Under the pieces are notes generated by a model, which was not told the DNA's origin, searched no databases, and saw only the letters and a list, made by a program, of their open reading frames with translations. Shown piece by piece: positions 1-64,000 of a stretch of 64,000 nt of DNA. This DNA comes from Magnolia sinica (Eukaryota > Streptophyta > Magnoliopsida > Magnoliales > Magnoliaceae): positions 40,214,336 to 40,278,335 of the forward strand of contig NC_080575.1 of the NCBI RefSeq assembly GCF_029962835.1, written 5' to 3'. The position numbers were made by a program, and so were the translations under genes. Within the stretch, counting starts at the first letter, position 1. Each line of letters begins with the position of its first letter.

Positions 1-9
1 TACCCTATG

Positions 10-320
10 TTTAACTAGTCCAGGCTCTGGCTCGACTAGTCCAGGATTTGTCTCGATCAGTCTTAGAAATAACTTGAAATTTCAGAATTTTTTAGTAGGG
101 TCACGACCAGTCGAGCACCTTTCTCAACCAGTGTGGGAATAGTGCTCGACTAGTCGAACAGGGCTCGACTCAAACTCCAGCAACCACTTTAAGCTCCACT
201 CGACCAGTCGAGTGCCATGCTCAACCAGTCAAGGGTCAGTTTTATCCGATCGCGCCAGAATTTTTGAAATTTGGTTGTTCTCAGGACCAGTCGAGGGAGA
301 CCTTATACCAGTCGAAGGAA
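10..320. repeat. Cluster of GACCAGTCGAG-like short repeats in the Copia LTR
   Basis: About ten variants of an imperfect palindrome close to CTCGACCAGTCGAG occur at irregular spacing, for example near 47, 107, 147, 199, 220, 283 and 306. They sit just upstream of the TATA box at 333, the position where LTR enhancer repeats are usually found. A regulatory role is inferred. Confidence 0.6.
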
Positions 321-332
321 CTGTTTTTCTGC

Positions 333-342
333 CTATAAATAG
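333..342 (+). promoter_or_regulatory. TATA box of the Copia-type LTR
   Basis: The sequence CTATAAATAG matches a strong plant TATA box and lies inside the LTR downstream of the repeated palindromes. Transcription would be expected to start roughly 30 bases downstream. This is inference from the motif alone. Confidence 0.5.
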
Positions 343-1287
343 AGGTCTTTTCTCAAAGTTTTTCATTCATTCCAAGCTAAATCAAGTCACCATTCTGAGA
401 GTTAAGTCCCCATGATTGTGAAGCTATTATATGGTAATATAAGATTCTTTTATAGCGTTTTTTATTTATAATTTCTTGATCTCTTACTACTTCAATCTGA
501 TTTTATAAAAGAAAATTCTAATCTATCCTTTTTGAGATCTAAGAAATTGAATCAAAGTAGCCCAAGGTTAAATTAATTTAAATTTCATTTAGACCTAGAA
601 CCCTTTCATTTATGTGATTGAACAATGAACATCTTCGTCTTTAAAGAAGTGATTCTACCGAGCTACATCAAAGAAGAATTTTCAGATAAGTATTTTATAT
701 TTTTTGTATTTGGTTTGTGATATTAGCCAAAAAATCTCTATTTTTGGTTTTGGCTGAGATCAGCCAGAAAATCTCAGCGCAGGGTTTTTGATTGTGTTAG
801 CCCAATTAAAAAAAACACAACTGTAAAGGTTTTAAGGTGAACCTTGGAAAACCTTCTTTCTTAGTGAAAGCCAATAACACATGGGTTGTGATTATTAAGA
901 GTGGAGTAGGTGTAGTTGTTTGCAAACAATTGGTGTACACACCGAACCACTTTGTGGTGGATGTTGTATGTGATGTATATGTGTTAAATGCTTGTATCTC
1001 TTTCATGTACATGTGGTGAATGTTGTAATAGTTAGACTTCTTTCTATTGCTTCTTGCTTTGGTTTGAGTTTTTAATCCTTACTGAGTTCATGAAATCCAA
1101 TTGTCCTACCATAAACCTTAGTTTTTGGTGTAAGGTTATCCTTTGAACAATATTTGTATCAACCTCTCAATACTATTACAATTGAGATTGTTATTTATTT
1201 CATTTATCTGTTTTGATATTCCGCATTTTATTTTTATTTGGCATAGTCCTATTCACCCCCCCTAGGACTCAGATCTTGCCCTTTTCA

Positions 1288-1803
1288 GTGTAGCAGACAT
1301 CAAGATTATCGATATCATCAGGCAGAAGATGCGCACAGTTCAAAGCCGGCAGAAGAGTTTTGCTGATCGTTAGTGTCGTTCCTTAGAAGTAGAGTGTATC
1401 TCAAGGACTCGCCCATGAAGGGCGTAGTTCGATTTGGAGTGAAGTGCAAGCTTGCTCTAAAATTTATTGGACCTTTCAATATTACTGGGCGCATTGGCGC
1501 CATGGCCTATAGGCTTGCCTTACCTTCGGAGTTGTCTGGCATCTACAACATTTTTCATGTTTCGATGCTACGGAAGTGTGGGTCAGGCACCATTCCCGTG
1601 ATTGATTGGCAACCTCTTGAGGTCCATGAGGATGCGTCCTACATTGAGCAGCCAGTTCATATCCTTGATCGGAAGGAGTGGGCCCTCCCGACCAAGGTCA
1701 TTCCTTTGGTGAAGGTGCAGTGGGGTCATCATTCTATTGAGGAGGCATCTTAGGAATGCGAGGCTAAGATTAGAGAGCATTTTACCCATTTTTATAGATT
1801 GAT
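1288..1803 (+). pseudogene. Tekay-like Gypsy integrase C-terminus and chromodomain, truncated
   Basis: The translation shows the end of a chromovirus polyprotein. It has the integrase C-terminal region (VYLKDSPMKGVVRFGVK), the segment around FHVMSLRK-like FHVSMLRKCGS, and then a chromodomain-like tail beginning VIDWQPLEV, with EQPVHILDRKE and TKVIPLVKVQWG. The same stretch recurs in the large element at 44610-45130. The reading frame has a TAG at 1751-1753 where relatives have Trp. Everything upstream of the integrase tail is missing because the Copia-type LTR interrupts it. In Tekay/Del elements this chromodomain is thought to guide integration into heterochromatin. This copy is dead. Confidence 0.85.
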
Positions 1804-1917
1804 TATGCTTGTATTATGCCTTATATTGCATTGATTGTTATATATATGATATGATGATGCTTTCTCTTCCCTTGCTTTGTTCTACATAATAGTAAATTTC
1901 GAGGACAAAATTTTTAT

Positions 1918-1931
1918 TTGGAGGGGAGAGC
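1918..1931 (+). other. Polypurine tract of the left Gypsy element
   Basis: The purine run TTGGAGGGGAGAGC directly precedes the 3' LTR and follows the stretch GACAAAATTTTTATTTG. The same arrangement occurs before the other Gypsy 3' LTRs here (45249-45261 on plus, 26407-26420 on minus). It would prime plus-strand DNA synthesis. Confidence 0.7.
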
Positions 1932-1932
1932 T

Positions 1933-4900
1933 TTCAAGCCCTTGTCTTAGTGACCATTCCTTTCTGTTGGATCCCGCGGTCATCCTAGTCAATTTTCGTC
2001 AACCCACAACCCGTAGATTACATTTGTGCGTGACCCTAAGTCACATCCTGTAAACCCGAGTTGACTCAGCCCGATACCTATGCCATTGCGACTATGCCGT
2101 CGTTGCGGTTCTAACGCTGCGTCTCATGCACCAATGTGATGCTTAGATTGTGAGATCCGGCCCCTGCATTATCCCAGCCGTTGATCGCATGTTCCGGGAC
2201 TCGAGGTGTCCAAGTAGATTTTCTAGCAAGCAATCATGATGCCTAGGATAGGATGACATCATCTAAGCTCTAACTACCCTAGCCCCTTGCCCATGATTAC
2301 CTTTCTCTTCCCCATGAGTCACACCTCTTACAAAACTAATTATTATCTTACAACCACTCATTGCCTAGGAAGATACACCACTCTCTTTCCTTCATCTCTC
2401 TCTTTCCCTCTTTCATTCTCATTGTTCCTCCATCGTTTGCAAGAGAGAGACCCATCTCCAAAAAAATTCCAGCCCTCTTCTAAGCTTATCCCCCTCAATC
2501 TAACCATCTAAAATCAATCCCAACCATTGAATCTCATCCCTTAGAGCTCTAGAACATAGTGGTGGAAGAAGGAGATCAAGATCCAAGGTGGGTGCTCTCT
2601 AGAGCTAGATTTCATCCTCTCCCTTAGATTTCTTTCTTTCATTTGCACGGGGACTTGAAGGGCCCACCAATCCATGGTGGAGATCCTCCATGATCCCCTA
2701 GATGTGGCCTTTGGCCCATCTTCTTACATGCATGAGCCATGGTGGGTCCATTCTCCATGGACCCCACCATGATGATTTCATTTCAATCCATGCCTTTAAA
2801 GGTCATCTAGAACCCTGATTTGCATGGCCGGGATGGTATCCCCACCCCAGATTTTTTATTTTGTAATGTTGGGCCCATGCATGCATGAGATCCATGTATT
2901 GATGCATGTATTAGGGGGGCCCATAGTGGCGGGGACCCTTCATCTCACCGTTCTCTCTCTTTCTCTCTCTCTCTCCATTTCTTTTTTGATGATGATGATG
3001 ATATATATGTGTGGCCCACCTGATGTGATAAAAAATCCAGACTATCCAGATTTTTCCTGGATGTCTAGTTGGTGGAGCCCACCTTGCTATCCATTGCGGG
3101 AAGTCTGGATGAAGGAAAACACACATATCAGTTTGATCCAAACCAAGTGGACCACAGGTTCGTGAACCCACCATGATGTGCATGTGGTGTACCCACACCG
3201 TCTAGTAGGGACGGTGGGTCCCACGCAGCTATGTAGCTGCTGGATTAACGTCAGCAAGTTCTGGGTCTGATCATGAGGTAGGTGTTATATCCTAAATGTC
3301 TGTCCACTTGCTGGACGGTGGGACCTAACTGCACGTGTGGCGTCCCCACTGTCCAGCTGGGATGTGGACCCTGCCTATGATATATGTGCCTTATATCCTC
3401 ACCATCCAGTTGTTGAATGGTGGGAACCCACCTTATGTATGTGTTACTCCACGCCGTTCATCTTCTCTGGACGTGAGATCCATGGCCCACCTTGACATAT
3501 GTGTTTTATATCCAGTCATCCGTCCATTTGCTAGATGGGTGGGGCCCACCTTGTGATGTGTTGTATATTCACACCATCCATCCATGTGGCCCCCACATGA
3601 TGTACTTGTTTAATTCAAGTTGTCCATCTAGTGGGGCACATTTGGAATGACCAGGGCCCACCCCATTGTGATGTGTTTATGGCCCATTTGGTGAGGCCCA
3701 TTGTGATGTATTTGTGGCCCATTTTGTGAGGCCCATTGTGATGTGTTTGTGGCCCATTTGGTGAGGCCCATTGTTATGTAATTGTGGCCCATTTGATGAG
3801 GCCCATTGTGATGTATTTGTGGCCCATTTGGTGAGGCCCATTGTGATGTATTTGTGGCCTTTGATGAGGCCCGATGTGATGTATGAGATGCCCATATGAT
3901 AAGACTTGATGTGATGTATATGAGGCCCATATGATGAGGCTCGATGTGAGGTATATATGGCCCATATGATGAGGCCCATTATGATGTATGAGAGGCCCAT
4001 TTGGTGAGGCCCAATGTGATGTATGTGAGGCCTTTGTACGAGGCCCAATGGGGTGTGTATTAGGCCCTTATGTGAGGCCATGGGCCCACTATATGTTTGG
4101 CTCTATGTGGGCCACTCCTTGGGAGCAATGCTGGTTAAATGTCTACATTAATGGGCAATGATGGTTAAAAGTCCACATCGTGACCTTCCTATAAACCTTT
4201 ATTAGGCCCATTCTCATCCTTCTCTAAGTGGGTTAACCCAAATCATTGGGCCTTATTGATATGTTCATGATCCATTTATTCATATTGGGCTAACCCAAGA
4301 TGTTGGGGCCCTATTGGTTGCCAGTAGGATTGTTTTGATCTTAGAGTCCATCTAAGACTTATTTGGGCCCCCTCAAGCATCTAGCAGGCTATATAATACT
4401 ATGGTGAAGAAAACCCATTTCGGATCCTTAGGATTATAGGTAGGCCACCTATGCCCAACCTTGATATGAGGAAAGTTCATCAGCACCGTAGATGGAGGGA
4501 TCCATGCTAACGAATTTGGAATATCCACAGTTGAGGGCTGATCTTTATGCTATGATTTAGATCAGCTATCCACCTATGGACCCCGCCTTGTATATAGGCC
4601 GGTTATCGATACCGGTTATGAGTATGTGATAGCATAACATCATGATACATGCCCATACGCATTATCTGCATACTTGTTGTGAGATGTAGTTGACCATTGC
4701 ATATGTCATTGGGCAAGTTGTTTATGGGACTCACTGATAGGTAGAGTTGTCCCTCCCACATGAGTGAACGGTATGCGTAGGATTGATGCATGATTGGATT
4801 GTGTGACTCATGCATCTTACATTATGTGATTATGATTATTATACGCTCTAGCGACATCAGGCTGTAACCTCCGCAGATATAGCGTGGATGGCAGGATTGG

Positions 4901-5903
4901 ATATCGAAAATTCTTCTTAAGCACGGGGGCGCAAAGGATGTCCCAAGGTGAAAGTTTCCAAACCCTTATGGTACCATGGAAGATGCTCTAATGCCTAGAC
5001 CGAGTGGATGTATGAGCACATGAGGGCCTAATACCAGGAGGCCTTGTCTCCTACTGTGTTGTGGTCGGTTGAAAAGTAGTGTGGCCTTAACTACCCGAGG
5101 GTAGGGGCAATTGCTAGGCTGAGTATGACCAGCTCATAAATGGGTCTGTTATCGACGTGCCGGATAAATATTAGCAGACTATTACCAGGTGAATAGTGAG
5201 GTCTCTTCCGCTTACATGGTTATTTGTCCAGCGTGGGGCGGCAATCTGGTGTATAGTGTATTAGACCCCAATGATATCCTAGAGTTGAGCTGTATTGATA
5301 TGTGGATTCAGATGAGGATTGGTATGTTTGAGTTGCATTTTGCATCACATGGCCTTGGTGTGGCTGATAGCATTCATGTCTTGCATCCCATGACCTTGGT
5401 ATAGCTGATAGCATTCATGCCTTACATCGCATAGCCTTGGTATGGCTGATAGTATTGATGGACTTATTAGCATATTTTTGCCTTACTCTGATATTGCATA
5501 CTTATATTGTTACCTCGTACACACACTTTCACCACCCTCTAAGTTTTTTATAAGCTTATGCATGATTAATGCGTGCAGGTGATGCTAGGACGTAGTTGAG
5601 TAGGAGCAGGAGTGTGTAGCTGAGCTTTCAGAGCCTTTTGTTACCTATTGTATTTCCCTTATGCAAATTATACTTCAAAGTTTTTTATTATAGTGGATTT
5701 TGTGATGGTGTTCTAGTTATTTGTTCATTGGTTATGCTTGTTATGCATCAAATTCATGTTGAAAATCCTCCTTGTAGGATCCCAGGATCGGAACCTGGTA
5801 TATGGGTGCTAGGAGTCGAGAATGGGGTACTACGGAGGCTGTCGGCACTGGATTTGGCGATCGGAATTTTTGTAAGCCCAGTTTCTGAGTTTGGGGCATG
5901 ACA
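1933..5903 (+). mobile_element. 3' LTR of the left Tekay-like Gypsy element (about 4.0 kb)
   Basis: The LTR begins just after the polypurine tract and ends GGGGCATGACA at 5903. It shares, in the same order, many segments with the LTRs at 8854-12697 and 45262-52417. These include the opening CCTAAGTCAC-type block, a CT microsatellite near 2950, arrays of GGCCCATT units, the TATGCATGCC/ATACGCATTATCTG block and the end block around GGATCGGAACCTGGT. The first two bases appear mutated from TG. It carries no gene; open frames inside it are repeat-driven. It lies directly against minus-strand gag sequence at 5904, so this element inserted into an older Gypsy gag. Confidence 0.8.
3646..4085 (+). repeat. 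35-bp tandem repeat array in LTR
   Basis: Units starting GGCCCATTTGGTGAGG and ending ATGTATTTGT repeat with an exact 35-base period at 3681, 3716, 3751, 3786, 3821 and 3856. They then become degenerate to about 4085. The long open frames on the minus strand here are a by-product of the repetition. Confidence 0.85.
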
Positions 5904-6955
5904 ACACTGATGGGTAAAGTGACCAAACTCCTAATATCTAAAACACCTAGTTGCATTACTTCTGCACGAGTTAGACCCGACAATTCTTTTACCCTCATCA
6001 TCCTTGGGCTTATACTAAGAACTACTAGAAGGTTTGTTTTGATATCTAGTGCTGGGCTTAACCGCAGAAGGGTTGGACTTAGTGCTAAAATCGTGAAACT
6101 CAAACCGTCTTCCAACAAATGCTTTAAGGTATAGCTCAACCTCCAACACTACTGATACATCTATTCAAGAGTGTCTATGTCCTTGGCGAGCAACTCTCTC
6201 CTAATGTCAGAACGGAGGCCCGTCTTAAATCAAGCAAGAGTGAGTACGGGATCCTCATCAACTTCACATCGGGTCAAGTACTCTTCGAACTTCTCAATGT
6301 ATTCCGTCACACTCATGGAACCTTGTCGAAGAGACTGTCATTCCTCAACCAACCTCAAGTGATAAGAGAAAGGGAGGTACTTTTCCTTAAGAGTTTCTTT
6401 CATTTCTCCCCAATAGACTATTGGGGGCTCCCTCGACCTTTCTTTCTTTCACTCAACAGTACCCCAAAACCTCTTTGCTTAGCCCACAAGCTTCATCTTG
6501 GCGAATCGGACTCGAAGAGCATTCGACATATCATACCACTCAAAATGGTGGTCTATATCCACCAAACAATCTAGAAAAGTTTTAGGGTCCAAGTGGCCAT
6601 CAAATGTAGGGGCATCTACTCTAAATCCCTTAAGGAGTTACGCATCTGGGTCATAATGATCCTGATGTCCCTCGTAGGGTGGGCGTACAAGTGCATGCCC
6701 ATGACCCTTTCTTTAGCCACCTCCATTCATTTGTCTATCCTCTTAACCATCTATTTGCAATTAGGCATCTTCCTTAATGGTGATCTCTAGTTAGGTAATA
6801 CGCACATTAAGCTGATCTAAGTGTTGGTCAATAAATTGTTCCAAGTGCCTACCCAAAGACTCAAACTGTCGGGTTAGGTCATTCACGAATTCTTACAATT
6901 GCTCCATGTTTAGGGTAGGGTGCAGACCAAAACCACGGCCAGTACGTGTGGGCAT
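5904..6955 (-). pseudogene. Gag of an older minus-strand Ty3/Gypsy element, degraded
   Basis: Reading the minus strand from an ATG at 6955-6953, the translation gives a plant Gypsy capsid domain in pieces. Recognisable parts are the segment with DPKTFLDCLVDIDHHFEWYD, then the region around MSNALRVRFAKMKLVG, PIVYWGEMKETLKEKYLPLS, and SVTEYIEKFEEYLTRCEVDE followed by DPVLTLARFKTGLRSDIRRE. Several stops and frame changes interrupt it. Its 3' part is missing because the left Tekay-like element inserted at 5903/5904. Its own primer site and LTR follow at higher coordinates (7261 onward), which fits the minus orientation. Gag would form the capsid of the retrotransposon particle; this copy cannot. 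Confidence 0.8.
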
Positions 6956-7260
6956 ACAACCACTCACTCAAAGATCCTCTAATGCAACTATATGCATCTA
7001 AATGAGACTAAATGATCCTATAGGACTCTAAATGAGGGAAACTATACAATGCTACTAAAATTTCAGCAATATAACTGTCCAAATAGTTTGTTAAGAAAAA
7101 ATTTAGCCATGAAAATTGGGGATTTTCTGACAAAAGAAAATTCAGCAGTCCATGTTGTGAATGATGGGTCCTAAATAGCCTTATATGATAAGACTTGATG
7201 CAAACTAGATGTGAATAGACTAAAACCTAAACATGTAATGCATTCCCCAATGAAAAACCT
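6956..7260 (-). other. 5' leader of the minus-strand Gypsy element
   Basis: This stretch of about 300 bases between the gag start and the primer site has no gene. It is the expected untranslated leader, A/T-rich and without repeats that I can see. Confidence 0.5.
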
Positions 7261-7275
7261 AAGCTCTAATACCAA
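7261..7275 (-). other. Primer-binding site of the minus-strand Gypsy element
   Basis: On the minus strand it reads TTGGTATTAGAGCTT, one transition away from the standard initiator-Met tRNA primer site TGGTATCAGAGC. It lies between the gag leader and the LTR end near 7281. Confidence 0.7.
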
Positions 7276-7280
7276 ATTTG

Positions 7281-8853
7281 ATGCAAGACATGAAAATTAA
7301 ATATGATATGTAAGATTTCAGGCTTTAGATCATACTAATTTAGAAATAATCACAAAAATTCTACATCCTACATAAGATCAAGCATTCAACAAGGAGAATC
7401 TATGAGGGTCCAAGCCTACACATGTTAGGGCTAGATCAATTAAAAAATATAGACCAAACAATGCTCAAGGGAGAGTAGATTCATCCACTCTTACAAAGGA
7501 TTATTCCCCAATCCAAGGGATTTATCATGTTTCAATTTGGGAAAGCCTAAGGTTTGTAAAAGTGGAATAGAAATTAGAATTTAGGATTATCTAGGGTTAG
7601 GATTAAGGATTTAAGGTGAGAGGGGAGAGGATTAGAGGAGAGAGAAGAACCTGCACATTATCCACACATGTGGACAACAATCTGGCCCAGGCACACGTAT
7701 GTGGGTACCTGCACATATATGTATAGGGCCCACGAATCTAGGATTAGCCAGCTAAGGTGTGGTCATCCAGGGATGGGCCACCCACACACCAAATTTTAGG
7801 CTGATCGGTTGTCTGGTCTATGCACAGTGCTCCGCCAAAGTTTCAACCCTTCTGAAGGGCCTGATTCTGCAAATCTGTTGTAGAGGAAGGATTGGCTGCA
7901 AAAGGGGGTTGATTTGAAGATTGAATGGTTGTGGAAGATGAAGAATACTGAGGGTAGGAGGTGGGGGCAATTTGGGATGGGTGTGGCTTCGCACCACGGT
8001 AGTTACCCTTCGAAGAAGGGAGGGTTTCACACCCAATTAGATTTCCTCAACTCAGAGAATTAGAGAAGTAGGAAAACATAGAATTTTATTCATAATCTTA
8101 GATGAGAAAAAACCTACATAGGGTTGCCTATTTATAAGAAAACCCTAAATTCCAAAAGTCGCACCATGTGCGCACACTATTACTTAGAGACAAAGTAACA
8201 AAAATAACAACTAATCATTGCAATCAAAACCACTCATGATATTCCTGATAACGATAATAACCAAAATTCAAAGTCCTAGATTATCTAGGGTAGTGGGCCA
8301 CGATCATGAGATCTAATAGTGGGATCCACATGATGATTGTGTCCACTCTAATGAACTATAGCACAACCCCCTAATTAAGAAGCCCTCCATAGATGTCATC
8401 ATTGATCCAGATCGATGGTGGGGCCTTCCTCCTCCTTGCATACGTGCATAGGGGGCATACGTGTGCGCGTGATGTCCCCATCAACCTTTATCATATTAAT
8501 GATCCAAAATAGACAAGTTATGGTATGTCTAGCTTTCACCCACTACATAGAATATATCAATTTCATCCATTATAGGTTAAATATAACATCGTGTTTCTTC
8601 CATTGTGGTCATAAGGAACCATTTACTTTCATCTACCCTAGCTAATAAATAATCAATTGGATTATCAAAGCATGCCATGAAGGAAAATTTCAATTAGTTA
8701 TCTAAACTGCGAAATATCTTATAAGACCACTTAATGGTGTCATCTTAGACACGTCTCAGAACCATCAATTTGTAAGGAGAAATACATATACCATCACAAT
8801 TGGCCACATTAAATAGAAAGTATGAAGCACATCTACTTGCTTTAGAAGATACA
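7281..8853 (-). mobile_element. LTR of the minus-strand Gypsy element, outer end not resolved
   Basis: Non-coding sequence follows the primer site. A minus-strand TATA box (CTTATAAATAGG) at 8127-8138 supports an LTR promoter. The outer boundary is uncertain. The large element at 8854-52417 is inserted here or just beyond, and the same LTR may continue at 52418. Open frames such as 8036-7818 are not convincing genes. Confidence 0.5.
8127..8138 (-). promoter_or_regulatory. TATA box in the minus-strand Gypsy LTR
   Basis: The minus-strand reading CTTATAAATAGG is a good TATA match at a plausible position in the LTR. Confidence 0.45.
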
Positions 8854-9945
8854 TGTAAGGCCCGTATCATAGTCCGTACCATTCCGTAGGCTTCCGCGGT
8901 CCTTCTAGTCGAATTTCGGCATCCCTCGACCCGTATCCGACGTTTGCATGTGATCCTAAGCTAAATCCTGCATATCCGAGTTGACTCGACTCGAAACTTA
9001 TACTCTAGCGACCACACCGTCACTGCGGTTCCAACACCGTGACTCGCGCACCAATCCGATACCCAAGCCAGGAGATGTGGGCCCACGTTCATTCCAAAGA
9101 AATGCCGCGCGTTACAAATTTTAAGAGAATCTTTACAGCATGTCACATCGAATCAAGTCAAGTACACCACCCATACCCATGCCACCTCACCCTATCCCAA
9201 GTACAAATGCCCATTCCCTCTTTTCCACAAGTCAACTCTCTCTCTCCCTACCCATCCCTCTTTTACCAAAAATTCAATCAAACCCATGCTTTCCCATTCC
9301 CATTGCTTACAACACCCATCCCATATCATCTCATCACTTCTCTCTCTCTCATTTCTCAAACCTCCCAAGCAACAAAAAATTCCAATGTCCAAGCTCTCCC
9401 TCCCAAAACAAGTGTGGCCCACTTTTCCACTCTCTCATCTCCCATCTCAACCTTCCAATCTCCATCAACCTCCATCAAAATTAAAGGCAAGGAGTATAGG
9501 AGTCCAATGAGGTAAAGAATGAGGCCGATAGGTGGGTGATTCATCATCATTTTAATTTTAGGGCCCACTTGTTATGGGACCCACATTGATGTATGCAATG
9601 TATAGAGGGGCCCATAGTGGCGGGGTCCCTCTATCTCACCGTTTCTCTCTCTTTCTCTCTCTCTCTTGTATGGATGGTGTGTGTGTGTGGCCCATCATGA
9701 GTTAGCATTTCATCCACGTCGTCCACTAAGTGGGCTCACATGGCAGTCCGTTTGGACGGACCCAAATGAAGGGAAACACAATTATCAACTTGATCTAAGA
9801 GTATGGCCCACCTGACGTGGGGCCATCGTGTTATGTAGGGCCATCCAAACCGTCCATTCATGTGGGGCTACCAAGAAGGAGGTAGCCCTTTCATCTTGGC
9901 CATCCAGCGTCCCTGGACGCTGGATGCTGCCTGTTGCAATATCCC

Positions 9946-10177
9946 ACACACACACACACACATATATATATAATAACATATTGTATATATAATATTACAT
10001 AATATAATATATTATAGTATATAAATAAAATATTATGGTGGGCCACTCCAATGTGGCACCCACCTTTAAAGTATAGATCATCACCGTCTAGATGGGTTTG
10101 GATAGTGGAATCTGGGCTGCCTTATATATATTATTTATATATATCTTATATATTAATATTATATATATATTATATGT

Positions 10178-10214
<37 letters not shown>

Positions 10215-10347
10215 TCATTATAGCATTTTGGTGGGACACTCCCTCGTGGGACCCACCTCTAACTATGTATATCAACACCATCCATATGGATTTGGATGGT
10301 GCATCTGGTGGCAACCCACCCTTATATTCAGTACACATGTATCTTTA

Positions 10348-10378
<31 letters not shown>

Positions 10379-10410
10379 TCATATATAAATAATATATATA
10401 TATCTGTGGG
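9946..10410. repeat. CA and TA dinucleotide runs in LTR
   Basis: A CA run near 9946-9962 leads into TATA-rich sequence. Pure TA tracts occur near 10180-10206 and 10342-10370. Matching but length-variable tracts occur in the sister LTR at 46400-47000. Confidence 0.8.
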
Positions 10411-10916
10411 CCCCACATGGGACCAACCTTAGTTGCTGGCTGGCAGCCAACGTACCTATAGCAGCTATATAGCAACTGTGTTTCTACCAGCTGCTACCCG
10501 TACCATGAGGTGAAATCCTCACCATCCAGAGGTTGGACGGTGGGACCTACTTCTGGTATTTGTGTTACATCTAAACCATCCATTCATATGGCAAGCTCGT
10601 CTCAGGCTTGAGACTAAAAATAAGACAGATCCTATTATCAGGTGGACCACATTACAGAAAACTGTGGGTTTGAACGTCCACCATTAAAACCCTTAGGTTA
10701 CAAAATTTGGAGCATTATGATCATTATTTTTACTCTAAATCCAGGTCCTTGTGACCTTATGAATAGACTAGATGGGAAATAAACCCTATGGTAGAGCCCA
10801 CTAGAATTTAAGTGTGGAAATCATTATTTTCCACTGTTAGATGTGGTATGGTCCAGTTGATCTTTGATCGAAAATAAAAAATAAAAAATAGATGAATTAT
10901 GTTGTGATCGGCCGAT

Positions 10917-11060
10917 TTGACTCAGCCCATTTGACTTGGCCCATTTGACTCAGCCCATTTGAATCGTCCCTTTTGAATTGGCCCATTTGACTCAGCCCAT
11001 CGATTCGGCCCATTTGACTCGGCCCATTGATTCGGCCCATTTGATACGGCCCGATATGAT
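10917..11060 (+). repeat. 14-bp GCCCATTTGACTCG-type array
   Basis: Short units close to GCCCATTTGACTCG repeat about every 14 bases (for example 10925, 10939, 10953) with drift. The sister LTR has the same array at 47525-47690. Confidence 0.75.
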
Positions 11061-12702
11061 ATATATTGGCCTGCGAGTGAGGCCCAATGTGATGCGTATA
11101 TGTCCCGTAAGCAAGGCCCATGATGATGTATATTGGGCCCTTGTATAAGGTCGTGGGCCCATTATATGATTGGCCCTATGAGCGCTACTCCTTAGGAGTA
11201 ATGTTGGTTAAAGGACCACAATGATGGGCAATGATGGTTGGACGTCCACATTGTGACCTTCCCTTATAGCTTATTAGGCCCTTTCTCATCAGTCTCTAGT
11301 GGGTTAACCCAAATGCTTGGCCCCATTGATTTTAATCACTCCATCATCGGCCGTCCATCTAGGGACCCTGCCTTGTGTCGAGGTTGACTATCAATTGTCG
11401 ATACCGGCTACCGTTACCGATTATGAGTTTGTGACAACATACATCATGATACATGTCCATACGCATCATCTGTATGTTTGTTATGAGATGTGAACTGTCA
11501 TTGCATATGCCATAGTGTAGGTGGTTTATGAGACTCCCTGATAGGCAGAGTTACCCCGCATGAGAGCACGATATGCGCAGGATTGATGCATGATTGGACT
11601 GCGTGACTCATGCACATTTGCATTTGTGTGATTGTGATTACTGTGTGCCCTAGCAACATCAAGGTTGTGGCCACTACAAACACATCGTGGGTGGCTGGGT
11701 TGGATACTGAAAATACTTTTTCTAGCATCGGGGTGTCATAAATGTCCCTGGGTGAAAATTCCTAAACTCGATGGTACCGAAAAATGACTCCAACGTCGAG
11801 ACTGAGTGGATACATGAGCGCACGAGGGCCGAATACCAGGAGGCCACGTCTCCCACTGTGTCATGGTAGGTTGGAGAGGGGTGTGGCCTTACCCGCCATA
11901 GCGTAGGGGGCATTGCTAGGATGAGTTTGACCAGATTGTGAATGGGTCCACTATCAACGTGTCAGACAGGTATTGGCAGACTATTGGTCAGGTAGATAGT
12001 GAGGTTTCTTACGCTCACTTGGGCTGCGCACCTGGGAAAGGGGCAGTGCCATTTGGAGTGTACTAAACCCCAGTGATTATCTAGAATGAGAATAGTACTG
12101 ATATTTGATATGTGGATTTGGATGAGGAATGGCATGCTTGAGTTTCATCTCGCATCGCATGGTCTTGATATGGCCGATAGCATTCATATCTTGCACCGCA
12201 TAGCCTTGGTACGATTAATTGCATTCATGTACCCATCAGCATGATTCCGCATTAATCTGGCATTGTATTCTAAGCACATTCATACTACACACACACTTAC
12301 ACCACCATCTAAGCTTTCTATAACTTATGCACAATTGATGCGTGCAGGTGATGCCAAGACGTGGTCGTATCCTCACCGCAGTAGGAGTGTTCAGTTGAGT
12401 TTCTAGAGTTTCTGTTATTATCATTATCTTGTATTTTCCTTCATACGCATTATACTCAAAGTTTTTGTTCATAGTGGATTTATGATGGTGTTCTTGTGGT
12501 TATTATTTATGGGTTATGCTTATAGTTATGCTTATACTGAATCAAAATCATATTGGAAATCCTCCTTATAGGATCCAAGGATCAGAACCTGGTGTATGGG
12601 TACCGAGAGCTAAGAATGGGGTACTATGGAGGCTGTTAGCGCCAGATTCGGCGATCGAGAATTTTGTGGGCCCAGTTTTCGAGTTTGAGGCGTGACAGAA
12701 TT

Positions 12703-12714
12703 TGGTATCAAAGC
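12703..12714 (+). other. Primer-binding site of the large Gypsy element
   Basis: TGGTATCAAAGC begins six bases after the LTR end. It matches the initiator-Met tRNA primer site except for one G to A change. Confidence 0.8.
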
Positions 12715-12869
12715 ATAACTTGGAAATAACCAAGAACAACATCACATGTTTATTATGAGTTTAGGACGATTAGGTTCTGAGTGCGTAACCTTCCAATTTA
12801 GTTCCCTAATATGCGTGTATTCGAGAGATTCTCAAGGTTGATTGACATCCTTATTCTTTCCTATAGGAC

Positions 12870-13680
12870 ATGCCGCCAAGGAGAGCGACCTGAGCGACCC
12901 CCGCTCCACCACCTGAGGCTCCCGCTTTACCAAATACGACTCTCGTCTCACCCCTAGAGATCATTGTTCCCCAGCCTGAGGATGTCGTTCCTCTACCTGA
13001 GACCGGTGCGAATCTAATCGTACCTGTGAGTGTCTCCTAGTTACAACAGATGTTGCAGGTTGTGATGGCTGCATTTCAGGGACAGGGCAGGCACCTTGCT
13101 GTTTCACCAGCCTAGGCAGAGTAGGAACGCGCAAGTACCCTTCTTCAAGAGTTCAGACAACTCGATGCTCCGCGTTTCCAGGGCGAGCTAGATTCGACTG
13201 CAGCCGAGAGGTGGCACTTTGATGTGGAGAAGATTTTTGATACAATGGCATGTACAACCCAGCAGCGAGTCCGATTAGCTGTATTTCTTCTCCAGGGTAA
13301 GGCCAAGCACTGGTGAACCTTCATTACCCATGTTGCAGGGCCTGATTTTATCTGGACATGGGAGGATTTTATTGATCGATTCGAGCAACAGTACTTCCCC
13401 GACTATATTCGTTGTCAGAGAGCATTAGAGTTCGAGACTCTGGTGTAGGGGGACATGTCCGTGGCGCAATATATGGCCCGTTTCGTGGTACTATCGAGGT
13501 TTGCGCCATATTTAGTTGATGATGAGGGGCAGAAGGCCCGCCATTTTAAGAACGACTTACATTACAGTCTACGAGGCCGTGTTAGTAGGCATGAGCTCCC
13601 AACTTTTCAGGCGGTAGTGCAGAGGGCTCAGATTTATGAGACTGAGTGGACCGGCACATAGAGGGATCGAGATCAGAGGA
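12870..13680 (+). pseudogene. Gypsy gag (capsid), degraded
   Basis: The ATG at 12870-12872 opens a frame starting MPPRRAT, typical of Tekay/Del gag. The capsid region is recognisable at 13145-13660: LLQEFRQLDAPRFQGELD, AAERWHFDVEKIFDTMACT, LAVFLLQGKAKHW, then WEDFIDRFEQQYFPDYIRCQ and SVAQYMARFVVLSRFAP. At least seven stops interrupt the frame. Each is explained by a single C-to-T or G-to-A change (CAG to TAG, CGA or TGG to TGA), which suggests cytosine deamination at a methylated locus. Gag would build the virus-like particle; this copy is inactive. Confidence 0.85.
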
Positions 13681-14110
13681 GAGGCCGAAAGAGGTAGGCC
13701 CCCTCCAGTAGCTCCTAACAGCATTGACGGCCACAGAGGCACAAGATCCACCCATCTGCTAGAGCACCAGTAGCACTAGCGACACCTCCCACGCCACCCC
13801 AGCAGTCGTTTACATAGACTTATTATGGATGTGGTGGGACAGGGCACCACATGTATGAGTTACCCCGCCCTCATCTGCAGCAGCCAAGAGGGCCACAACA
13901 GCCTCCAGCGTAGCAGCAACCGCAGCAACAACCTCCAACGCAACAGCGACCTCAGCTACCTCTGCCATCGAGGCCTCCTTAGCAATAGATCAGCACCAGC
14001 CTCCGAGACCTCAACAGCAGAGGCAACATTTTTGAGCGCCTCAGTGACATCAGCAACAACAGCATCCTCCGAGGGGACAACCACCTCCCCAGCCAGCTCA
14101 GGCTAGGTTT
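13681..14110 (+). pseudogene. Gag C-terminus with relic zinc knuckle and Gln/Pro-rich linker
   Basis: Around 13825-13866 the frame gives YYGCGGTGHHMYELPR, which resembles a CCHC zinc knuckle (CxxCGxxGHxxxxC) with its first and last cysteines lost. It is followed by a Gln/Pro-coding CAG/CCT-rich linker. This is the usual gag-to-protease transition in Tekay-like elements. Confidence 0.6.
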
Positions 14111-14640
14111 TACATGGCTCAGCAGGACCTGCAGACCTCCGGAGGAGTCGTTGAGGGTATACTTCCAGTCTCTGCATGCATTGCTCAAGTTTTATTTAAT
14201 TCTGGTGCTTCACACTCATTTATGTCCAAGGGATTCTGTCGTTCGACTGTTGATCGTATCAATGCCCTTGGGGAAGACTACAGTATTAGGCCGCTTTTGT
14301 TCGTCTTGCCCCGTGTTAGTGGGAGAGATTTTCTTGCCCGCCGACTTGTATGTACTGCCGATGTCAGATATTGACGTTATCTTGGGCATGAATTATCTTG
14401 CCAAGTACCACACCATCTTGGACTGTTTCGTAAGGACGGTCACATTCTGCATATCAAGCTTGCTACAGTCTCAGTTCGTTGCCGAGCCTAGAGGAGAGTC
14501 GTTGTCTTGCTTGATGTCCTGTGCCATTAAGGAGCCTATTGCTACTTGTATTGATCAGTTCCCAATTGTCTGTGATTTCCCCGATGTGTTCCAGGAGATT
14601 TTGGGATTGCCACTGCGCTGTCATATTGAGTTCTATATCG
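14111..14640 (+). pseudogene. Retropepsin-like protease region of Gypsy pol
   Basis: The frame at 14144-14230 gives ILPVSACIAQVLFNSGASHS. The aspartic protease motif DSGASHSF appears as NSGASHSF, so the catalytic Asp is replaced by Asn (G to A). Downstream, in another frame, comes the segment LYVLPMSDIDVILGMNYLAK, typical of the protease C-terminal half (DVILGMDWL). The protease would cut the Gag-Pol polyprotein. Frame changes and the lost Asp make it inactive. Confidence 0.75.
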
Positions 14641-14685
14641 ATCTTGTGTCCAGTACCGCACCTATCTCGAAGGCCCCGTATCGTA

Positions 14686-14747
14686 TGACACAGATGGAGT
14701 TGAGGGAGTTGCAACGTGACACAGATGGAGTTGAGGGAGTTGCAACG
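14686..14747 (+). repeat. Perfect 31-bp tandem duplication in pol
   Basis: The 31 bases beginning TGACACAGATGGAG at 14686 are repeated exactly at 14717-14747. Because 31 is not a multiple of three, the duplication shifts the reading frame just upstream of the RT core. Confidence 0.9.
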
Positions 14748-15440
14748 ATAGTTGGACGAGTTGCGTGAGTTAGGATTCATTCGTCCGAGCAGTTCGTCTT
14801 GGGGAGCACCGGTACTCTTCATAAGGAAGAAGGATGGCTCGTTAAGGATCTTCGTGGATTACCACGAGCTCAACCAGGTCACAATTAAGAATAAGTCCCC
14901 GCTCCCAAGGATAGATGATTTCTTTGATCAGTTGCAGGGTGCACAGTTCTTTTCAAAGATTGACTTATGGTCCGGTTATCATCATATTCAAGTCAGAGAG
15001 GAGGACATTCTGAAAATGGCTTTTAAGACGCTTTATGGTCATTTTGAGTTTCATGTCATGTCCTTTGGACTGACAAATGCACCCGTGGTCTTCATGTAGT
15101 TGATGAACGAGGTCTTTCGTCCATATCTCAATCAGTTTATTGTGGTCTTCATCAACAACATTCTGATATATTCGAGGACCCGTGAGGACCATATGTAGCA
15201 TCTGGAGATCGCATTGCAGACCTCCCGTGCCCAACAGTTATTTGCGAGCTGGAGAAGTGTGTGTTTTTGCAGGAGGAGGTGAAGTTCCATGGTCATGTGG
15301 TGACGAGGGAGGGTGTCACAGTTGACCCCTCAAAGGTTGAGGTAGTGCGTCAGTGGGGCCAGCCCACGACTGTGTCCGAGATCCACACTTTCCTTGGTTT
15401 AACGGGATACTATTGGCGTTTCATTGAGGGCTTCTCCCGT
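14690..15440 (+). pseudogene. Gypsy reverse transcriptase, interrupted by CACTA insertion
   Basis: The RT core reads in pieces: [20 protein letters not shown], then [58 protein letters not shown]. The catalytic box that should read F-V/I-D-D is FINN at 15148-15159, with both aspartates changed to asparagine. Stops at the codons before LMNEVF and before HLEIAL derive from CAG. The frame continues through VKFHGHVVTREGVTVDPSKV and ends GFSR at 15440, where the CACTA element begins. RT would copy the element RNA; this one is dead. Confidence 0.9.
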
Positions 15441-15575
15441 CACTACCAAAAAATCGAGCAAATACTACGAACTTTGAAAGTTTTTCGCTAAGGATATAAA
15501 CCATCGTTAAAATGCTATAGATTTAATCTGTAACTAAAACCTAGTTAATCTGTAGCTAAAACCTATGTCCCCATC
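15441..15575 (+). repeat. CACTA left terminal and subterminal region
   Basis: It starts with the terminal inverted repeat CACTACCAAAAAAT. Degenerate units such as AATCTGTAGCTAAAACCTA follow near 15545, related to the GCTACGGAT units at the right end. Subterminal repeats are where CACTA transposase accessory proteins bind. Confidence 0.7.
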
Positions 15576-15579
15576 AAGA

Positions 15580-15905
15580 TCTTATTAGAGATTAATGGTG
15601 CTTAAGGGGCTCCGTGGGGTTCATTGTTATATATGTGTTTTATCTAAGCCACCCATCAATTCTGATATATAATTTCAGTGGATGAACCCAAAAAGTAGGA
15701 AGATTGAAGGTCTAAGTGGACCACACCATAAGAAATAATTAAAAATAATTTTCTATCATTAATATGTTATGTGGTTCGCTTACAACTTCAATCTGAATCC
15801 TTTTTTGAATCAACTGTTAAAATGAATGGAGGGAGTGGAAAAATAACATACATCACAGTGGGCCCCATGAGTGCTAAAAGCAAGCACTAAAGGTGCCGTC
15901 CATTA
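15580..15905. mobile_element. Foldback MITE-like copy (GGGCCCAC family)
   Basis: The left arm has GTGTTTTATCTAAGCCACCC and the right arm GTGGGCCCCATGAG with TAACATACATCACAG in inverted orientation, as in the copies at 59735-63205. It is degenerate and non-coding. Confidence 0.55.
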
Positions 15906-15916
15906 ACCCTAAAACC

Positions 15917-15965
15917 TAAATGTCCCCGCTAATCCTCCCGCGTGCGCCCATCTCTCAAAACTCAA

Positions 15966-16007
<42 letters not shown>

Positions 16008-16263
16008 GCACTCAGCCTCTCCCTTTCCCTCGCCTTCTCTCAATCTCTCTATCTCTTGGCCCCATTCCCCTCTCTTTGTTTCCCAACCTCTCCCTCTCTC
16101 TCTCTCTAGGGTTTTCAAAACCCCTTTTCGCCGTAAACCCACCATTGATTTGCGAGCAGACCCTATGTCGGGTTTTCGAAACCCCTTTCTCCAACCCTCG
16201 TCACCGTCTCAGCTTATCCACTAGCCGAAGCCTTCATCCAATTGCAATTTCTTCTTTGCTTAG
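15917..16263 (+). other. Captured 5' UTR-like segment with CT microsatellite
   Basis: A CT run (15969-16004) is followed by pyrimidine-rich sequence with TCTAGGGTTTTC motifs. A good splice donor TTAG/GTACGT follows at 16263/16264. This is the usual look of a plant gene leader exon. The donor gene is not identifiable because no coding part follows. The open frame 15920-16300 is low-complexity. Confidence 0.45.
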
Positions 16264-18599
16264 GTACGTTAATAGATCTGGACTTTATCCAACTCCATGA
16301 ATCAACCCTTAAAGCCATGTAGGGAAAAATGGTCCATATTTTTAGGGATTTTCCAATTTTTTCAGTATTTTTTAGGATTGAAAGTTGTTTTTGGAACTGG
16401 ATTTAGGGGTTTTGGTGCCAAAGTGGTATGAAGAGGGGTTTAGGGACTTGGAGATTTGATTCTCATCCATTGATTTGATTTCATTTCTTAAGTTTTCGGG
16501 AGGAAAAGGAAATGTCCCTTCTCTGAGGAATGAAAACTAATTTCATCACTGCTTTGGGCTTCCACAAACGAAGGGAACCATTACATAAGAGGAAATCAAT
16601 TTCTTTTTTCTGGTGAATCTTGTTCTCCACCAATCTGAACAGGCCCTGAAGTGATGCTTGTGGATCTATTGTTTGAGAATCGCTTATGAGACTTGTTTGA
16701 TTTTATTTCAGAAAGATATTGTTGTTTATCTTTAGTGGCAACTCTTATTTTTGTCATCTTTGGTGGTAGTTTGTAGATTTCTTATTGTTTTATTTCTAAA
16801 CAGCCCTTGTAGACCTTAATAAACAGCCCTTGTAGACCTCAATTAGCATTTAATTTACGTTAATAATACAAGGAGTTATTTGATACTCTAACAATCCATG
16901 ACTCTAGATGATTGGAATTTTAGAGTGTTTCCCCTATTAGAATAGAAAAAATTGTGGATCACATTGTTTGTCTTTCAAATTCTAATTTTATCTTTGGAAT
17001 TTCTGTTTCTATGGTTGGTTGATCTGGTGAGCTCTTTATTCTGTAGATCTATACCATGTCTCTCTTTTGGAAAAGCATTCGATGTAGAATCCTTGGCCCT
17101 CATTCGGCAATGGAGTCTCGTGCTAATTTAGTTATAGTTTCAAATTGGTATTTACATAAAGAGTATAAATGTTAAATGCCATGACTTCCTATACATTTTT
17201 CTGCACACAAATTCCCATTGGAAATGTGGCAATTTTATTTTTTTACGTGATCGGGACCATCCATTCTGCAATCCACACTATAATGGGCCATGACCAAAGA
17301 TCGGTCCAATTGGATAGTCCTAGCTGCTTGATTTGAGGAAAAAAGGCAGGTCCTTGGGCCCTATTCTGATTAAGCATTTAGGATGGTTTGATAGGCCTAA
17401 TTTTTTAAACCATGCTCATGTATGGTGATATTGTACAAGTCTACCATACATTCTTGTGGCAACTTATGTGTAAAAATGTGTACAGGTCTGATAGGCCTGA
17501 TTTTTAATTCATCAATATCTATTTTGGGTTTTCTTTTCATTTTCTATTGATTTGTATTTTGGGTTTCCTTTTAATTTCCATCTAATGGTTATTTGGGTTT
17601 TGATTAATATCAGTTTCTTGGATCTTCATCAATACCTATTTTGGGTTTTCTTTTGATTCCCTCAATCATCAATAGAAATCAAGCAACAATAAGTTGTAAT
17701 CTTATTTTCTCAATGCAGAAATCCAATGAGAATGCTGCTCAAATGCAGAGATCTAATGAGAAAATCATCACTGGCATATGTGAACAGCTCATGAATTTCT
17801 TTATTTTAAACTTAGTTTTATAAGTTTATGATTTGTGATTTGAATTCTGCATTTGGATGTATTTAAATGGTTGTTTCATGAAATGGAGAGCCACTAGTGG
17901 TGTTTATGATAATTGCATATTGGGCTCTGTTATGGATCATATATGGTCATCTAAATTCTTTATTTTTCCGTTTTGATTAACTGTTTTTCTGCTTAGCATC
18001 CATTGGTGTCACAGTTTCCTTTCTATGATATGCAGGCACTTAAAAATTGCATACGTGGCATATAAGTATCCATTTTCAAAGGTCAGGATTATTTGACCAA
18101 TCTTATCGTAGGATGTGACTTATTGACTGCCAGTTCCACAATTTAGTCAATTTAATTTGATTTCATAATTAATATATGCCATAGACAAGGTGATGGGGGT
18201 GTTGCCTTTTAAAGGAGCATGTTTTCTGGTAATGTTAGTTGCTTCTCCTATTAAATGAGAGTCTAAGATGTTGGGGGGATCCAAAAAAAAAAATATTTTT
18301 AGAAACTGAGTTCCTGACTTCTGTTTTACGCCAGAAATCCAGACAATGTAGCCTACTTGGTGGAAAAATCTGATCAAGCACACAATTGTGGCTGAGTATG
18401 GACGGACAGGGACAACACTCTCCACGTGTGGAATTAGCAAACCTCCTGAATGCATATTGTTGCATTTATAGTTCTATAAATTTTTAAATTAATTTTTATA
18501 TAGAAATCTACATGCTAATTGTTTGAAGAAATGCTTTAATTCCTTCCATGAGAGGTGATCTTCAACTTTCTAAGTTAGAATAGTGTATTAAGCTGATAT
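16264..18599. other. Non-coding CACTA interior, unassigned
   Basis: A T-rich, intron-like stretch. A short exon-like piece follows an acceptor at about 17717 (AATGCAG/AAATCC) and encodes SNENAAQMQRSNEK. I cannot identify it. The segment 18296-18470 looks exon-like but has stops in every frame I checked. Nothing else is recognisable. Confidence 0.4.
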
Positions 18600-18850
18600 G
18601 TCTATTCCATCCAAGCAGGAGTAATGCCTTGGTGATCTAAACTATTGATCTGATGGGCTCTAGACCATAGGAAACTGTGGAGATTAAGGGCTTACCATCG
18701 ATCTGTAATGTGGTCCACTTGAGCCTTCGATGTATCTCCTTTTTGGGATTAAACACTAAAACTAAATGCCAAAACAAATAACATATTGGATGAACCACAC
18801 ACATCACAATGGGCCCTATAGAGCCCTTTAAAAGACTGCCTGTCTCTAGC
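18600..18850. mobile_element. Foldback MITE-like copy, right half
   Basis: The sequence has GTGGTCCACTTGAGCCTTCG, then the tail CACACACATCACAATGGGCC. This matches the right halves of the family copies at 62560-62700 and 63040-63160. Confidence 0.55.
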
Positions 18851-18889
18851 TCATGGGCATAGTATCAAATCCACGCCCAAAAAAATGAG

Positions 18890-19073
18890 CCCGCAAGTTT
18901 CTTTTTATTCTCGTAAGCTCAGGGTTTCTTTATCCCTCCCTCTCTCAAAAGTTTCCAATTCCCTCTATCCATCTCTCTCCTTGTTCAATCTCTTCTCCTT
19001 CAGATGTGGAAATTCCAAGACATCAGTCTCCAAATCAAGATTTCTCACATTTACATAGGAAGAATTTCTAGGG

Positions 19074-19124
<51 letters not shown>

Positions 19125-19160
19125 TCTCCTTCGCATTTACACAAGAAGAATTTCTAAGGT
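18890..19160 (+). other. Second 5' UTR-like pyrimidine-rich segment
   Basis: Pyrimidine-rich sequence with a CT run at 19078-19122. The short block AGAAGAATTTCTA-GGTAATCTC is present on both sides of the run (19057-19080 and 19145-19168), which suggests a local duplication with a splice-donor-like GGTAAT. The open frames are low-complexity. Confidence 0.4.
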
Positions 19161-19437
19161 AATCTCTCAAAAGTTTCCAACTGGTTAGATGTTTGTTGCC
19201 TTTATTTGGTTAGTGTGCTTGTTGGACTTTTCCTTGCATGCTTTTGTTGCCTAGGGAACAAGCTGACCTTGTATCATTTATGGTTAGCTCTTACCTGAAG
19301 TGAATTTTGTACATAGTTCAACAAGAAAGTTGAACTGATTAGTAGTACAATCTCTTGGCCTTTTAAAGTTTCCATTGATTTCAAATGCTCTGATCTATTT
19401 ATTTGTGTTTTTTTTTTTTTTTTTTTTTTTTTTGCAG

Positions 19438-19564
19438 AACTATTTTGTCTTTACCCCTGATGATTAATGATGTGCATTCAGTAATTACTTTAAAGACAAA
19501 GAACGTGTTCATTGAATGCATAGCCACTGATTTGACAAAGGCTACAAGTGTTTTAAATACAATG
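19438..19564 (+). pseudogene. Captured exon of phenylalanine-tRNA ligase beta subunit
   Basis: A polypyrimidine tract and TTTGCAG precede the exon, and GTAAGC follows it. The 127-bp exon is open and encodes LSLPLMINDVHSVITLKTKN followed by VFIECIATDLTKATSVLNTM. This closely matches the B3/B4-type region of eukaryotic cytosolic PheRS beta, where relatives read [32 protein letters not shown]. The full subunit is about 600 residues; only about 42 are here. The intact splice sites show that genomic DNA was captured rather than a cDNA. It has no stop codon but lacks all catalytic context, so it cannot work as an enzyme. Confidence 0.8.
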
Positions 19565-20249
19565 GTAAGCAAGAAAGTTTCATTTGCAAGTTTTTTGCTA
19601 GGATTTCCTAAAAATATTGAGCTTTCTTACTAGGTTTCTTCCTAAATCATCCAAGGATAGTTAATATGTTAAAGAGATACCATATCCCTATCCTTTTCAT
19701 TTCTTCTCCCGCTTGAAACAAAATGGATAGGGTTGCCCTATCTATAATTGATTTGGCATCAAACAATTCAGGTGTGATTTATGAATATATATTAAAAAAA
19801 AAAGGCTGTAATCATCTGAAGTTTTTTTTTTTGGGTCACTTTTCCTATTTATGCATTTATAAGGTTGTGGGGAAATTTTCAGAATTATTTTTAAACACTA
19901 TTATGGGCCCCTTCTACTTGCATTTCCACTGATTGAGAATGATTAAATGATTCTTCTTTTCTGTTTCTTTTAAATTTTAGTTTTATTGTTAGTCTCAAGC
20001 CATTTATATGAAACTAATGCAATGTTTACCATGTTCGAGAAGACTATCATGCTAGCATTCATGATGTAACATCAATGGAATCAACTTATAGACCTATCAT
20101 CTTTACCATTTCTCTATTGTTTCAATTGTCTTATATTTCATTTAGATGTATGTAGAAATATGGAGAATACATAATAGCTCTAGGAACTTAGGCTTCTCTT
20201 ATTAGTGAGTAAAGGTGACTTTGACCCATAGGCAACCCATAGTGGGCTC
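19565..20249. other. Non-coding CACTA interior
   Basis: T-rich, intron-like sequence, probably flanking intron captured with the PheRS exon. No gene seen. It ends with GGGCTC at 20249, the left target duplication of the nested Gypsy element. Confidence 0.4.
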
Positions 20250-23200
20250 TGTCACGCCCCAAACCTGGAGATCGGATTCACAGGAATCACGATCGCCGAG
20301 TCCGGCGCCGACAGCCTCCGTAGTACCCCATTCTCGGCTCCTAACGTTCATACGTCAGATTCCGATCCTGGGATCCCACAAGGAGGATTTTTTTTATATA
20401 TATACATTTAACTCGTAATAAGCATATCCACAAGATTACCCAATTCACAAAGGCAACATCATCATCACATATCCATTAATATAATCATTTGAATACAATA
20501 CTGAAAGGAAAATACATAAATAAAAAAAATCAAGCTCCAGAGGACTGCTACATGCTCCAAGCTCAACACTGCTGCAACCTATCATCATCTGCACGCATCT
20601 ATCATGCATAAGCTTATAGAAAGCTTAGAGGGTGGTGTAAGTGTGTGCACAAGGTAAGTGCCAAGTATTCAATACAATGCCATTATCATACAAACTGGAA
20701 ATACTGGTAATCCATAAATCGTACAATATCGGAATAAGCAAAGATACTAGCAAGATCATGAATTATCTGAATAAGGAGAAATACTGACAAGAGCAGGAAT
20801 TATCAGAGTAAACAGAAATACTCACAAGATCATAGATCATACGATAACAGAGTAAGCGAAAATATGAACAAGTTCATGAGCCAATCAATATCAGAATACG
20901 CAGTATATAATAGCTATGCAAACGAGGAGTCATAAAGAGCCAAATATCAAATGCCGAAAATGCAATAGGGTATATAATTCCTTATGTGTTCACAAATACG
21001 TCAGCCATATCTAGACCATATAAATGCAGAAGCACAGTAACCCAAGATGTCGTATACCGCGGATGTAATGCAATATGCGGTGCGAATGGAACGAACATGC
21101 TGGAGTGTGAAGTCGGGATGGTAGTACGTAGTATCGCAGGCTATGGGGTCCATCACAAGGGACTTCTATCCAAACTAGTCCCATACCTAAATTTGGATAG
21201 TCAGACTCAATGTGGTAAACTCCTGATCTCAGGTTAGTCGCGCGCCCTAACCGAAATCCTGGCCATTGCGAAGGCACACGTAACAACTAGTTGCGTACCA
21301 CCAACCCAAGTAGATAGTAAATGAATGAATGCGTGAATGAGTATGCAACTCCTGCTCACTAAATCCACATATTAGTACAGTTCATCTCTGGGATCATCAC
21401 CGGGGTTTAGTACACTCCAAATGACACTGCCGCTCTCCTAGCAGCACAATCCAAGTGAGCGTAAGAAACCTCACTATCCGCCTGACCAATAGTCTGCCAA
21501 TACTTATCCGGCACGTCGATAGTGGACCCATTCACGAGCTAGTCAAACTCAGCCTAGTATTGCCCCCTACCCTCAGGCGGGTAAGGCCACACCCCCTCCC
21601 AACCGACCACGACACAGTAGGAGACGCGGCTCCTGGTATTCGGCACTCGGGCGCTCATGCATCCACTCGGTCTCGACGTTGGGGCGTCTCCTGGCCACGG
21701 AGGTTTAGGGATTTTCACCCAGGGACATCTATGGCGCCTGTATGCTAGAACCAAACATTTCCGGTGTCCCATTTGGCCATCCACGATATGCCTGTGGAGG
21801 CTACGACCCTGATGTCGCTAGGGCGTACAGTAATCATAATGCGAGATGCATGAGTCATACAATCCAGTCATGCATCAATCCTGCGCACACCGCGTGCTGA
21901 TGCGAGATAACCTCTGCCTATCAGGGAGTCTCATAACACGCTCAATGACATATGCAATGATCAACCACATCTCATAACAAACATGCAGATGATGCGTATG
22001 GGCATGTATCATGATGCTATGGTGTCACATACTCATAATCGGTATGAATAACCGGCATCGACCATCAATCACAACAATGTGGACATTTAACCAACATTGT
22101 CCCCCAAGGTATGGCCCACATAAAACCAAACATATAATGGGCCCACAGCCTTACATAAAGGCCTAATATACAACACAATGAGCGTTACTCAAGGGTCACA
22201 TATACGCAATAAGTGGGCCCTGCTCATGGGCCTCAAATACATGACATATAGGCCCTGCACATGAGTCTCGAATGCATCAAATAGGTCATGCATCATGGGC
22301 CTAATACACATCTCAATGGGCCTTATTACATAGACCTCCTATTCATATTAGGCCTTAAACACCGGCTGCATATACATCAAATAGGTCTCGACAAACGAAA
22401 TCGGCCTTAATAATTGGATTTGACAGTCGAAACCGGCCTCGATACTTGGCCTTGGCAATCAGAATCGGCCTCAATCAATCGGCCTATACAATAAGTATCG
22501 ATGAGAATGGGTCTAACTAGGCTTAAGGAAAGGTCACCATGTGGGCGTTTAACCATCATTACCCAAAAATGTGGACATTCAACCAACACTGCTCCCAAGC
22601 AGTGGTCCGCATAGAGTTAATCATAAGGTGGGCCCAAATATCCAATAAGTGGCCTTAATTAGTCATCACAGGTGAGCCTTACACATGAAGCACTTGGGCC
22701 TACACATCATGGCGGTCGATACATTGGGCCGTACTAATGGGCCTCATATACAACAAGTGGGCCGCATTAATGAGTCGTACAATGCACAATAGGTAGGCCT
22801 TGCACATACAGCAGATAGGCCCCACTAGATGGTTAGTGAGGACATAAAATGCATACATCTAGTGGGTCACACATCCCACGAATGGTGTGAATAAAACATA
22901 CATCGAGGCTAGTCCTCTATGACCTGGACGGTTAGGGTGGAACATATGAGGTGGGCTCTGATCAAAATGAATATGAGCCTAGACAGACTATATGCTATAG
23001 GAACGGGCCTATTAATGGGCCCTAGGGAGAGAGTGACAATGCAGACATTAAACCAACATCATCCTTACAATGTGGACATCAAACCATCATTGCTCCCAAG
23101 GTATAGTCCACTATAAAATCAACATAAATACCATGGTGGAATCACACTACAATGGGCCTTATTACATCATATTGGGCCTCGACCCGTGGGCCCTAAATAC

Positions 23201-26200
23201 ATCTAATGGGCCTCATACATGGGTCTCGTATATACTTATCAAGGTGGGCCTCATTATATGGGCCGCACCAAAAATCATTTCAATAGTTGTAGGTATAACA
23301 TGTGTATTACTCCACTCATGGCCCACATATGATGATTAGCACTGTACAAACATATCCATCTAAATCGGCGCCAATCAAACATTGTCTTGCACTATCTCAA
23401 CACTATGGACGGTGTGGATACAAAATACGTACATCTAGGCGGGCCGCACAAGTGGACGGTATGGATGAAGGACACATAGCATGGTAGGCTTATACAGTGT
23501 AGGTGGGCCCAACACATGCAGCAAGCGGGCCCTACGCCATCAAGACGGGAAGACAGTGCAGATATAAAATACATACATTGGGGGAAAGTCCCACCATCCA
23601 GCGGGCTAAATGGTGTGGATATACAATACATTTATCATGGCGAAATCACACATTGAAATGGGCCTTATATACATCATATTGGGCCTCGACCCGTGGGCCC
23701 TAAATACATTTAATGGGCCACATCGCACGGGCCTCAACTACATAACAAGGTGGGCCTTAACAATGGGCCATAAATATGGTAAGTCGGCCACACCACATGG
23801 GCCACATGTATATCAAATGAGCCACACTCAAATATAAGTGGTGATAATGATTTCCACTACTAAAATTTCCAAGGCCCGCCATCACATTTATTTCCCATCC
23901 AATCAAATCATAAGATCTTAAGGATTTCAAAGGTAGCTGTTCGATCCTCACCGTGCACTATGGTCCACCTGATAAATAAATCTGTCTTATTTTCATCCCA
24001 AACCTAAAAATCATTTCCCAAAAAATGGTTGGACGGTTGGATGAAACACATGCATCATGGTGGCGCCGTCTCTAATGGAGGGTATGGTTTACAATACATA
24101 CATAAGTGGGTCCCATGTGGGGCTTACCATAATGTTTGTTTCTCATCTAACCCATTGATAAGGTCACTCAGATCTGGGGCCCACATTAATATTCATTTCC
24201 CACCCAACCAAGGCCCATTGTAATGTTTATTTTCATCCAACCTATGCATAAGGCCACTTGGACCTGGGTGGGACTGGGCCCACCGTGCTATTTATTTGCC
24301 ATCCAACTGTTTATAAGTTCACAGGGACCTTGGGGTAGGGCCCACTGAACCGTTTATTGCCCATACAACCTGTTGATAGGGTCTGGTCAGGGGCCCACCG
24401 CAACATGGTTTACTAATCCAGCCCACCCATTATGTGTGTCCCACTTAGCTGAGGGTTCAGACCGAGTTTCAGCTTAATCCAAATTTCAGGTAAGCCCCAC
24501 CAAGTGTTCTTATGTGTTTAGGCATGTCTTCACATGACTTTAGATAGCGTGGCCCACCTTAGTTCCGTATACATCTGAGTTTCGGGGCAGCCACCTGGTC
24601 CGAGGGGACTCACCCAATGCACGGCGTTGATTTTCGAACGCATAACGGTGGGACCCATAGCTGGGGCCATGAGGCCCAGCTCGACCTCCACGCGGCAGCG
24701 GCGGACACTGCTGCTGCTGCTTTTATATTTTTTATTTTTTGAAAATTTACTTTTTCGAGGAATTTCCTAGGTGGGACCCTCATCAGTGAAATCCAGCCCA
24801 CCCATTATGTGAGTCTCACTTGTCTGACCGTCCACACCAAGTTTCAACAACATCCAAAACTCGGGTAGGCCCCACCAAGTGATTTTATATGTTTTTGTAT
24901 GTCTTCACATGACTTTAGATGGTATGGCCCACCTGAGATCCATATAAGGCTTATATTTGGGGTGGACATCTGGTCTGTGGGGACCCATCCAATGCATGGA
25001 GTGGATGTTTGAAACGTATCACAGTGGGGCCCACGGCTAGAGCCGTGAGGCTGCCTCGTCCATCCGTGCGTCAGCCCAGGCGCTGCCTACGGTCGCCCTG
25101 CAGCAGCGTCAGTGCTGCTCCTCTCTTCTTTTTTTTTTTAAATCTGATTTTCTACAGATCTTCGTAGGTGGGGCCCACATTGGGCAGATCCACTCCATTC
25201 ATTGGATTTCACGGTCTAAAACCAACCAAAAGAGTCCGATATACAGCCTATTTTTGGAGAATAAAAGAATCTAGGTGGGTTTCAAGGGTGATACCGCTAT
25301 TTCCTATGGTATGGCCCACCGAAGAGTCGGATTACCCTCAAAGTTTGGCTCAACGCCTAAAATGAACTGGAGAATGGAATGGACGACTTGGATTGATTAC
25401 ATACATTAGGGTGGGGCCTGCATGAGTGGCCCACCACTTCTTCTTCCTTTTTTGCAAGTACACACCCATGTTATAATAGGCACTTCACTTTAGCCTTACT
25501 CGTCCAGCGTCCCACGTCCAGCGTCCGGCATGGAATAACATAGTGGTGGGTCCCACGCCGATGTGGCCACATTTCATCAAGGTGGGTCCTCACATGAATG
25601 AGGCCCACCTGATTTAAATCAAACCGATACTTGTGTGTTTCCACTACCATAAGGTAGGGTCCACATGACTTGGACTGTTTGGATAAAGGATAATACATAC
25701 CTCAAGGTGGGGTTCATCCAAATGGGCCATACATCACAAAAAAAAATGAGAAAGAGAGAGAGAGAAGCACCCACCTTAGATCTTGGACTCCTTCCACCAA
25801 TGTGATCTAGAGCTCCAAAGGAACAAAATTCAATGGTTGAGATTGATTTTAGAGGGTTGGATTTAGGGGTGGAGAGCTTACAAAAGGGTTGAAAATGGAG
25901 AGCTCTAATGGACATTGGGAGCTCTCTCTCTTGCTAGGAAATAAGAAAGAAAGAGGGAGGGAGAGAGATAAGAGAGAGAGAGAGAGAGTAATAAATGCAT
26001 GTCATAATGAATGTAAGGGAGGGGGTTAGGGGTCTAGACTAGCTATAGGTGGCTAGGGGTCTAGACTAGCCAAGGTGGGTAGGAAATTATGAGGATGATG
26101 ATGTCATGCATGTATAGGGTGGCGTGTCATGCCATAGGTGGGTCCCACAAATGCGATTAAGGTTCAAATAAAGCACGGCCTACATCTTTTGATGTACATC

Positions 26201-26406
26201 TCGGATTGTCATACGAGACGCGGCGTTGGAACCGCAGCGACGATGCGGTCGCAATGACATAGGTCTTAGGTCAAGCCGACTCAAAATTACAGGATGACAC
26301 TCAAAGTTGCATGCAAATGCTATCTACGCATCGCAGGTCACCGGAATTCGACCGGGAGGACCGCAGGAGCCTATGGAATGGTACATGCTAGGATACGAGT
26401 CTCACA
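20250..26406 (-). mobile_element. 3' LTR (element orientation) of the nested Gypsy element
   Basis: 6157 bp. It contains conserved blocks of the local LTR family in reverse: the end block (ATCGGATTCACAGG near 20270), the ATGCGTATGGGCATGTATC block near 21988, and long stretches of interspersed GGGCCT/CATATAC units between about 22080 and 23830. Segments at 23950-24500 resemble the foldback MITE family. GCTGCTGCT runs lie near 24710. CT/GA-rich sequence lies near 25745-25990. No gene; open frames repeat in the sister copy only because the LTRs are duplicates. Confidence 0.88.
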
Positions 26407-26420
26407 GCTCTCCCCTCCTA
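26407..26420 (-). other. Polypurine tract of the nested Gypsy element
   Basis: On the minus strand it reads TAGGAGGGGAGAGC immediately before the LTR. The conserved stretch GACGAAATTTTTATT lies just inside it. Confidence 0.8.
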
Positions 26421-26801
26421 ATAAAAATTTCGTCCTCAAAATTTAAAACACAATACGACCAATGCAAAGCTCACAAAGGGAGGGAAAATCTTATTAGAAC
26501 ACAACATACCAACATAATCAAATGCCTAGGAGATGGAGACAACGCCCACAAATCTCAGCCTCTTGCTCTCTAGACGCCTCATCAGCACTATGATGATCCA
26601 ACTGAACCTCGAATCTTGAATCAGAAACGATTGAAACTGGAATACAATACATCCTCATAATCTCAACGAAAGGGAGCTATATCAGAAAATCTCTAAGTTA
26701 TTCGAACTCGGGGATCTAATTTTCTAAGTTCTCAACAATCATATAGTGAAAGGTAGTTATTAGTAAATATGTGATGTTATCTTTAAGTATTCCCAAGTTA
26801 T

Positions 26802-26813
26802 GCTCTGATACCA
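26802..26813 (-). other. Primer-binding site of the nested Gypsy element
   Basis: On the minus strand it reads TGGTATCAGAGC, a perfect initiator-Met tRNA primer site, five bases from the LTR end. This fixes the element orientation. Confidence 0.9.
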
Positions 26814-26818
26814 ACTTC

Positions 26819-26955
26819 TGTCACGCCCCAAACCTGGAGATCGGATTCACAGGAATCACGATCGCCGAGTCCGGTGCCGACAGCCTCCGTAGTACCCCAT
26901 TCTCGGCTCCTAACGTTCATACGTCAGATTCCGATCCTAGGATCCCACAAGGAGG

Positions 26956-27005
<50 letters not shown>

Positions 27006-30000
27006 TTAACTCGTAATAAGCATAACCACAAGATTACCCAATTCACAAAGGCAACATCATCATCACATATCCATTAATATAATCATTTGAATACAATACT
27101 GAAAGGAAAATACATAAATAAAAAAAATCAAGCTCCAGAGGACTGCTACACGCTCCAAGCTCAACACTGCTGTAACCTATCATCATCTGCACGCATCTAT
27201 CATGCATAAGCTTATAGAAAGCTTGGAGGGTGGTGTAAGTGTGTGCACAAGGTAAGTGCCAAGTATTCAATACAATGCCATTATCATACAAAATGGAAAT
27301 ACTGGTAATCTATAAATCGTACAATATTGGAATAAGCAAAGATACTAGCAAGATCATGAATTATCTGAATAAGGAGAAATACTGACAAGAGCAGGAATTA
27401 TCAGAGTAAACAGAAATACTCATAAGATTATAGATCATACGATAACAGAGTAAGCGGAAATACGAACAAGTCCATGAGCCAATTAATATCAGAATACGCA
27501 GTATATAACAGCTATGCAAACGAGGAGTCATAAAGAGCCAAATATCAAATGCCGAGAATGCAATGGGGTATATAATTCCTTATGTGTTCACAAATACGTC
27601 AGCCATATCTAGACCATATAAATGCAGAAGCACAGTAACCCAAGATGTCGTATGCCGCGGATGTAATGCAATATGCGGTGCGAATGGAACGAACATGCTG
27701 GAGTGTGAAGTCGGGATGGTAGTATGTAGTATCGCAGGCTATGGGGTCCATCACAAGGGACTTCTATCCAAACCAGTCTCATACCTAAATTTAGATAGTC
27801 AGACTCAATGTGGTAAACTCCTGATCTCAGGTTAGTCCCACGCCCTAACTGAAATCCTGGCCATTGCGAAGACACACGTAACAACTAGTTGCGTACCACC
27901 AACCCGAGTAGATAGTGAATGAATGAATGCATGAATGAGTATGCAACTCCTGCTCACTAAATCCACATATTAGTACAGTTCATCTCTGGGATCATCACCG
28001 GGGTTTAGTACACTCCAAATGGCACTGCCGCTCTCCTAGCCGCACAGTCCAAGTGAGCGTAAGAAACCTCACTATCCGCCTGACCAATAGTCTGTCAATA
28101 CCTATCCGGCACGTCGATAGCGGACCCATTCACGAGCTAGTCAAACTCAACCTAATATTGCCCCCTACCCTCGGGCAGGTAAGGCCACACCCCCTCCCAA
28201 CCGACCACGACACAGTGGGAGACGCGGCTCCTGGTATTCGGCACTCGGGCGCTCATGCATCCACTCGGTCTCGACGTTGGGACGTCTCCTGGCCACGGAG
28301 GTTTAGGGATTTTCACCCAGGGACATCTATGGCGCCCGTATGCTAGAACCAAACATTTTCGGTGTCCCATTTGGCCATCTATGATATGCCTGTGGAGGCT
28401 ACGACCCTGATGTCGCTAGGGCGTACAGTAATCATAATGCGAGATGCATGAGTCATACAATCCAGTCATGCATCAATCCTGCGCACACCGCGTGCTTATG
28501 GGAGATAACCTCCGCCTATCAGGGAGTCTTATAACATGCTCAATGACATATGCAATGATCAACCACATCTCATAACAAACATGCAGATGATGCGTATGGG
28601 CATGTATCATGATGCTATGGTGTCACATACTCATAATCGGTATCAATAACCGGTATCGACCATCAATCACAACAATGTGGACATTTAACCAACATTGTCT
28701 CCCAAGGTATGGCCCACATAAAACCAAACATATAATGGGCCCACAGCCTTACATAAAGGCCTAATATACAACACAATGAGCATTACTCAAGGGTCACATA
28801 TACGTAATAAGTGGGCCCTGCTCATGGGCCTCAAATACATGACATATGGACCCTGCACATGAGTCTCGAATACATCAAATAGGTCATGCATCATGGGCCT
28901 AATACACATCTCAATGGGCCTTATTACATAGACCTCCTATTCATATTAGGCCTTAAACACGGGCTGCATATACATCAAATAGGTCTCGACAAACGAAATC
29001 GGCCTTAATAATCGGATTTGACACTCGGAACCGGCCTCGATACTTGGCCTTGGCAATCAGAATCGGCCTCAATAAATCGGCCTATACAATAAGTATCGAT
29101 GAGAATGGGTCTAACTAGGCTTAAGGAAAGGTCACCATGTGGGCGTTTAACCATCATTACCCAAAAATGTGGACATTCAACCAACACTGCTCCCAAGCAG
29201 TGGTCCGCATAGAGTTAATCATAAGGTGGGCCCAAATATCCAATAAGTGGCCTTAATTAGTCATCACAGGTGAGCCTTACACATGAAGCACTTGGGCCTA
29301 CACATCATGGCGGTTGATACATTGGGTCGTACCAATGGGCCTCATATACAACAAGTGGGCCGCATCAATGAGTCGTACAATGCACAATAGGTAGGCCCTG
29401 CACATGCAGCAGATAGGCCCCACTAGATGGTTAGTGAGGACATAAAATGCATACATCTAGTGGGTCACACATCCCACAGACGGTGTGAATAAAACATACA
29501 TTGAGGCTAGTCCTCTATGACCTGGATGGTTAGGGTGGAACATATGAGGTGGGCTCTGATCAAAATGAATATGGGCCTAGACAGACTATATGCTATAGGT
29601 ACGGGCCTACTAATGGGCCCTAGGGAGAGAGTGACAATGCAAACATTAAACCAACATCATCCTTACAATGTGGACATCAAACCATCATTGCTCCCAAGGT
29701 ATAGTCCACTATAAAATCAATATAAATACCATGGTGGAATCACACTACAATGGGCCTTATTACATCATATTGGGCCTCGACCCATGGGCCCTAAATACAT
29801 CTAATAGGCCTCATCATGGGTCTCGTATATACTTATCAAGGTGGGCCTCATTATATGGGCCGCACCAAAAATCATTTCAATAGTTGTAGGTATAACATGT
29901 GTATTACTCCACTCATGGCCCACATATGATGATCAGCACTGTCCAAACATATCCATCTAAATCGGTGTCAATCAAACATTGTCTTGCACTATCTCAACAC

Positions 30001-33000
30001 TATGGACGGTGTGGATACAAAATATGTACATCTAGGCGGGCCGCACAAGTGGACGGTATGGATGAAGGACACATATCATGGTGGGCCTATACAATGTAGG
30101 TGGGCCCAACACATGCAGCAAGCGGGCCCTACGACATCAAGACGGGCAGACAGTGCGGATATAAAATACATACATCGGGGGAAAGTCCCACTATCCAGCG
30201 GGCTAAATGGTGTGGATATACAATACATTTATCATGGCGAAATCACACATTGAAATGGGCCTTATATACATCATATTGGGCCTCGACCCGTGGGCCTTAA
30301 ATACATCTAATGGGCCACATCACACGGGCCTCAACTACATAACAAGGTGGGCCTTAACAACGGGCCATAAATATGGTAAGTCGGCCACACCACATGGGCC
30401 ACATGTATATCAAATGAGCCACACTCAAATATAAGTGGTGATAATGATTTTCACTACTAAAATTTCCAAGGCCCGCCATAACATTTATTTCCCATCCAAT
30501 CAAATCATAAGAACTCAAGGATTTCAAAGGTAACCGTTCGATCCTCACCGTGCACTATGGTCCACCTGATAAATAAATCTGTCTTATTTTCATCCCAAAC
30601 CTAAAAATCATTTCCCAAAAAATGGTTGGACGGTTGGATGAAACACATGCATCATGGTGGCGCTGTCTCTAATGGAGGGTATGGTTTACAATACATACAT
30701 AAGTGGGTCCCATGTGGGGCTTACCATAATGTTTGTTTCTCATCTAACCCATTGATAAGGTCACTCAGATCTGGGGCCCACATTAATAATCATTTCCGAC
30801 CCAACCAAGGCCCACTGTAATGTTTATTTTCATCCAACCTGTGCATAAGGCCACTTGGACCTGGGTGGGACTGGGCCCACCGTGCTATGTATTTGCCATT
30901 CAACTGTTTATAAGTTCACAGGGACCTTGGGGTAGGGCCCACTGAACCATTTATTGCCCATACAACCTGTTGATAGGGTCTGGTCAGGGGCCCACCGCAA
31001 CATGGTTTACTAATCCAGCCCACCCATTATGTGTGTCCCACTTAGCTGAGGGTTCAGATCGAGTTTCAGCCTAATCCAAATTTCAGGTAAGCCCCACCAA
31101 GTGTTCTTATGTGTTTAGGCATGTCTTCACATGACTTTAGATAGTGTGGCCCACCTTAGTTCCGTATACATCTAAGTTTTGGGGCAGCCACCTGGTCCGA
31201 GGGGACTCACCCAATGCACGGCGTTGATTTTCAAACGCATAACGGTGGGACCCACAGCTGGGGCCGTGAGGCCCAGCTCGACCTCCATGCAGCAGCGGCG
31301 GACGCTGCTGCTGCTGCTTTTATATTTTTTATTTTTTGAAAATTTACTTTTTCGAGGAATTTCCTAGGTGGGACCCTCATCAGTGAAATCCAGTCCACCC
31401 ATTATGTGAGTCTCACTTGTCTGACTGTCCACACCAAGTTTCAACAACATCCAAAACTCGGGTAGGCCCCACCAAGTGATTTTATATGTTTTTGTATGTC
31501 TTCACATGACTTTAGATGGTGTGGCCCACCTGAGATCCATATAAGGCTTATATTTGGGGTGGACATCTGGTCTGTGGGGACCCATCCAATGCATGGAGTG
31601 GATGTTCGAAACGTATCACAGTGGGGCCCACGGCTGGAGCCGTGAGGCTACCTCGTCCGTCTGTGTGTCAGCCCAGGCGCTGCCTGCGGTCGCCCTGCAG
31701 CAGCGTCAGTGCTGCTCCTCTCTTCTTTTTTTTAAAAATCTGATTTTCTACGGATCTTCGTAGTTGAGGCCCGCATTGGGCAGATCCACCCCATTCATTG
31801 GATTTCACGGTCTAAGACCGACCAAAAGAGTCCAATATACAGCCTGTTTTTGAAGAATAAAAGAATCTAGGTGGGTTTCAAGGGTGATACCGCTATTTCC
31901 TATGGTATGGCCCACCCAAGAGTCGGATTACCCTCAAAGTTTGGCTCAACGCCTAAAATGAACTGGAGAATGGAATGGATGGCCTGGATTGATTACATAC
32001 ATCAGGGTGGGGCCTGCATGAGTGGCCCACCACTTCTTCTTCCTTTTTTGCAAGTACACACCCATGTCATAATAGGCACTTCACTTTAGCCTTACCCGTC
32101 CAGCGTCCCACGTCCAGCGTCCGGCATGGAATAACATAGTGGTGGGTCCCATGCCGATGTGGCCACATTTCATCAAGGTGGGTCCTCACATGAATGAGGC
32201 CCACCTGATTTAAATCAAACCGATACTTGTGTGTTTCCACTACCATAAGGTAGGGTCCACATGACTTGGACTGTTTGGATAAAGGATAATACATACCTCA
32301 AGGTGGGGTTCATCCAAGTGGGCCATACATCACAAAAAAAAATGAGAAAGAGAGAGAGAGAAGCACCCACCTTAGATCTTAGACTCCTTCCACCAATGTG
32401 ATCTAGAGCTCCAAAGGAACAAAATTCAATGGTTGAGATTGATTTTAGAGGGTTGGATTTAGGGGTGGAGAGCTTACAAAAGGGTTGGAAATGGAGAGCT
32501 CTAATGGACGTTGGGAGCTCTCTCTCTTGCTAGGAAATAAGAAAGAAAGAGGGAGGAAGAGAGATAAGAGAGAGAGAGAGAGTAATAAATGCATGTCATA
32601 ATGAATGTAAGGGAGGGGGTTAGGGGTCTAGACTAGCTATAGGTGGCTAGGGGTCTAGACTAGCCATAGGTGGGTAGGAAATTATGAGGATGATGATGTC
32701 ATGCATGTATAGGGTGGCATGCCATGCCATAGGTGGGTCCCACAAATGTGATTAAGGTTCAAATAAAGCACGGCCTACATCTTTTGATGTACATCTCGGA
32801 TTGTCATACGAGACGCGGCGTTGGAACCGCAGCGACGATGCGGTCGCAATGACATAGGTCTTAGGTCAAACCGACTCGAAATTATAGGATGACACTCAAA
32901 GTTGCATGCAAATGCTATCTACGCATCGCAGGTCGCCGGAATTCGACTGGGAGGACCGCAGGAGCCTATGGAATGGTACATGCTAGGATACGAGTCTCAC

Positions 33001-33001
33001 A
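26819..33001 (-). mobile_element. 5' LTR (element orientation) of the nested Gypsy element
   Basis: 6183 bp and near-identical to 20250-26406. Part of the length difference is a longer TA run at 26958-27002. It carries the same conserved LTR blocks and no genes. Long LTRs are typical of Tekay/Del, but more than 6 kb is at the upper extreme. Confidence 0.88.
26958..27002. repeat. TA microsatellite
   Basis: An uninterrupted TA run of about 45 bases. The sister LTR has a T run and short TA stretch at the same place, so this tract expanded after insertion. Confidence 0.9.
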
Positions 33002-33205
33002 GGCTCACATGGATGGACGATCTAAATAATGATGAAATAGCAAATGCATCCAATATGTTGAGAATGAATTGCACTCAACCATTCCTAAACCACAAATCAT
33101 TTTCAAATTGCAAATGCAAATGCATACAAGATAGGTTTTGTCATGTGTGCATGTATGTGCCCGCTCCCTTTTCAACATGAACTAATTTCTTGCTATTATT
33201 AACAG

Positions 33206-33299
33206 GGAGCTCATAAGCCCTACCATGTACTTTGGGCTAATGGGTGATGGACAACCCCTTGGCTGGTACGACGACATGTGGGCAGGGTGATGTTCTAAG
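33206..33299 (+). pseudogene. Captured exon of UDP-arabinopyranose mutase (RGP family)
   Basis: An acceptor (ATTAACAG) precedes and GTAACT follows. The frame encodes [20 protein letters not shown], then YDDMWAG, a stop, and CSK. Plant reversibly glycosylated polypeptides (UAMs, about 360 residues, cytosol/Golgi face, interconverting UDP-arabinopyranose and -furanose for cell-wall synthesis) read [20 protein letters not shown] followed by DMWAGWC. The TGA at 33288-33290 replaces the Trp codon TGG, and Arg before YDD is now Trp. The sequence 33425-33490 may be a badly degraded following exon. It is non-functional as an enzyme. Confidence 0.82.
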
Positions 33300-34084
33300 G
33301 TAACTTATCTAAGTTTCTCTATTTCCCCATCATTTTTTCCTGTAGCGACTTGTTTCCTAAGATGAATTTGTTTTTCCCTCTAAAGCAACAAATTTGGGTG
33401 TAAATGACAAACCAAAACTTACAGGGTTCAACATGAAAGTGGTCAAAACGTCTACTGGTCATGTAAGAAGCCTCGCTTCTAATGTTGACATCAACACATG
33501 GCCTGATTGGTAGTTCTTTTTCATGCTTCTGAGTATATGGTTCTTCTTCTTATGTTTTTTTCTTTTTGCTAGTGCATACCCTCATTTTTGTTTTCTTCCA
33601 AATTCCTGCCGCAAAGAAATAACTACTCGTTTTATGATGGAGAAGGGAAAAAATAGAGAAAAAATCTGATCATTTCATATTAGTATGTGCATCTCTACTA
33701 TTAGTGTTGGTCCGGTCCTTTTCTTGTATGTGGGGGTGATGATGGCATGTGTTGTTTTCTTCTTTATATAGACAAATAGTTCTTGGCAGCCAACTTTTGG
33801 AGTGTGCTATACTACTCAGATCGACTAATGTGCAGGGCCCCATAATTTCTCTCCTGTGTTATTTTATTTACACCCCATCAATGTATTACTTTTTATATAG
33901 TCAAGCCAAAGTCTTTTGATCTGTTTATTCTACGGGAAGATGCTTCCAACAGAATTTCTTGTATAGACCCGACACCCCATAAGGATCTGTCATAAATTTT
34001 TTTAACCATTAGTCTTTGTTTATCAATATATCTAGTCTTATGGGGTGTCTGTTTAAGTTTTCTTTATGTCTACGTTGCTGACAG
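33300..34084. other. Intron-like spacer between captured fragments
   Basis: T-rich sequence. The segment 33423-33490 has scattered resemblance to the next RGP exon (GTCAAAAC at 33445), but no frame holds. Otherwise nothing is recognisable. Confidence 0.3.
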
Positions 34085-34268
34085 GGTTCATGAATTGTCT
34101 TGTTTGTGGAAAATTGGAAACATCAATAGTTTCTTTGTTGATGAGAGAGGCACAATGAAGTCAGTTGTCCAATACTTCCAAGAGACCTATGGATTTGTTA
34201 TCCAACATACCACATGGCCATGTCTGTAAGTTGGAAATCAGAATTGACCAAACTATCTGCCTATGGAG
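34085..34268 (+). pseudogene. Captured ARGONAUTE (AGO1/AGO10 clade) PAZ-domain exon
   Basis: The exon is flanked by TTGCTGACAG and GTCAGC. The frame from about 34137 encodes [20 protein letters not shown], then VIQHTTWPC, a stop, VGNQ, N, a stop and PNYLPME. AGO1/AGO10 proteins have, after the PAZ domain, [32 protein letters not shown] and RPNYLPMEVC. The two stops are simple C-to-T changes (CAA to TAA, CGA to TGA). The part before VDERG is more diverged. AGO proteins bind small RNAs and slice or silence targets. Only about 60 of roughly 1000 residues are present, without the PIWI domain, so it is a pseudo-fragment. Confidence 0.85.
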
Positions 34269-34544
34269 GTCAGCATTTCATAGACTTTTCCCTTGTTTGC
34301 AACCTTGAATGCTGAAAACTGCACCATTTGACATGAACTTATTACTTGATGGCACTGAATCATTCTCGTTGATAATGTGTGGAACTAAATGATATTTTGG
34401 GCTCACCATCTCCTCATATTACAATCATTCTATTAACAACTTTTTTTTAGGCCTCTTTATCATTTTGTCACTTATTCATTGCTCACATGCCCATGTTTTT
34501 GTGTTGAGTCATTTATTTCATTTCTGTCAAATTGATTATTTCAG

Positions 34545-34630
34545 GATTTACCTGGGAGACCTCTCTATAAAATTGTTGGTTGCCTCTCTATGAATCCGAA
34601 GTCAGCATTGTTTTACCTATCTGAATTTTG
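34545..34630 (+). pseudogene. Unidentified captured exon
   Basis: An acceptor TTATTTCAG and a donor GTAAGG bracket an open 86-bp stretch encoding LPGRPLYKIVGCLSMNPKSA then LFYLSEF. It looks like a real exon (open, bracketed by splice sites, ordinary amino-acid composition), but I do not recognise the family. A shorter similar start (ACTTATCCGGTAAGCCTG) follows an acceptor near 34984. Confidence 0.45.
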
Positions 34631-36485
34631 GTAAGGGTGTCTTATTGGCTTGCATATACTATTCAGTTTGTGTATAAGCATATAATGCTTGAATTATTTC
34701 TAGAAATTGATGGTACTGTTTATGTAAACTAAAGACACAATCATGATGCTTCACAAAATTGACACCATATATATTGCTGAAGAGGATTAGCACTTGATTT
34801 TGGCAAGCGATCATCCTAAATGCCAATTACCCTACCTTTCTCTTTCTGGCATGCATTTATACCTTATTTGTTTGGACAACTCATGTGTCCTTTCACAGAA
34901 AAATTGTGTAACATTATAAGGATTTTCCTTTTCTCAGAGGTTGTGGGTACATCTCACTTGAGAATCTTTTTTTTTTTTTGCCAGGACTTATCCGGTAAGC
35001 CTGACCAAATTTGTTCCTTCGTCTTTGTAATTGATTTCTCACTAACATGTTACTTTTGTCAAATTTCTAATGTCAAGAAGAAGAGTGATACAATGAAGAA
35101 CTAAGCATACGGAATTGAGCCCCAACCATTCATGAATAAACATTACAATGGGCTATAAAAAGTTTTTAATTGGCATTCAATTACCATTGCTTTCTATTGT
35201 GTGGTCCACCTAAGATTTGGATCTACCTCTCATGCCCTAAAATGAGGGGTAAAAATGGATGGACATGCCATCCATCTTTAACAAATGTGTAGATGTAAAA
35301 AAAAAAAAAAAAAAAAGGCCCAAACCAAGATGGATTGGATCATCTAATCAGTGAGATTTTTGCATGGTGGACCATGAAATGTGTTTCGTACTTAATGGAT
35401 AGTTCAAATCAGTCAATCGGACTGTCCAAATGGACTGATGCAAGGAGTACTAGAGCTCTGAGTGCTCTAGGGGTACTGATGCAATGAGATGGATTGGATC
35501 ATCTATGGTATTATTTGAAGAGTGATATTTATTTATTTATTGTGAAACACATTGAATAGTTTTTTTTTAAGATCTTTATGTGCATTACTGTGGGTTCCAT
35601 TTTTTTACCATATTTTTCTAGAAACAAATTTGGAACTGATGCTCATAAAAGAAGGCAAATCTGAAAAAATAAAATAAAAAATATGCTAGCTAAAGATGCC
35701 ACTTTTGACTCTTTGGACAGTTTCCCCTTTTGTAATCTATTGATTTCTCTATTTCTCCTATGATTATGTTAATAGATCTATTGTTAGCAAATGGAAATAG
35801 TGTTGTGGCTCTATGGTAAAGTATTATCTGTACTCCATGAAACTAGAAAGTAGCTGGCTGATCTGCTTTGCAACTTAAGAAAATGGTCTTGGATTCTTTT
35901 AGCATGGACTTCAAACAATGTTCAAGGAGGCTGTGTGTGTCTAAAAGATTCAAGTGTCAGCAGATTCATGTTCAATGAAAGCTTTGGAAAAGTGTTATGA
36001 TAGTTTTAGAAATTTTCTGAAACGATGATTTGTTTTCTGTTTCACATGAAGACTGATTATGTTCTTAGAGAGTGACTTAGATTTGTCCTAACCAAAAGAG
36101 GAGAGTGGAAAACTAAAGAGGTCTCCTGCACCACCAAAACCCAAATTATATGAACTACCTCCTGGAACACTCCCTGGAAAAATCCAGTGTAGCTGCACTA
36201 TTGGTGATAGAGCAGTTCATCTCTCCTAGTTAGACTTGACAACTGTTCGGTTACACACACGTGGGGAAAGAATTCAGCACTACCAGTTTTTACTTTTGAT
36301 AAAAATTGTAGCTTGAGCTCTTTGATCATGAAACTGATTGACAGTTTGCTGGCATTTTCTCGTTGGCAAACTCTATCGAGGTTTGCTTGAATACATCCTG
36401 ACGTATTATACTAAGATAGGTCAGGACTCTAGCTGGTAGATTGTGCCTTTTTCCATGATTCAAATTGTTCGTTGTGCATGCAATG
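34631..36485. other. CACTA interior, mostly non-coding
   Basis: T-rich, intron-like DNA. A foldback MITE-like fragment lies at about 35130-35450 (CATTACAATGGGC, TGTGGTCCACCTAAG, ATGCCCTAAAATGAGG) with an A run at 35300-35318. The segment 36389-36450 (encoding EYILTYYTKIGQDSS before a stop) may be an upstream FANCD2 exon. The open frame 34820-35104 is unconvincing. Confidence 0.4.
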
Positions 36486-36655
36486 GCAGTGAAGTATGGT
36501 GGGAAGTTTGTTGATTCTTTCCTAAAAGGTAGATTTATTGTGTCTATCTTGGTTCATATTCTATCTGAAAATGTTTTATGTGCTGAATATTGATATTTTC
36601 TCCAGCTTTTGGCTTCCTTCAAACTCACTTTCGCACACACAATGACATCATACAC
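36486..36655 (+). pseudogene. Captured FANCD2 exons (Fanconi anaemia D2), partial
   Basis: Two exon pieces are separated by a short intron. The first (to 36528, donor GTAGAT) encodes AVKYGGKFVDSFLK. The second (from 36606, acceptor TTCTCCAG) continues FGFLQTHFRTHNDII and then is cut by repeat sequence at about 36655. This matches the C-terminal helical part of FANCD2, where the human protein has a corresponding LKFG-AFVKMFLK...HRED pattern. FANCD2 works in DNA interstrand-crosslink repair and meiotic recombination and is about 1400 residues long. Only about 35 residues are clear here. The identification rests on a short match and should be tested. Confidence 0.65.
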
Positions 36656-36659
36656 AATG

Positions 36660-37150
36660 AAATAGGTGGGCCTCATCACTAACTTTTATGCCTGATTAGT
36701 GGTTTGGATTTATTTCTTTGCAACTACTCATGTCATGCATGTCTACCTTGTTGCATGTGAAGCTCACATGCAAGCCTGCTCATATACCAAAGTGTCATGT
36801 GTAGGACATCTGAGCGATGCATAAGGTGGGACTCACTATGACAATCACCTACGGCAAAAAACAAGTCAGCCCGCTCATTAGGAAGCCACCCTATATGAAA
36901 ACAATCAGCTTTTTTAATTGGAACTGTTAACTGTCTGATTCAACGTGCATGTCTGACCTGCTTGATCAGTGGATTTTTTTGATTTCTATGTCAGGTGGCC
37001 TTCATCTTATGCATAACCTGACGTGTCATACACGGGATCACATCCTAAAATTAATTATCAGAATGAATGGATAGCATGGATAAACCAAATACATCATAGC
37101 GGGCCCCACGAAACCCCTGACAGGACCGTCCATGTGTTGGTCCGTCTCCA
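36660..37150. mobile_element. Foldback MITE-like copy
   Basis: Starts AGGTGGGCCTCATCACTAAC and ends CAAATACATCATAGCGGGCC, in inverted orientation relative to each other. It carries CATCCTAAAATTAATTATCA near 37043, equivalent to the conserved AAATGATC arm motif. It cuts off the FANCD2 fragment. Confidence 0.55.
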
Positions 37151-37184
37151 CGTCAAAAAAAGGGCGCGCGTTCAAAACAGAGCC

Positions 37185-37270
37185 ATGCCCAAAAAACCTT
37201 TTCCTCTCCTCTCCCTCGCTCTCTCTCTTTCCTTTCCCTTATTTCCCTCTCTCCTGATCTCTGCTCCCAG

Positions 37271-37322
<52 letters not shown>

Positions 37323-37520
37323 TCACATTCTCCTCTTTCCCTCTCTTTCTCTCTCTCTCGATCTTCATCCCGATCTCCTTTCCCTCTTTCTCTTTCTCAC
37401 CTGCTTCATCTCTCTCATTCGCCTCCCTCTCTCTCTGATGCATCTCCACTATATCTTCTATCTCCCTCACATCATCATCTTGCTCGGACCTCCATTGCAG
37501 CAGCCATGAAGCTCCTACAT
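37185..37520 (+). other. Third 5' UTR-like pyrimidine-rich segment
   Basis: Pyrimidine-rich DNA with a CT run (37275-37320). An ATG at 37506 (GCAGCCATGAAGCTCCTACA) is followed by a donor-like ATAG/GTTTGT. It resembles a captured leader exon with a start codon. The long open frames on both strands (37023-37589 plus, 37153-37569 minus) are low-complexity artefacts. Confidence 0.4.
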
Positions 37521-37961
37521 AGGTTTGTATCCACCATTCTCCAGCCATGCATCTCCACCATCCTTTCATATTTTTGTGACATCTCTTAAAATCGGAGGAA
37601 TATGAGGTTCCTCTTCATATGTTTGATCTACTCTCTCTATATCTTTTTTTCTCTCTTTCAGATTTCATGCATACTAACTGTTTGATGAAATGGCTCAACA
37701 AAGAAGGTTTTGGTGGTAGAACTTTGTTGTGATTACTGTTGATGCTATTGTAATTTTGTTCATTTGTTTCTGTGGTGATATTCTTCAGCCCTCAATGCAG
37801 GCAAATTGTTGTGTAGCTAAATTTTCATATCAAATCCAAGGATCGTCAGTATTTTCTTTACTTTTAGTTGACCCTTTATTTCATTTGTTTGATGTAAATG
37901 TGAAAGGCTATTTCTAAGTCGATATCTCCAAGACTATGCTCTACTAATTTTAGTTCTGCAG

Positions 37962-38034
37962 ATTTTTTTGGGCATTTGAAGTAGGAAACAATCGTAAAAT
38001 CCGCCACTCAGAGTGTGCAAGAACAACATGGAAA
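37962..38034 (+). pseudogene. Unidentified captured exon
   Basis: It lies between an acceptor (AGTTCTGCAG) and a donor (GTGAGT) and is open for 73 bp, encoding WAFEVGNNRKIRHSECARTT. I do not recognise the protein. Confidence 0.4.
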
Positions 38035-39949
38035 GTGAGTTTCCTTGCTTCAATTTTTGTGGCAATTGTCAGCAGCTGTCATTACATGTTGTTCTATGTC
38101 ATTCTAATTATTTTGTGAAAGAAGTTGCCTACATTGAATGGAAAATGTAATCTTCTGTGACTTTGTATCTCTTGTTTGGAACTCCCTTTTGCTACTTAAA
38201 AGTAAATAGATTCACCCATGGCTGTCAATGTACAGTCTTCTATGCTGGTTTTTCTACCTGTCTGCTCCCTTTAATGTTGACAAACCCTTTACTTTGGGTA
38301 AGGTTTAGGCACGAATTCTTGGTCCATTTTGTAAATGGGTCGGGCTTGTGCTAACCCCTACCCAGTCTAAACCCCACCCATTGCCACCCCTACTTAAAAC
38401 CATTGGGATCATAATACACCACCACACTCCTTAGCCAATGTCCATGGTGGCTCACCATGACAGAAGTCACTCTAGCTTATTTTCAGGTAGCCCTTCCACC
38501 TTGTGGTGGCTCTCGCTTTTCCAAAGCATTAATTATCAAGCACCCAAGGGTTTCCTTGCTTGCATTCCTTTATTTTGGTTCATTAGTATTATGCATTTTT
38601 TTGCTAACGGGTAAGTTCTAGGTTTTTATACAAGACATGATATTAAGCTAAAAACAAATAGAGTGGCAGGAACTAAAAAATAGCCATTTTTTTTAGTTGC
38701 AGTATATCTTGTTTATTGGTCTTCATTGTTCAGCTGCTAGTGCTGTTATTCCCTACATTCTGCATATATTATTAATGGGAAAAGTATAAATGGGCTGTTT
38801 AGATGTACCCCAGAAGTTGGATGGAGGGATTTTCCTGGGGGTGGCAATGGGTCGTGTTTGAGTCAGGTCAAGGGCCATACAAAGCCCAATCCATTTAGTA
38901 AATTGGCCTAAAATCCAGACCTGAGCTTGACCTGTAACCCCCAAATGTCACAAACAGGCACATCTCAACCCAAATTGCTCATTGGGGGCGATCCAAACTG
39001 GCCTGGCTACCACACTTGCAAATACTGGCTTTCAATCACATAGGTACTGGCCCTTTTCTACATTAAAAGAAAGACATTTGGTGGATGCCTTGCCCGAAGT
39101 CTAGCCATGGCCAGGTTCCATTTGGATGGGCACAAAGGACAGAACTTTGTTGTACTAAGCAAGTAACTGATTGCATTTTCAAGATTGTCCTTTTCATCTC
39201 TATGGGCCATTTTAAGAAATTTCGTTTTCATTGTTGGACAACTAAGAGATTCCATTTGGATGGGCACTACTTAGGATAAGATGGAAGGAAATGTGCTTGA
39301 AGAACATGTCAAGTCCTAGTGGATGTTTGGATTGGTGGAAAATGGGATTCAATGGAGGAAAGGACTGATTTCCTCTAATTTGACAGCTCCCCTTTTTTGC
39401 GAAAGCCAAGAGTGAGGAAATTGGTTTTCATTTCCTCATAAAGGTAAATAATTTTTGTAATTGTTTCTCTTATAGTTATTCACTGCAGCAATCTACTACT
39501 GGTGCAATTCCATAAGTTGTTATCCTTCTTGGGCCATTTTAATGTTTTGGACATTTTTCTTTCCATGTCATTGTTGTGGTTATGCCCCTGAAAGTCCGCT
39601 GATATTTTCTATTTGTGAAGTTTCAATTATTTTTTCCCCTTAATTGGTTGATATATGGCCTTTGTGAATCTTATTGGTCTCCAACTCGCAATTTCAAATG
39701 TTCACCTTGTTTTGAATTTTCTGTGTAATCATGGTGGAATCTTTATTGTTTTTTGTTTTTCCTTATTTGTGGAAAGAACTGGTATAAAGTGGCTTCCCTT
39801 GTGTAATTGATACTCTATTGCCATTCTACTTCTTTAGCCACTTGTTTACTTCTCGAGGTTGATGGCCTTGGCTGTGGATTGCCTACTCGGTTTCCGAATG
39901 TACCCATGTTGTTGTGATTGTGTAATTTTTTTATGTGATTCTTTTACAG
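38035..39949. other. Non-coding CACTA interior
   Basis: Intron-like T-rich sequence. A short inverted near-repeat of CCATTTGGATGGGCAC occurs around 39118 and 39252. No gene seen. Confidence 0.35.
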
Positions 39950-40030
39950 GTTCTTCTACTTCAACATCTACAGTTGTCTCCACTGAAGGTGCAGCAAAAA
40001 TCAGTTTTTCTAGCTCTATTGCCACTACAG
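39950..40030 (+). pseudogene. Unidentified captured exon, Ser/Thr-rich
   Basis: Acceptor CTTTTACAG and donor GTGAAG bracket an 81-bp open segment encoding SSTSTSTVVSTEGAAKISFS. The composition resembles a plastid transit peptide or a linker. The family is not recognisable. Confidence 0.35.
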
Positions 40031-40124
40031 GTGAAGTTCTTTTTTTAATTTCTTTTTAAAGGCACTCTTGGATCTCTACTGACATTGCTTACTCTCGCAA
40101 GCATGCTTCCACCCATTACAAGAA

Positions 40125-40238
40125 ATTAGAGGTATCTTTATTTCATGCCTTTGGGCACATGATTGAATTACAGGTATCTTTGTTGCATGCCTTTCGGCAC
40201 ATGATTGAATTAGAGGTATCTTTATTTCATGCCTTTGC
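40125..40238. repeat. 42-bp tandem repeat, about 2.7 copies
   Basis: Units beginning ATTAGAGGTATCTTTATTTC and containing GGCACATGATTGA repeat with a 42-base period from 40125. The last copy is truncated near 40238. Confidence 0.85.
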
Positions 40239-40452
40239 AATTTGAGTTCTTTGCCCTATCAGGTTGTCTTTGATTTTATTTTATTATTTTTTTATGCATG
40301 ACTTAGTTTTTGAGAATTCTCCATGCCAATTGAATTGGATCGTAGCTAAACCTTGGCTCAAGTAATGTTGGGGTGGAGCATAAGCTAGGCTTCTTGTAGT
40401 GAATATCTTGTAGCTATATAACTTATATTTGCATTGGTGAGAAACTATTCGT

Positions 40453-40580
40453 GGACCTGCAGATCTTGGACATGCCAACCGTTTATTCATTACAATATTT
40501 GACAGTTTGAATGGGAAATGCCAGAAGGAACTCAAGACAATTGGGAGGCAATATCCGTTTAAACCTTTAAAGCTCAATTT
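40453..40580 (+). pseudogene. Unidentified captured coding segment
   Basis: An open stretch encodes GPADLGHANRLFITIFDSLN, then GKCQKELKTIGRQYPFKPLK. It has protein-like composition and no stop, but I cannot name a family and the splice borders are unclear. Confidence 0.35.
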
Positions 40581-40734
40581 TCTTTGCCATTATGAGTTTC
40601 GAAATGTTGAATTTGCTCTATATGCTTGTTGTCTTCATTGATCATTTTCTATTTGCCTTTGTTATAACTTGTATATGTCTGTTAATTGAATTGTATTGGC
40701 ATCTGATTTTTACACACCTCACTGTAGAATCTAA

Positions 40735-40815
40735 ACATTTGGACATCTTTTATTTTCCCCATATGGATGTATGGCGTGGATAAAACACATGCATTAACAT
40801 GGGCCCACAGATGTA
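40735..40815. mobile_element. Foldback MITE-like fragment
   Basis: The arm GTGGATAAAACACATGCATT next to ACATGGGCCCACAGATG matches the conserved right arm of the GGGCCCAC family. Confidence 0.5.
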
Positions 40816-41859
40816 GGATCTTCACTCTGACAAAATGTCCTTCGGTTTCTTCAGTCCCACTTTCCAATGCTTGTGTAATTTCAAATTGGATGTCTTTACT
40901 CCTACCTTTGGCTATGGAAAGAGGAGTTTGTGTAATTACCAATATGGGTGCAAGTAAGAATTTCTTATCATTCACTGAGCTTGCAACATTTCAATTACAT
41001 GATATTGATGAATAGTTGTTTGTTACTAACATGTCTGGATCTTTTTCTTGGAAATGGATCTACGTGTTGCATAGGTAGCAGTCCTAAATATTTTTTGTTT
41101 ATAGTTTGAATTTAGTTTTTTGTCTAATTAGCTAGCAATCAAAGGCCTCAAATGTATTTTTTAAATAACTTGTTAGTAAAGAATCATTTTGATTTGGATT
41201 TTTTGCTTCTTCTTCTTTTAGGTTTTTGGATTATTGCAAAAGAAGGCTACAAAACAGAGGTTTATTTTATTTTTTAATTTTTATTTTCAAGTGGTTTTGA
41301 TTTGGGTTTTCTCTAAAACAGAGGCCCTTTGTCTGTTTTATCAGTTAAATGATTGTTAGGCCATGTTATATCCATGATAGGTCTGCTATTTAACCGCTAT
41401 GCATACGACTATGCAGTTCATGGTTCTCCACCATAGAAATAGTCATGTTTTCCATGCCAACCCGGAATTTGTAAAACGGACCTGCTATCTGGTGGAACAC
41501 ATGTATACATCAAATGTGCTATGAATCAAGTTTTCTTAACTATGTCTTCTTGTCTACACATGAGGAGCACATGATTAGCCCAAGGACCCGAGTTTTGGGC
41601 CAGCACATCAAAACCCTAGAAACAAATGTATCATAGATGAGTTATATTCTTTTAGAAGTATAGGTACCATGTAGTTGCCAAAATGGTGATTTGAGCACGA
41701 CACGTCTGTCCGCCCCCAAAAATGGAGAAAATTTCGAAACAAGCAGGAACACTGAAATGTCCTTCTAAAGATCCATTACAAGATGTCTCTTATAAATCTT
41801 TAAAATAGGACTTAGTTTAGAAGGATGAATGATGGGGTACTTTTGCATGTTTCAAACAG
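40816..41859. other. Non-coding CACTA interior
   Basis: T-rich sequence without recognisable coding similarity. The part next to 41860 is probably sulfite reductase intron. The open frame 40767-41015 is unconvincing. Confidence 0.3.
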
Positions 41860-42481
41860 GTCTGGCTCGGGGGAACGCTTAACCAAACCTCACTAGCAAA
41901 AGGTTTTATGAATAAGGTGAAGATTAATGATCTAGAAAAGGTTTTGGAGCCATTGTTCTACAACTGGAGGCGCAAATGCCAATAGGGAGAATTTTTCAGC
42001 GATTTCACAACCCGCCTTGTGAGTACCCAAGTTTGTATTTGGGTCATGTTATTTATAACATCTAAATTTGTTTTAGCCATACTTGCAACTTGAATTATTT
42101 CATGGCTTTTGGGATCTGAAATTTAGCAAATGTCTAATCATTTTTAAAAGAACACTACCACAGGTTTTGCCCCATTTTCATTTACATATCATTCCTGGGG
42201 CAAGTAATAGAAAATCCGAACAGTTCTATACCAACAAAGTAAGCATACATTAAGTTTCTTCCTGTCCTATACAGGGCTTTGACAAACTAAAAGAGACAGT
42301 TGAGAAGTGGGAGGGCTTAACAAAGGCACCAACACGATTTAATCTAAAAGTTTTTGCTAACAAAGATACATATGAAGCCATGAATGAACTTGCAAAGCTG
42401 CAGAATAAGACTGCTCACCACCTGGCCATGGAAGTCATCTGTAACTTTGTTGCTGCTAAGCAAAATGGCAAAAGTGAATGA
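41860..42481 (+). pseudogene. SIR: Captured 3' end of ferredoxin-dependent sulfite reductase
   Basis: Two exons flank a 256-bp intron. Exon 1 (41860-42018, after TTCAAACAG, donor GTGAGT) encodes VWLGGTLNQTSLAKGFMNKV, then DLEKVLEPLFYNWRRK, CQ and a TAG stop, then GEFFSDFTTRL. Exon 2 (from 42275, after CTATACAG) encodes GFDKLKETVEKWEGL, RFNLKVFANKDTYEAMNEL, and ends QNGKSE with a TGA at 42479-42481. This is the C-terminus of plastid sulfite reductase, which reduces sulfite to sulfide in sulfur assimilation. The four cysteines that bind the 4Fe-4S/siroheme centre lie upstream and are absent. The natural stop codon is kept, but the internal TAG breaks the frame. Confidence 0.9.
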
Positions 42482-42859
42482 TTAGCCCCTTTTTTCAGCT
42501 ATTTCTATTTGTTGAATAAATACCAATTTAGATGAACTTATCTTTTTTCTTTATTTCTAAATCATGGATGAGTGAGACTTAGTTGAAAGGAACTTGAAAT
42601 ATATAACCATCTACCAGGCTGTTGCATCGTTTTCCCCTGTACAAACAGTTCTGATTTTGATTTTTTTCATAGGTATCCCCAACACCAGAATCTTGCATTT
42701 CCTTTTCCAAAATCTTTCGACTCAGATCCATCAAATGAGACCATGTGATTGTAATTAAATGAATGAATGATTGTAATTAATTGATTGAATGATTGTAATT
42801 GAATGAATGAATGATTATGCAGGTGGTAATTGAATGAATGAATGATGATTATAATTTTT
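42482..42859. repeat. Sulfite reductase 3' flank and GATTGTAATTGAATGAAT tandem repeats
   Basis: After the stop codon there is a plausible 3' UTR (GTTGAATAAATACC near 42514). From about 42745 to 42850 short units close to ATGATTGTAATTGAATGA are tandemly repeated. No other gene. Confidence 0.6.
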
Positions 42860-43155
42860 TTTTAATGTAGGAAATAGCTATGGATATTAACCATAGCTGT
42901 TATAAAATTTGGCATATTGCTACGGATCCAACATCACTTTTAGCTACCAATAATATCCGTAGTTGTAGGTGCTTTTGGCTATAGAAATAATCCGTAGCTA
43001 TTTTAAGCTATTGCTACGGATTAAATCCGTAGCCATAGGTTTTAGACCTATTGACATGACACCTACGACTATGGTCGTGCTACGGATTTAATTCGTAGCT
43101 ATAGGTCTATAGCTACGGATTTAATCCGTAGCCTTTGCCCATTTTTCTGGTAGTG
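42860..43155 (-). repeat. CACTA right subterminal repeats and terminal inverted repeat
   Basis: Many direct and inverted copies of GCTACGGAT / ATCCGTAGC occur, for example near 42921, 42953, 42991, 43012, 43078 and 43113. The terminal repeat follows, ending TTTTTCTGGTAGTG at 43155. Dense subterminal repeats of this type are characteristic of CACTA elements. Confidence 0.85.
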
Positions 43156-43158
43156 CGT

Positions 43159-43660
43159 ATTACAGCTCGTTGACCAGGTTGACTCGGAAGGGTGCAGATT
43201 TTGTTTGGACTGATGCATATGAGCAGGCATTCGTGTAGCTGAAGGATCGCCTAACATCCACCCCTATCCACACTCTTCCTTTTGGGAGTGATGGGTTTGT
43301 TGTATTTCCCGATGCCTCACATATTGGTTTGGGTGCTGTCCTGATGCAGCATGGGAGTCCAGTGGCCTTCACGTCTCGCCAGCTCAAGGTCCACGAGCTG
43401 AACTATCCCACACATGATTTGGAGCTAGCAGCAGTCATCTTCGCACTAAAGGTGTAAAGATACTATCTCTATGAGGTCAGGTTTGAGCTCTTTACTGACC
43501 ACAAGAGCTTGAAGTATTTATTCTCTTAGTCTGAGCTGAACATAAGGCAAAGATGCTAGATAGAGATCCTGAAGGATTATGATTTCGATTTCCAGTACCA
43601 CCCAGGCAAGGCGAACGTGGCGGCAGATGTCCTCAACCATCAGTCACGAGGCCTAGTGGC
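43159..43660 (+). pseudogene. Gypsy RNase H region, continuation of split pol
   Basis: After the CGT duplication the pol sequence resumes (LTRLTRKGADFVWTDAYEQA). RNase H follows: [40 protein letters not shown], then FELFTDHKSLKYLF and FDFQYHPGKANVAADVLNHQ. One base is missing near 43168, shifting the frame at the junction. Stops derive from Gln and Trp codons. RNase H degrades the RNA of the RNA/DNA hybrid during reverse transcription. This copy is inactive. Confidence 0.88.
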
Positions 43661-44720
43661 ACATATGATGATTCAGGAGTGGAGGATGCTCAAGGATATA
43701 GCAGAGTATTCGATTTTGGTCTGCGGTCTTCTATCGTTCAGCTATCAAGCCAACCCTCTTTTATCGCAAGGTTGATCGAGGCTCAGCAGACGGACGAGTC
43801 ATTATAAGATTACTGAGTAGAGGCAACATCTGAGAGTCAGGCAGATTGGTAGATTGGTTTTGATGGTGGACTTCGCTTCAGAGGCTAATTATGTGTCCTG
43901 GATATTCCTGAGTTATGCAGAGATCTTATGACCGAGGCATATCGATCGCAGTTTTCTATCCACCCTGACTCGACGAAGATGTATCGTGATATGAGGACAC
44001 ATGCCAGCATGTCAAGGCCGATCATTAGAGACCCCCTGGTCCATTGCAGCCGTTGAGTGTCCCGACGTGCAAGTGGGAGCACGTATCGACATATTTCATT
44101 ATGAGCTTGCCGATGACTCAGTACGGTCATGATGGCATTTGGGTTGTCGTGGACCGTCTGATGAAGTCTGCACATTTTCTTGCGATTCGTGAGACTTGAC
44201 ATTCGGATCGGCTCGCCAGGCTATTTGTTGATGAGATCATGAGACTGCACGGTGTTCCTGTCTTGATCATTTCAGACCGAGACCCGAAGTTCACATCTCA
44301 AATTTTGGGGAGCTTTCAGAGTGCGATGGGTACTAATTTGTAGCTCGGCACCGCGTATCATCCGCAAACTGATGACCAGACCGAGAGGGTCAACTAGATC
44401 CTTGAGGATATGCTTCGAGCCCGCACAATTGACTTCAAGGGTAACTAGGATGAGCATCTGTGATTGGTTGAGTTCACATACAACAGCAGCTATCAGGTGA
44501 CTATTGGCATGACTACTGTTGTGGCATTATATGGCAAACCATACAGATCTTCAAGTTGTTGGACCGAGGTTGGAGAGCGGCACTTCTAAGTCCTAAGCTT
44601 GTGCAGTAGACGTCAAAGGCTATCGATATCATCAGGCAGAGGATGCACATAGCTCAGAGCCGGTAGAAGAGATTTGCTGATCGCCGGCGTCGTCCCTTGG
44701 AGTTCGCTGTTGGGGACAGA
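43661..44720 (+). pseudogene. Gypsy integrase, degraded
   Basis: The integrase core is seen in pieces: FHPDSTKMYRDM, then WEHVSTYFIMSLPMTQYGHD, GIWVVVDRLMKSAHFLAIRE, IMRLHGVPVLIISDRDPKFT, and LGTAYHPQTDDQTERVN. Relatives have DFI-GLP at the first catalytic Asp; here it reads TYFIMSLP, so that Asp is lost, while SDRDPKFT keeps the second. Several stops from CAG or TGG codons are present. Integrase would insert the DNA copy into the genome. Confidence 0.85.
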
Positions 44721-45130
44721 GTGTATCTCAAGGTCTCGCCCATGAAGGGCGTAGTTCGATTTGGAGTGAAGGGCAAGCTTACCTCGAGATTCATAAGACC
44801 TTTCGAGATCACTGGGCGCGTTGGCGTAGTGGCCTATCGGCTTGCCTTCCCATCTCAGTTGTCTGGCGTTCATAACTTTTTTCATGTCTCTATGTTGAGG
44901 AAGTGTGAGTCAGAGTAGTTCCTGTTATTGATTGGCAGCCGTTGGAGGTTCGTGAGGATGCTTCTTACATTAAGCAGCTAGTTCATATCTTGATTGGAAG
45001 GAGCAGGTCCTCCGGACAAAGGTCATTCCCTTGGTAAAAGTTCAGTGGGGTCACCATTTTGTTGATGAGGCGTCTTAGGAGTGTGAGGCCAAGATTCAAG
45101 AGCGATATCCCCATCTCTTTGACAATTAAT
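44721..45130 (+). pseudogene. Integrase C-terminus and chromodomain, degraded
   Basis: One frame gives VYLKVSPMKGVVRFGVKGKL and SGVHNFFHVSMLRKCESE. Frame breaks follow, and the rest aligns with the better preserved tail at 1560-1803 (LEV, EDAS, HILD, VIPLVKV, QWG). The chromodomain places the element in the chromovirus branch (Tekay/Del-like). Confidence 0.8.
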
Positions 45131-45248
45131 TATATGTTGTATTTTGTATACTGTCTCTGATTTTATGTGATGATGTTATGTTTCCTCTTCCTTATAAGTT
45201 ATGTCTAGTTGCGATGATTGTGTAAATTTCGAAGACAAAATTTTTATT

Positions 45249-45261
45249 TAAAGGAGAGACT
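45249..45261 (+). other. Polypurine tract of the large Gypsy element
   Basis: The run TAAAGGAGAGACT directly precedes the 3' LTR start TGTAAGCC. It follows GACAAAATTTTTATT, as in the other family members. Confidence 0.75.
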
Positions 45262-45742
45262 TGTAAGCCTTGTATCATAGTCTGTACCATTTTGTAGGCT
45301 TCCACGGTCCTTCCGGCCGAATTCCGGTAACCCTCGACCCGTATCCGACGTTTACGCATGATCCTAAGTCGAGTCCCATATATCAGAGTCCACTCGACTT
45401 GAAACCTGTACCCTAGTGACCACGCCGTCCCGCGGTTCCAATAACGTGACTCGCGCACCGATCTGATACCTAGGCCAGGAGATGTGGGCCCGCGTTCATT
45501 CTGAAGAAAGCCACGCGTTGCGAATTTCGAGAGAATATCTATAAAATGTCACATCAAATCAAGTCAAGTACACTACTCATACCCCATGCCACCTCACCCT
45601 ATCCCAAGTACAAATGCCCATTCCCTTTTTTTCACAAGTCAACTCTCTCTCTCCCTACCCATCCCTCTTTTACCAAAAATTCAAACAAACCCATGCTTTC
45701 CCATTCCCATTCCTTACAACACCCATCTCATATCATCTCATC

Positions 45743-45791
<49 letters not shown>

Positions 45792-46608
45792 TTCTCAAAC
45801 CTCCCAAGCAACAAAAAATTCCAATGTCCAAGCTCTCCCTCTCAAAACAAGTGTGACCCACTTTTCCACTCTCTCATCTCCCATCTCAACCTTCCAATCT
45901 CCATCAACCTCCATCAAAATTGAAGGCAATGAGCATAGGAGTCCAAGGAGCTAAAGAAGGAGGCCGATAGGTGGGTGATTCACCGTGAATTTCAATTTTA
46001 GGGCCCACTTGTTGTGGGACCCACATTGATGTATGCAATGTAGAGAGGGGCCCATAGTGGCGGGGTCCCTCTATCTCACCGTTTCTCTCCCTTTCTCTAT
46101 CTCTCTTCCTCTCTCTCTCTCTCTTGTATGGATGGTGTGTGTGTGTGTCCCATCATGAGTAAGTATTTCATCCATGCCGTCCACCGAGTGGGCCCACATG
46201 GCAATCCGTTTGGACGGACCCAAATGATGGGAAACACAATTATCAGCTTGATCTAAGAGTATGGTCCACCTGATGTGGGGCCACCGTGTTGCGTAGGGCC
46301 ATCCAAACTGTCCATTCATGTGGGGCCTACCAGGAAGGAGGTACCCCTTTCATCCAGGCCGTCCAGCGTCCCTGGACACTGGACGCTGCCTGTTGCCATA
46401 TCCCACACACACACACACATATATATAATAACATATTGTATATATAATATTACATAATATAATATATTATAGTATATAAATAAAATACTATGGTGGGCCA
46501 CTTCCACGTGGGACCCACCTTTAAAGTATAGATCATCACCGTCCAGATGGGTTTGGACAGTGGAATCTGGGCTGCCTTATATATATTATTTATATATACA
46601 TCTTTTAT

Positions 46609-46641
<33 letters not shown>

Positions 46642-46652
46642 ACATTTAGGTG

Positions 46653-46956
46653 GGCCACTCCCTCGTGGGACCCACCTCTAACTGTGGTATATCAACCTCA
46701 TCCAGATGGATCTGGACGGTGCATCTGGCAGCAACATGTATATATTGGATGGTGCATCTAGCGGCAACATGTATATATATATATATATATATATATATCT
46801 GTGGGCCCCACGTGAGACCCACCTTAGTTGCTGGCTGGCAGGCCACTCCCTCGTGGGACCCACCTCTAACTGTGGTATATCAACCTCATCCAGATGGATC
46901 TGGACGGTGCATCTGGCAGCAACATGTATATATTGGATGGTGCATCTAGCGGCAAC

Positions 46957-47000
<44 letters not shown>

Positions 47001-47040
47001 GTGGGCCCCACGTGAGACCCACCTTAGTTGCTGGCTGGCA
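46653..47040. repeat. 188-bp tandem duplication unique to the 3' LTR
   Basis: The block starting GGCCACTCCCTCGTGGGACC at 46653 recurs at 46841, almost unchanged, and ends TTGCTGGCTGGCA at 47040. The second copy differs mainly by a longer TA run. The 5' LTR has one copy. It creates long but meaningless open frames. Confidence 0.9.
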
Positions 47041-47524
47041 GCCAGCGTACCTATAGCAGTTATATAGCAGTTGTGTTTCCGCCAGCTGCTACCCGTACCG
47101 TGAGGTGAAATCCTCACCGTCCAGAGGTTGGATGGTGGGACTCATTTCTGGTGTTTGTGTTACATCTAAACCATCCATTCATATGGCGAGCTCGTCTCAG
47201 GGCTTGAGACTAAAAATAAGACAGATCCTATTATCAGGTGGACCACATTACATAAAACTGTGGGTTTGAACATCCACCATTAAAACCTTTAGGTTTCAAA
47301 ATTTGGACCATTATGATAGTTATTTTTCCTCTAAATCCAGGTCCTTGTGACCTTATGAATAGACTAGATGGGAAATAAACCCTATGGTGGGGCCCACTGG
47401 AATTTAAGTGTGGAAATCATTATCACTACTGTTAGATTTGGTATGGTCCAGTTGATCTTTTGATATGATTCATTTTTATATAATACTCTATATTGATAAA
47501 AAAAAAAAAAGAAGATGAACTATA

Positions 47525-47690
47525 TTGTGATCGGCCCATTTGACTCAGCCCATTTGACGTGGCCCATTCGACTCGGCCCATTTGAATCGGCCCATTTGAC
47601 TTGGCCCATCAATTCAGCCCGTTCAATTTGGCCCATTTGACTCGGCCCATTTGACTTGCCCATTGATTTGGCCCATTTGATACGGCCCAA
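47525..47690 (+). repeat. 14-bp GCCCATTTGACTCG-type array
   Basis: The counterpart of the array at 10917-11060, with units drifting around a 14-15 base period. Confidence 0.75.
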
Positions 47691-49184
47691 TATGATATAT
47701 ATATTGGCCCGTGAGTGAGGCCCAATGTGATGCATATATACCCCATAAGTAAGGCCCATGATGATGTATATTAGGCCCTTATATAAGGCCATGGGCCCAT
47801 TATTTGATTGGCCCTATGAGCACTACTCCTTGGGAGCAATGTTGGTTAAAGGACCACATTGATGGATAGTGATGGTTAGACGTCCAGATTGTGGGCCTTA
47901 TTAGGCCCTTTCTCATCATTCTCTAATGGGTTGACCCAAACGCTTGGGCCCCATTGATTTTACTCCATCATCGGCCGCCATCTAGGGACCCTGCCTTGCG
48001 TCAAGGTTGAGTATCGACTGCCGATACTGGCTACCGTTGTCAATTATGAGTTTGTGACAGCATAACATCATGATACATGCCTATACGCATCTCTGTATGT
48101 TTGTTATAAGATGTGATTGGTTATTGCATATGCCATAGTGTAGGTCGCTTTTGGGACTCCCTGATAGGCGGAGTTACCCCACATGAGCACATGATATGCG
48201 CAGGATTGATGCATGATTGGACTGCGATACTCATGCACATTTGCATTTGTGTGATTGTGATTACTGTGTGCCCTAACAATATCAGGGCTATGGCCTCCAC
48301 AGACACATCGTGGGTGGCCGGATTGGATACCAGAAATACTGTTTCTAGCATCGGGACACCATAGATGTCCCTGGGTGAAAATCCCTAAACCCGATGGTAC
48401 AAGAGGATGACTCTAGTCGAGACCGAGTGGATACATGTAATGACCCGAAAATTTTCTTGCAAAGACCCGAGTACTACCTCAAATTCCTTAGAAGTTAAAT
48501 GTGGGTTAATTAGCATTAAACTCAATTGCTTATGAAATTAGCACCAATCACTTTAAATTTGATCTGCAAGACTCAAAACCTGTAGAATCGTTAGCGCTAT
48601 GTTACCCTGAAATCTAGAATTCAACGCTAAATCCAGTTGCTCTCGGGAGTACTTGAAAACTTTGTATCGGACCTGGACCACGCGTCGAAAGTCTAATAGC
48701 GATGATCTTAGACAATTATGATCACCTTGTTGGGCTTGACCATCACCTCAAAAATCAAGTCCAGATGATGTCCTGAGTCGATTTGCTTGAGTCCGGAGTA
48801 AAGAGTGTGAGAAAGGTAAGAAATTAAATATGAATTTATAAAATCTGAGTCGTGTCGCTTGCATGACGATTTTAAGCAATCTAACCGTTAGATTCTGACC
48901 CAAATTTACCCTCGGATCAGGGAAAATGGCCCAGGCATGTCATAGTGCTTGTGGACCTAATCGAGTTTCGGTGATCGTTGAATTGAGTTTGGTCCGCCAC
49001 GGCTGATTTGTAAATCCGATCGATACAAAAACTCAGCCTGACCTAGATCCATGGTCAGTGAGCTTAAGTCCGACCGCACGTGGAAAAGGGACCACCAAAA
49101 GCGCTTCGTTGGATCGAAATAACCCCGATTTAGTTATAACCTAAGTATACCTTGGCCCTGGGGCTATTTTCATTAATTTTAGGC

Positions 49185-49193
49185 CTATATAAA
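49185..49193 (+). promoter_or_regulatory. TATA box of the solo LTR
   Basis: CTATATAAA in a GC-poor context, followed by purine-rich leader-like sequence (AGAGAGAGG near 49250). Inferred promoter of the LTR. Confidence 0.5.
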
Positions 49194-50394
49194 GACCTTA
49201 AAACCCTCACTCTCAAATTCCATACGAATTTTCTAACCCTAGCTAAAAGAGAGAGGAAAAGAGAGAAAATGAGAGAGAAGTTAGTGAATCATCTTGAGAA
49301 TCTTCCCTGTTACTCTGCGTCTCTAAACCATCACTTCTGAATTGTTATTCCAGTGATTCTAAGTTCATTCTTGGGTAAGTCAATCAAACCCTAGTCTGTT
49401 TTGGAGCTTAGAATAGTTTAAGTGTTGATGTAGTTCATTTTATTCATGCCTTCAGTTTTCTAGTCGCCGTTGCCGGAGACTTATCGTTTGAATCTGATCT
49501 GTTGCGCACTTCCTGGTTAAGGTGCGGACTGTATTCGTATAGGTTAATGTCAGATAATGGTTTATTATTGTTGTGGGTGCAATTTCACATGCCAAATGCG
49601 ATGTTCATTTTACGTTCTTAATATATATGAGCTATATTGAGATTTGTGTATTCTATGTATATGTAGAAAATATCGTATACGTATGAAATACGAACATGTG
49701 TTTGCCATGATTAATTGTCGTGTATTTGTGCTAGTTGTATGTGTGTCAACTCCTTGGCAAAAGGAATTGTCCAAATGTGTGTTATCACCAACATACGTCA
49801 TGTAAGTTGGAATATGTAGTCTAAGTGTTTGTTGAAATGTTTGAATGATCAAGTGTGTAATATATTATCCTGTTTACGGACGTTGAGAAGAGATTCTCAA
49901 CTATCCTATTGGTGTGTATGATTTCCTACATGCGGTTTACATTCTTTGTTGTTTAAATTCAAGCACTACTTATGTGTAAATCCATGTTAAGTTGGTATTC
50001 ATCAAATGCTCACATACTGTATGATTAGAATTGTTGATCCATTACTGTTCTAAATTATTAGTATGAATATCTGTTATGATTGAAGATGTTTAGGATTATG
50101 AAATAGTCCAGGGAATCGGTAACAAACCTTGAGTTCGTGGCCGAGGTTGTTTTTGCCATGTAGGACGTGTTTGACGAACCCGAGTCGTATTAGGGTTATC
50201 AGTAGTGGTTTGGCCACACGGAGTGTTTGCGCACTCTATGTCATTCAACTCAACGTGCGCTCATGCTAGTCGAATTCGTCAAGTAACCCGATTGTCCCGG
50301 TGGATGTACACCATGTATAGACACTACTGTTTGAATCTAGGGTACTAAACTTACCAATGCAATCCCGTTAATCATTGTACCTAGATCCGCTAAG

Positions 50395-50690
50395 ACTCAT
50401 GAGCCGGGCATGGTGGTATGAGACACCGTGGTCGAGCTGTCGGCCTACGCTGGGGTGACGAACCTCCCCGTAGTGACCAATGAGCACACTAGACTCGTGA
50501 GCCGATTATAGTGGTATGGGACACTATATTTGTGTCGTCGGCCTACATTGATTGGTGACGAGCCCATTGTAGTGACCTCAAGCATACTTTGATACTACAT
50601 TGAGGCGACGAGCCTTAGGGTAGTAACTAAGGTATGATACGTATGCATTGATTGGTGACGAGCCCTTTGCAGCGACCTAGAACCATATGA
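50395..50690. repeat. Degenerate tandem repeats in the solo LTR
   Basis: Units containing GGTGACGAGCC, CATTGTAGTGACC and GTGGTATGGGACAC recur at about 75-80 bases and in shorter versions (for example near 50455, 50560, 50605 and 50655). Confidence 0.65.
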
Positions 50691-52417
50691 TCGAATGAGA
50701 TCGTCTAGGACTGACGACCCTAGAATGGATCACTGTATGGGAGTTGATATAAGGAAGGTACCTTAGCTTCCCAATCCTGCTGTATAAAAAGGACTAATAA
50801 TAACTTGGTAATCATGTTCATGCACCGCATTGCATGTGAGTTGGCGTCGTTGGCACTGCGGGAGATTGTCATGCGTACCGTAAGACGAAGACGCTTAGGG
50901 AATGCAGGCGAGAGCATGCATCATTTCTACATACATCATTGCATTAACAAGAGTAATTAGGATGTGTTTGATTGTATTGCCTTATCATTACTGCTTAATT
51001 GATTTAATAACATGTTAACTTTTACCGTATAGTTCCACAGAGTTGATCACTCACTCCCACATTCTGGGACGGTGTTTCAACACCAACCAGACTCTGTCTC
51101 AGATGCAGATAATGATGCAACCCTCGAGGCAGAGCAGGAGTATAAGGATAACGGGGACGCGTTTTCTTTTATGCAGTTCTCAGGCGGGTTCATATGAGCC
51201 GTGTCCTGATCTACGGGGATTCTGGGTTTTCTTTTGTAATAAATAATTTCATTTTGATACTTGTATTTTGAAGACAAACACTTGTAATTATGACCTGGCA
51301 GAGCATACATATCACAGGGACTTGCACATGTACACATATATTTCTTTAAGTCTTCTGCTTTCGACTTTCACTTGTCCCTGAATTATGTTTGCAGTTTGTC
51401 GTAATCTATTCCATGTTTTATGCACTCATACAGACAACATACATCCATCATTGCATATGTTGCATAAGTAATGTTTTGAAACTCGGGAGCTGAGTTATGC
51501 TCGACCCCTGAATTTCAGGGCGTTACAATACATAAGTGAACGAGGACCGAATACCAGGAGGCCGCATCTCCCACTTTGTCATGGTCGGTTGGAAAGGAGT
51601 GTGGCCTTAGCCGCCCGAGCGTAAGGGGCATTGCTAAGTTGAGTTTGACCAGCTCATGAATGAGTCCGCTATCGACATGCCGGATAAGTATTGGAAGACT
51701 ATTGGCCAGGTAGATAGTGATGTTTCTTACGCTCACTTGGGCTATGCGCCTGGGAAAGGGGGAGTGTCATTTGGAGTGTACTAAACCCCGATGATTATCC
51801 AGAATGAGAACTGTACTGATATTTGATATGTGGATTTGGATGAGAATTGACATGCTTGACTTGCATCTCACATCGCATGGTCTTGATATGGTCGATAACA
51901 TTCATATCTTGGACCGCATAGCCTTGGTACGGTTGATTGCATTCATGTACTCATCAGCATGATTCTGCATTACTCTAGCATTGCATTCTAAGCACGTTCA
52001 TACTACGCACACACTTACACCACCCTCTAAGCTTTCTATATGCTTACGCACGATTGATGCATGCAAGTGACGCCAAGACGCAGTCGTAGCCTCACCGCAG
52101 TAGGAGCGTGCAGTCGAGCTTCTGGAGTTTCTGTTATTATCATTATCTTGTATTTCTCTTCATATGCATTGTACTCAAAGTTTTTTATCATAGTGGATTT
52201 TATGATGGTGTTCTTGTGGTTATTGTTCGTGAGTTATGCTTATAATTATGCTTATACTAAATCAAAATCATGTTTGAAATCCTCCTTATAGGATTCCAGG
52301 ATTGGAACCTGGTGTATGGGTGCTGGGAGCCGAGAATGGGGTACTATGGAGGCTGTCAGTTTCAGATTCGGTGATCGAGAATTTTGTGAGTCCAGTTTTC
52401 GAGTTTGGGGTGTGACA

Positions 52418-53369
52418 ATACGAATTAAATACAACATTAGACTAATCACATGGTCCAAATAGACAAGGAGTCTCAATGGCATTCACAAGATGTCATTTTA
52501 TAGCATGAAAAAGAAGAATAAAGATACGGAGCAACGATATGCTACAATATCCAGTGATCCATCAGAATATGCCATGAAAGAATGAAGGATTGTCTAAGGT
52601 TCTTTGTCATCTTGGACTCCATGCATGCTAAACTGTGTAACAACACCCTCATGTGACAAAAGACCCCCAAATCCTAGAAGAGAACCATTTTCAAGACAAA
52701 GCAACATTATTTCATTTAACAACTTCTAAAAACAATGAGACATCCGATACAAACAAATACCAATGATTCAAGGATCTCTATCTTTAATGACTAGTAGAGG
52801 AAAATTCCTTCTTAGATGCGATAATTAAATCACAACTTCCATCAATCATGGATCTCTTTCATGATCAAAATGTTATAAGATAACAATTTACACTGAACCT
52901 TGAGAGTCTCTTTAACAGTATCTATGACAGAAGTTATTATCAAATGATCTAAAATTTTCGTAGGCACTTTATCAGACTGGTTCGTTCAATCCCAAGTCGG
53001 AATACCAGCCCATAAGATGTACAAGGATTGGGCTACTACAAAAATGTCTGGATCACTTGAACATGCCATATAGCAAACCAAGCAGTTGTTTAATAGACAC
53101 ATGGAGATCTAGCAGAAGAGAATAGTCATGGATTAGTGAACGAAAATCCAAATCAAAACACCATTTCATATTAAATGAATGGTTAAATACCAAGTGGTCG
53201 GCACCAATTGCAGTATCAAGGTCTGTAGGGTTGGGAGTATCATTCGCAGATACGGATACCATACTCTCCGTAGAGTCTTTATAGACCCCTAATAAGGCAC
53301 CAAAATGTATCAAGTGGGCTAGCCTCCATCTGAAACATGCTATAAATTAAAGAATGTAGCCGAGATACA
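52418..53369. other. Unassigned AT-rich sequence right of the large Gypsy element
   Basis: Starts with the right target duplication ATACG. It may continue the older minus-strand LTR interrupted at 8853. No gene or clear repeat is seen. Confidence 0.35.
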
Positions 53370-53870
53370 ATCTTCTACCATAGCGTCCTCAGATGATCTG
53401 GGCGGTTGCCAGTGGCAGCGTATCATTGGACAAAGTCAATCACGTCCTCACCCGAATATTGAGTAATTGCTTTGAGCTGCTCGTTTCTTACCACTATAAT
53501 ATGGTCGTTGAAGCGCATAGTGAACATCTCCTCAAGGTTTACCCACGACTGTAGGACATTAGCTGGAAGGGAAAGGCATCCAGCTAAGGCATGCATGGAG
53601 GCTGCCAGAGAGAAGGGGCCACATTTGAGTAAGCAACCCTCTAATGCAACACCCTAAGCCCTGATCATCGGTTCATATGTGATGAGATGATCAATAGGCA
53701 ACTGCTTGCCCTTGAGCAGCCAATTGGGGACTTTAGGCACTTGGACCTTGGAAAAGGTTTGAGAATAAGGAGGTTGTGGCATTGTAACCACTAGTCTTCT
53801 AAGGTTCTTTGCATGAACCTCAACAAAATACAGTGCTAGTATAGTATACAAATTGAAGGAAAGGCAAGTA
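53370..53870 (-). pseudogene. Gag-like relic of a retrotransposon
   Basis: On the minus strand an open part encodes MPQPPYSQTFSKVQVPKVPN then WLLKGKQLPIDHLITYEP. After a stop, in a nearby frame, comes LAGCLSLPANVLQSWVNLEE, then MFTMRFNDHI and EDVIDFVQ before a stop. The pattern W-NLEEMF-MRFND...DFVQ-Y resembles the capsid region of plant Ty3/Gypsy gag proteins. No RT or LTR could be linked to it. Confidence is moderate because no diagnostic motif is intact. Confidence 0.5.
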
Positions 53871-56800
53871 AAGGCAGCCTCCTTGAAAAGTCAGTAAAGG
53901 AAGCGACAATGGTGCATCTGTTCTGAGTGTAGGCTACTGTTATGCTTGTGAGCCTCTGCAAGTTCATCTTCGAGTTGGTCCATCAGCCTTGGCGATGTGA
54001 GAACAACACTCCTCTATTTCAGGATGTACTAGTACGGGCACTCGTTGTCAATGCCCTTCTCTGATTGGACCTGTCAAATCAATGAAATAAGTCGCCAAAG
54101 ACAGCCTAGAATGTAGAATCAACAAGAGACCTGGGTAGCCTTTCCTCATCATGGACCACAGCCGTGCGAATGTGGGCCACATCTTGAGATTTATAAAACC
54201 CCGTCAATACGCGGATTAAAAAGATCCACCTAGATCTAAGTGGATCAAAAAGATCAGCCCATTGTGAAAAAAAATACAGCAACAGAAGCTGCACTGGACT
54301 GCACTTCATTTACATCTTCTGGAGGGATTTCTCACTCATTTCTTAAAGGATTTAGATTACCTTGGGCTCTATTGTGTAGCACTTCAAAAGATCTACACAA
54401 TGTTCTGTCCCAATCAGATCTATAGATTTCAAATGTTAGAGACCATAATCAAAACTCTTAGACTACATAATTTTGAATCTGCATTAGTGAAGTTTTTCCC
54501 TGATTTGCACCTAACCAAGCATCAATTATTAACATATCTTTCAAACAATTATTATAATACATATATTATCGGCCCATCGAATTAGCTTTCCAATGATATA
54601 TCGATCTCAAGATTTGGCCCACTGAGCATGGAGATCCGTGGTCCACAATGATGAAGGGTCTGGCTTAAAACAATAGTCACTGCTTTTATAGCTTTCCCAT
54701 TCCAGGAAAATTCTTCAACGAATTCCGGTTTCCCTCACATTCTCTGGAAGATTCTGTAATTAGCACTCTTTAAGCATGGTTTAGGAAGGGTTGCAAGAAT
54801 TCATCAAACACTTAAGAGAAATTGCACATTTGCCCCAGAAATAGTGAGATCTCAATAACACCTTTATCTAGCAGCTTTCATGAAGAATCCTATCCGAATA
54901 ACCTTATCCCTAATATTAGGCAATTGCAATTTTCTCCTTACATCCTAGGATTGAGAGTGAAACAACTAATTTTTCCAATACCTGTCAAATTACCCTATAA
55001 CTAGTCATTTTGCAGGAATGTCATTGACAAGTTCTATAAATAAATGAGAAGTTCCCAGATTCCAAGCCTTTTGATCAATTCTAATGTGCTAAGACTCTTA
55101 TACATAAAAGAGAAAGGAAAGAAAAGAGAATAAATGAGAGAATTACAAAGAAGAAGGAATTAGAACAGGAGTTGGACATTGAAGACTCGAGGGAGAGAGC
55201 CTACAGGAGCTTGGCTTGGGTATTTCAGTGCAGGATTTTATTTTGACTAAACTAATCTCCCTTGAAAAAGAGGAAGATCTGAAGCCAAGTACAAAAATAA
55301 AGGCCCCCTGCATCAAAACATTGATAACTTTCCATTTCGTTCTCCTTTTATCATCCTTTAATTTTTTATTGTTATCTAGTTAATGTAATATTGATATACA
55401 TGCAATCAAAATGTCGGGTGAAGGAAGGTGCCTAATCCCTTCTTCCTTCATAACCAGATCCTTTACCGATGGATCTATGGATTTACCAAAAGATTAGAGT
55501 TATAAGATGATCGATTTGTTGTAGTTCTAGATCTCTACACAACAAGCACCTAAGAGCAAATGGTGACCCACATTGAATTCTCATTCGAGTGATTCCGAGC
55601 CGATCGCACCCGTCGATCGGGTCTTGGGCATGGTCACAAGTCTGAGGATTGTACTGGGGAGTTCAGGATCCAGCTCCAATTGGGATAGAATGTAAGATCA
55701 AAAGGCATTGCCATCTCATTCCTTTGTTGTATTATAGCAATTTGTCAGTTTTGTGCTTGTTTTCCCTTCCTTCCTTTTTTTATTTTTTGTACTCTCATCA
55801 AATCCTCTCCATCTCCCTTTCCTTCATTTCTACAACCGATTTGGGTAAAGAGACATAAGTGGCATTCCAAGAAATCCATTGAAGTTGGAAGAGTTTTAGT
55901 GGATTGAGCAGATTGCAATGGATTTAGACTGCCAATATAGGCGGATAAAAAAGATCTGCCCATTCCTACAATTGGTTCAGCCATAAATTGAGAGATTGGA
56001 GCATGGATTTACATGTATTTCAATGTTGAGAAGATATTCTAGTGATGATTCAATAATCTTGTAGTGATTTTTATCTTTTTTGTCTAGGTTTTTGAAGAAA
56101 TCCAACATCGCCAGAGCCCAGCAACGTAACATTTGGCTTGTGGGAATTTAGTATGAAGACGAGCAATGACAACAAGAAGACTTGACGATTTAAGTTATTT
56201 TGGTTGATCTAGACCTGTGCTCGCATTGCCACATCTTATTGTAATTGTGAAAACCCAAAGATAGTGGAAAAAGCGCATCACACCTTGCATTGCATCCTTG
56301 CATTCAGTGAGGACTAAGTGACCTAGGAAACAAAGTCCGTGGAAGGTATCCCACTACGTTTTTTATGCATGTGTGGCTCCCCATAGGCGCACCTACTGAC
56401 ATGTACCAGAATCATGTTTGTTTTTAATAGGGATTTATATTTAATTAAAATTTATTTATTTTTTACTTTTTATAACAGCATATCGCTAACTATGATCACG
56501 ACTCAGCCAAAATTTCCAAGTAGACTCGGCTCCACTGAGTTTTGTATGTGAGTTTGAGTCCACTCTCTTTGAAAAACTCTACTCATGCTAGTCGAGTCAA
56601 CTTTTTTGAGTTTTTAAACCATGTTTCAAACTGATTTACATTGAATATTTTAGTCACTTCAATAGTGCATCCAAACAGAACCACCCACCCTAAAGGATAG
56701 GGATGAGCATCTATTTATAAGCTATGGTCGTACATCAAAAGACAACATTACATCAGTGGTCATTCATCCAAATCTTAGAAAGATAATAAACCAAAACTAT

Positions 56801-57639
56801 TCTACACATATTCTAGAGTTTTGAAATGCTTAAGAGAGTTCTACACCCTATTACAATGGTATAACTTCATATAAATTTGACAACTCTACAAGTATAAGAA
56901 TTATCTTTGTACAAGTTGGGCATCATCACCATAATTTCCTAATCAATACAAAGTGAAGCTTTTGAGAGAAGGAAAGAGAAGGAAAAAAAAAAAGGAGTAT
57001 CCAAGTTGGTGGCGTACCACTCTCCTGACAGGGCGTAGTCCGAGATCCAGTTCTCCCCAATGCCCTACGAAAGAAACATAACAAAAAAAAAAAGGCTTGA
57101 ACTACTGTTCAAGCGAAGTTCGTTGGGCCATTCATGCTTAAATAGTTTATTTTGCTTCACCTGGCTGGTCCACTGGGATCTGAACAATGAATTGTGGGGG
57201 TTGATCCACTTAAGTAACCCTTGAGAAAAAAAAATAAAAAATCATCAATTTGATCAAGATGAGAATGTCCAATTAAGCCGAACTCAAGGATATGGCCCAT
57301 TGCTGTTGGACCCATTAGACGAGCATCCCCGATTTCAAACACATGTGATAGTAGCATCCCTGGTGAAATTACAGTCCAGCATCCAGCATGTGCATGGAAG
57401 CCTCCCAACAACCTCAAGCTTTACGAAAAAAAATCGCCTATATCTGGCATCCTCTGGAAAATGGTTCAAAACGCAATGAGGCCCACTTCAAACTGCAAAA
57501 GAGTTTGTTTTTCCTATATCATGACGAAGGTTCATTCCACATGTGGCCCCATCTACGCCCACTTTCAAAGACGATCTGATGATTTCATGGTTGCATCAGG
57601 TTGACATCTGGTATCAAACTTCCCCCACAACTTTTATCT
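53871..57639. other. Unassigned intergenic sequence with a possible old LTR
   Basis: No gene recognised. A plus-strand TATA-like CTATAAATAAATGAG at 55033 and LTR-like sequence up to about 55580 suggest an old LTR, but its ends could not be defined. Short A-rich runs occur near 56985 and 57080. Confidence 0.3.
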
Positions 57640-57716
57640 TGAATCATGACAGCAGAACAGGATTAATGTATCCGACCTCAATTAGTTAGGATAAGGCTTT
57701 AATGATGATGATGATT
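57640..57716 (+). mobile_element. Au-SINE-like 3' end relic
   Basis: CCGACCTCAATTAGTTAGG, ATAAGGCTTT and an ATGATGATGATG tail match the conserved 3' end of the plant Au SINE family (CCGACC...TTGGGATAAGGCTTTG plus trinucleotide tail). The tRNA-like 5' part is not recognisable, so this is a truncated or decayed copy. Confidence 0.55.
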
Positions 57717-57967
57717 GGAACTGTCCTTGTTCTGGATGCTTTGCTATATATATGCCACAGTTAAGGGTGATTCTGACCATCACAATTCGCATGTGGAAAA
57801 AACTGAATGGCGGAATTTGAAGTCCCAGTCTAAGTGGAATGGAGGAAACCTGTCAAACCAGCTTCAAGTGGCGACTGAGCTCATTTCTTCAAGTTATGGC
57901 CAGCCATCGGCCATACCACTGAATGTAGCAACCGTCCATGCGACCATTTGTGTTTTCCAAAAGCTCT

Positions 57968-59725
57968 CTAGTTAGATTTGTAGTGTACTTTGGTGGTCTT
58001 GCTGTTAATCTCAATCCAACTGCATCCAGGAAGCTTACTGACTCCTCTATCCTTCATCACAGCCCGCACCCTAGCAGCATCTTCCCATCGCTCTTTCAGA
58101 GCATATATACTAGAAAGAAGCATGTAATTCCCAGTGTTCTCAGGCTCAAGCATGAAGAGCTGCTCTGCAACAGCTTCCGCAATCTCAATATTACCATGCA
58201 TTTTACAGGCCGCAAGCAGTGCTCCTAATGCTCCGCAGTGAGGCCCTGTCCCCATGCTCTTGACCAGCTTGTGTGCTTTTTCTAATCAGCCTGCACGTCG
58301 GAGCATATCCACCATACCAAGCGTAATGGTCAGGACCTGGTTGGATCCCATGAATCTCAACCATGCTTTTCCAGAATCTCAAACCATCGTCAACGAGCCC
58401 AGTATGACTACATGCATTCAAGACCCCGATGAATGTAACATTGTCAGGTTCAACATTTTCAGCTCGCATTCGATTGAAAATGTCAAGTGCTTTGATGCCA
58501 TGCCCATGAGAAGCGAGACCCATGATAAGTGCACTGTAGGAGTAGACATCAGGCCCAGGAATCTCATCAAATGAACGGCATGCTTCTTCCATGTTTCCAC
58601 ACTTGGCATGCATATCAACCAGCGCCGTAAGGACCTTTGCATTCCATTCAATGCCATTTTTGTTGACATATGAACTGATAAAATTCGCCAGCTCGTGCCT
58701 CCTAACTGTGCTGATGCAGAGATCACACCAGTCATAGTGATGGCATTCGGCTTCATCCTTGCCATCTCCATCCTGTGAAAAAGTTCCAGTGCTTCAGTGG
58801 GCTGCCCGTTCTGTGCATACCCAGTAATCATTGCTGTCCAGGAAATCAAATTCCGTTCAGGCATTGCATCAAACAATAGCTTAGCCACGTCAACAGACCC
58901 ACTTTTAGTATAACCTACGATCATCGTCGTCCAAGAAACAACATTCCTTTCAGGCATTTCATCAAATACGCCACGCACAGAATCCAAATCCCCACCATTA
59001 ACATAACCTACTATTATCGCATTCCAAGATATCACTTTCCTGGCAGGCATCCGATTGAACAATCTCTGAGCCTCAGCCATTTCTACCCCAAGCCTTGCGT
59101 GAGCACCTAAAACAGCAGTATAAGATAAGACGTCACTCTCAGGCATTTCATCGAACACTTGACGGGACCAATCCAACCCACCGCATTTACCTTACATACC
59201 AATTAGAGCATTCGAAACCGGGATACACGACCCAAACCGAGTTTTCAGAACACGCCCATGAATCTCAACCCCGTGCGGAAGCGAAGAAAGAGAAGTGCAG
59301 GAGTTGAAGAGAAAAGGTGAGGTGAAGTTGTCGGGTTTGATTCGGTTTCGGGTCATTCGGAGGTAGATGTGGAGAGAAGATATGCATAAGGAAGGGAACT
59401 TTGAGAAGGCACGGATGGCGTGGTTGAAGAGAGAGAGATTGGGATGAGAGATGGAAGAGAAGATTAGGTGGGAGAAGATAGGTAGAGAGAGGGAAGCGTA
59501 GAGAGTGATGAGAGTGGAAGACAAGGAGATGTTTTGGTGGAGATTGGAACGGAAGATGTGGGCGTGGATTTGTTTGAGAGGGGAGAGAGACTTGCATTGT
59601 CTCAAGAGGAAGGCAGCTCCGTCTACCTTGCTGTTCTTGTGATGCTTGTTCTTGAGGTGCCTCGTTCTGGGAGTGCTGAGTGATGTTTCTTGCATTCCAA
59701 CAATGATTACGGGTTTATTGGACAC
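57968..59725 (-). pseudogene. Pentatricopeptide-repeat gene, PLS class with E domain, broken
   Basis: Intronless, about 586 codons from ATG at 59725 to TAA at 57968. It begins with the pre-repeat LLRQCKSLSPLKQIHAHIFR. PLS-type repeats follow (SLFNHAIRAFSKFPS, VISWNAIIVGYVNGGDL, NVVSWTTMIVGYTKSG, NLISWTAMITGYAQNGQPTE, YSYSALIMGLASHGHGIKAL). It ends with an E domain (LGALLAACKMHGNIEIAEAV to GCSWIEI) and no DYW domain. These proteins bind organellar RNA, often for C-to-U editing. Four lesions break it: a TAA in place of Tyr near 59196, frameshifts near 58698 and 58313, and a TGA near 58290. The rest of the frame is well preserved, so loss looks recent. Confidence 0.88.
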
Positions 59726-59734
59726 GGCTTGGGT

Positions 59735-60180
59735 ACTACGCCGACCAGGACCTAGCTAGAGACGGACGGTCCTCGCAGGGGGGCGCGATTTGGCCGGTGA
59801 CTCCAACACTAGCCAGCTACCGGGACGCCCCACCATGATGTATAGGTTTTATCCACGCTTTCCATTTATTTTACCCAAAGCTGATCTTTGTTTTTTCCCT
59901 TCATCTAGGTCTGTATGACCTAATCAACATATTGGATGTCACATAAACAGTACGGTGGGCCTTGGGAGGATTTTAATGGTAGATATTCAGTCACTATTGT
60001 TTTCCTGTGGTGTGGTCCAACTGAGAGTTATATACCTCTCGTTTTTGGGATGAAGCCATAAAATGATCTTTAGAAATGGATGAACGGCATGGATGAAACA
60101 CATACACCATGGTAGGGCCCACAGAGCACCGACCACTGGCCACCGGGTTAGTGGCAAGGGGAGTAGCCAATCCGTTTCCC
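59735..60180. mobile_element. Foldback MITE-like copy A
   Basis: Left arm GGACCTAGCTAGAGACGGAC and GCCCCACCATGATGTATAGG. Right arm GGATGAAACACATACACCAT then GGTAGGGCCCACAGAGCACC, in inverted orientation. The interior shares GATTTTAATGGTAGATATTC and TGTGGTGTGGTCCAACTGAG with the other copies. Non-coding. Confidence 0.65.
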
Positions 60181-60184
60181 ACTT

Positions 60185-60593
60185 ATTTTAGGACTGACAC
60201 AAATACAAATCTCAAGTCGATCACACCACACGAAACAGTACGGATTGAATGCTTAGAAAACTATTTTGGGGGGTCATGGAAGTTTTCGATTAAGCTGATA
60301 TTACTATTTTTCCTTCATCCGGGTCTGTGATCTTATCAACAAGTTGAATGCCAAATAAACATTACAGTGGGCCCTGTGAAGTTTTCAGCGGTGGACGTTG
60401 AATCAACACTATTTTCTTGTGTTGTGGTTCATCCGATATTTGGATCTGCCTCATTTTTTGGCTCGTGCCCTATAATGAGGTGGCAAAGTAGGTGGACTGT
60501 GTGGATAGAACACAACCATCACTGTTGGGTTTACAGGGCTTCAATACCAGCTAGCTGGCTATTGTTAGGTCACTAGAAACAGCATCCCCTAGC
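60185..60593. mobile_element. Foldback MITE-like copy B, left end missing
   Basis: Interior and right arm of the same family: TAAACATTACAGTGGGCCCT, GTGTTGTGGTTCATCCGATA, then GTGGATAGAACACAACCATC. The left terminal arm is replaced by copy A sequence. Confidence 0.6.
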
Positions 60594-60755
60594 AGAGGCT
60601 CTGTGGGGGCCGCCTTTATGTATGTGTTTTATTAACGCCATCATCCATTTTGAACGATCATTGTAGGGCAAGAATCCAAAAACGGAGACAGATCAAGGCT
60701 TAGGTGAAGCTCACGAAACGATGGGGATAGAATGCCTGCAGCTGAAAACCTCTCA
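60594..60755. mobile_element. Foldback MITE-like copy C, left part
   Basis: Left arm GGGGGCCGCCTTTATGTATG with GTGTTTTATTAACGCC, running to GCTGAAAACCTCTCA at 60755. The Harbinger-like element starts there; the copy resumes at 62417. Confidence 0.65.
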
Positions 60756-62416
60756 GGGCTTGTTTGGCCGCTACATTAGGTGAGATTAAGGTGGATGGAA
60801 TTACAAAAGCTGCAATAAATGCATGTGTAAGGTATTATCTATGGATTGAGTTTATCTATGTTTAGTAGTGCCATGTTTGGAATTGACGGTATTGAACTCA
60901 ATCCATGTTTGGATTAAGACTTGGGATTGCAAAAGATACATACCATTTCGCACAATTCATGTTTGGGATGTAACATGTGGTCACCTTGAGTGTTTCTATC
61001 ACCAACTAATCCACGTTTGGAGACGTCGTATTGGGTTGGGTTTGGTCCTAGATTAGTTGTGACTGCTTCCTATTGATGTACATGTCCCAAATATGTGGGC
61101 CCCACCATATCTTTTGTGTTGAATCTACATCATCGATTCAACGTAGAAATTAATTTATGTTAACACCCAAATAATGAGGCAAATCCGAAGTAAAATTGTG
61201 CCCCATCTTAGGATAAATCAAGGATTGCATGGCTACTATTATAATTTCAAGATAAGCCACGCAAGTTTTAAGAAGCTACAACTTGTGTACAAACTTTTGT
61301 CCATGTTATGGTCCTCTTATGGTCCGTTAGAGGTGTAAATCTACCACATTATGAACCTCTATACTTACTACCATTTTCTTTGCACGTGCGTGCTTCATCT
61401 CGATCGTTTATTTGATACTATGATTGGTGACAATGACCATGAACCGAGAGTCAAGTCCATATACTCATCAATGTCATCACCTGTACTTGAATACATACAT
61501 GAAAAATAACACGTGATATTGTTGTCGTATTTAAAATAATCATAGATAACAACAAATATTGTTAGCATAAGTAAAGTTTCTACAGTTTGATCACAACATA
61601 GAATGCAAAAAAGAAAAAGAAAAAAAAAAAGAATCAGGATCGAAACGAAAAAAAAAAAACCAAATGTCGTCTCAAAGAGCGTATCTAAGTCATTTGTGGA
61701 TGTACCCTTTGAAACCGTTGTTGGTTTCTCGAATATCGGATTCAAGTCCTCTGTTGATGTACCCTATGGAACCATTGTTGTCGTCCGACGTTCGAAGTGG
61801 GTTGAGATGTCTGAGTTCAGAGTCAAAATATTTTATGTAGGACTGTATGTCGGCATGGGGAGACATCTCCAACACTTGTCTCTGCCCCGATCCTACCATT
61901 AAAAATTCCTTGGCCCACCATTTTAGGACATGATACAAAAAATTAGGTTCTTCCAAAACTTAAGGCGCCTAAACTTACGGAATACGCCATGGAAGATTTT
62001 TCTACTATTGAAACATTCATTGGCTCACCATGTTTTTGATCCACTAGATTTTCAATCTATTATCGTAAAATTATCAAGACAATTTGTTAGACGGGGTGAA
62101 TTTTTCAAACATCTTTCGATGAGCCCTATCTACCATCTGAGCGATTGAACATCCAATCCACGTACGAATTCGTAATGCATTTGACAGAGGAATATAAGGA
62201 AGTTGCGTTGGTTTTGGGGAATCAATAAAAGGGATTTGGTGAATCAAGTAAGGATTGCGAAATCCCGCCTTAAGCACACAGTTTGGGCGGGAGACCCAAA
62301 ATAGTTTTGAACACCCTTATACAAGATCCTCCCAGACATGACAAACCGATGGATTAAATGAGATTACGAATACAATCCCATCTAACCCCACCTAATACAT
62401 CTAGCCCAACAAGCCC
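60756..62416. mobile_element. PIF/Harbinger-like element inserted in MITE copy C
   Basis: The ends are inverted repeats: GGGCTTGTTTGGCCGC on the left and, from the right end inward, GGGCTTGTTGGGCTAG. Both continue to TTAGGTG and beyond (about 45 bases of imperfect match). The flanks are TCA and TTA, compatible with the TTA target duplication of PIF/Harbinger elements after one transition. At 1.66 kb it has no recognisable DDE transposase. An open frame at 61603-61902 (plus) and one at 61956-61690 (minus) have no family I recognise. Confidence 0.6.
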
Positions 62417-62720
62417 TTAAGGGCCATATGAGTTTTGGATCAATCAGATATTTATGTTTTATCTTCATCCATGCCAAACTAACCATATGAACAAGGTGAA
62501 CAAAAAACAAACATCCTAGTGGGCCCTAGGAAGGTTTCAAAGGTGGGTGTGATTTTCACCACTGCTTCATGTGGTGTGGTCCACTCAAGCCTTCAATCTG
62601 CCTTCTTTTTGGGCTTATACCCCAAATAATCTATCAAAATGGATGAACGACGTAGATAAAATGCATGCACCATAGTGGGTCCAAGAGAGCCCCTTTGGTC
62701 TCTTAGGTCCCGGTGGGGGT
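62417..62720. mobile_element. Foldback MITE-like copy C, right part
   Basis: Resumes with TTAAGGGCCATATGAGTTTT. It continues through AGTGGGCCCTAGGAAGG, TGTGGTGTGGTCCACTCAAG and the right arm GTAGATAAAATGCATGCACC. Joining it to 60594-60755 gives a normal family member. Confidence 0.65.
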
Positions 62721-62724
62721 AGTA

Positions 62725-63205
62725 CTAGCCAGAGATGGATGGTCCTAGTAGCAACTCTATGGGGCCCACATTGATGTATGTGTTTTATTCATGTCGTCGA
62801 TCCATTTTGACTGATCATTTTAGGACATGAGCCCCTTTGGTCTCTTAGATCGAAATAGTGGGGATTGAATACTTATCGTTGAAAACCTCTTATGGGCTAC
62901 GAAAGTCTGGAATCATATTGATATTTATGTTTTCCCTTCATTCAAGTTTGTGTGACCTTATGAGCAGGCTTAATGTCAAATAAACATCACAATGAACCCT
63001 AAGAAGGTTTTAACGGTATGTGTCATTGTCACTTCTTCCTATGGTGTTGTCTACTCAAGCCTTTGATTTATCTCTTTTTCGGTCATGCCTTAAAATGATC
63101 TTTCAAAACAAGTGGACTACGTGGGTAAAACACATACATCACAGTGAGCCCCACAGGACCCCTGCCATGATAGTCCATCTCTAGCTAGGTCTTGGTGGGA
63201 ATGCC
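62725..63205. mobile_element. Foldback MITE-like copy D, most complete
   Basis: The left end has CTAGCCAGAGATGGATGGTC, then GGGGCCCACATTGATGTATG and GATCATTTTAGGACATGAGC. The right end has the same arms inverted (CTTAAAATGATCTTTC, GTAAAACACATACATCAC, AGTCCATCTCTAGCTAGG). Arms are about 80-100 bases with an interior of about 280. Non-coding. Confidence 0.75.
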
Positions 63206-64000
63206 TTGATTTTAGATGTACATGCTTAATGTGGAGATTTATTATTCATGTGTACTTTCTGCACACCCCCACAAGTGTATTACGCCACGCACGTAGCTAT
63301 ACTCTCACACATATGCACCACACACACACATACTCACATATACACAAAAAAAAAATAAAAATCCCTACACTTTAACCATTGACCAAAGACTTGGACTTGC
63401 TAACTATTAACTTTGGAGTGCCACATCATACCCTCACTTTACACCCTACTTAGCCATATTGACTTGGACTTGGTCCAAGTAAACAAGGGAGGGAATCTCT
63501 ACACACACACCCTCCCTTACCTAGCTCGTACCCCCCATCCCTCTCTCTCATCATCTCCCTCTCCTCTCCCATACCCTCTCCCATATCTCCTCCCCTACCT
63601 CCCATACTACTCCATACCCCTCACCACTTTCTCCTCTCTCCTCCACCACAATAACATAAGCTCTCTCTCTCTCTCTCTCTCAATCTCTCCCTATCACACT
63701 CCTAACCCTAGGAGAGAAAAGACAGAAAGAAATATACAAAGAAAGAGAGGAAGAAAGATAGAGAGAAAAGAGAGAGAAAGAAAGAGAAAATAGATAAAGA
63801 GAGAAAGATAAGAAGAAAAGAGAGAAAGAATGATAGAAACAAAAGAGAGGAGAGGAGAGGAGGAGAGAGGGTGAGGTTGCTAAAGTCACCGAAGTTGAAA
63901 TCTATCGGAGAGGAGGAGCCGCACCTTGCATACACCTAAGGTAGTTTATCTTACACCATCTGACCCTTTGCCTAATTTAAATAGGGGTATTGCCGAGCAT
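63206..64000. repeat. Simple-sequence region: pyrimidine tract followed by purine tract
   Basis: CA-rich sequence near 63290-63350 is followed by CT/CCCT-rich DNA (63520-63690, with a pure CT run at 63660-63681). An abrupt switch to GA-rich DNA (63711-63870) follows. The open frames on both strands are low-complexity. The end (63871-64000) could be a plant gene leader, but no coding sequence follows inside the window. Confidence 0.6.

Follow-up and report, generated by a model that had tools for sequence, protein, structure and literature searches.

A very probable Pack-CACTA transposon of Magnolia sinica with segments derived from at least five host genes

A non-autonomous Pack-CACTA transposon that belongs to a many-copy family, its cargo collected by serial gene capture, is very probably present in the 64-kb stretch of DNA analysed here (C3:40214336-40278335, hereafter the window), which was taken from the 1.84-Gb assembly of Magnolia sinica comprising 127 contigs. 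Matches to proteins, domain models and other loci of the same genome show this one unit to contain at least five segments derived from host genes (PheRS, UAM, AGO1-like, ELMO and SiR), and AspRS is a probable addition. Coordinates of all features are collected in Table 1.

Table 1. Features of the CACTA element and its surroundings (window coordinates)
Feature	Position	Strand	Remark
5' target-site duplication CGT	15438..15440	.	
CACTA element including nested retrotransposon	15441..43155	+	
5' terminus (CACTACCAAAAAATCG...) and degenerate subterminal repeats	15441..15570	+	
PheRS beta exon and flanking intron DNA	19229..19634	+	exon ~19437-19565, E 3e-6
Left GGCTC copy, duplication of nested retrotransposon	20245..20249	.	
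Nested LTR retrotransposon	20250..33001	-	LTRs 20250-26406 and 26819-33001
Right GGCTC copy, duplication of nested retrotransposon	33002..33006	.	
UDP-arabinopyranose mutase (UAM/RGP) part-exon and intron	33199..33420	+	Pfam RGP, E 5.7e-6
Dispersed repeat	33497..33883	+	at least 24 other places at 93-95%
AGO1-like PAZ exon and flanking introns	34004..34298	+	left border possibly ~33980
SDN-adjacent segment	34293..34590	+	93.4% to C5:83.752 Mb (L042)
ELMO/CED-12-domain gene segment	34585..35061	+	90-91% to C1:347-348.5 kb (L047), two blocks
Cytoplasmic aspartyl-tRNA synthetase (AspRS) exon, probable	40459..40575	+	4 of 4 PDB hits AspRS, E 0.12-1.2
Sulfite reductase (SiR) exon	41854..42018	+	maize SiR chain residues 510-564, E 8.6e-13
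Presumed last SiR exon, 68 open residues up to a stop	42275..42481	+	
3' subterminal repeats (CCGTAGC/TACGGAT) and 3' terminus	42871..43155	+	
3' target-site duplication CGT	43156..43158	.	

The terminal inverted repeats begin with CACTA (CACTACCAAAAAAT / CACTACCAGAAAAAT), a feature of the CACTA (CMC/EnSpm) superfamily; the 5' end reads CACTACCAAAAAAT, the 3' end ...CTGGTAGTG / ...TTTTTCTGGTAGTG, and the end sequence is also written CACTACCAAAAAATCGAGCAAAGG. On the plus strand of the whole window CACTACCA occurs five times and TGGTAGTG once, and only the pair 15441/43155 is flanked by identical triplets, the 3-bp target-site duplication CGT. Within the 15-kb element the subterminal motifs CCGTAGC (seven times) and TACGGAT (eight times), counted in either orientation, all lie in the final ~235 bp; the 5' side of the window copy has degenerate repeats only, and the full-length relative L002 retains GGCTACGGAC close to its 5' end. 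The ends and the duplication described in the original prediction are thereby upheld, as are its subterminal repeats, which are clear only at the 3' side. The insertion site is a retrotransposon pol gene, probably gypsy-type from the order of its domains, which was split into a left part with RVT_1 (E 2.2e-23) and a right part with RNase H (E 2.1e-26). No transposase model matched in the six frames of the window element minus its nested insert (15441-20247 and 33007-43155), in agreement with what had been predicted, nor in the three forward frames of each of the relatives L008, L009 and L010; the missing transposase is expected if the element is non-autonomous.

The span between the two ends amounts to 27,715 bp, 12,752 bp of which belong to a nested LTR retrotransposon, and the CACTA proper measures 14,958 bp once the nested element and one copy of its 5-bp duplication are subtracted. 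The predicted Pack-CACTA thus stands as to its ends, but nearly half of its length is a retrotransposon that was overlooked. A direct repeat of 6.2 kb occupies the nested region, which is bounded by the GGCTC duplication; read by eye, the two repeat copies look like minus-strand LTRs, and the 412 bp that separate them include a primer binding site of iMet type. The alignment of the two LTRs, 6,187 columns long, has 170 mismatches (96.7% identity). The site of this insertion is empty in L002 and also, judged by spacing (a PheRS-UAM gap of ~0.6 kb), in five further loci on C1, C3, C5, C6 and C10. The nested insertion is later than the formation of the CACTA element. The dispersed repeat of 387 bp to the right of the UAM segment is possibly MITE-like.

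At the left of the cargo, the PheRS segment matches a locus at C10:74.058 Mb (L049) with two open exons, at 80.6% over its full length, introns included (the left limit 19229 being the edge of the fetched donor piece), and at 88% over 19417-19634. Another locus at C1:57.823 Mb (L050) aligns at 86% over 19302-19903, yet it is a degenerate PheRS copy and was rejected as the donor. The UAM segment, which has one in-frame stop in its exon, is matched over its full length by C9:66.298 Mb (L046; 88%), a locus fitting the RGP model at E 1.3e-19, and by C5:113.13 Mb (85%).

The ARGONAUTE exon matches the Pfam PAZ family and an AGO10 chain (E 1.8e-12), and its donor locus at C2:35.9 Mb (L041), which carries ArgoN, ArgoL1 and PAZ, aligns at 92.9% over the whole segment, introns included; this donor may be called AGO1-like, a label given from a reading of its sequence. 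Over 57 codons the window exon differs from the donor by five synonymous and three nonsynonymous changes, two of the latter being in-frame stops. In sister copies on C10 and C12 there are ~370 bp of extra DNA at window 33975/33986, with an upstream AGO exon missing from the window copy (donor positions 2167-2261, 90-93%), so that the capture originally took in more of the AGO gene, part of which was later lost from the window copy. The SDN-adjacent segment takes its name from SDN1-like nuclease exons (5z9x, E 5.2e-7) which lie 0.6-0.8 kb from the matching DNA at L042; DNA similar to this segment is present at other loci too. The ELMO segment consists of two blocks (34585-34631 and 34638-35061) between which ~0.7 kb of the donor gene (PF04727, E 5.4e-22) is absent. 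A locus at C13:36.03 Mb (L048) was also considered as the donor of 34378-34803, but it has in addition a piece of window 35712-35804 and is probably another derivative. The AGO and SDN donor matches overlap by 6 bp (34293-34298) and the SDN and ELMO matches likewise by 6 bp (34585-34590), which would fit joining at short homologies.

Farther to the right, an AspRS exon is a probable extra donor piece. For the SiR block of 761 bp 41 matches were obtained from the 40 of 126 candidates that were scored, several of them falling in known family members, and the SiR donor gene was not picked out among them. The presumed last SiR exon (42275-42481) drew no PDB hit at E values as high as 10. Loci with open exons exist elsewhere in the genome for the AGO1-like, PheRS beta, UAM and ELMO pieces, and these donor loci, read in part (0.55-6.5 kb each), are probably intact genes.

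The original prediction had named PheRS beta, UAM, ARGONAUTE, FANCD2 and sulfite reductase as donors, all on the plus strand. Four of these were confirmed in that orientation, ARGONAUTE as an AGO1-like gene, and the count of at least five unrelated donors is reached through ELMO, with AspRS as a probable further one; the SDN-adjacent, ELMO and probable AspRS pieces and the 12.75-kb nested retrotransposon had been missed. The proposed alignment to donor genes gave loci for the AGO1-like, PheRS and UAM pieces but none for SiR, and FANCD2 found no support. The FancD2 Pfam model has three matches in the genome (C1:20.999-21.000 Mb and C10:46.46 Mb), none inside the window. Nothing near these loci was met in DNA searches with 19400-19800, 33150-33500, 34085-34560 and 34560-35030 (all candidates scored), or with 33010-35000 and 41800-42560 (40 of 125-126 candidates scored); the searches left out 15441-19400, 35030-41800 and 42560-42840. 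The stretch presumably meant by FANCD2, an open reading at 34547-34631, is without a PDB hit at E values as high as 10, and at the DNA level it falls within segments common to the SDN-type locus and the ELMO gene. Over the stretches so searched, a DNA-repair gene in the cargo is unsupported; the RNA-silencing gene stands by virtue of the AGO1-like exon.

Relatives were sought with a 303-bp probe from the 3' end, which gave 2,179 candidates, 40 of them scored (window copy included), and 20 kb was fetched for each of the ten best relatives after the window copy. L002, on contig C2, is full-length and colinear, with 14,009 of 14,823 aligned positions identical (94.5%), begins with T instead of C and has its own duplication CAA, so that the chimera moves as a unit, as is a feature of Pack-TYPE / Pack-CACTA elements. 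Both ends are shared by L005 (GAT), L008 (AAA) and L009 (TTC), with duplications read by eye, and by L010, whose duplication, also read by eye, has a one-base mismatch (TTA/TTG); the interiors of these four differ. The search for elements with the same ends, proposed together with the original prediction, was in this way productive. In the relative L003 the interior is partly deleted and the 5' end damaged, L004 retains part of the interior, and no 5' end matching that of the window copy was found within the 20 kb fetched for L004, L006, L007 and L011. In forward frames L009 carries an ALAD fragment above the curated Pfam cut-off (E 3.1e-6), so that in at least one case the shared ends enclose a different gene; L008 gave F-actin capping (E 0.0014) and DUF1764 (E 0.012), both below the cut-off, and L010 no Pfam family in its three forward frames. 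Among 32 matches to the UAM block, ten other loci extend over 298 bp or more of the 351 bp, with 93-96% identity, and in another two the match is 230-279 bp long. In six other loci (L002 and those on C1, C3, C5, C6 and C10) the PheRS and UAM pieces are neighbours, ~0.6 kb apart.

It could be argued that each gene piece reached the CACTA element on its own, as a small insertion brought by a separate transposition, since this element does attract insertions, as the 12.75-kb retrotransposon and the dispersed repeat at 33497-33883 demonstrate. However, there is no gap between the AGO, SDN-adjacent and ELMO segments, whose donor matches overlap by 6 bp, no flanking duplications were noticed at the junctions read (the reading was not systematic), and the identical order of segments recurs at other loci, which makes this origin highly improbable. 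The chance that assembly chimerism joined unrelated sequences is close to nil, and nothing was found in its favour: the same joins are found in L002 and in several partial copies on other contigs at 90-97% identity rather than 100%, and chimerism is refuted by the full-length L002 lying on another contig with its own CAA duplication. Both alternatives had been raised with the original prediction, and the recurrence of the same junctions at other loci speaks against both.

A further reading concerns function and not origin, namely that the chimera may be expressed, its captured exons being spliced or small RNAs from it acting on the donors AGO1, PheRS and UAM. The exons all have one orientation with borders resembling splice sites (by eye), splicing of captured exons is documented for Tgm-Express1 (PMC1947982), and siRNA conflict arising from captured genes is reported for maize Helitrons, Pack-MULEs and Sireviruses (PMC13317346). 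Nevertheless, expression appears unlikely in view of the in-frame stops in the window copy (two in the AGO exon, one in the UAM exon) and of the L002 AGO exon, which has a frame-shifting insertion and a stop.

For the Pack-CACTA with serial capture, the following history may be proposed. Donor matches include introns, and hence capture took place at the DNA level; genomic DNA would have been picked up stepwise, and copies would owe their movement to a CACTA transposase acting in trans. The SiR-containing 3' block may be the old and widely shared part, and the PheRS-UAM-AGO-SDN-ELMO block may have been assembled more recently, in one sublineage, with deletions wearing it down afterwards. Divergence from the donors is 7% for AGO, 9-10% for ELMO, 12% for UAM and higher for the PheRS introns, against 5.5% for L002 and 2.7% mismatches for the nested LTRs, a gradient consistent with the order capture, spread, nested insertion. 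Orders of divergence can be disturbed by selection on donors, by a wrong paralogue taken as donor and by gene conversion. The route of capture would have been either the joint mobilisation of adjacent insertions or gap repair accompanied by template switching, gap repair reportedly being the Rubin and Levy mechanism. Joint mobilisation is a published capture route (PMC13317346; PMC8903248), and the Rubin and Levy mechanism is cited for capture as well (PMC8978399).

The original prediction had called five or more donors in one element remarkable, which is overstated. Tgm-Express1, a CACTA insertion in the soybean wp allele, comprises both exon and intron DNA from five host genes that are unrelated to one another (PMC1947982), and maize Pack-CACTAs contain the most loci among the Pack-TYPE classes (PMC8903248). 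Tgm-Express1 resembles the Magnolia element in being a CACTA insertion that brings together parts of five or more unrelated genes, introns included, but it is 5.7 kb long against 15 kb here, and its donors differ. Transcription and alternative splicing have been demonstrated for Tgm-Express1. Pack-CACTAs of maize and Arabidopsis likewise have CACTA ends that enclose coding sequence from several loci; in contrast, the present case comes from a 1.84-Gb genome and its cargo is a defined, recurrent PheRS-UAM-AGO-SDN-ELMO-SiR chimera. The Jozin CACTA elements of Chenopodium join captured gene fragments with satellite DNA, and in the sister loci here tandem arrays adjoin the 3' block; the captured pieces described for Jozin, however, are single genes, upstream of transposase-associated domains (PMC8978399). 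No report of this element or of a magnoliid Pack-CACTA was found among the titles listed from the open-licence literature. Multi-gene CACTA collectors being already known from soybean and maize, the Magnolia element is a good new example, the value of which lies in its readable history.

It may also be imagined that the cargo shields the lineage, the serial collection of essential and silencing-related genes (AGO1, SDN-adjacent DNA, two aminoacyl-tRNA synthetases) having the effect that small RNAs directed against the element would hit host AGO1 and translation genes; such protection is considered very unlikely. What the locus offers is a well-resolved case of serial gene capture, with donor loci, a full-length sister, intermediates bearing more of the AGO gene and a datable nested insertion, so that a single genome reveals, to a large extent, in which order capture, spread and decay took place. 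With an AGO1 exon in the cargo, the proposed conflict between transposon silencing and silencing of the donor genes would be open to a direct small-RNA test.

The retrotransposon nested in the Pack-CACTA element consists of LTR over nearly its whole length. The dispersed repeat found within the CACTA element is possibly MITE-like, and among the matches listed it recurs at 24 further places with 93-95% identity. The short open stretch next to it is matched over 73-86 bp at 80-89% by nine further loci and may be a part of this repeat.

Repeats and an exon-like stretch in and around the CACTA element (window positions)
Feature	Position	Strand	Remarks
LTR retrotransposon	20250-33001	minus	LTRs of ~6.2 kb, interior of just 412 bp
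Stretches similar to this retrotransposon	1288-5903, 8844-12697, 45252-52417		
Exon-like open stretch	33418-33500		
Dispersed repeat	33497-33883		387 bp

At the locus L048 (C13, 36.033 Mb) SDN-like exon text is found together with the chimera of SDN-adjacent and ELMO-like segments and a piece of window positions 35712-35804; similar matches are seen at 36.027 Mb of C13. The sister element L009 (C1, 45.42 Mb), having the same ends as the window CACTA, carries a delta-aminolevulinic acid dehydratase fragment. Among the matches listed, tandem arrays of related repeats were noticed in five sister loci, immediately upstream of the shared CACTA 3' block in L005, L006 and L011, and outside the CACTA element in L009, L008 being the fifth; it is possible that these arrays are satellite DNA, captured or seeded.
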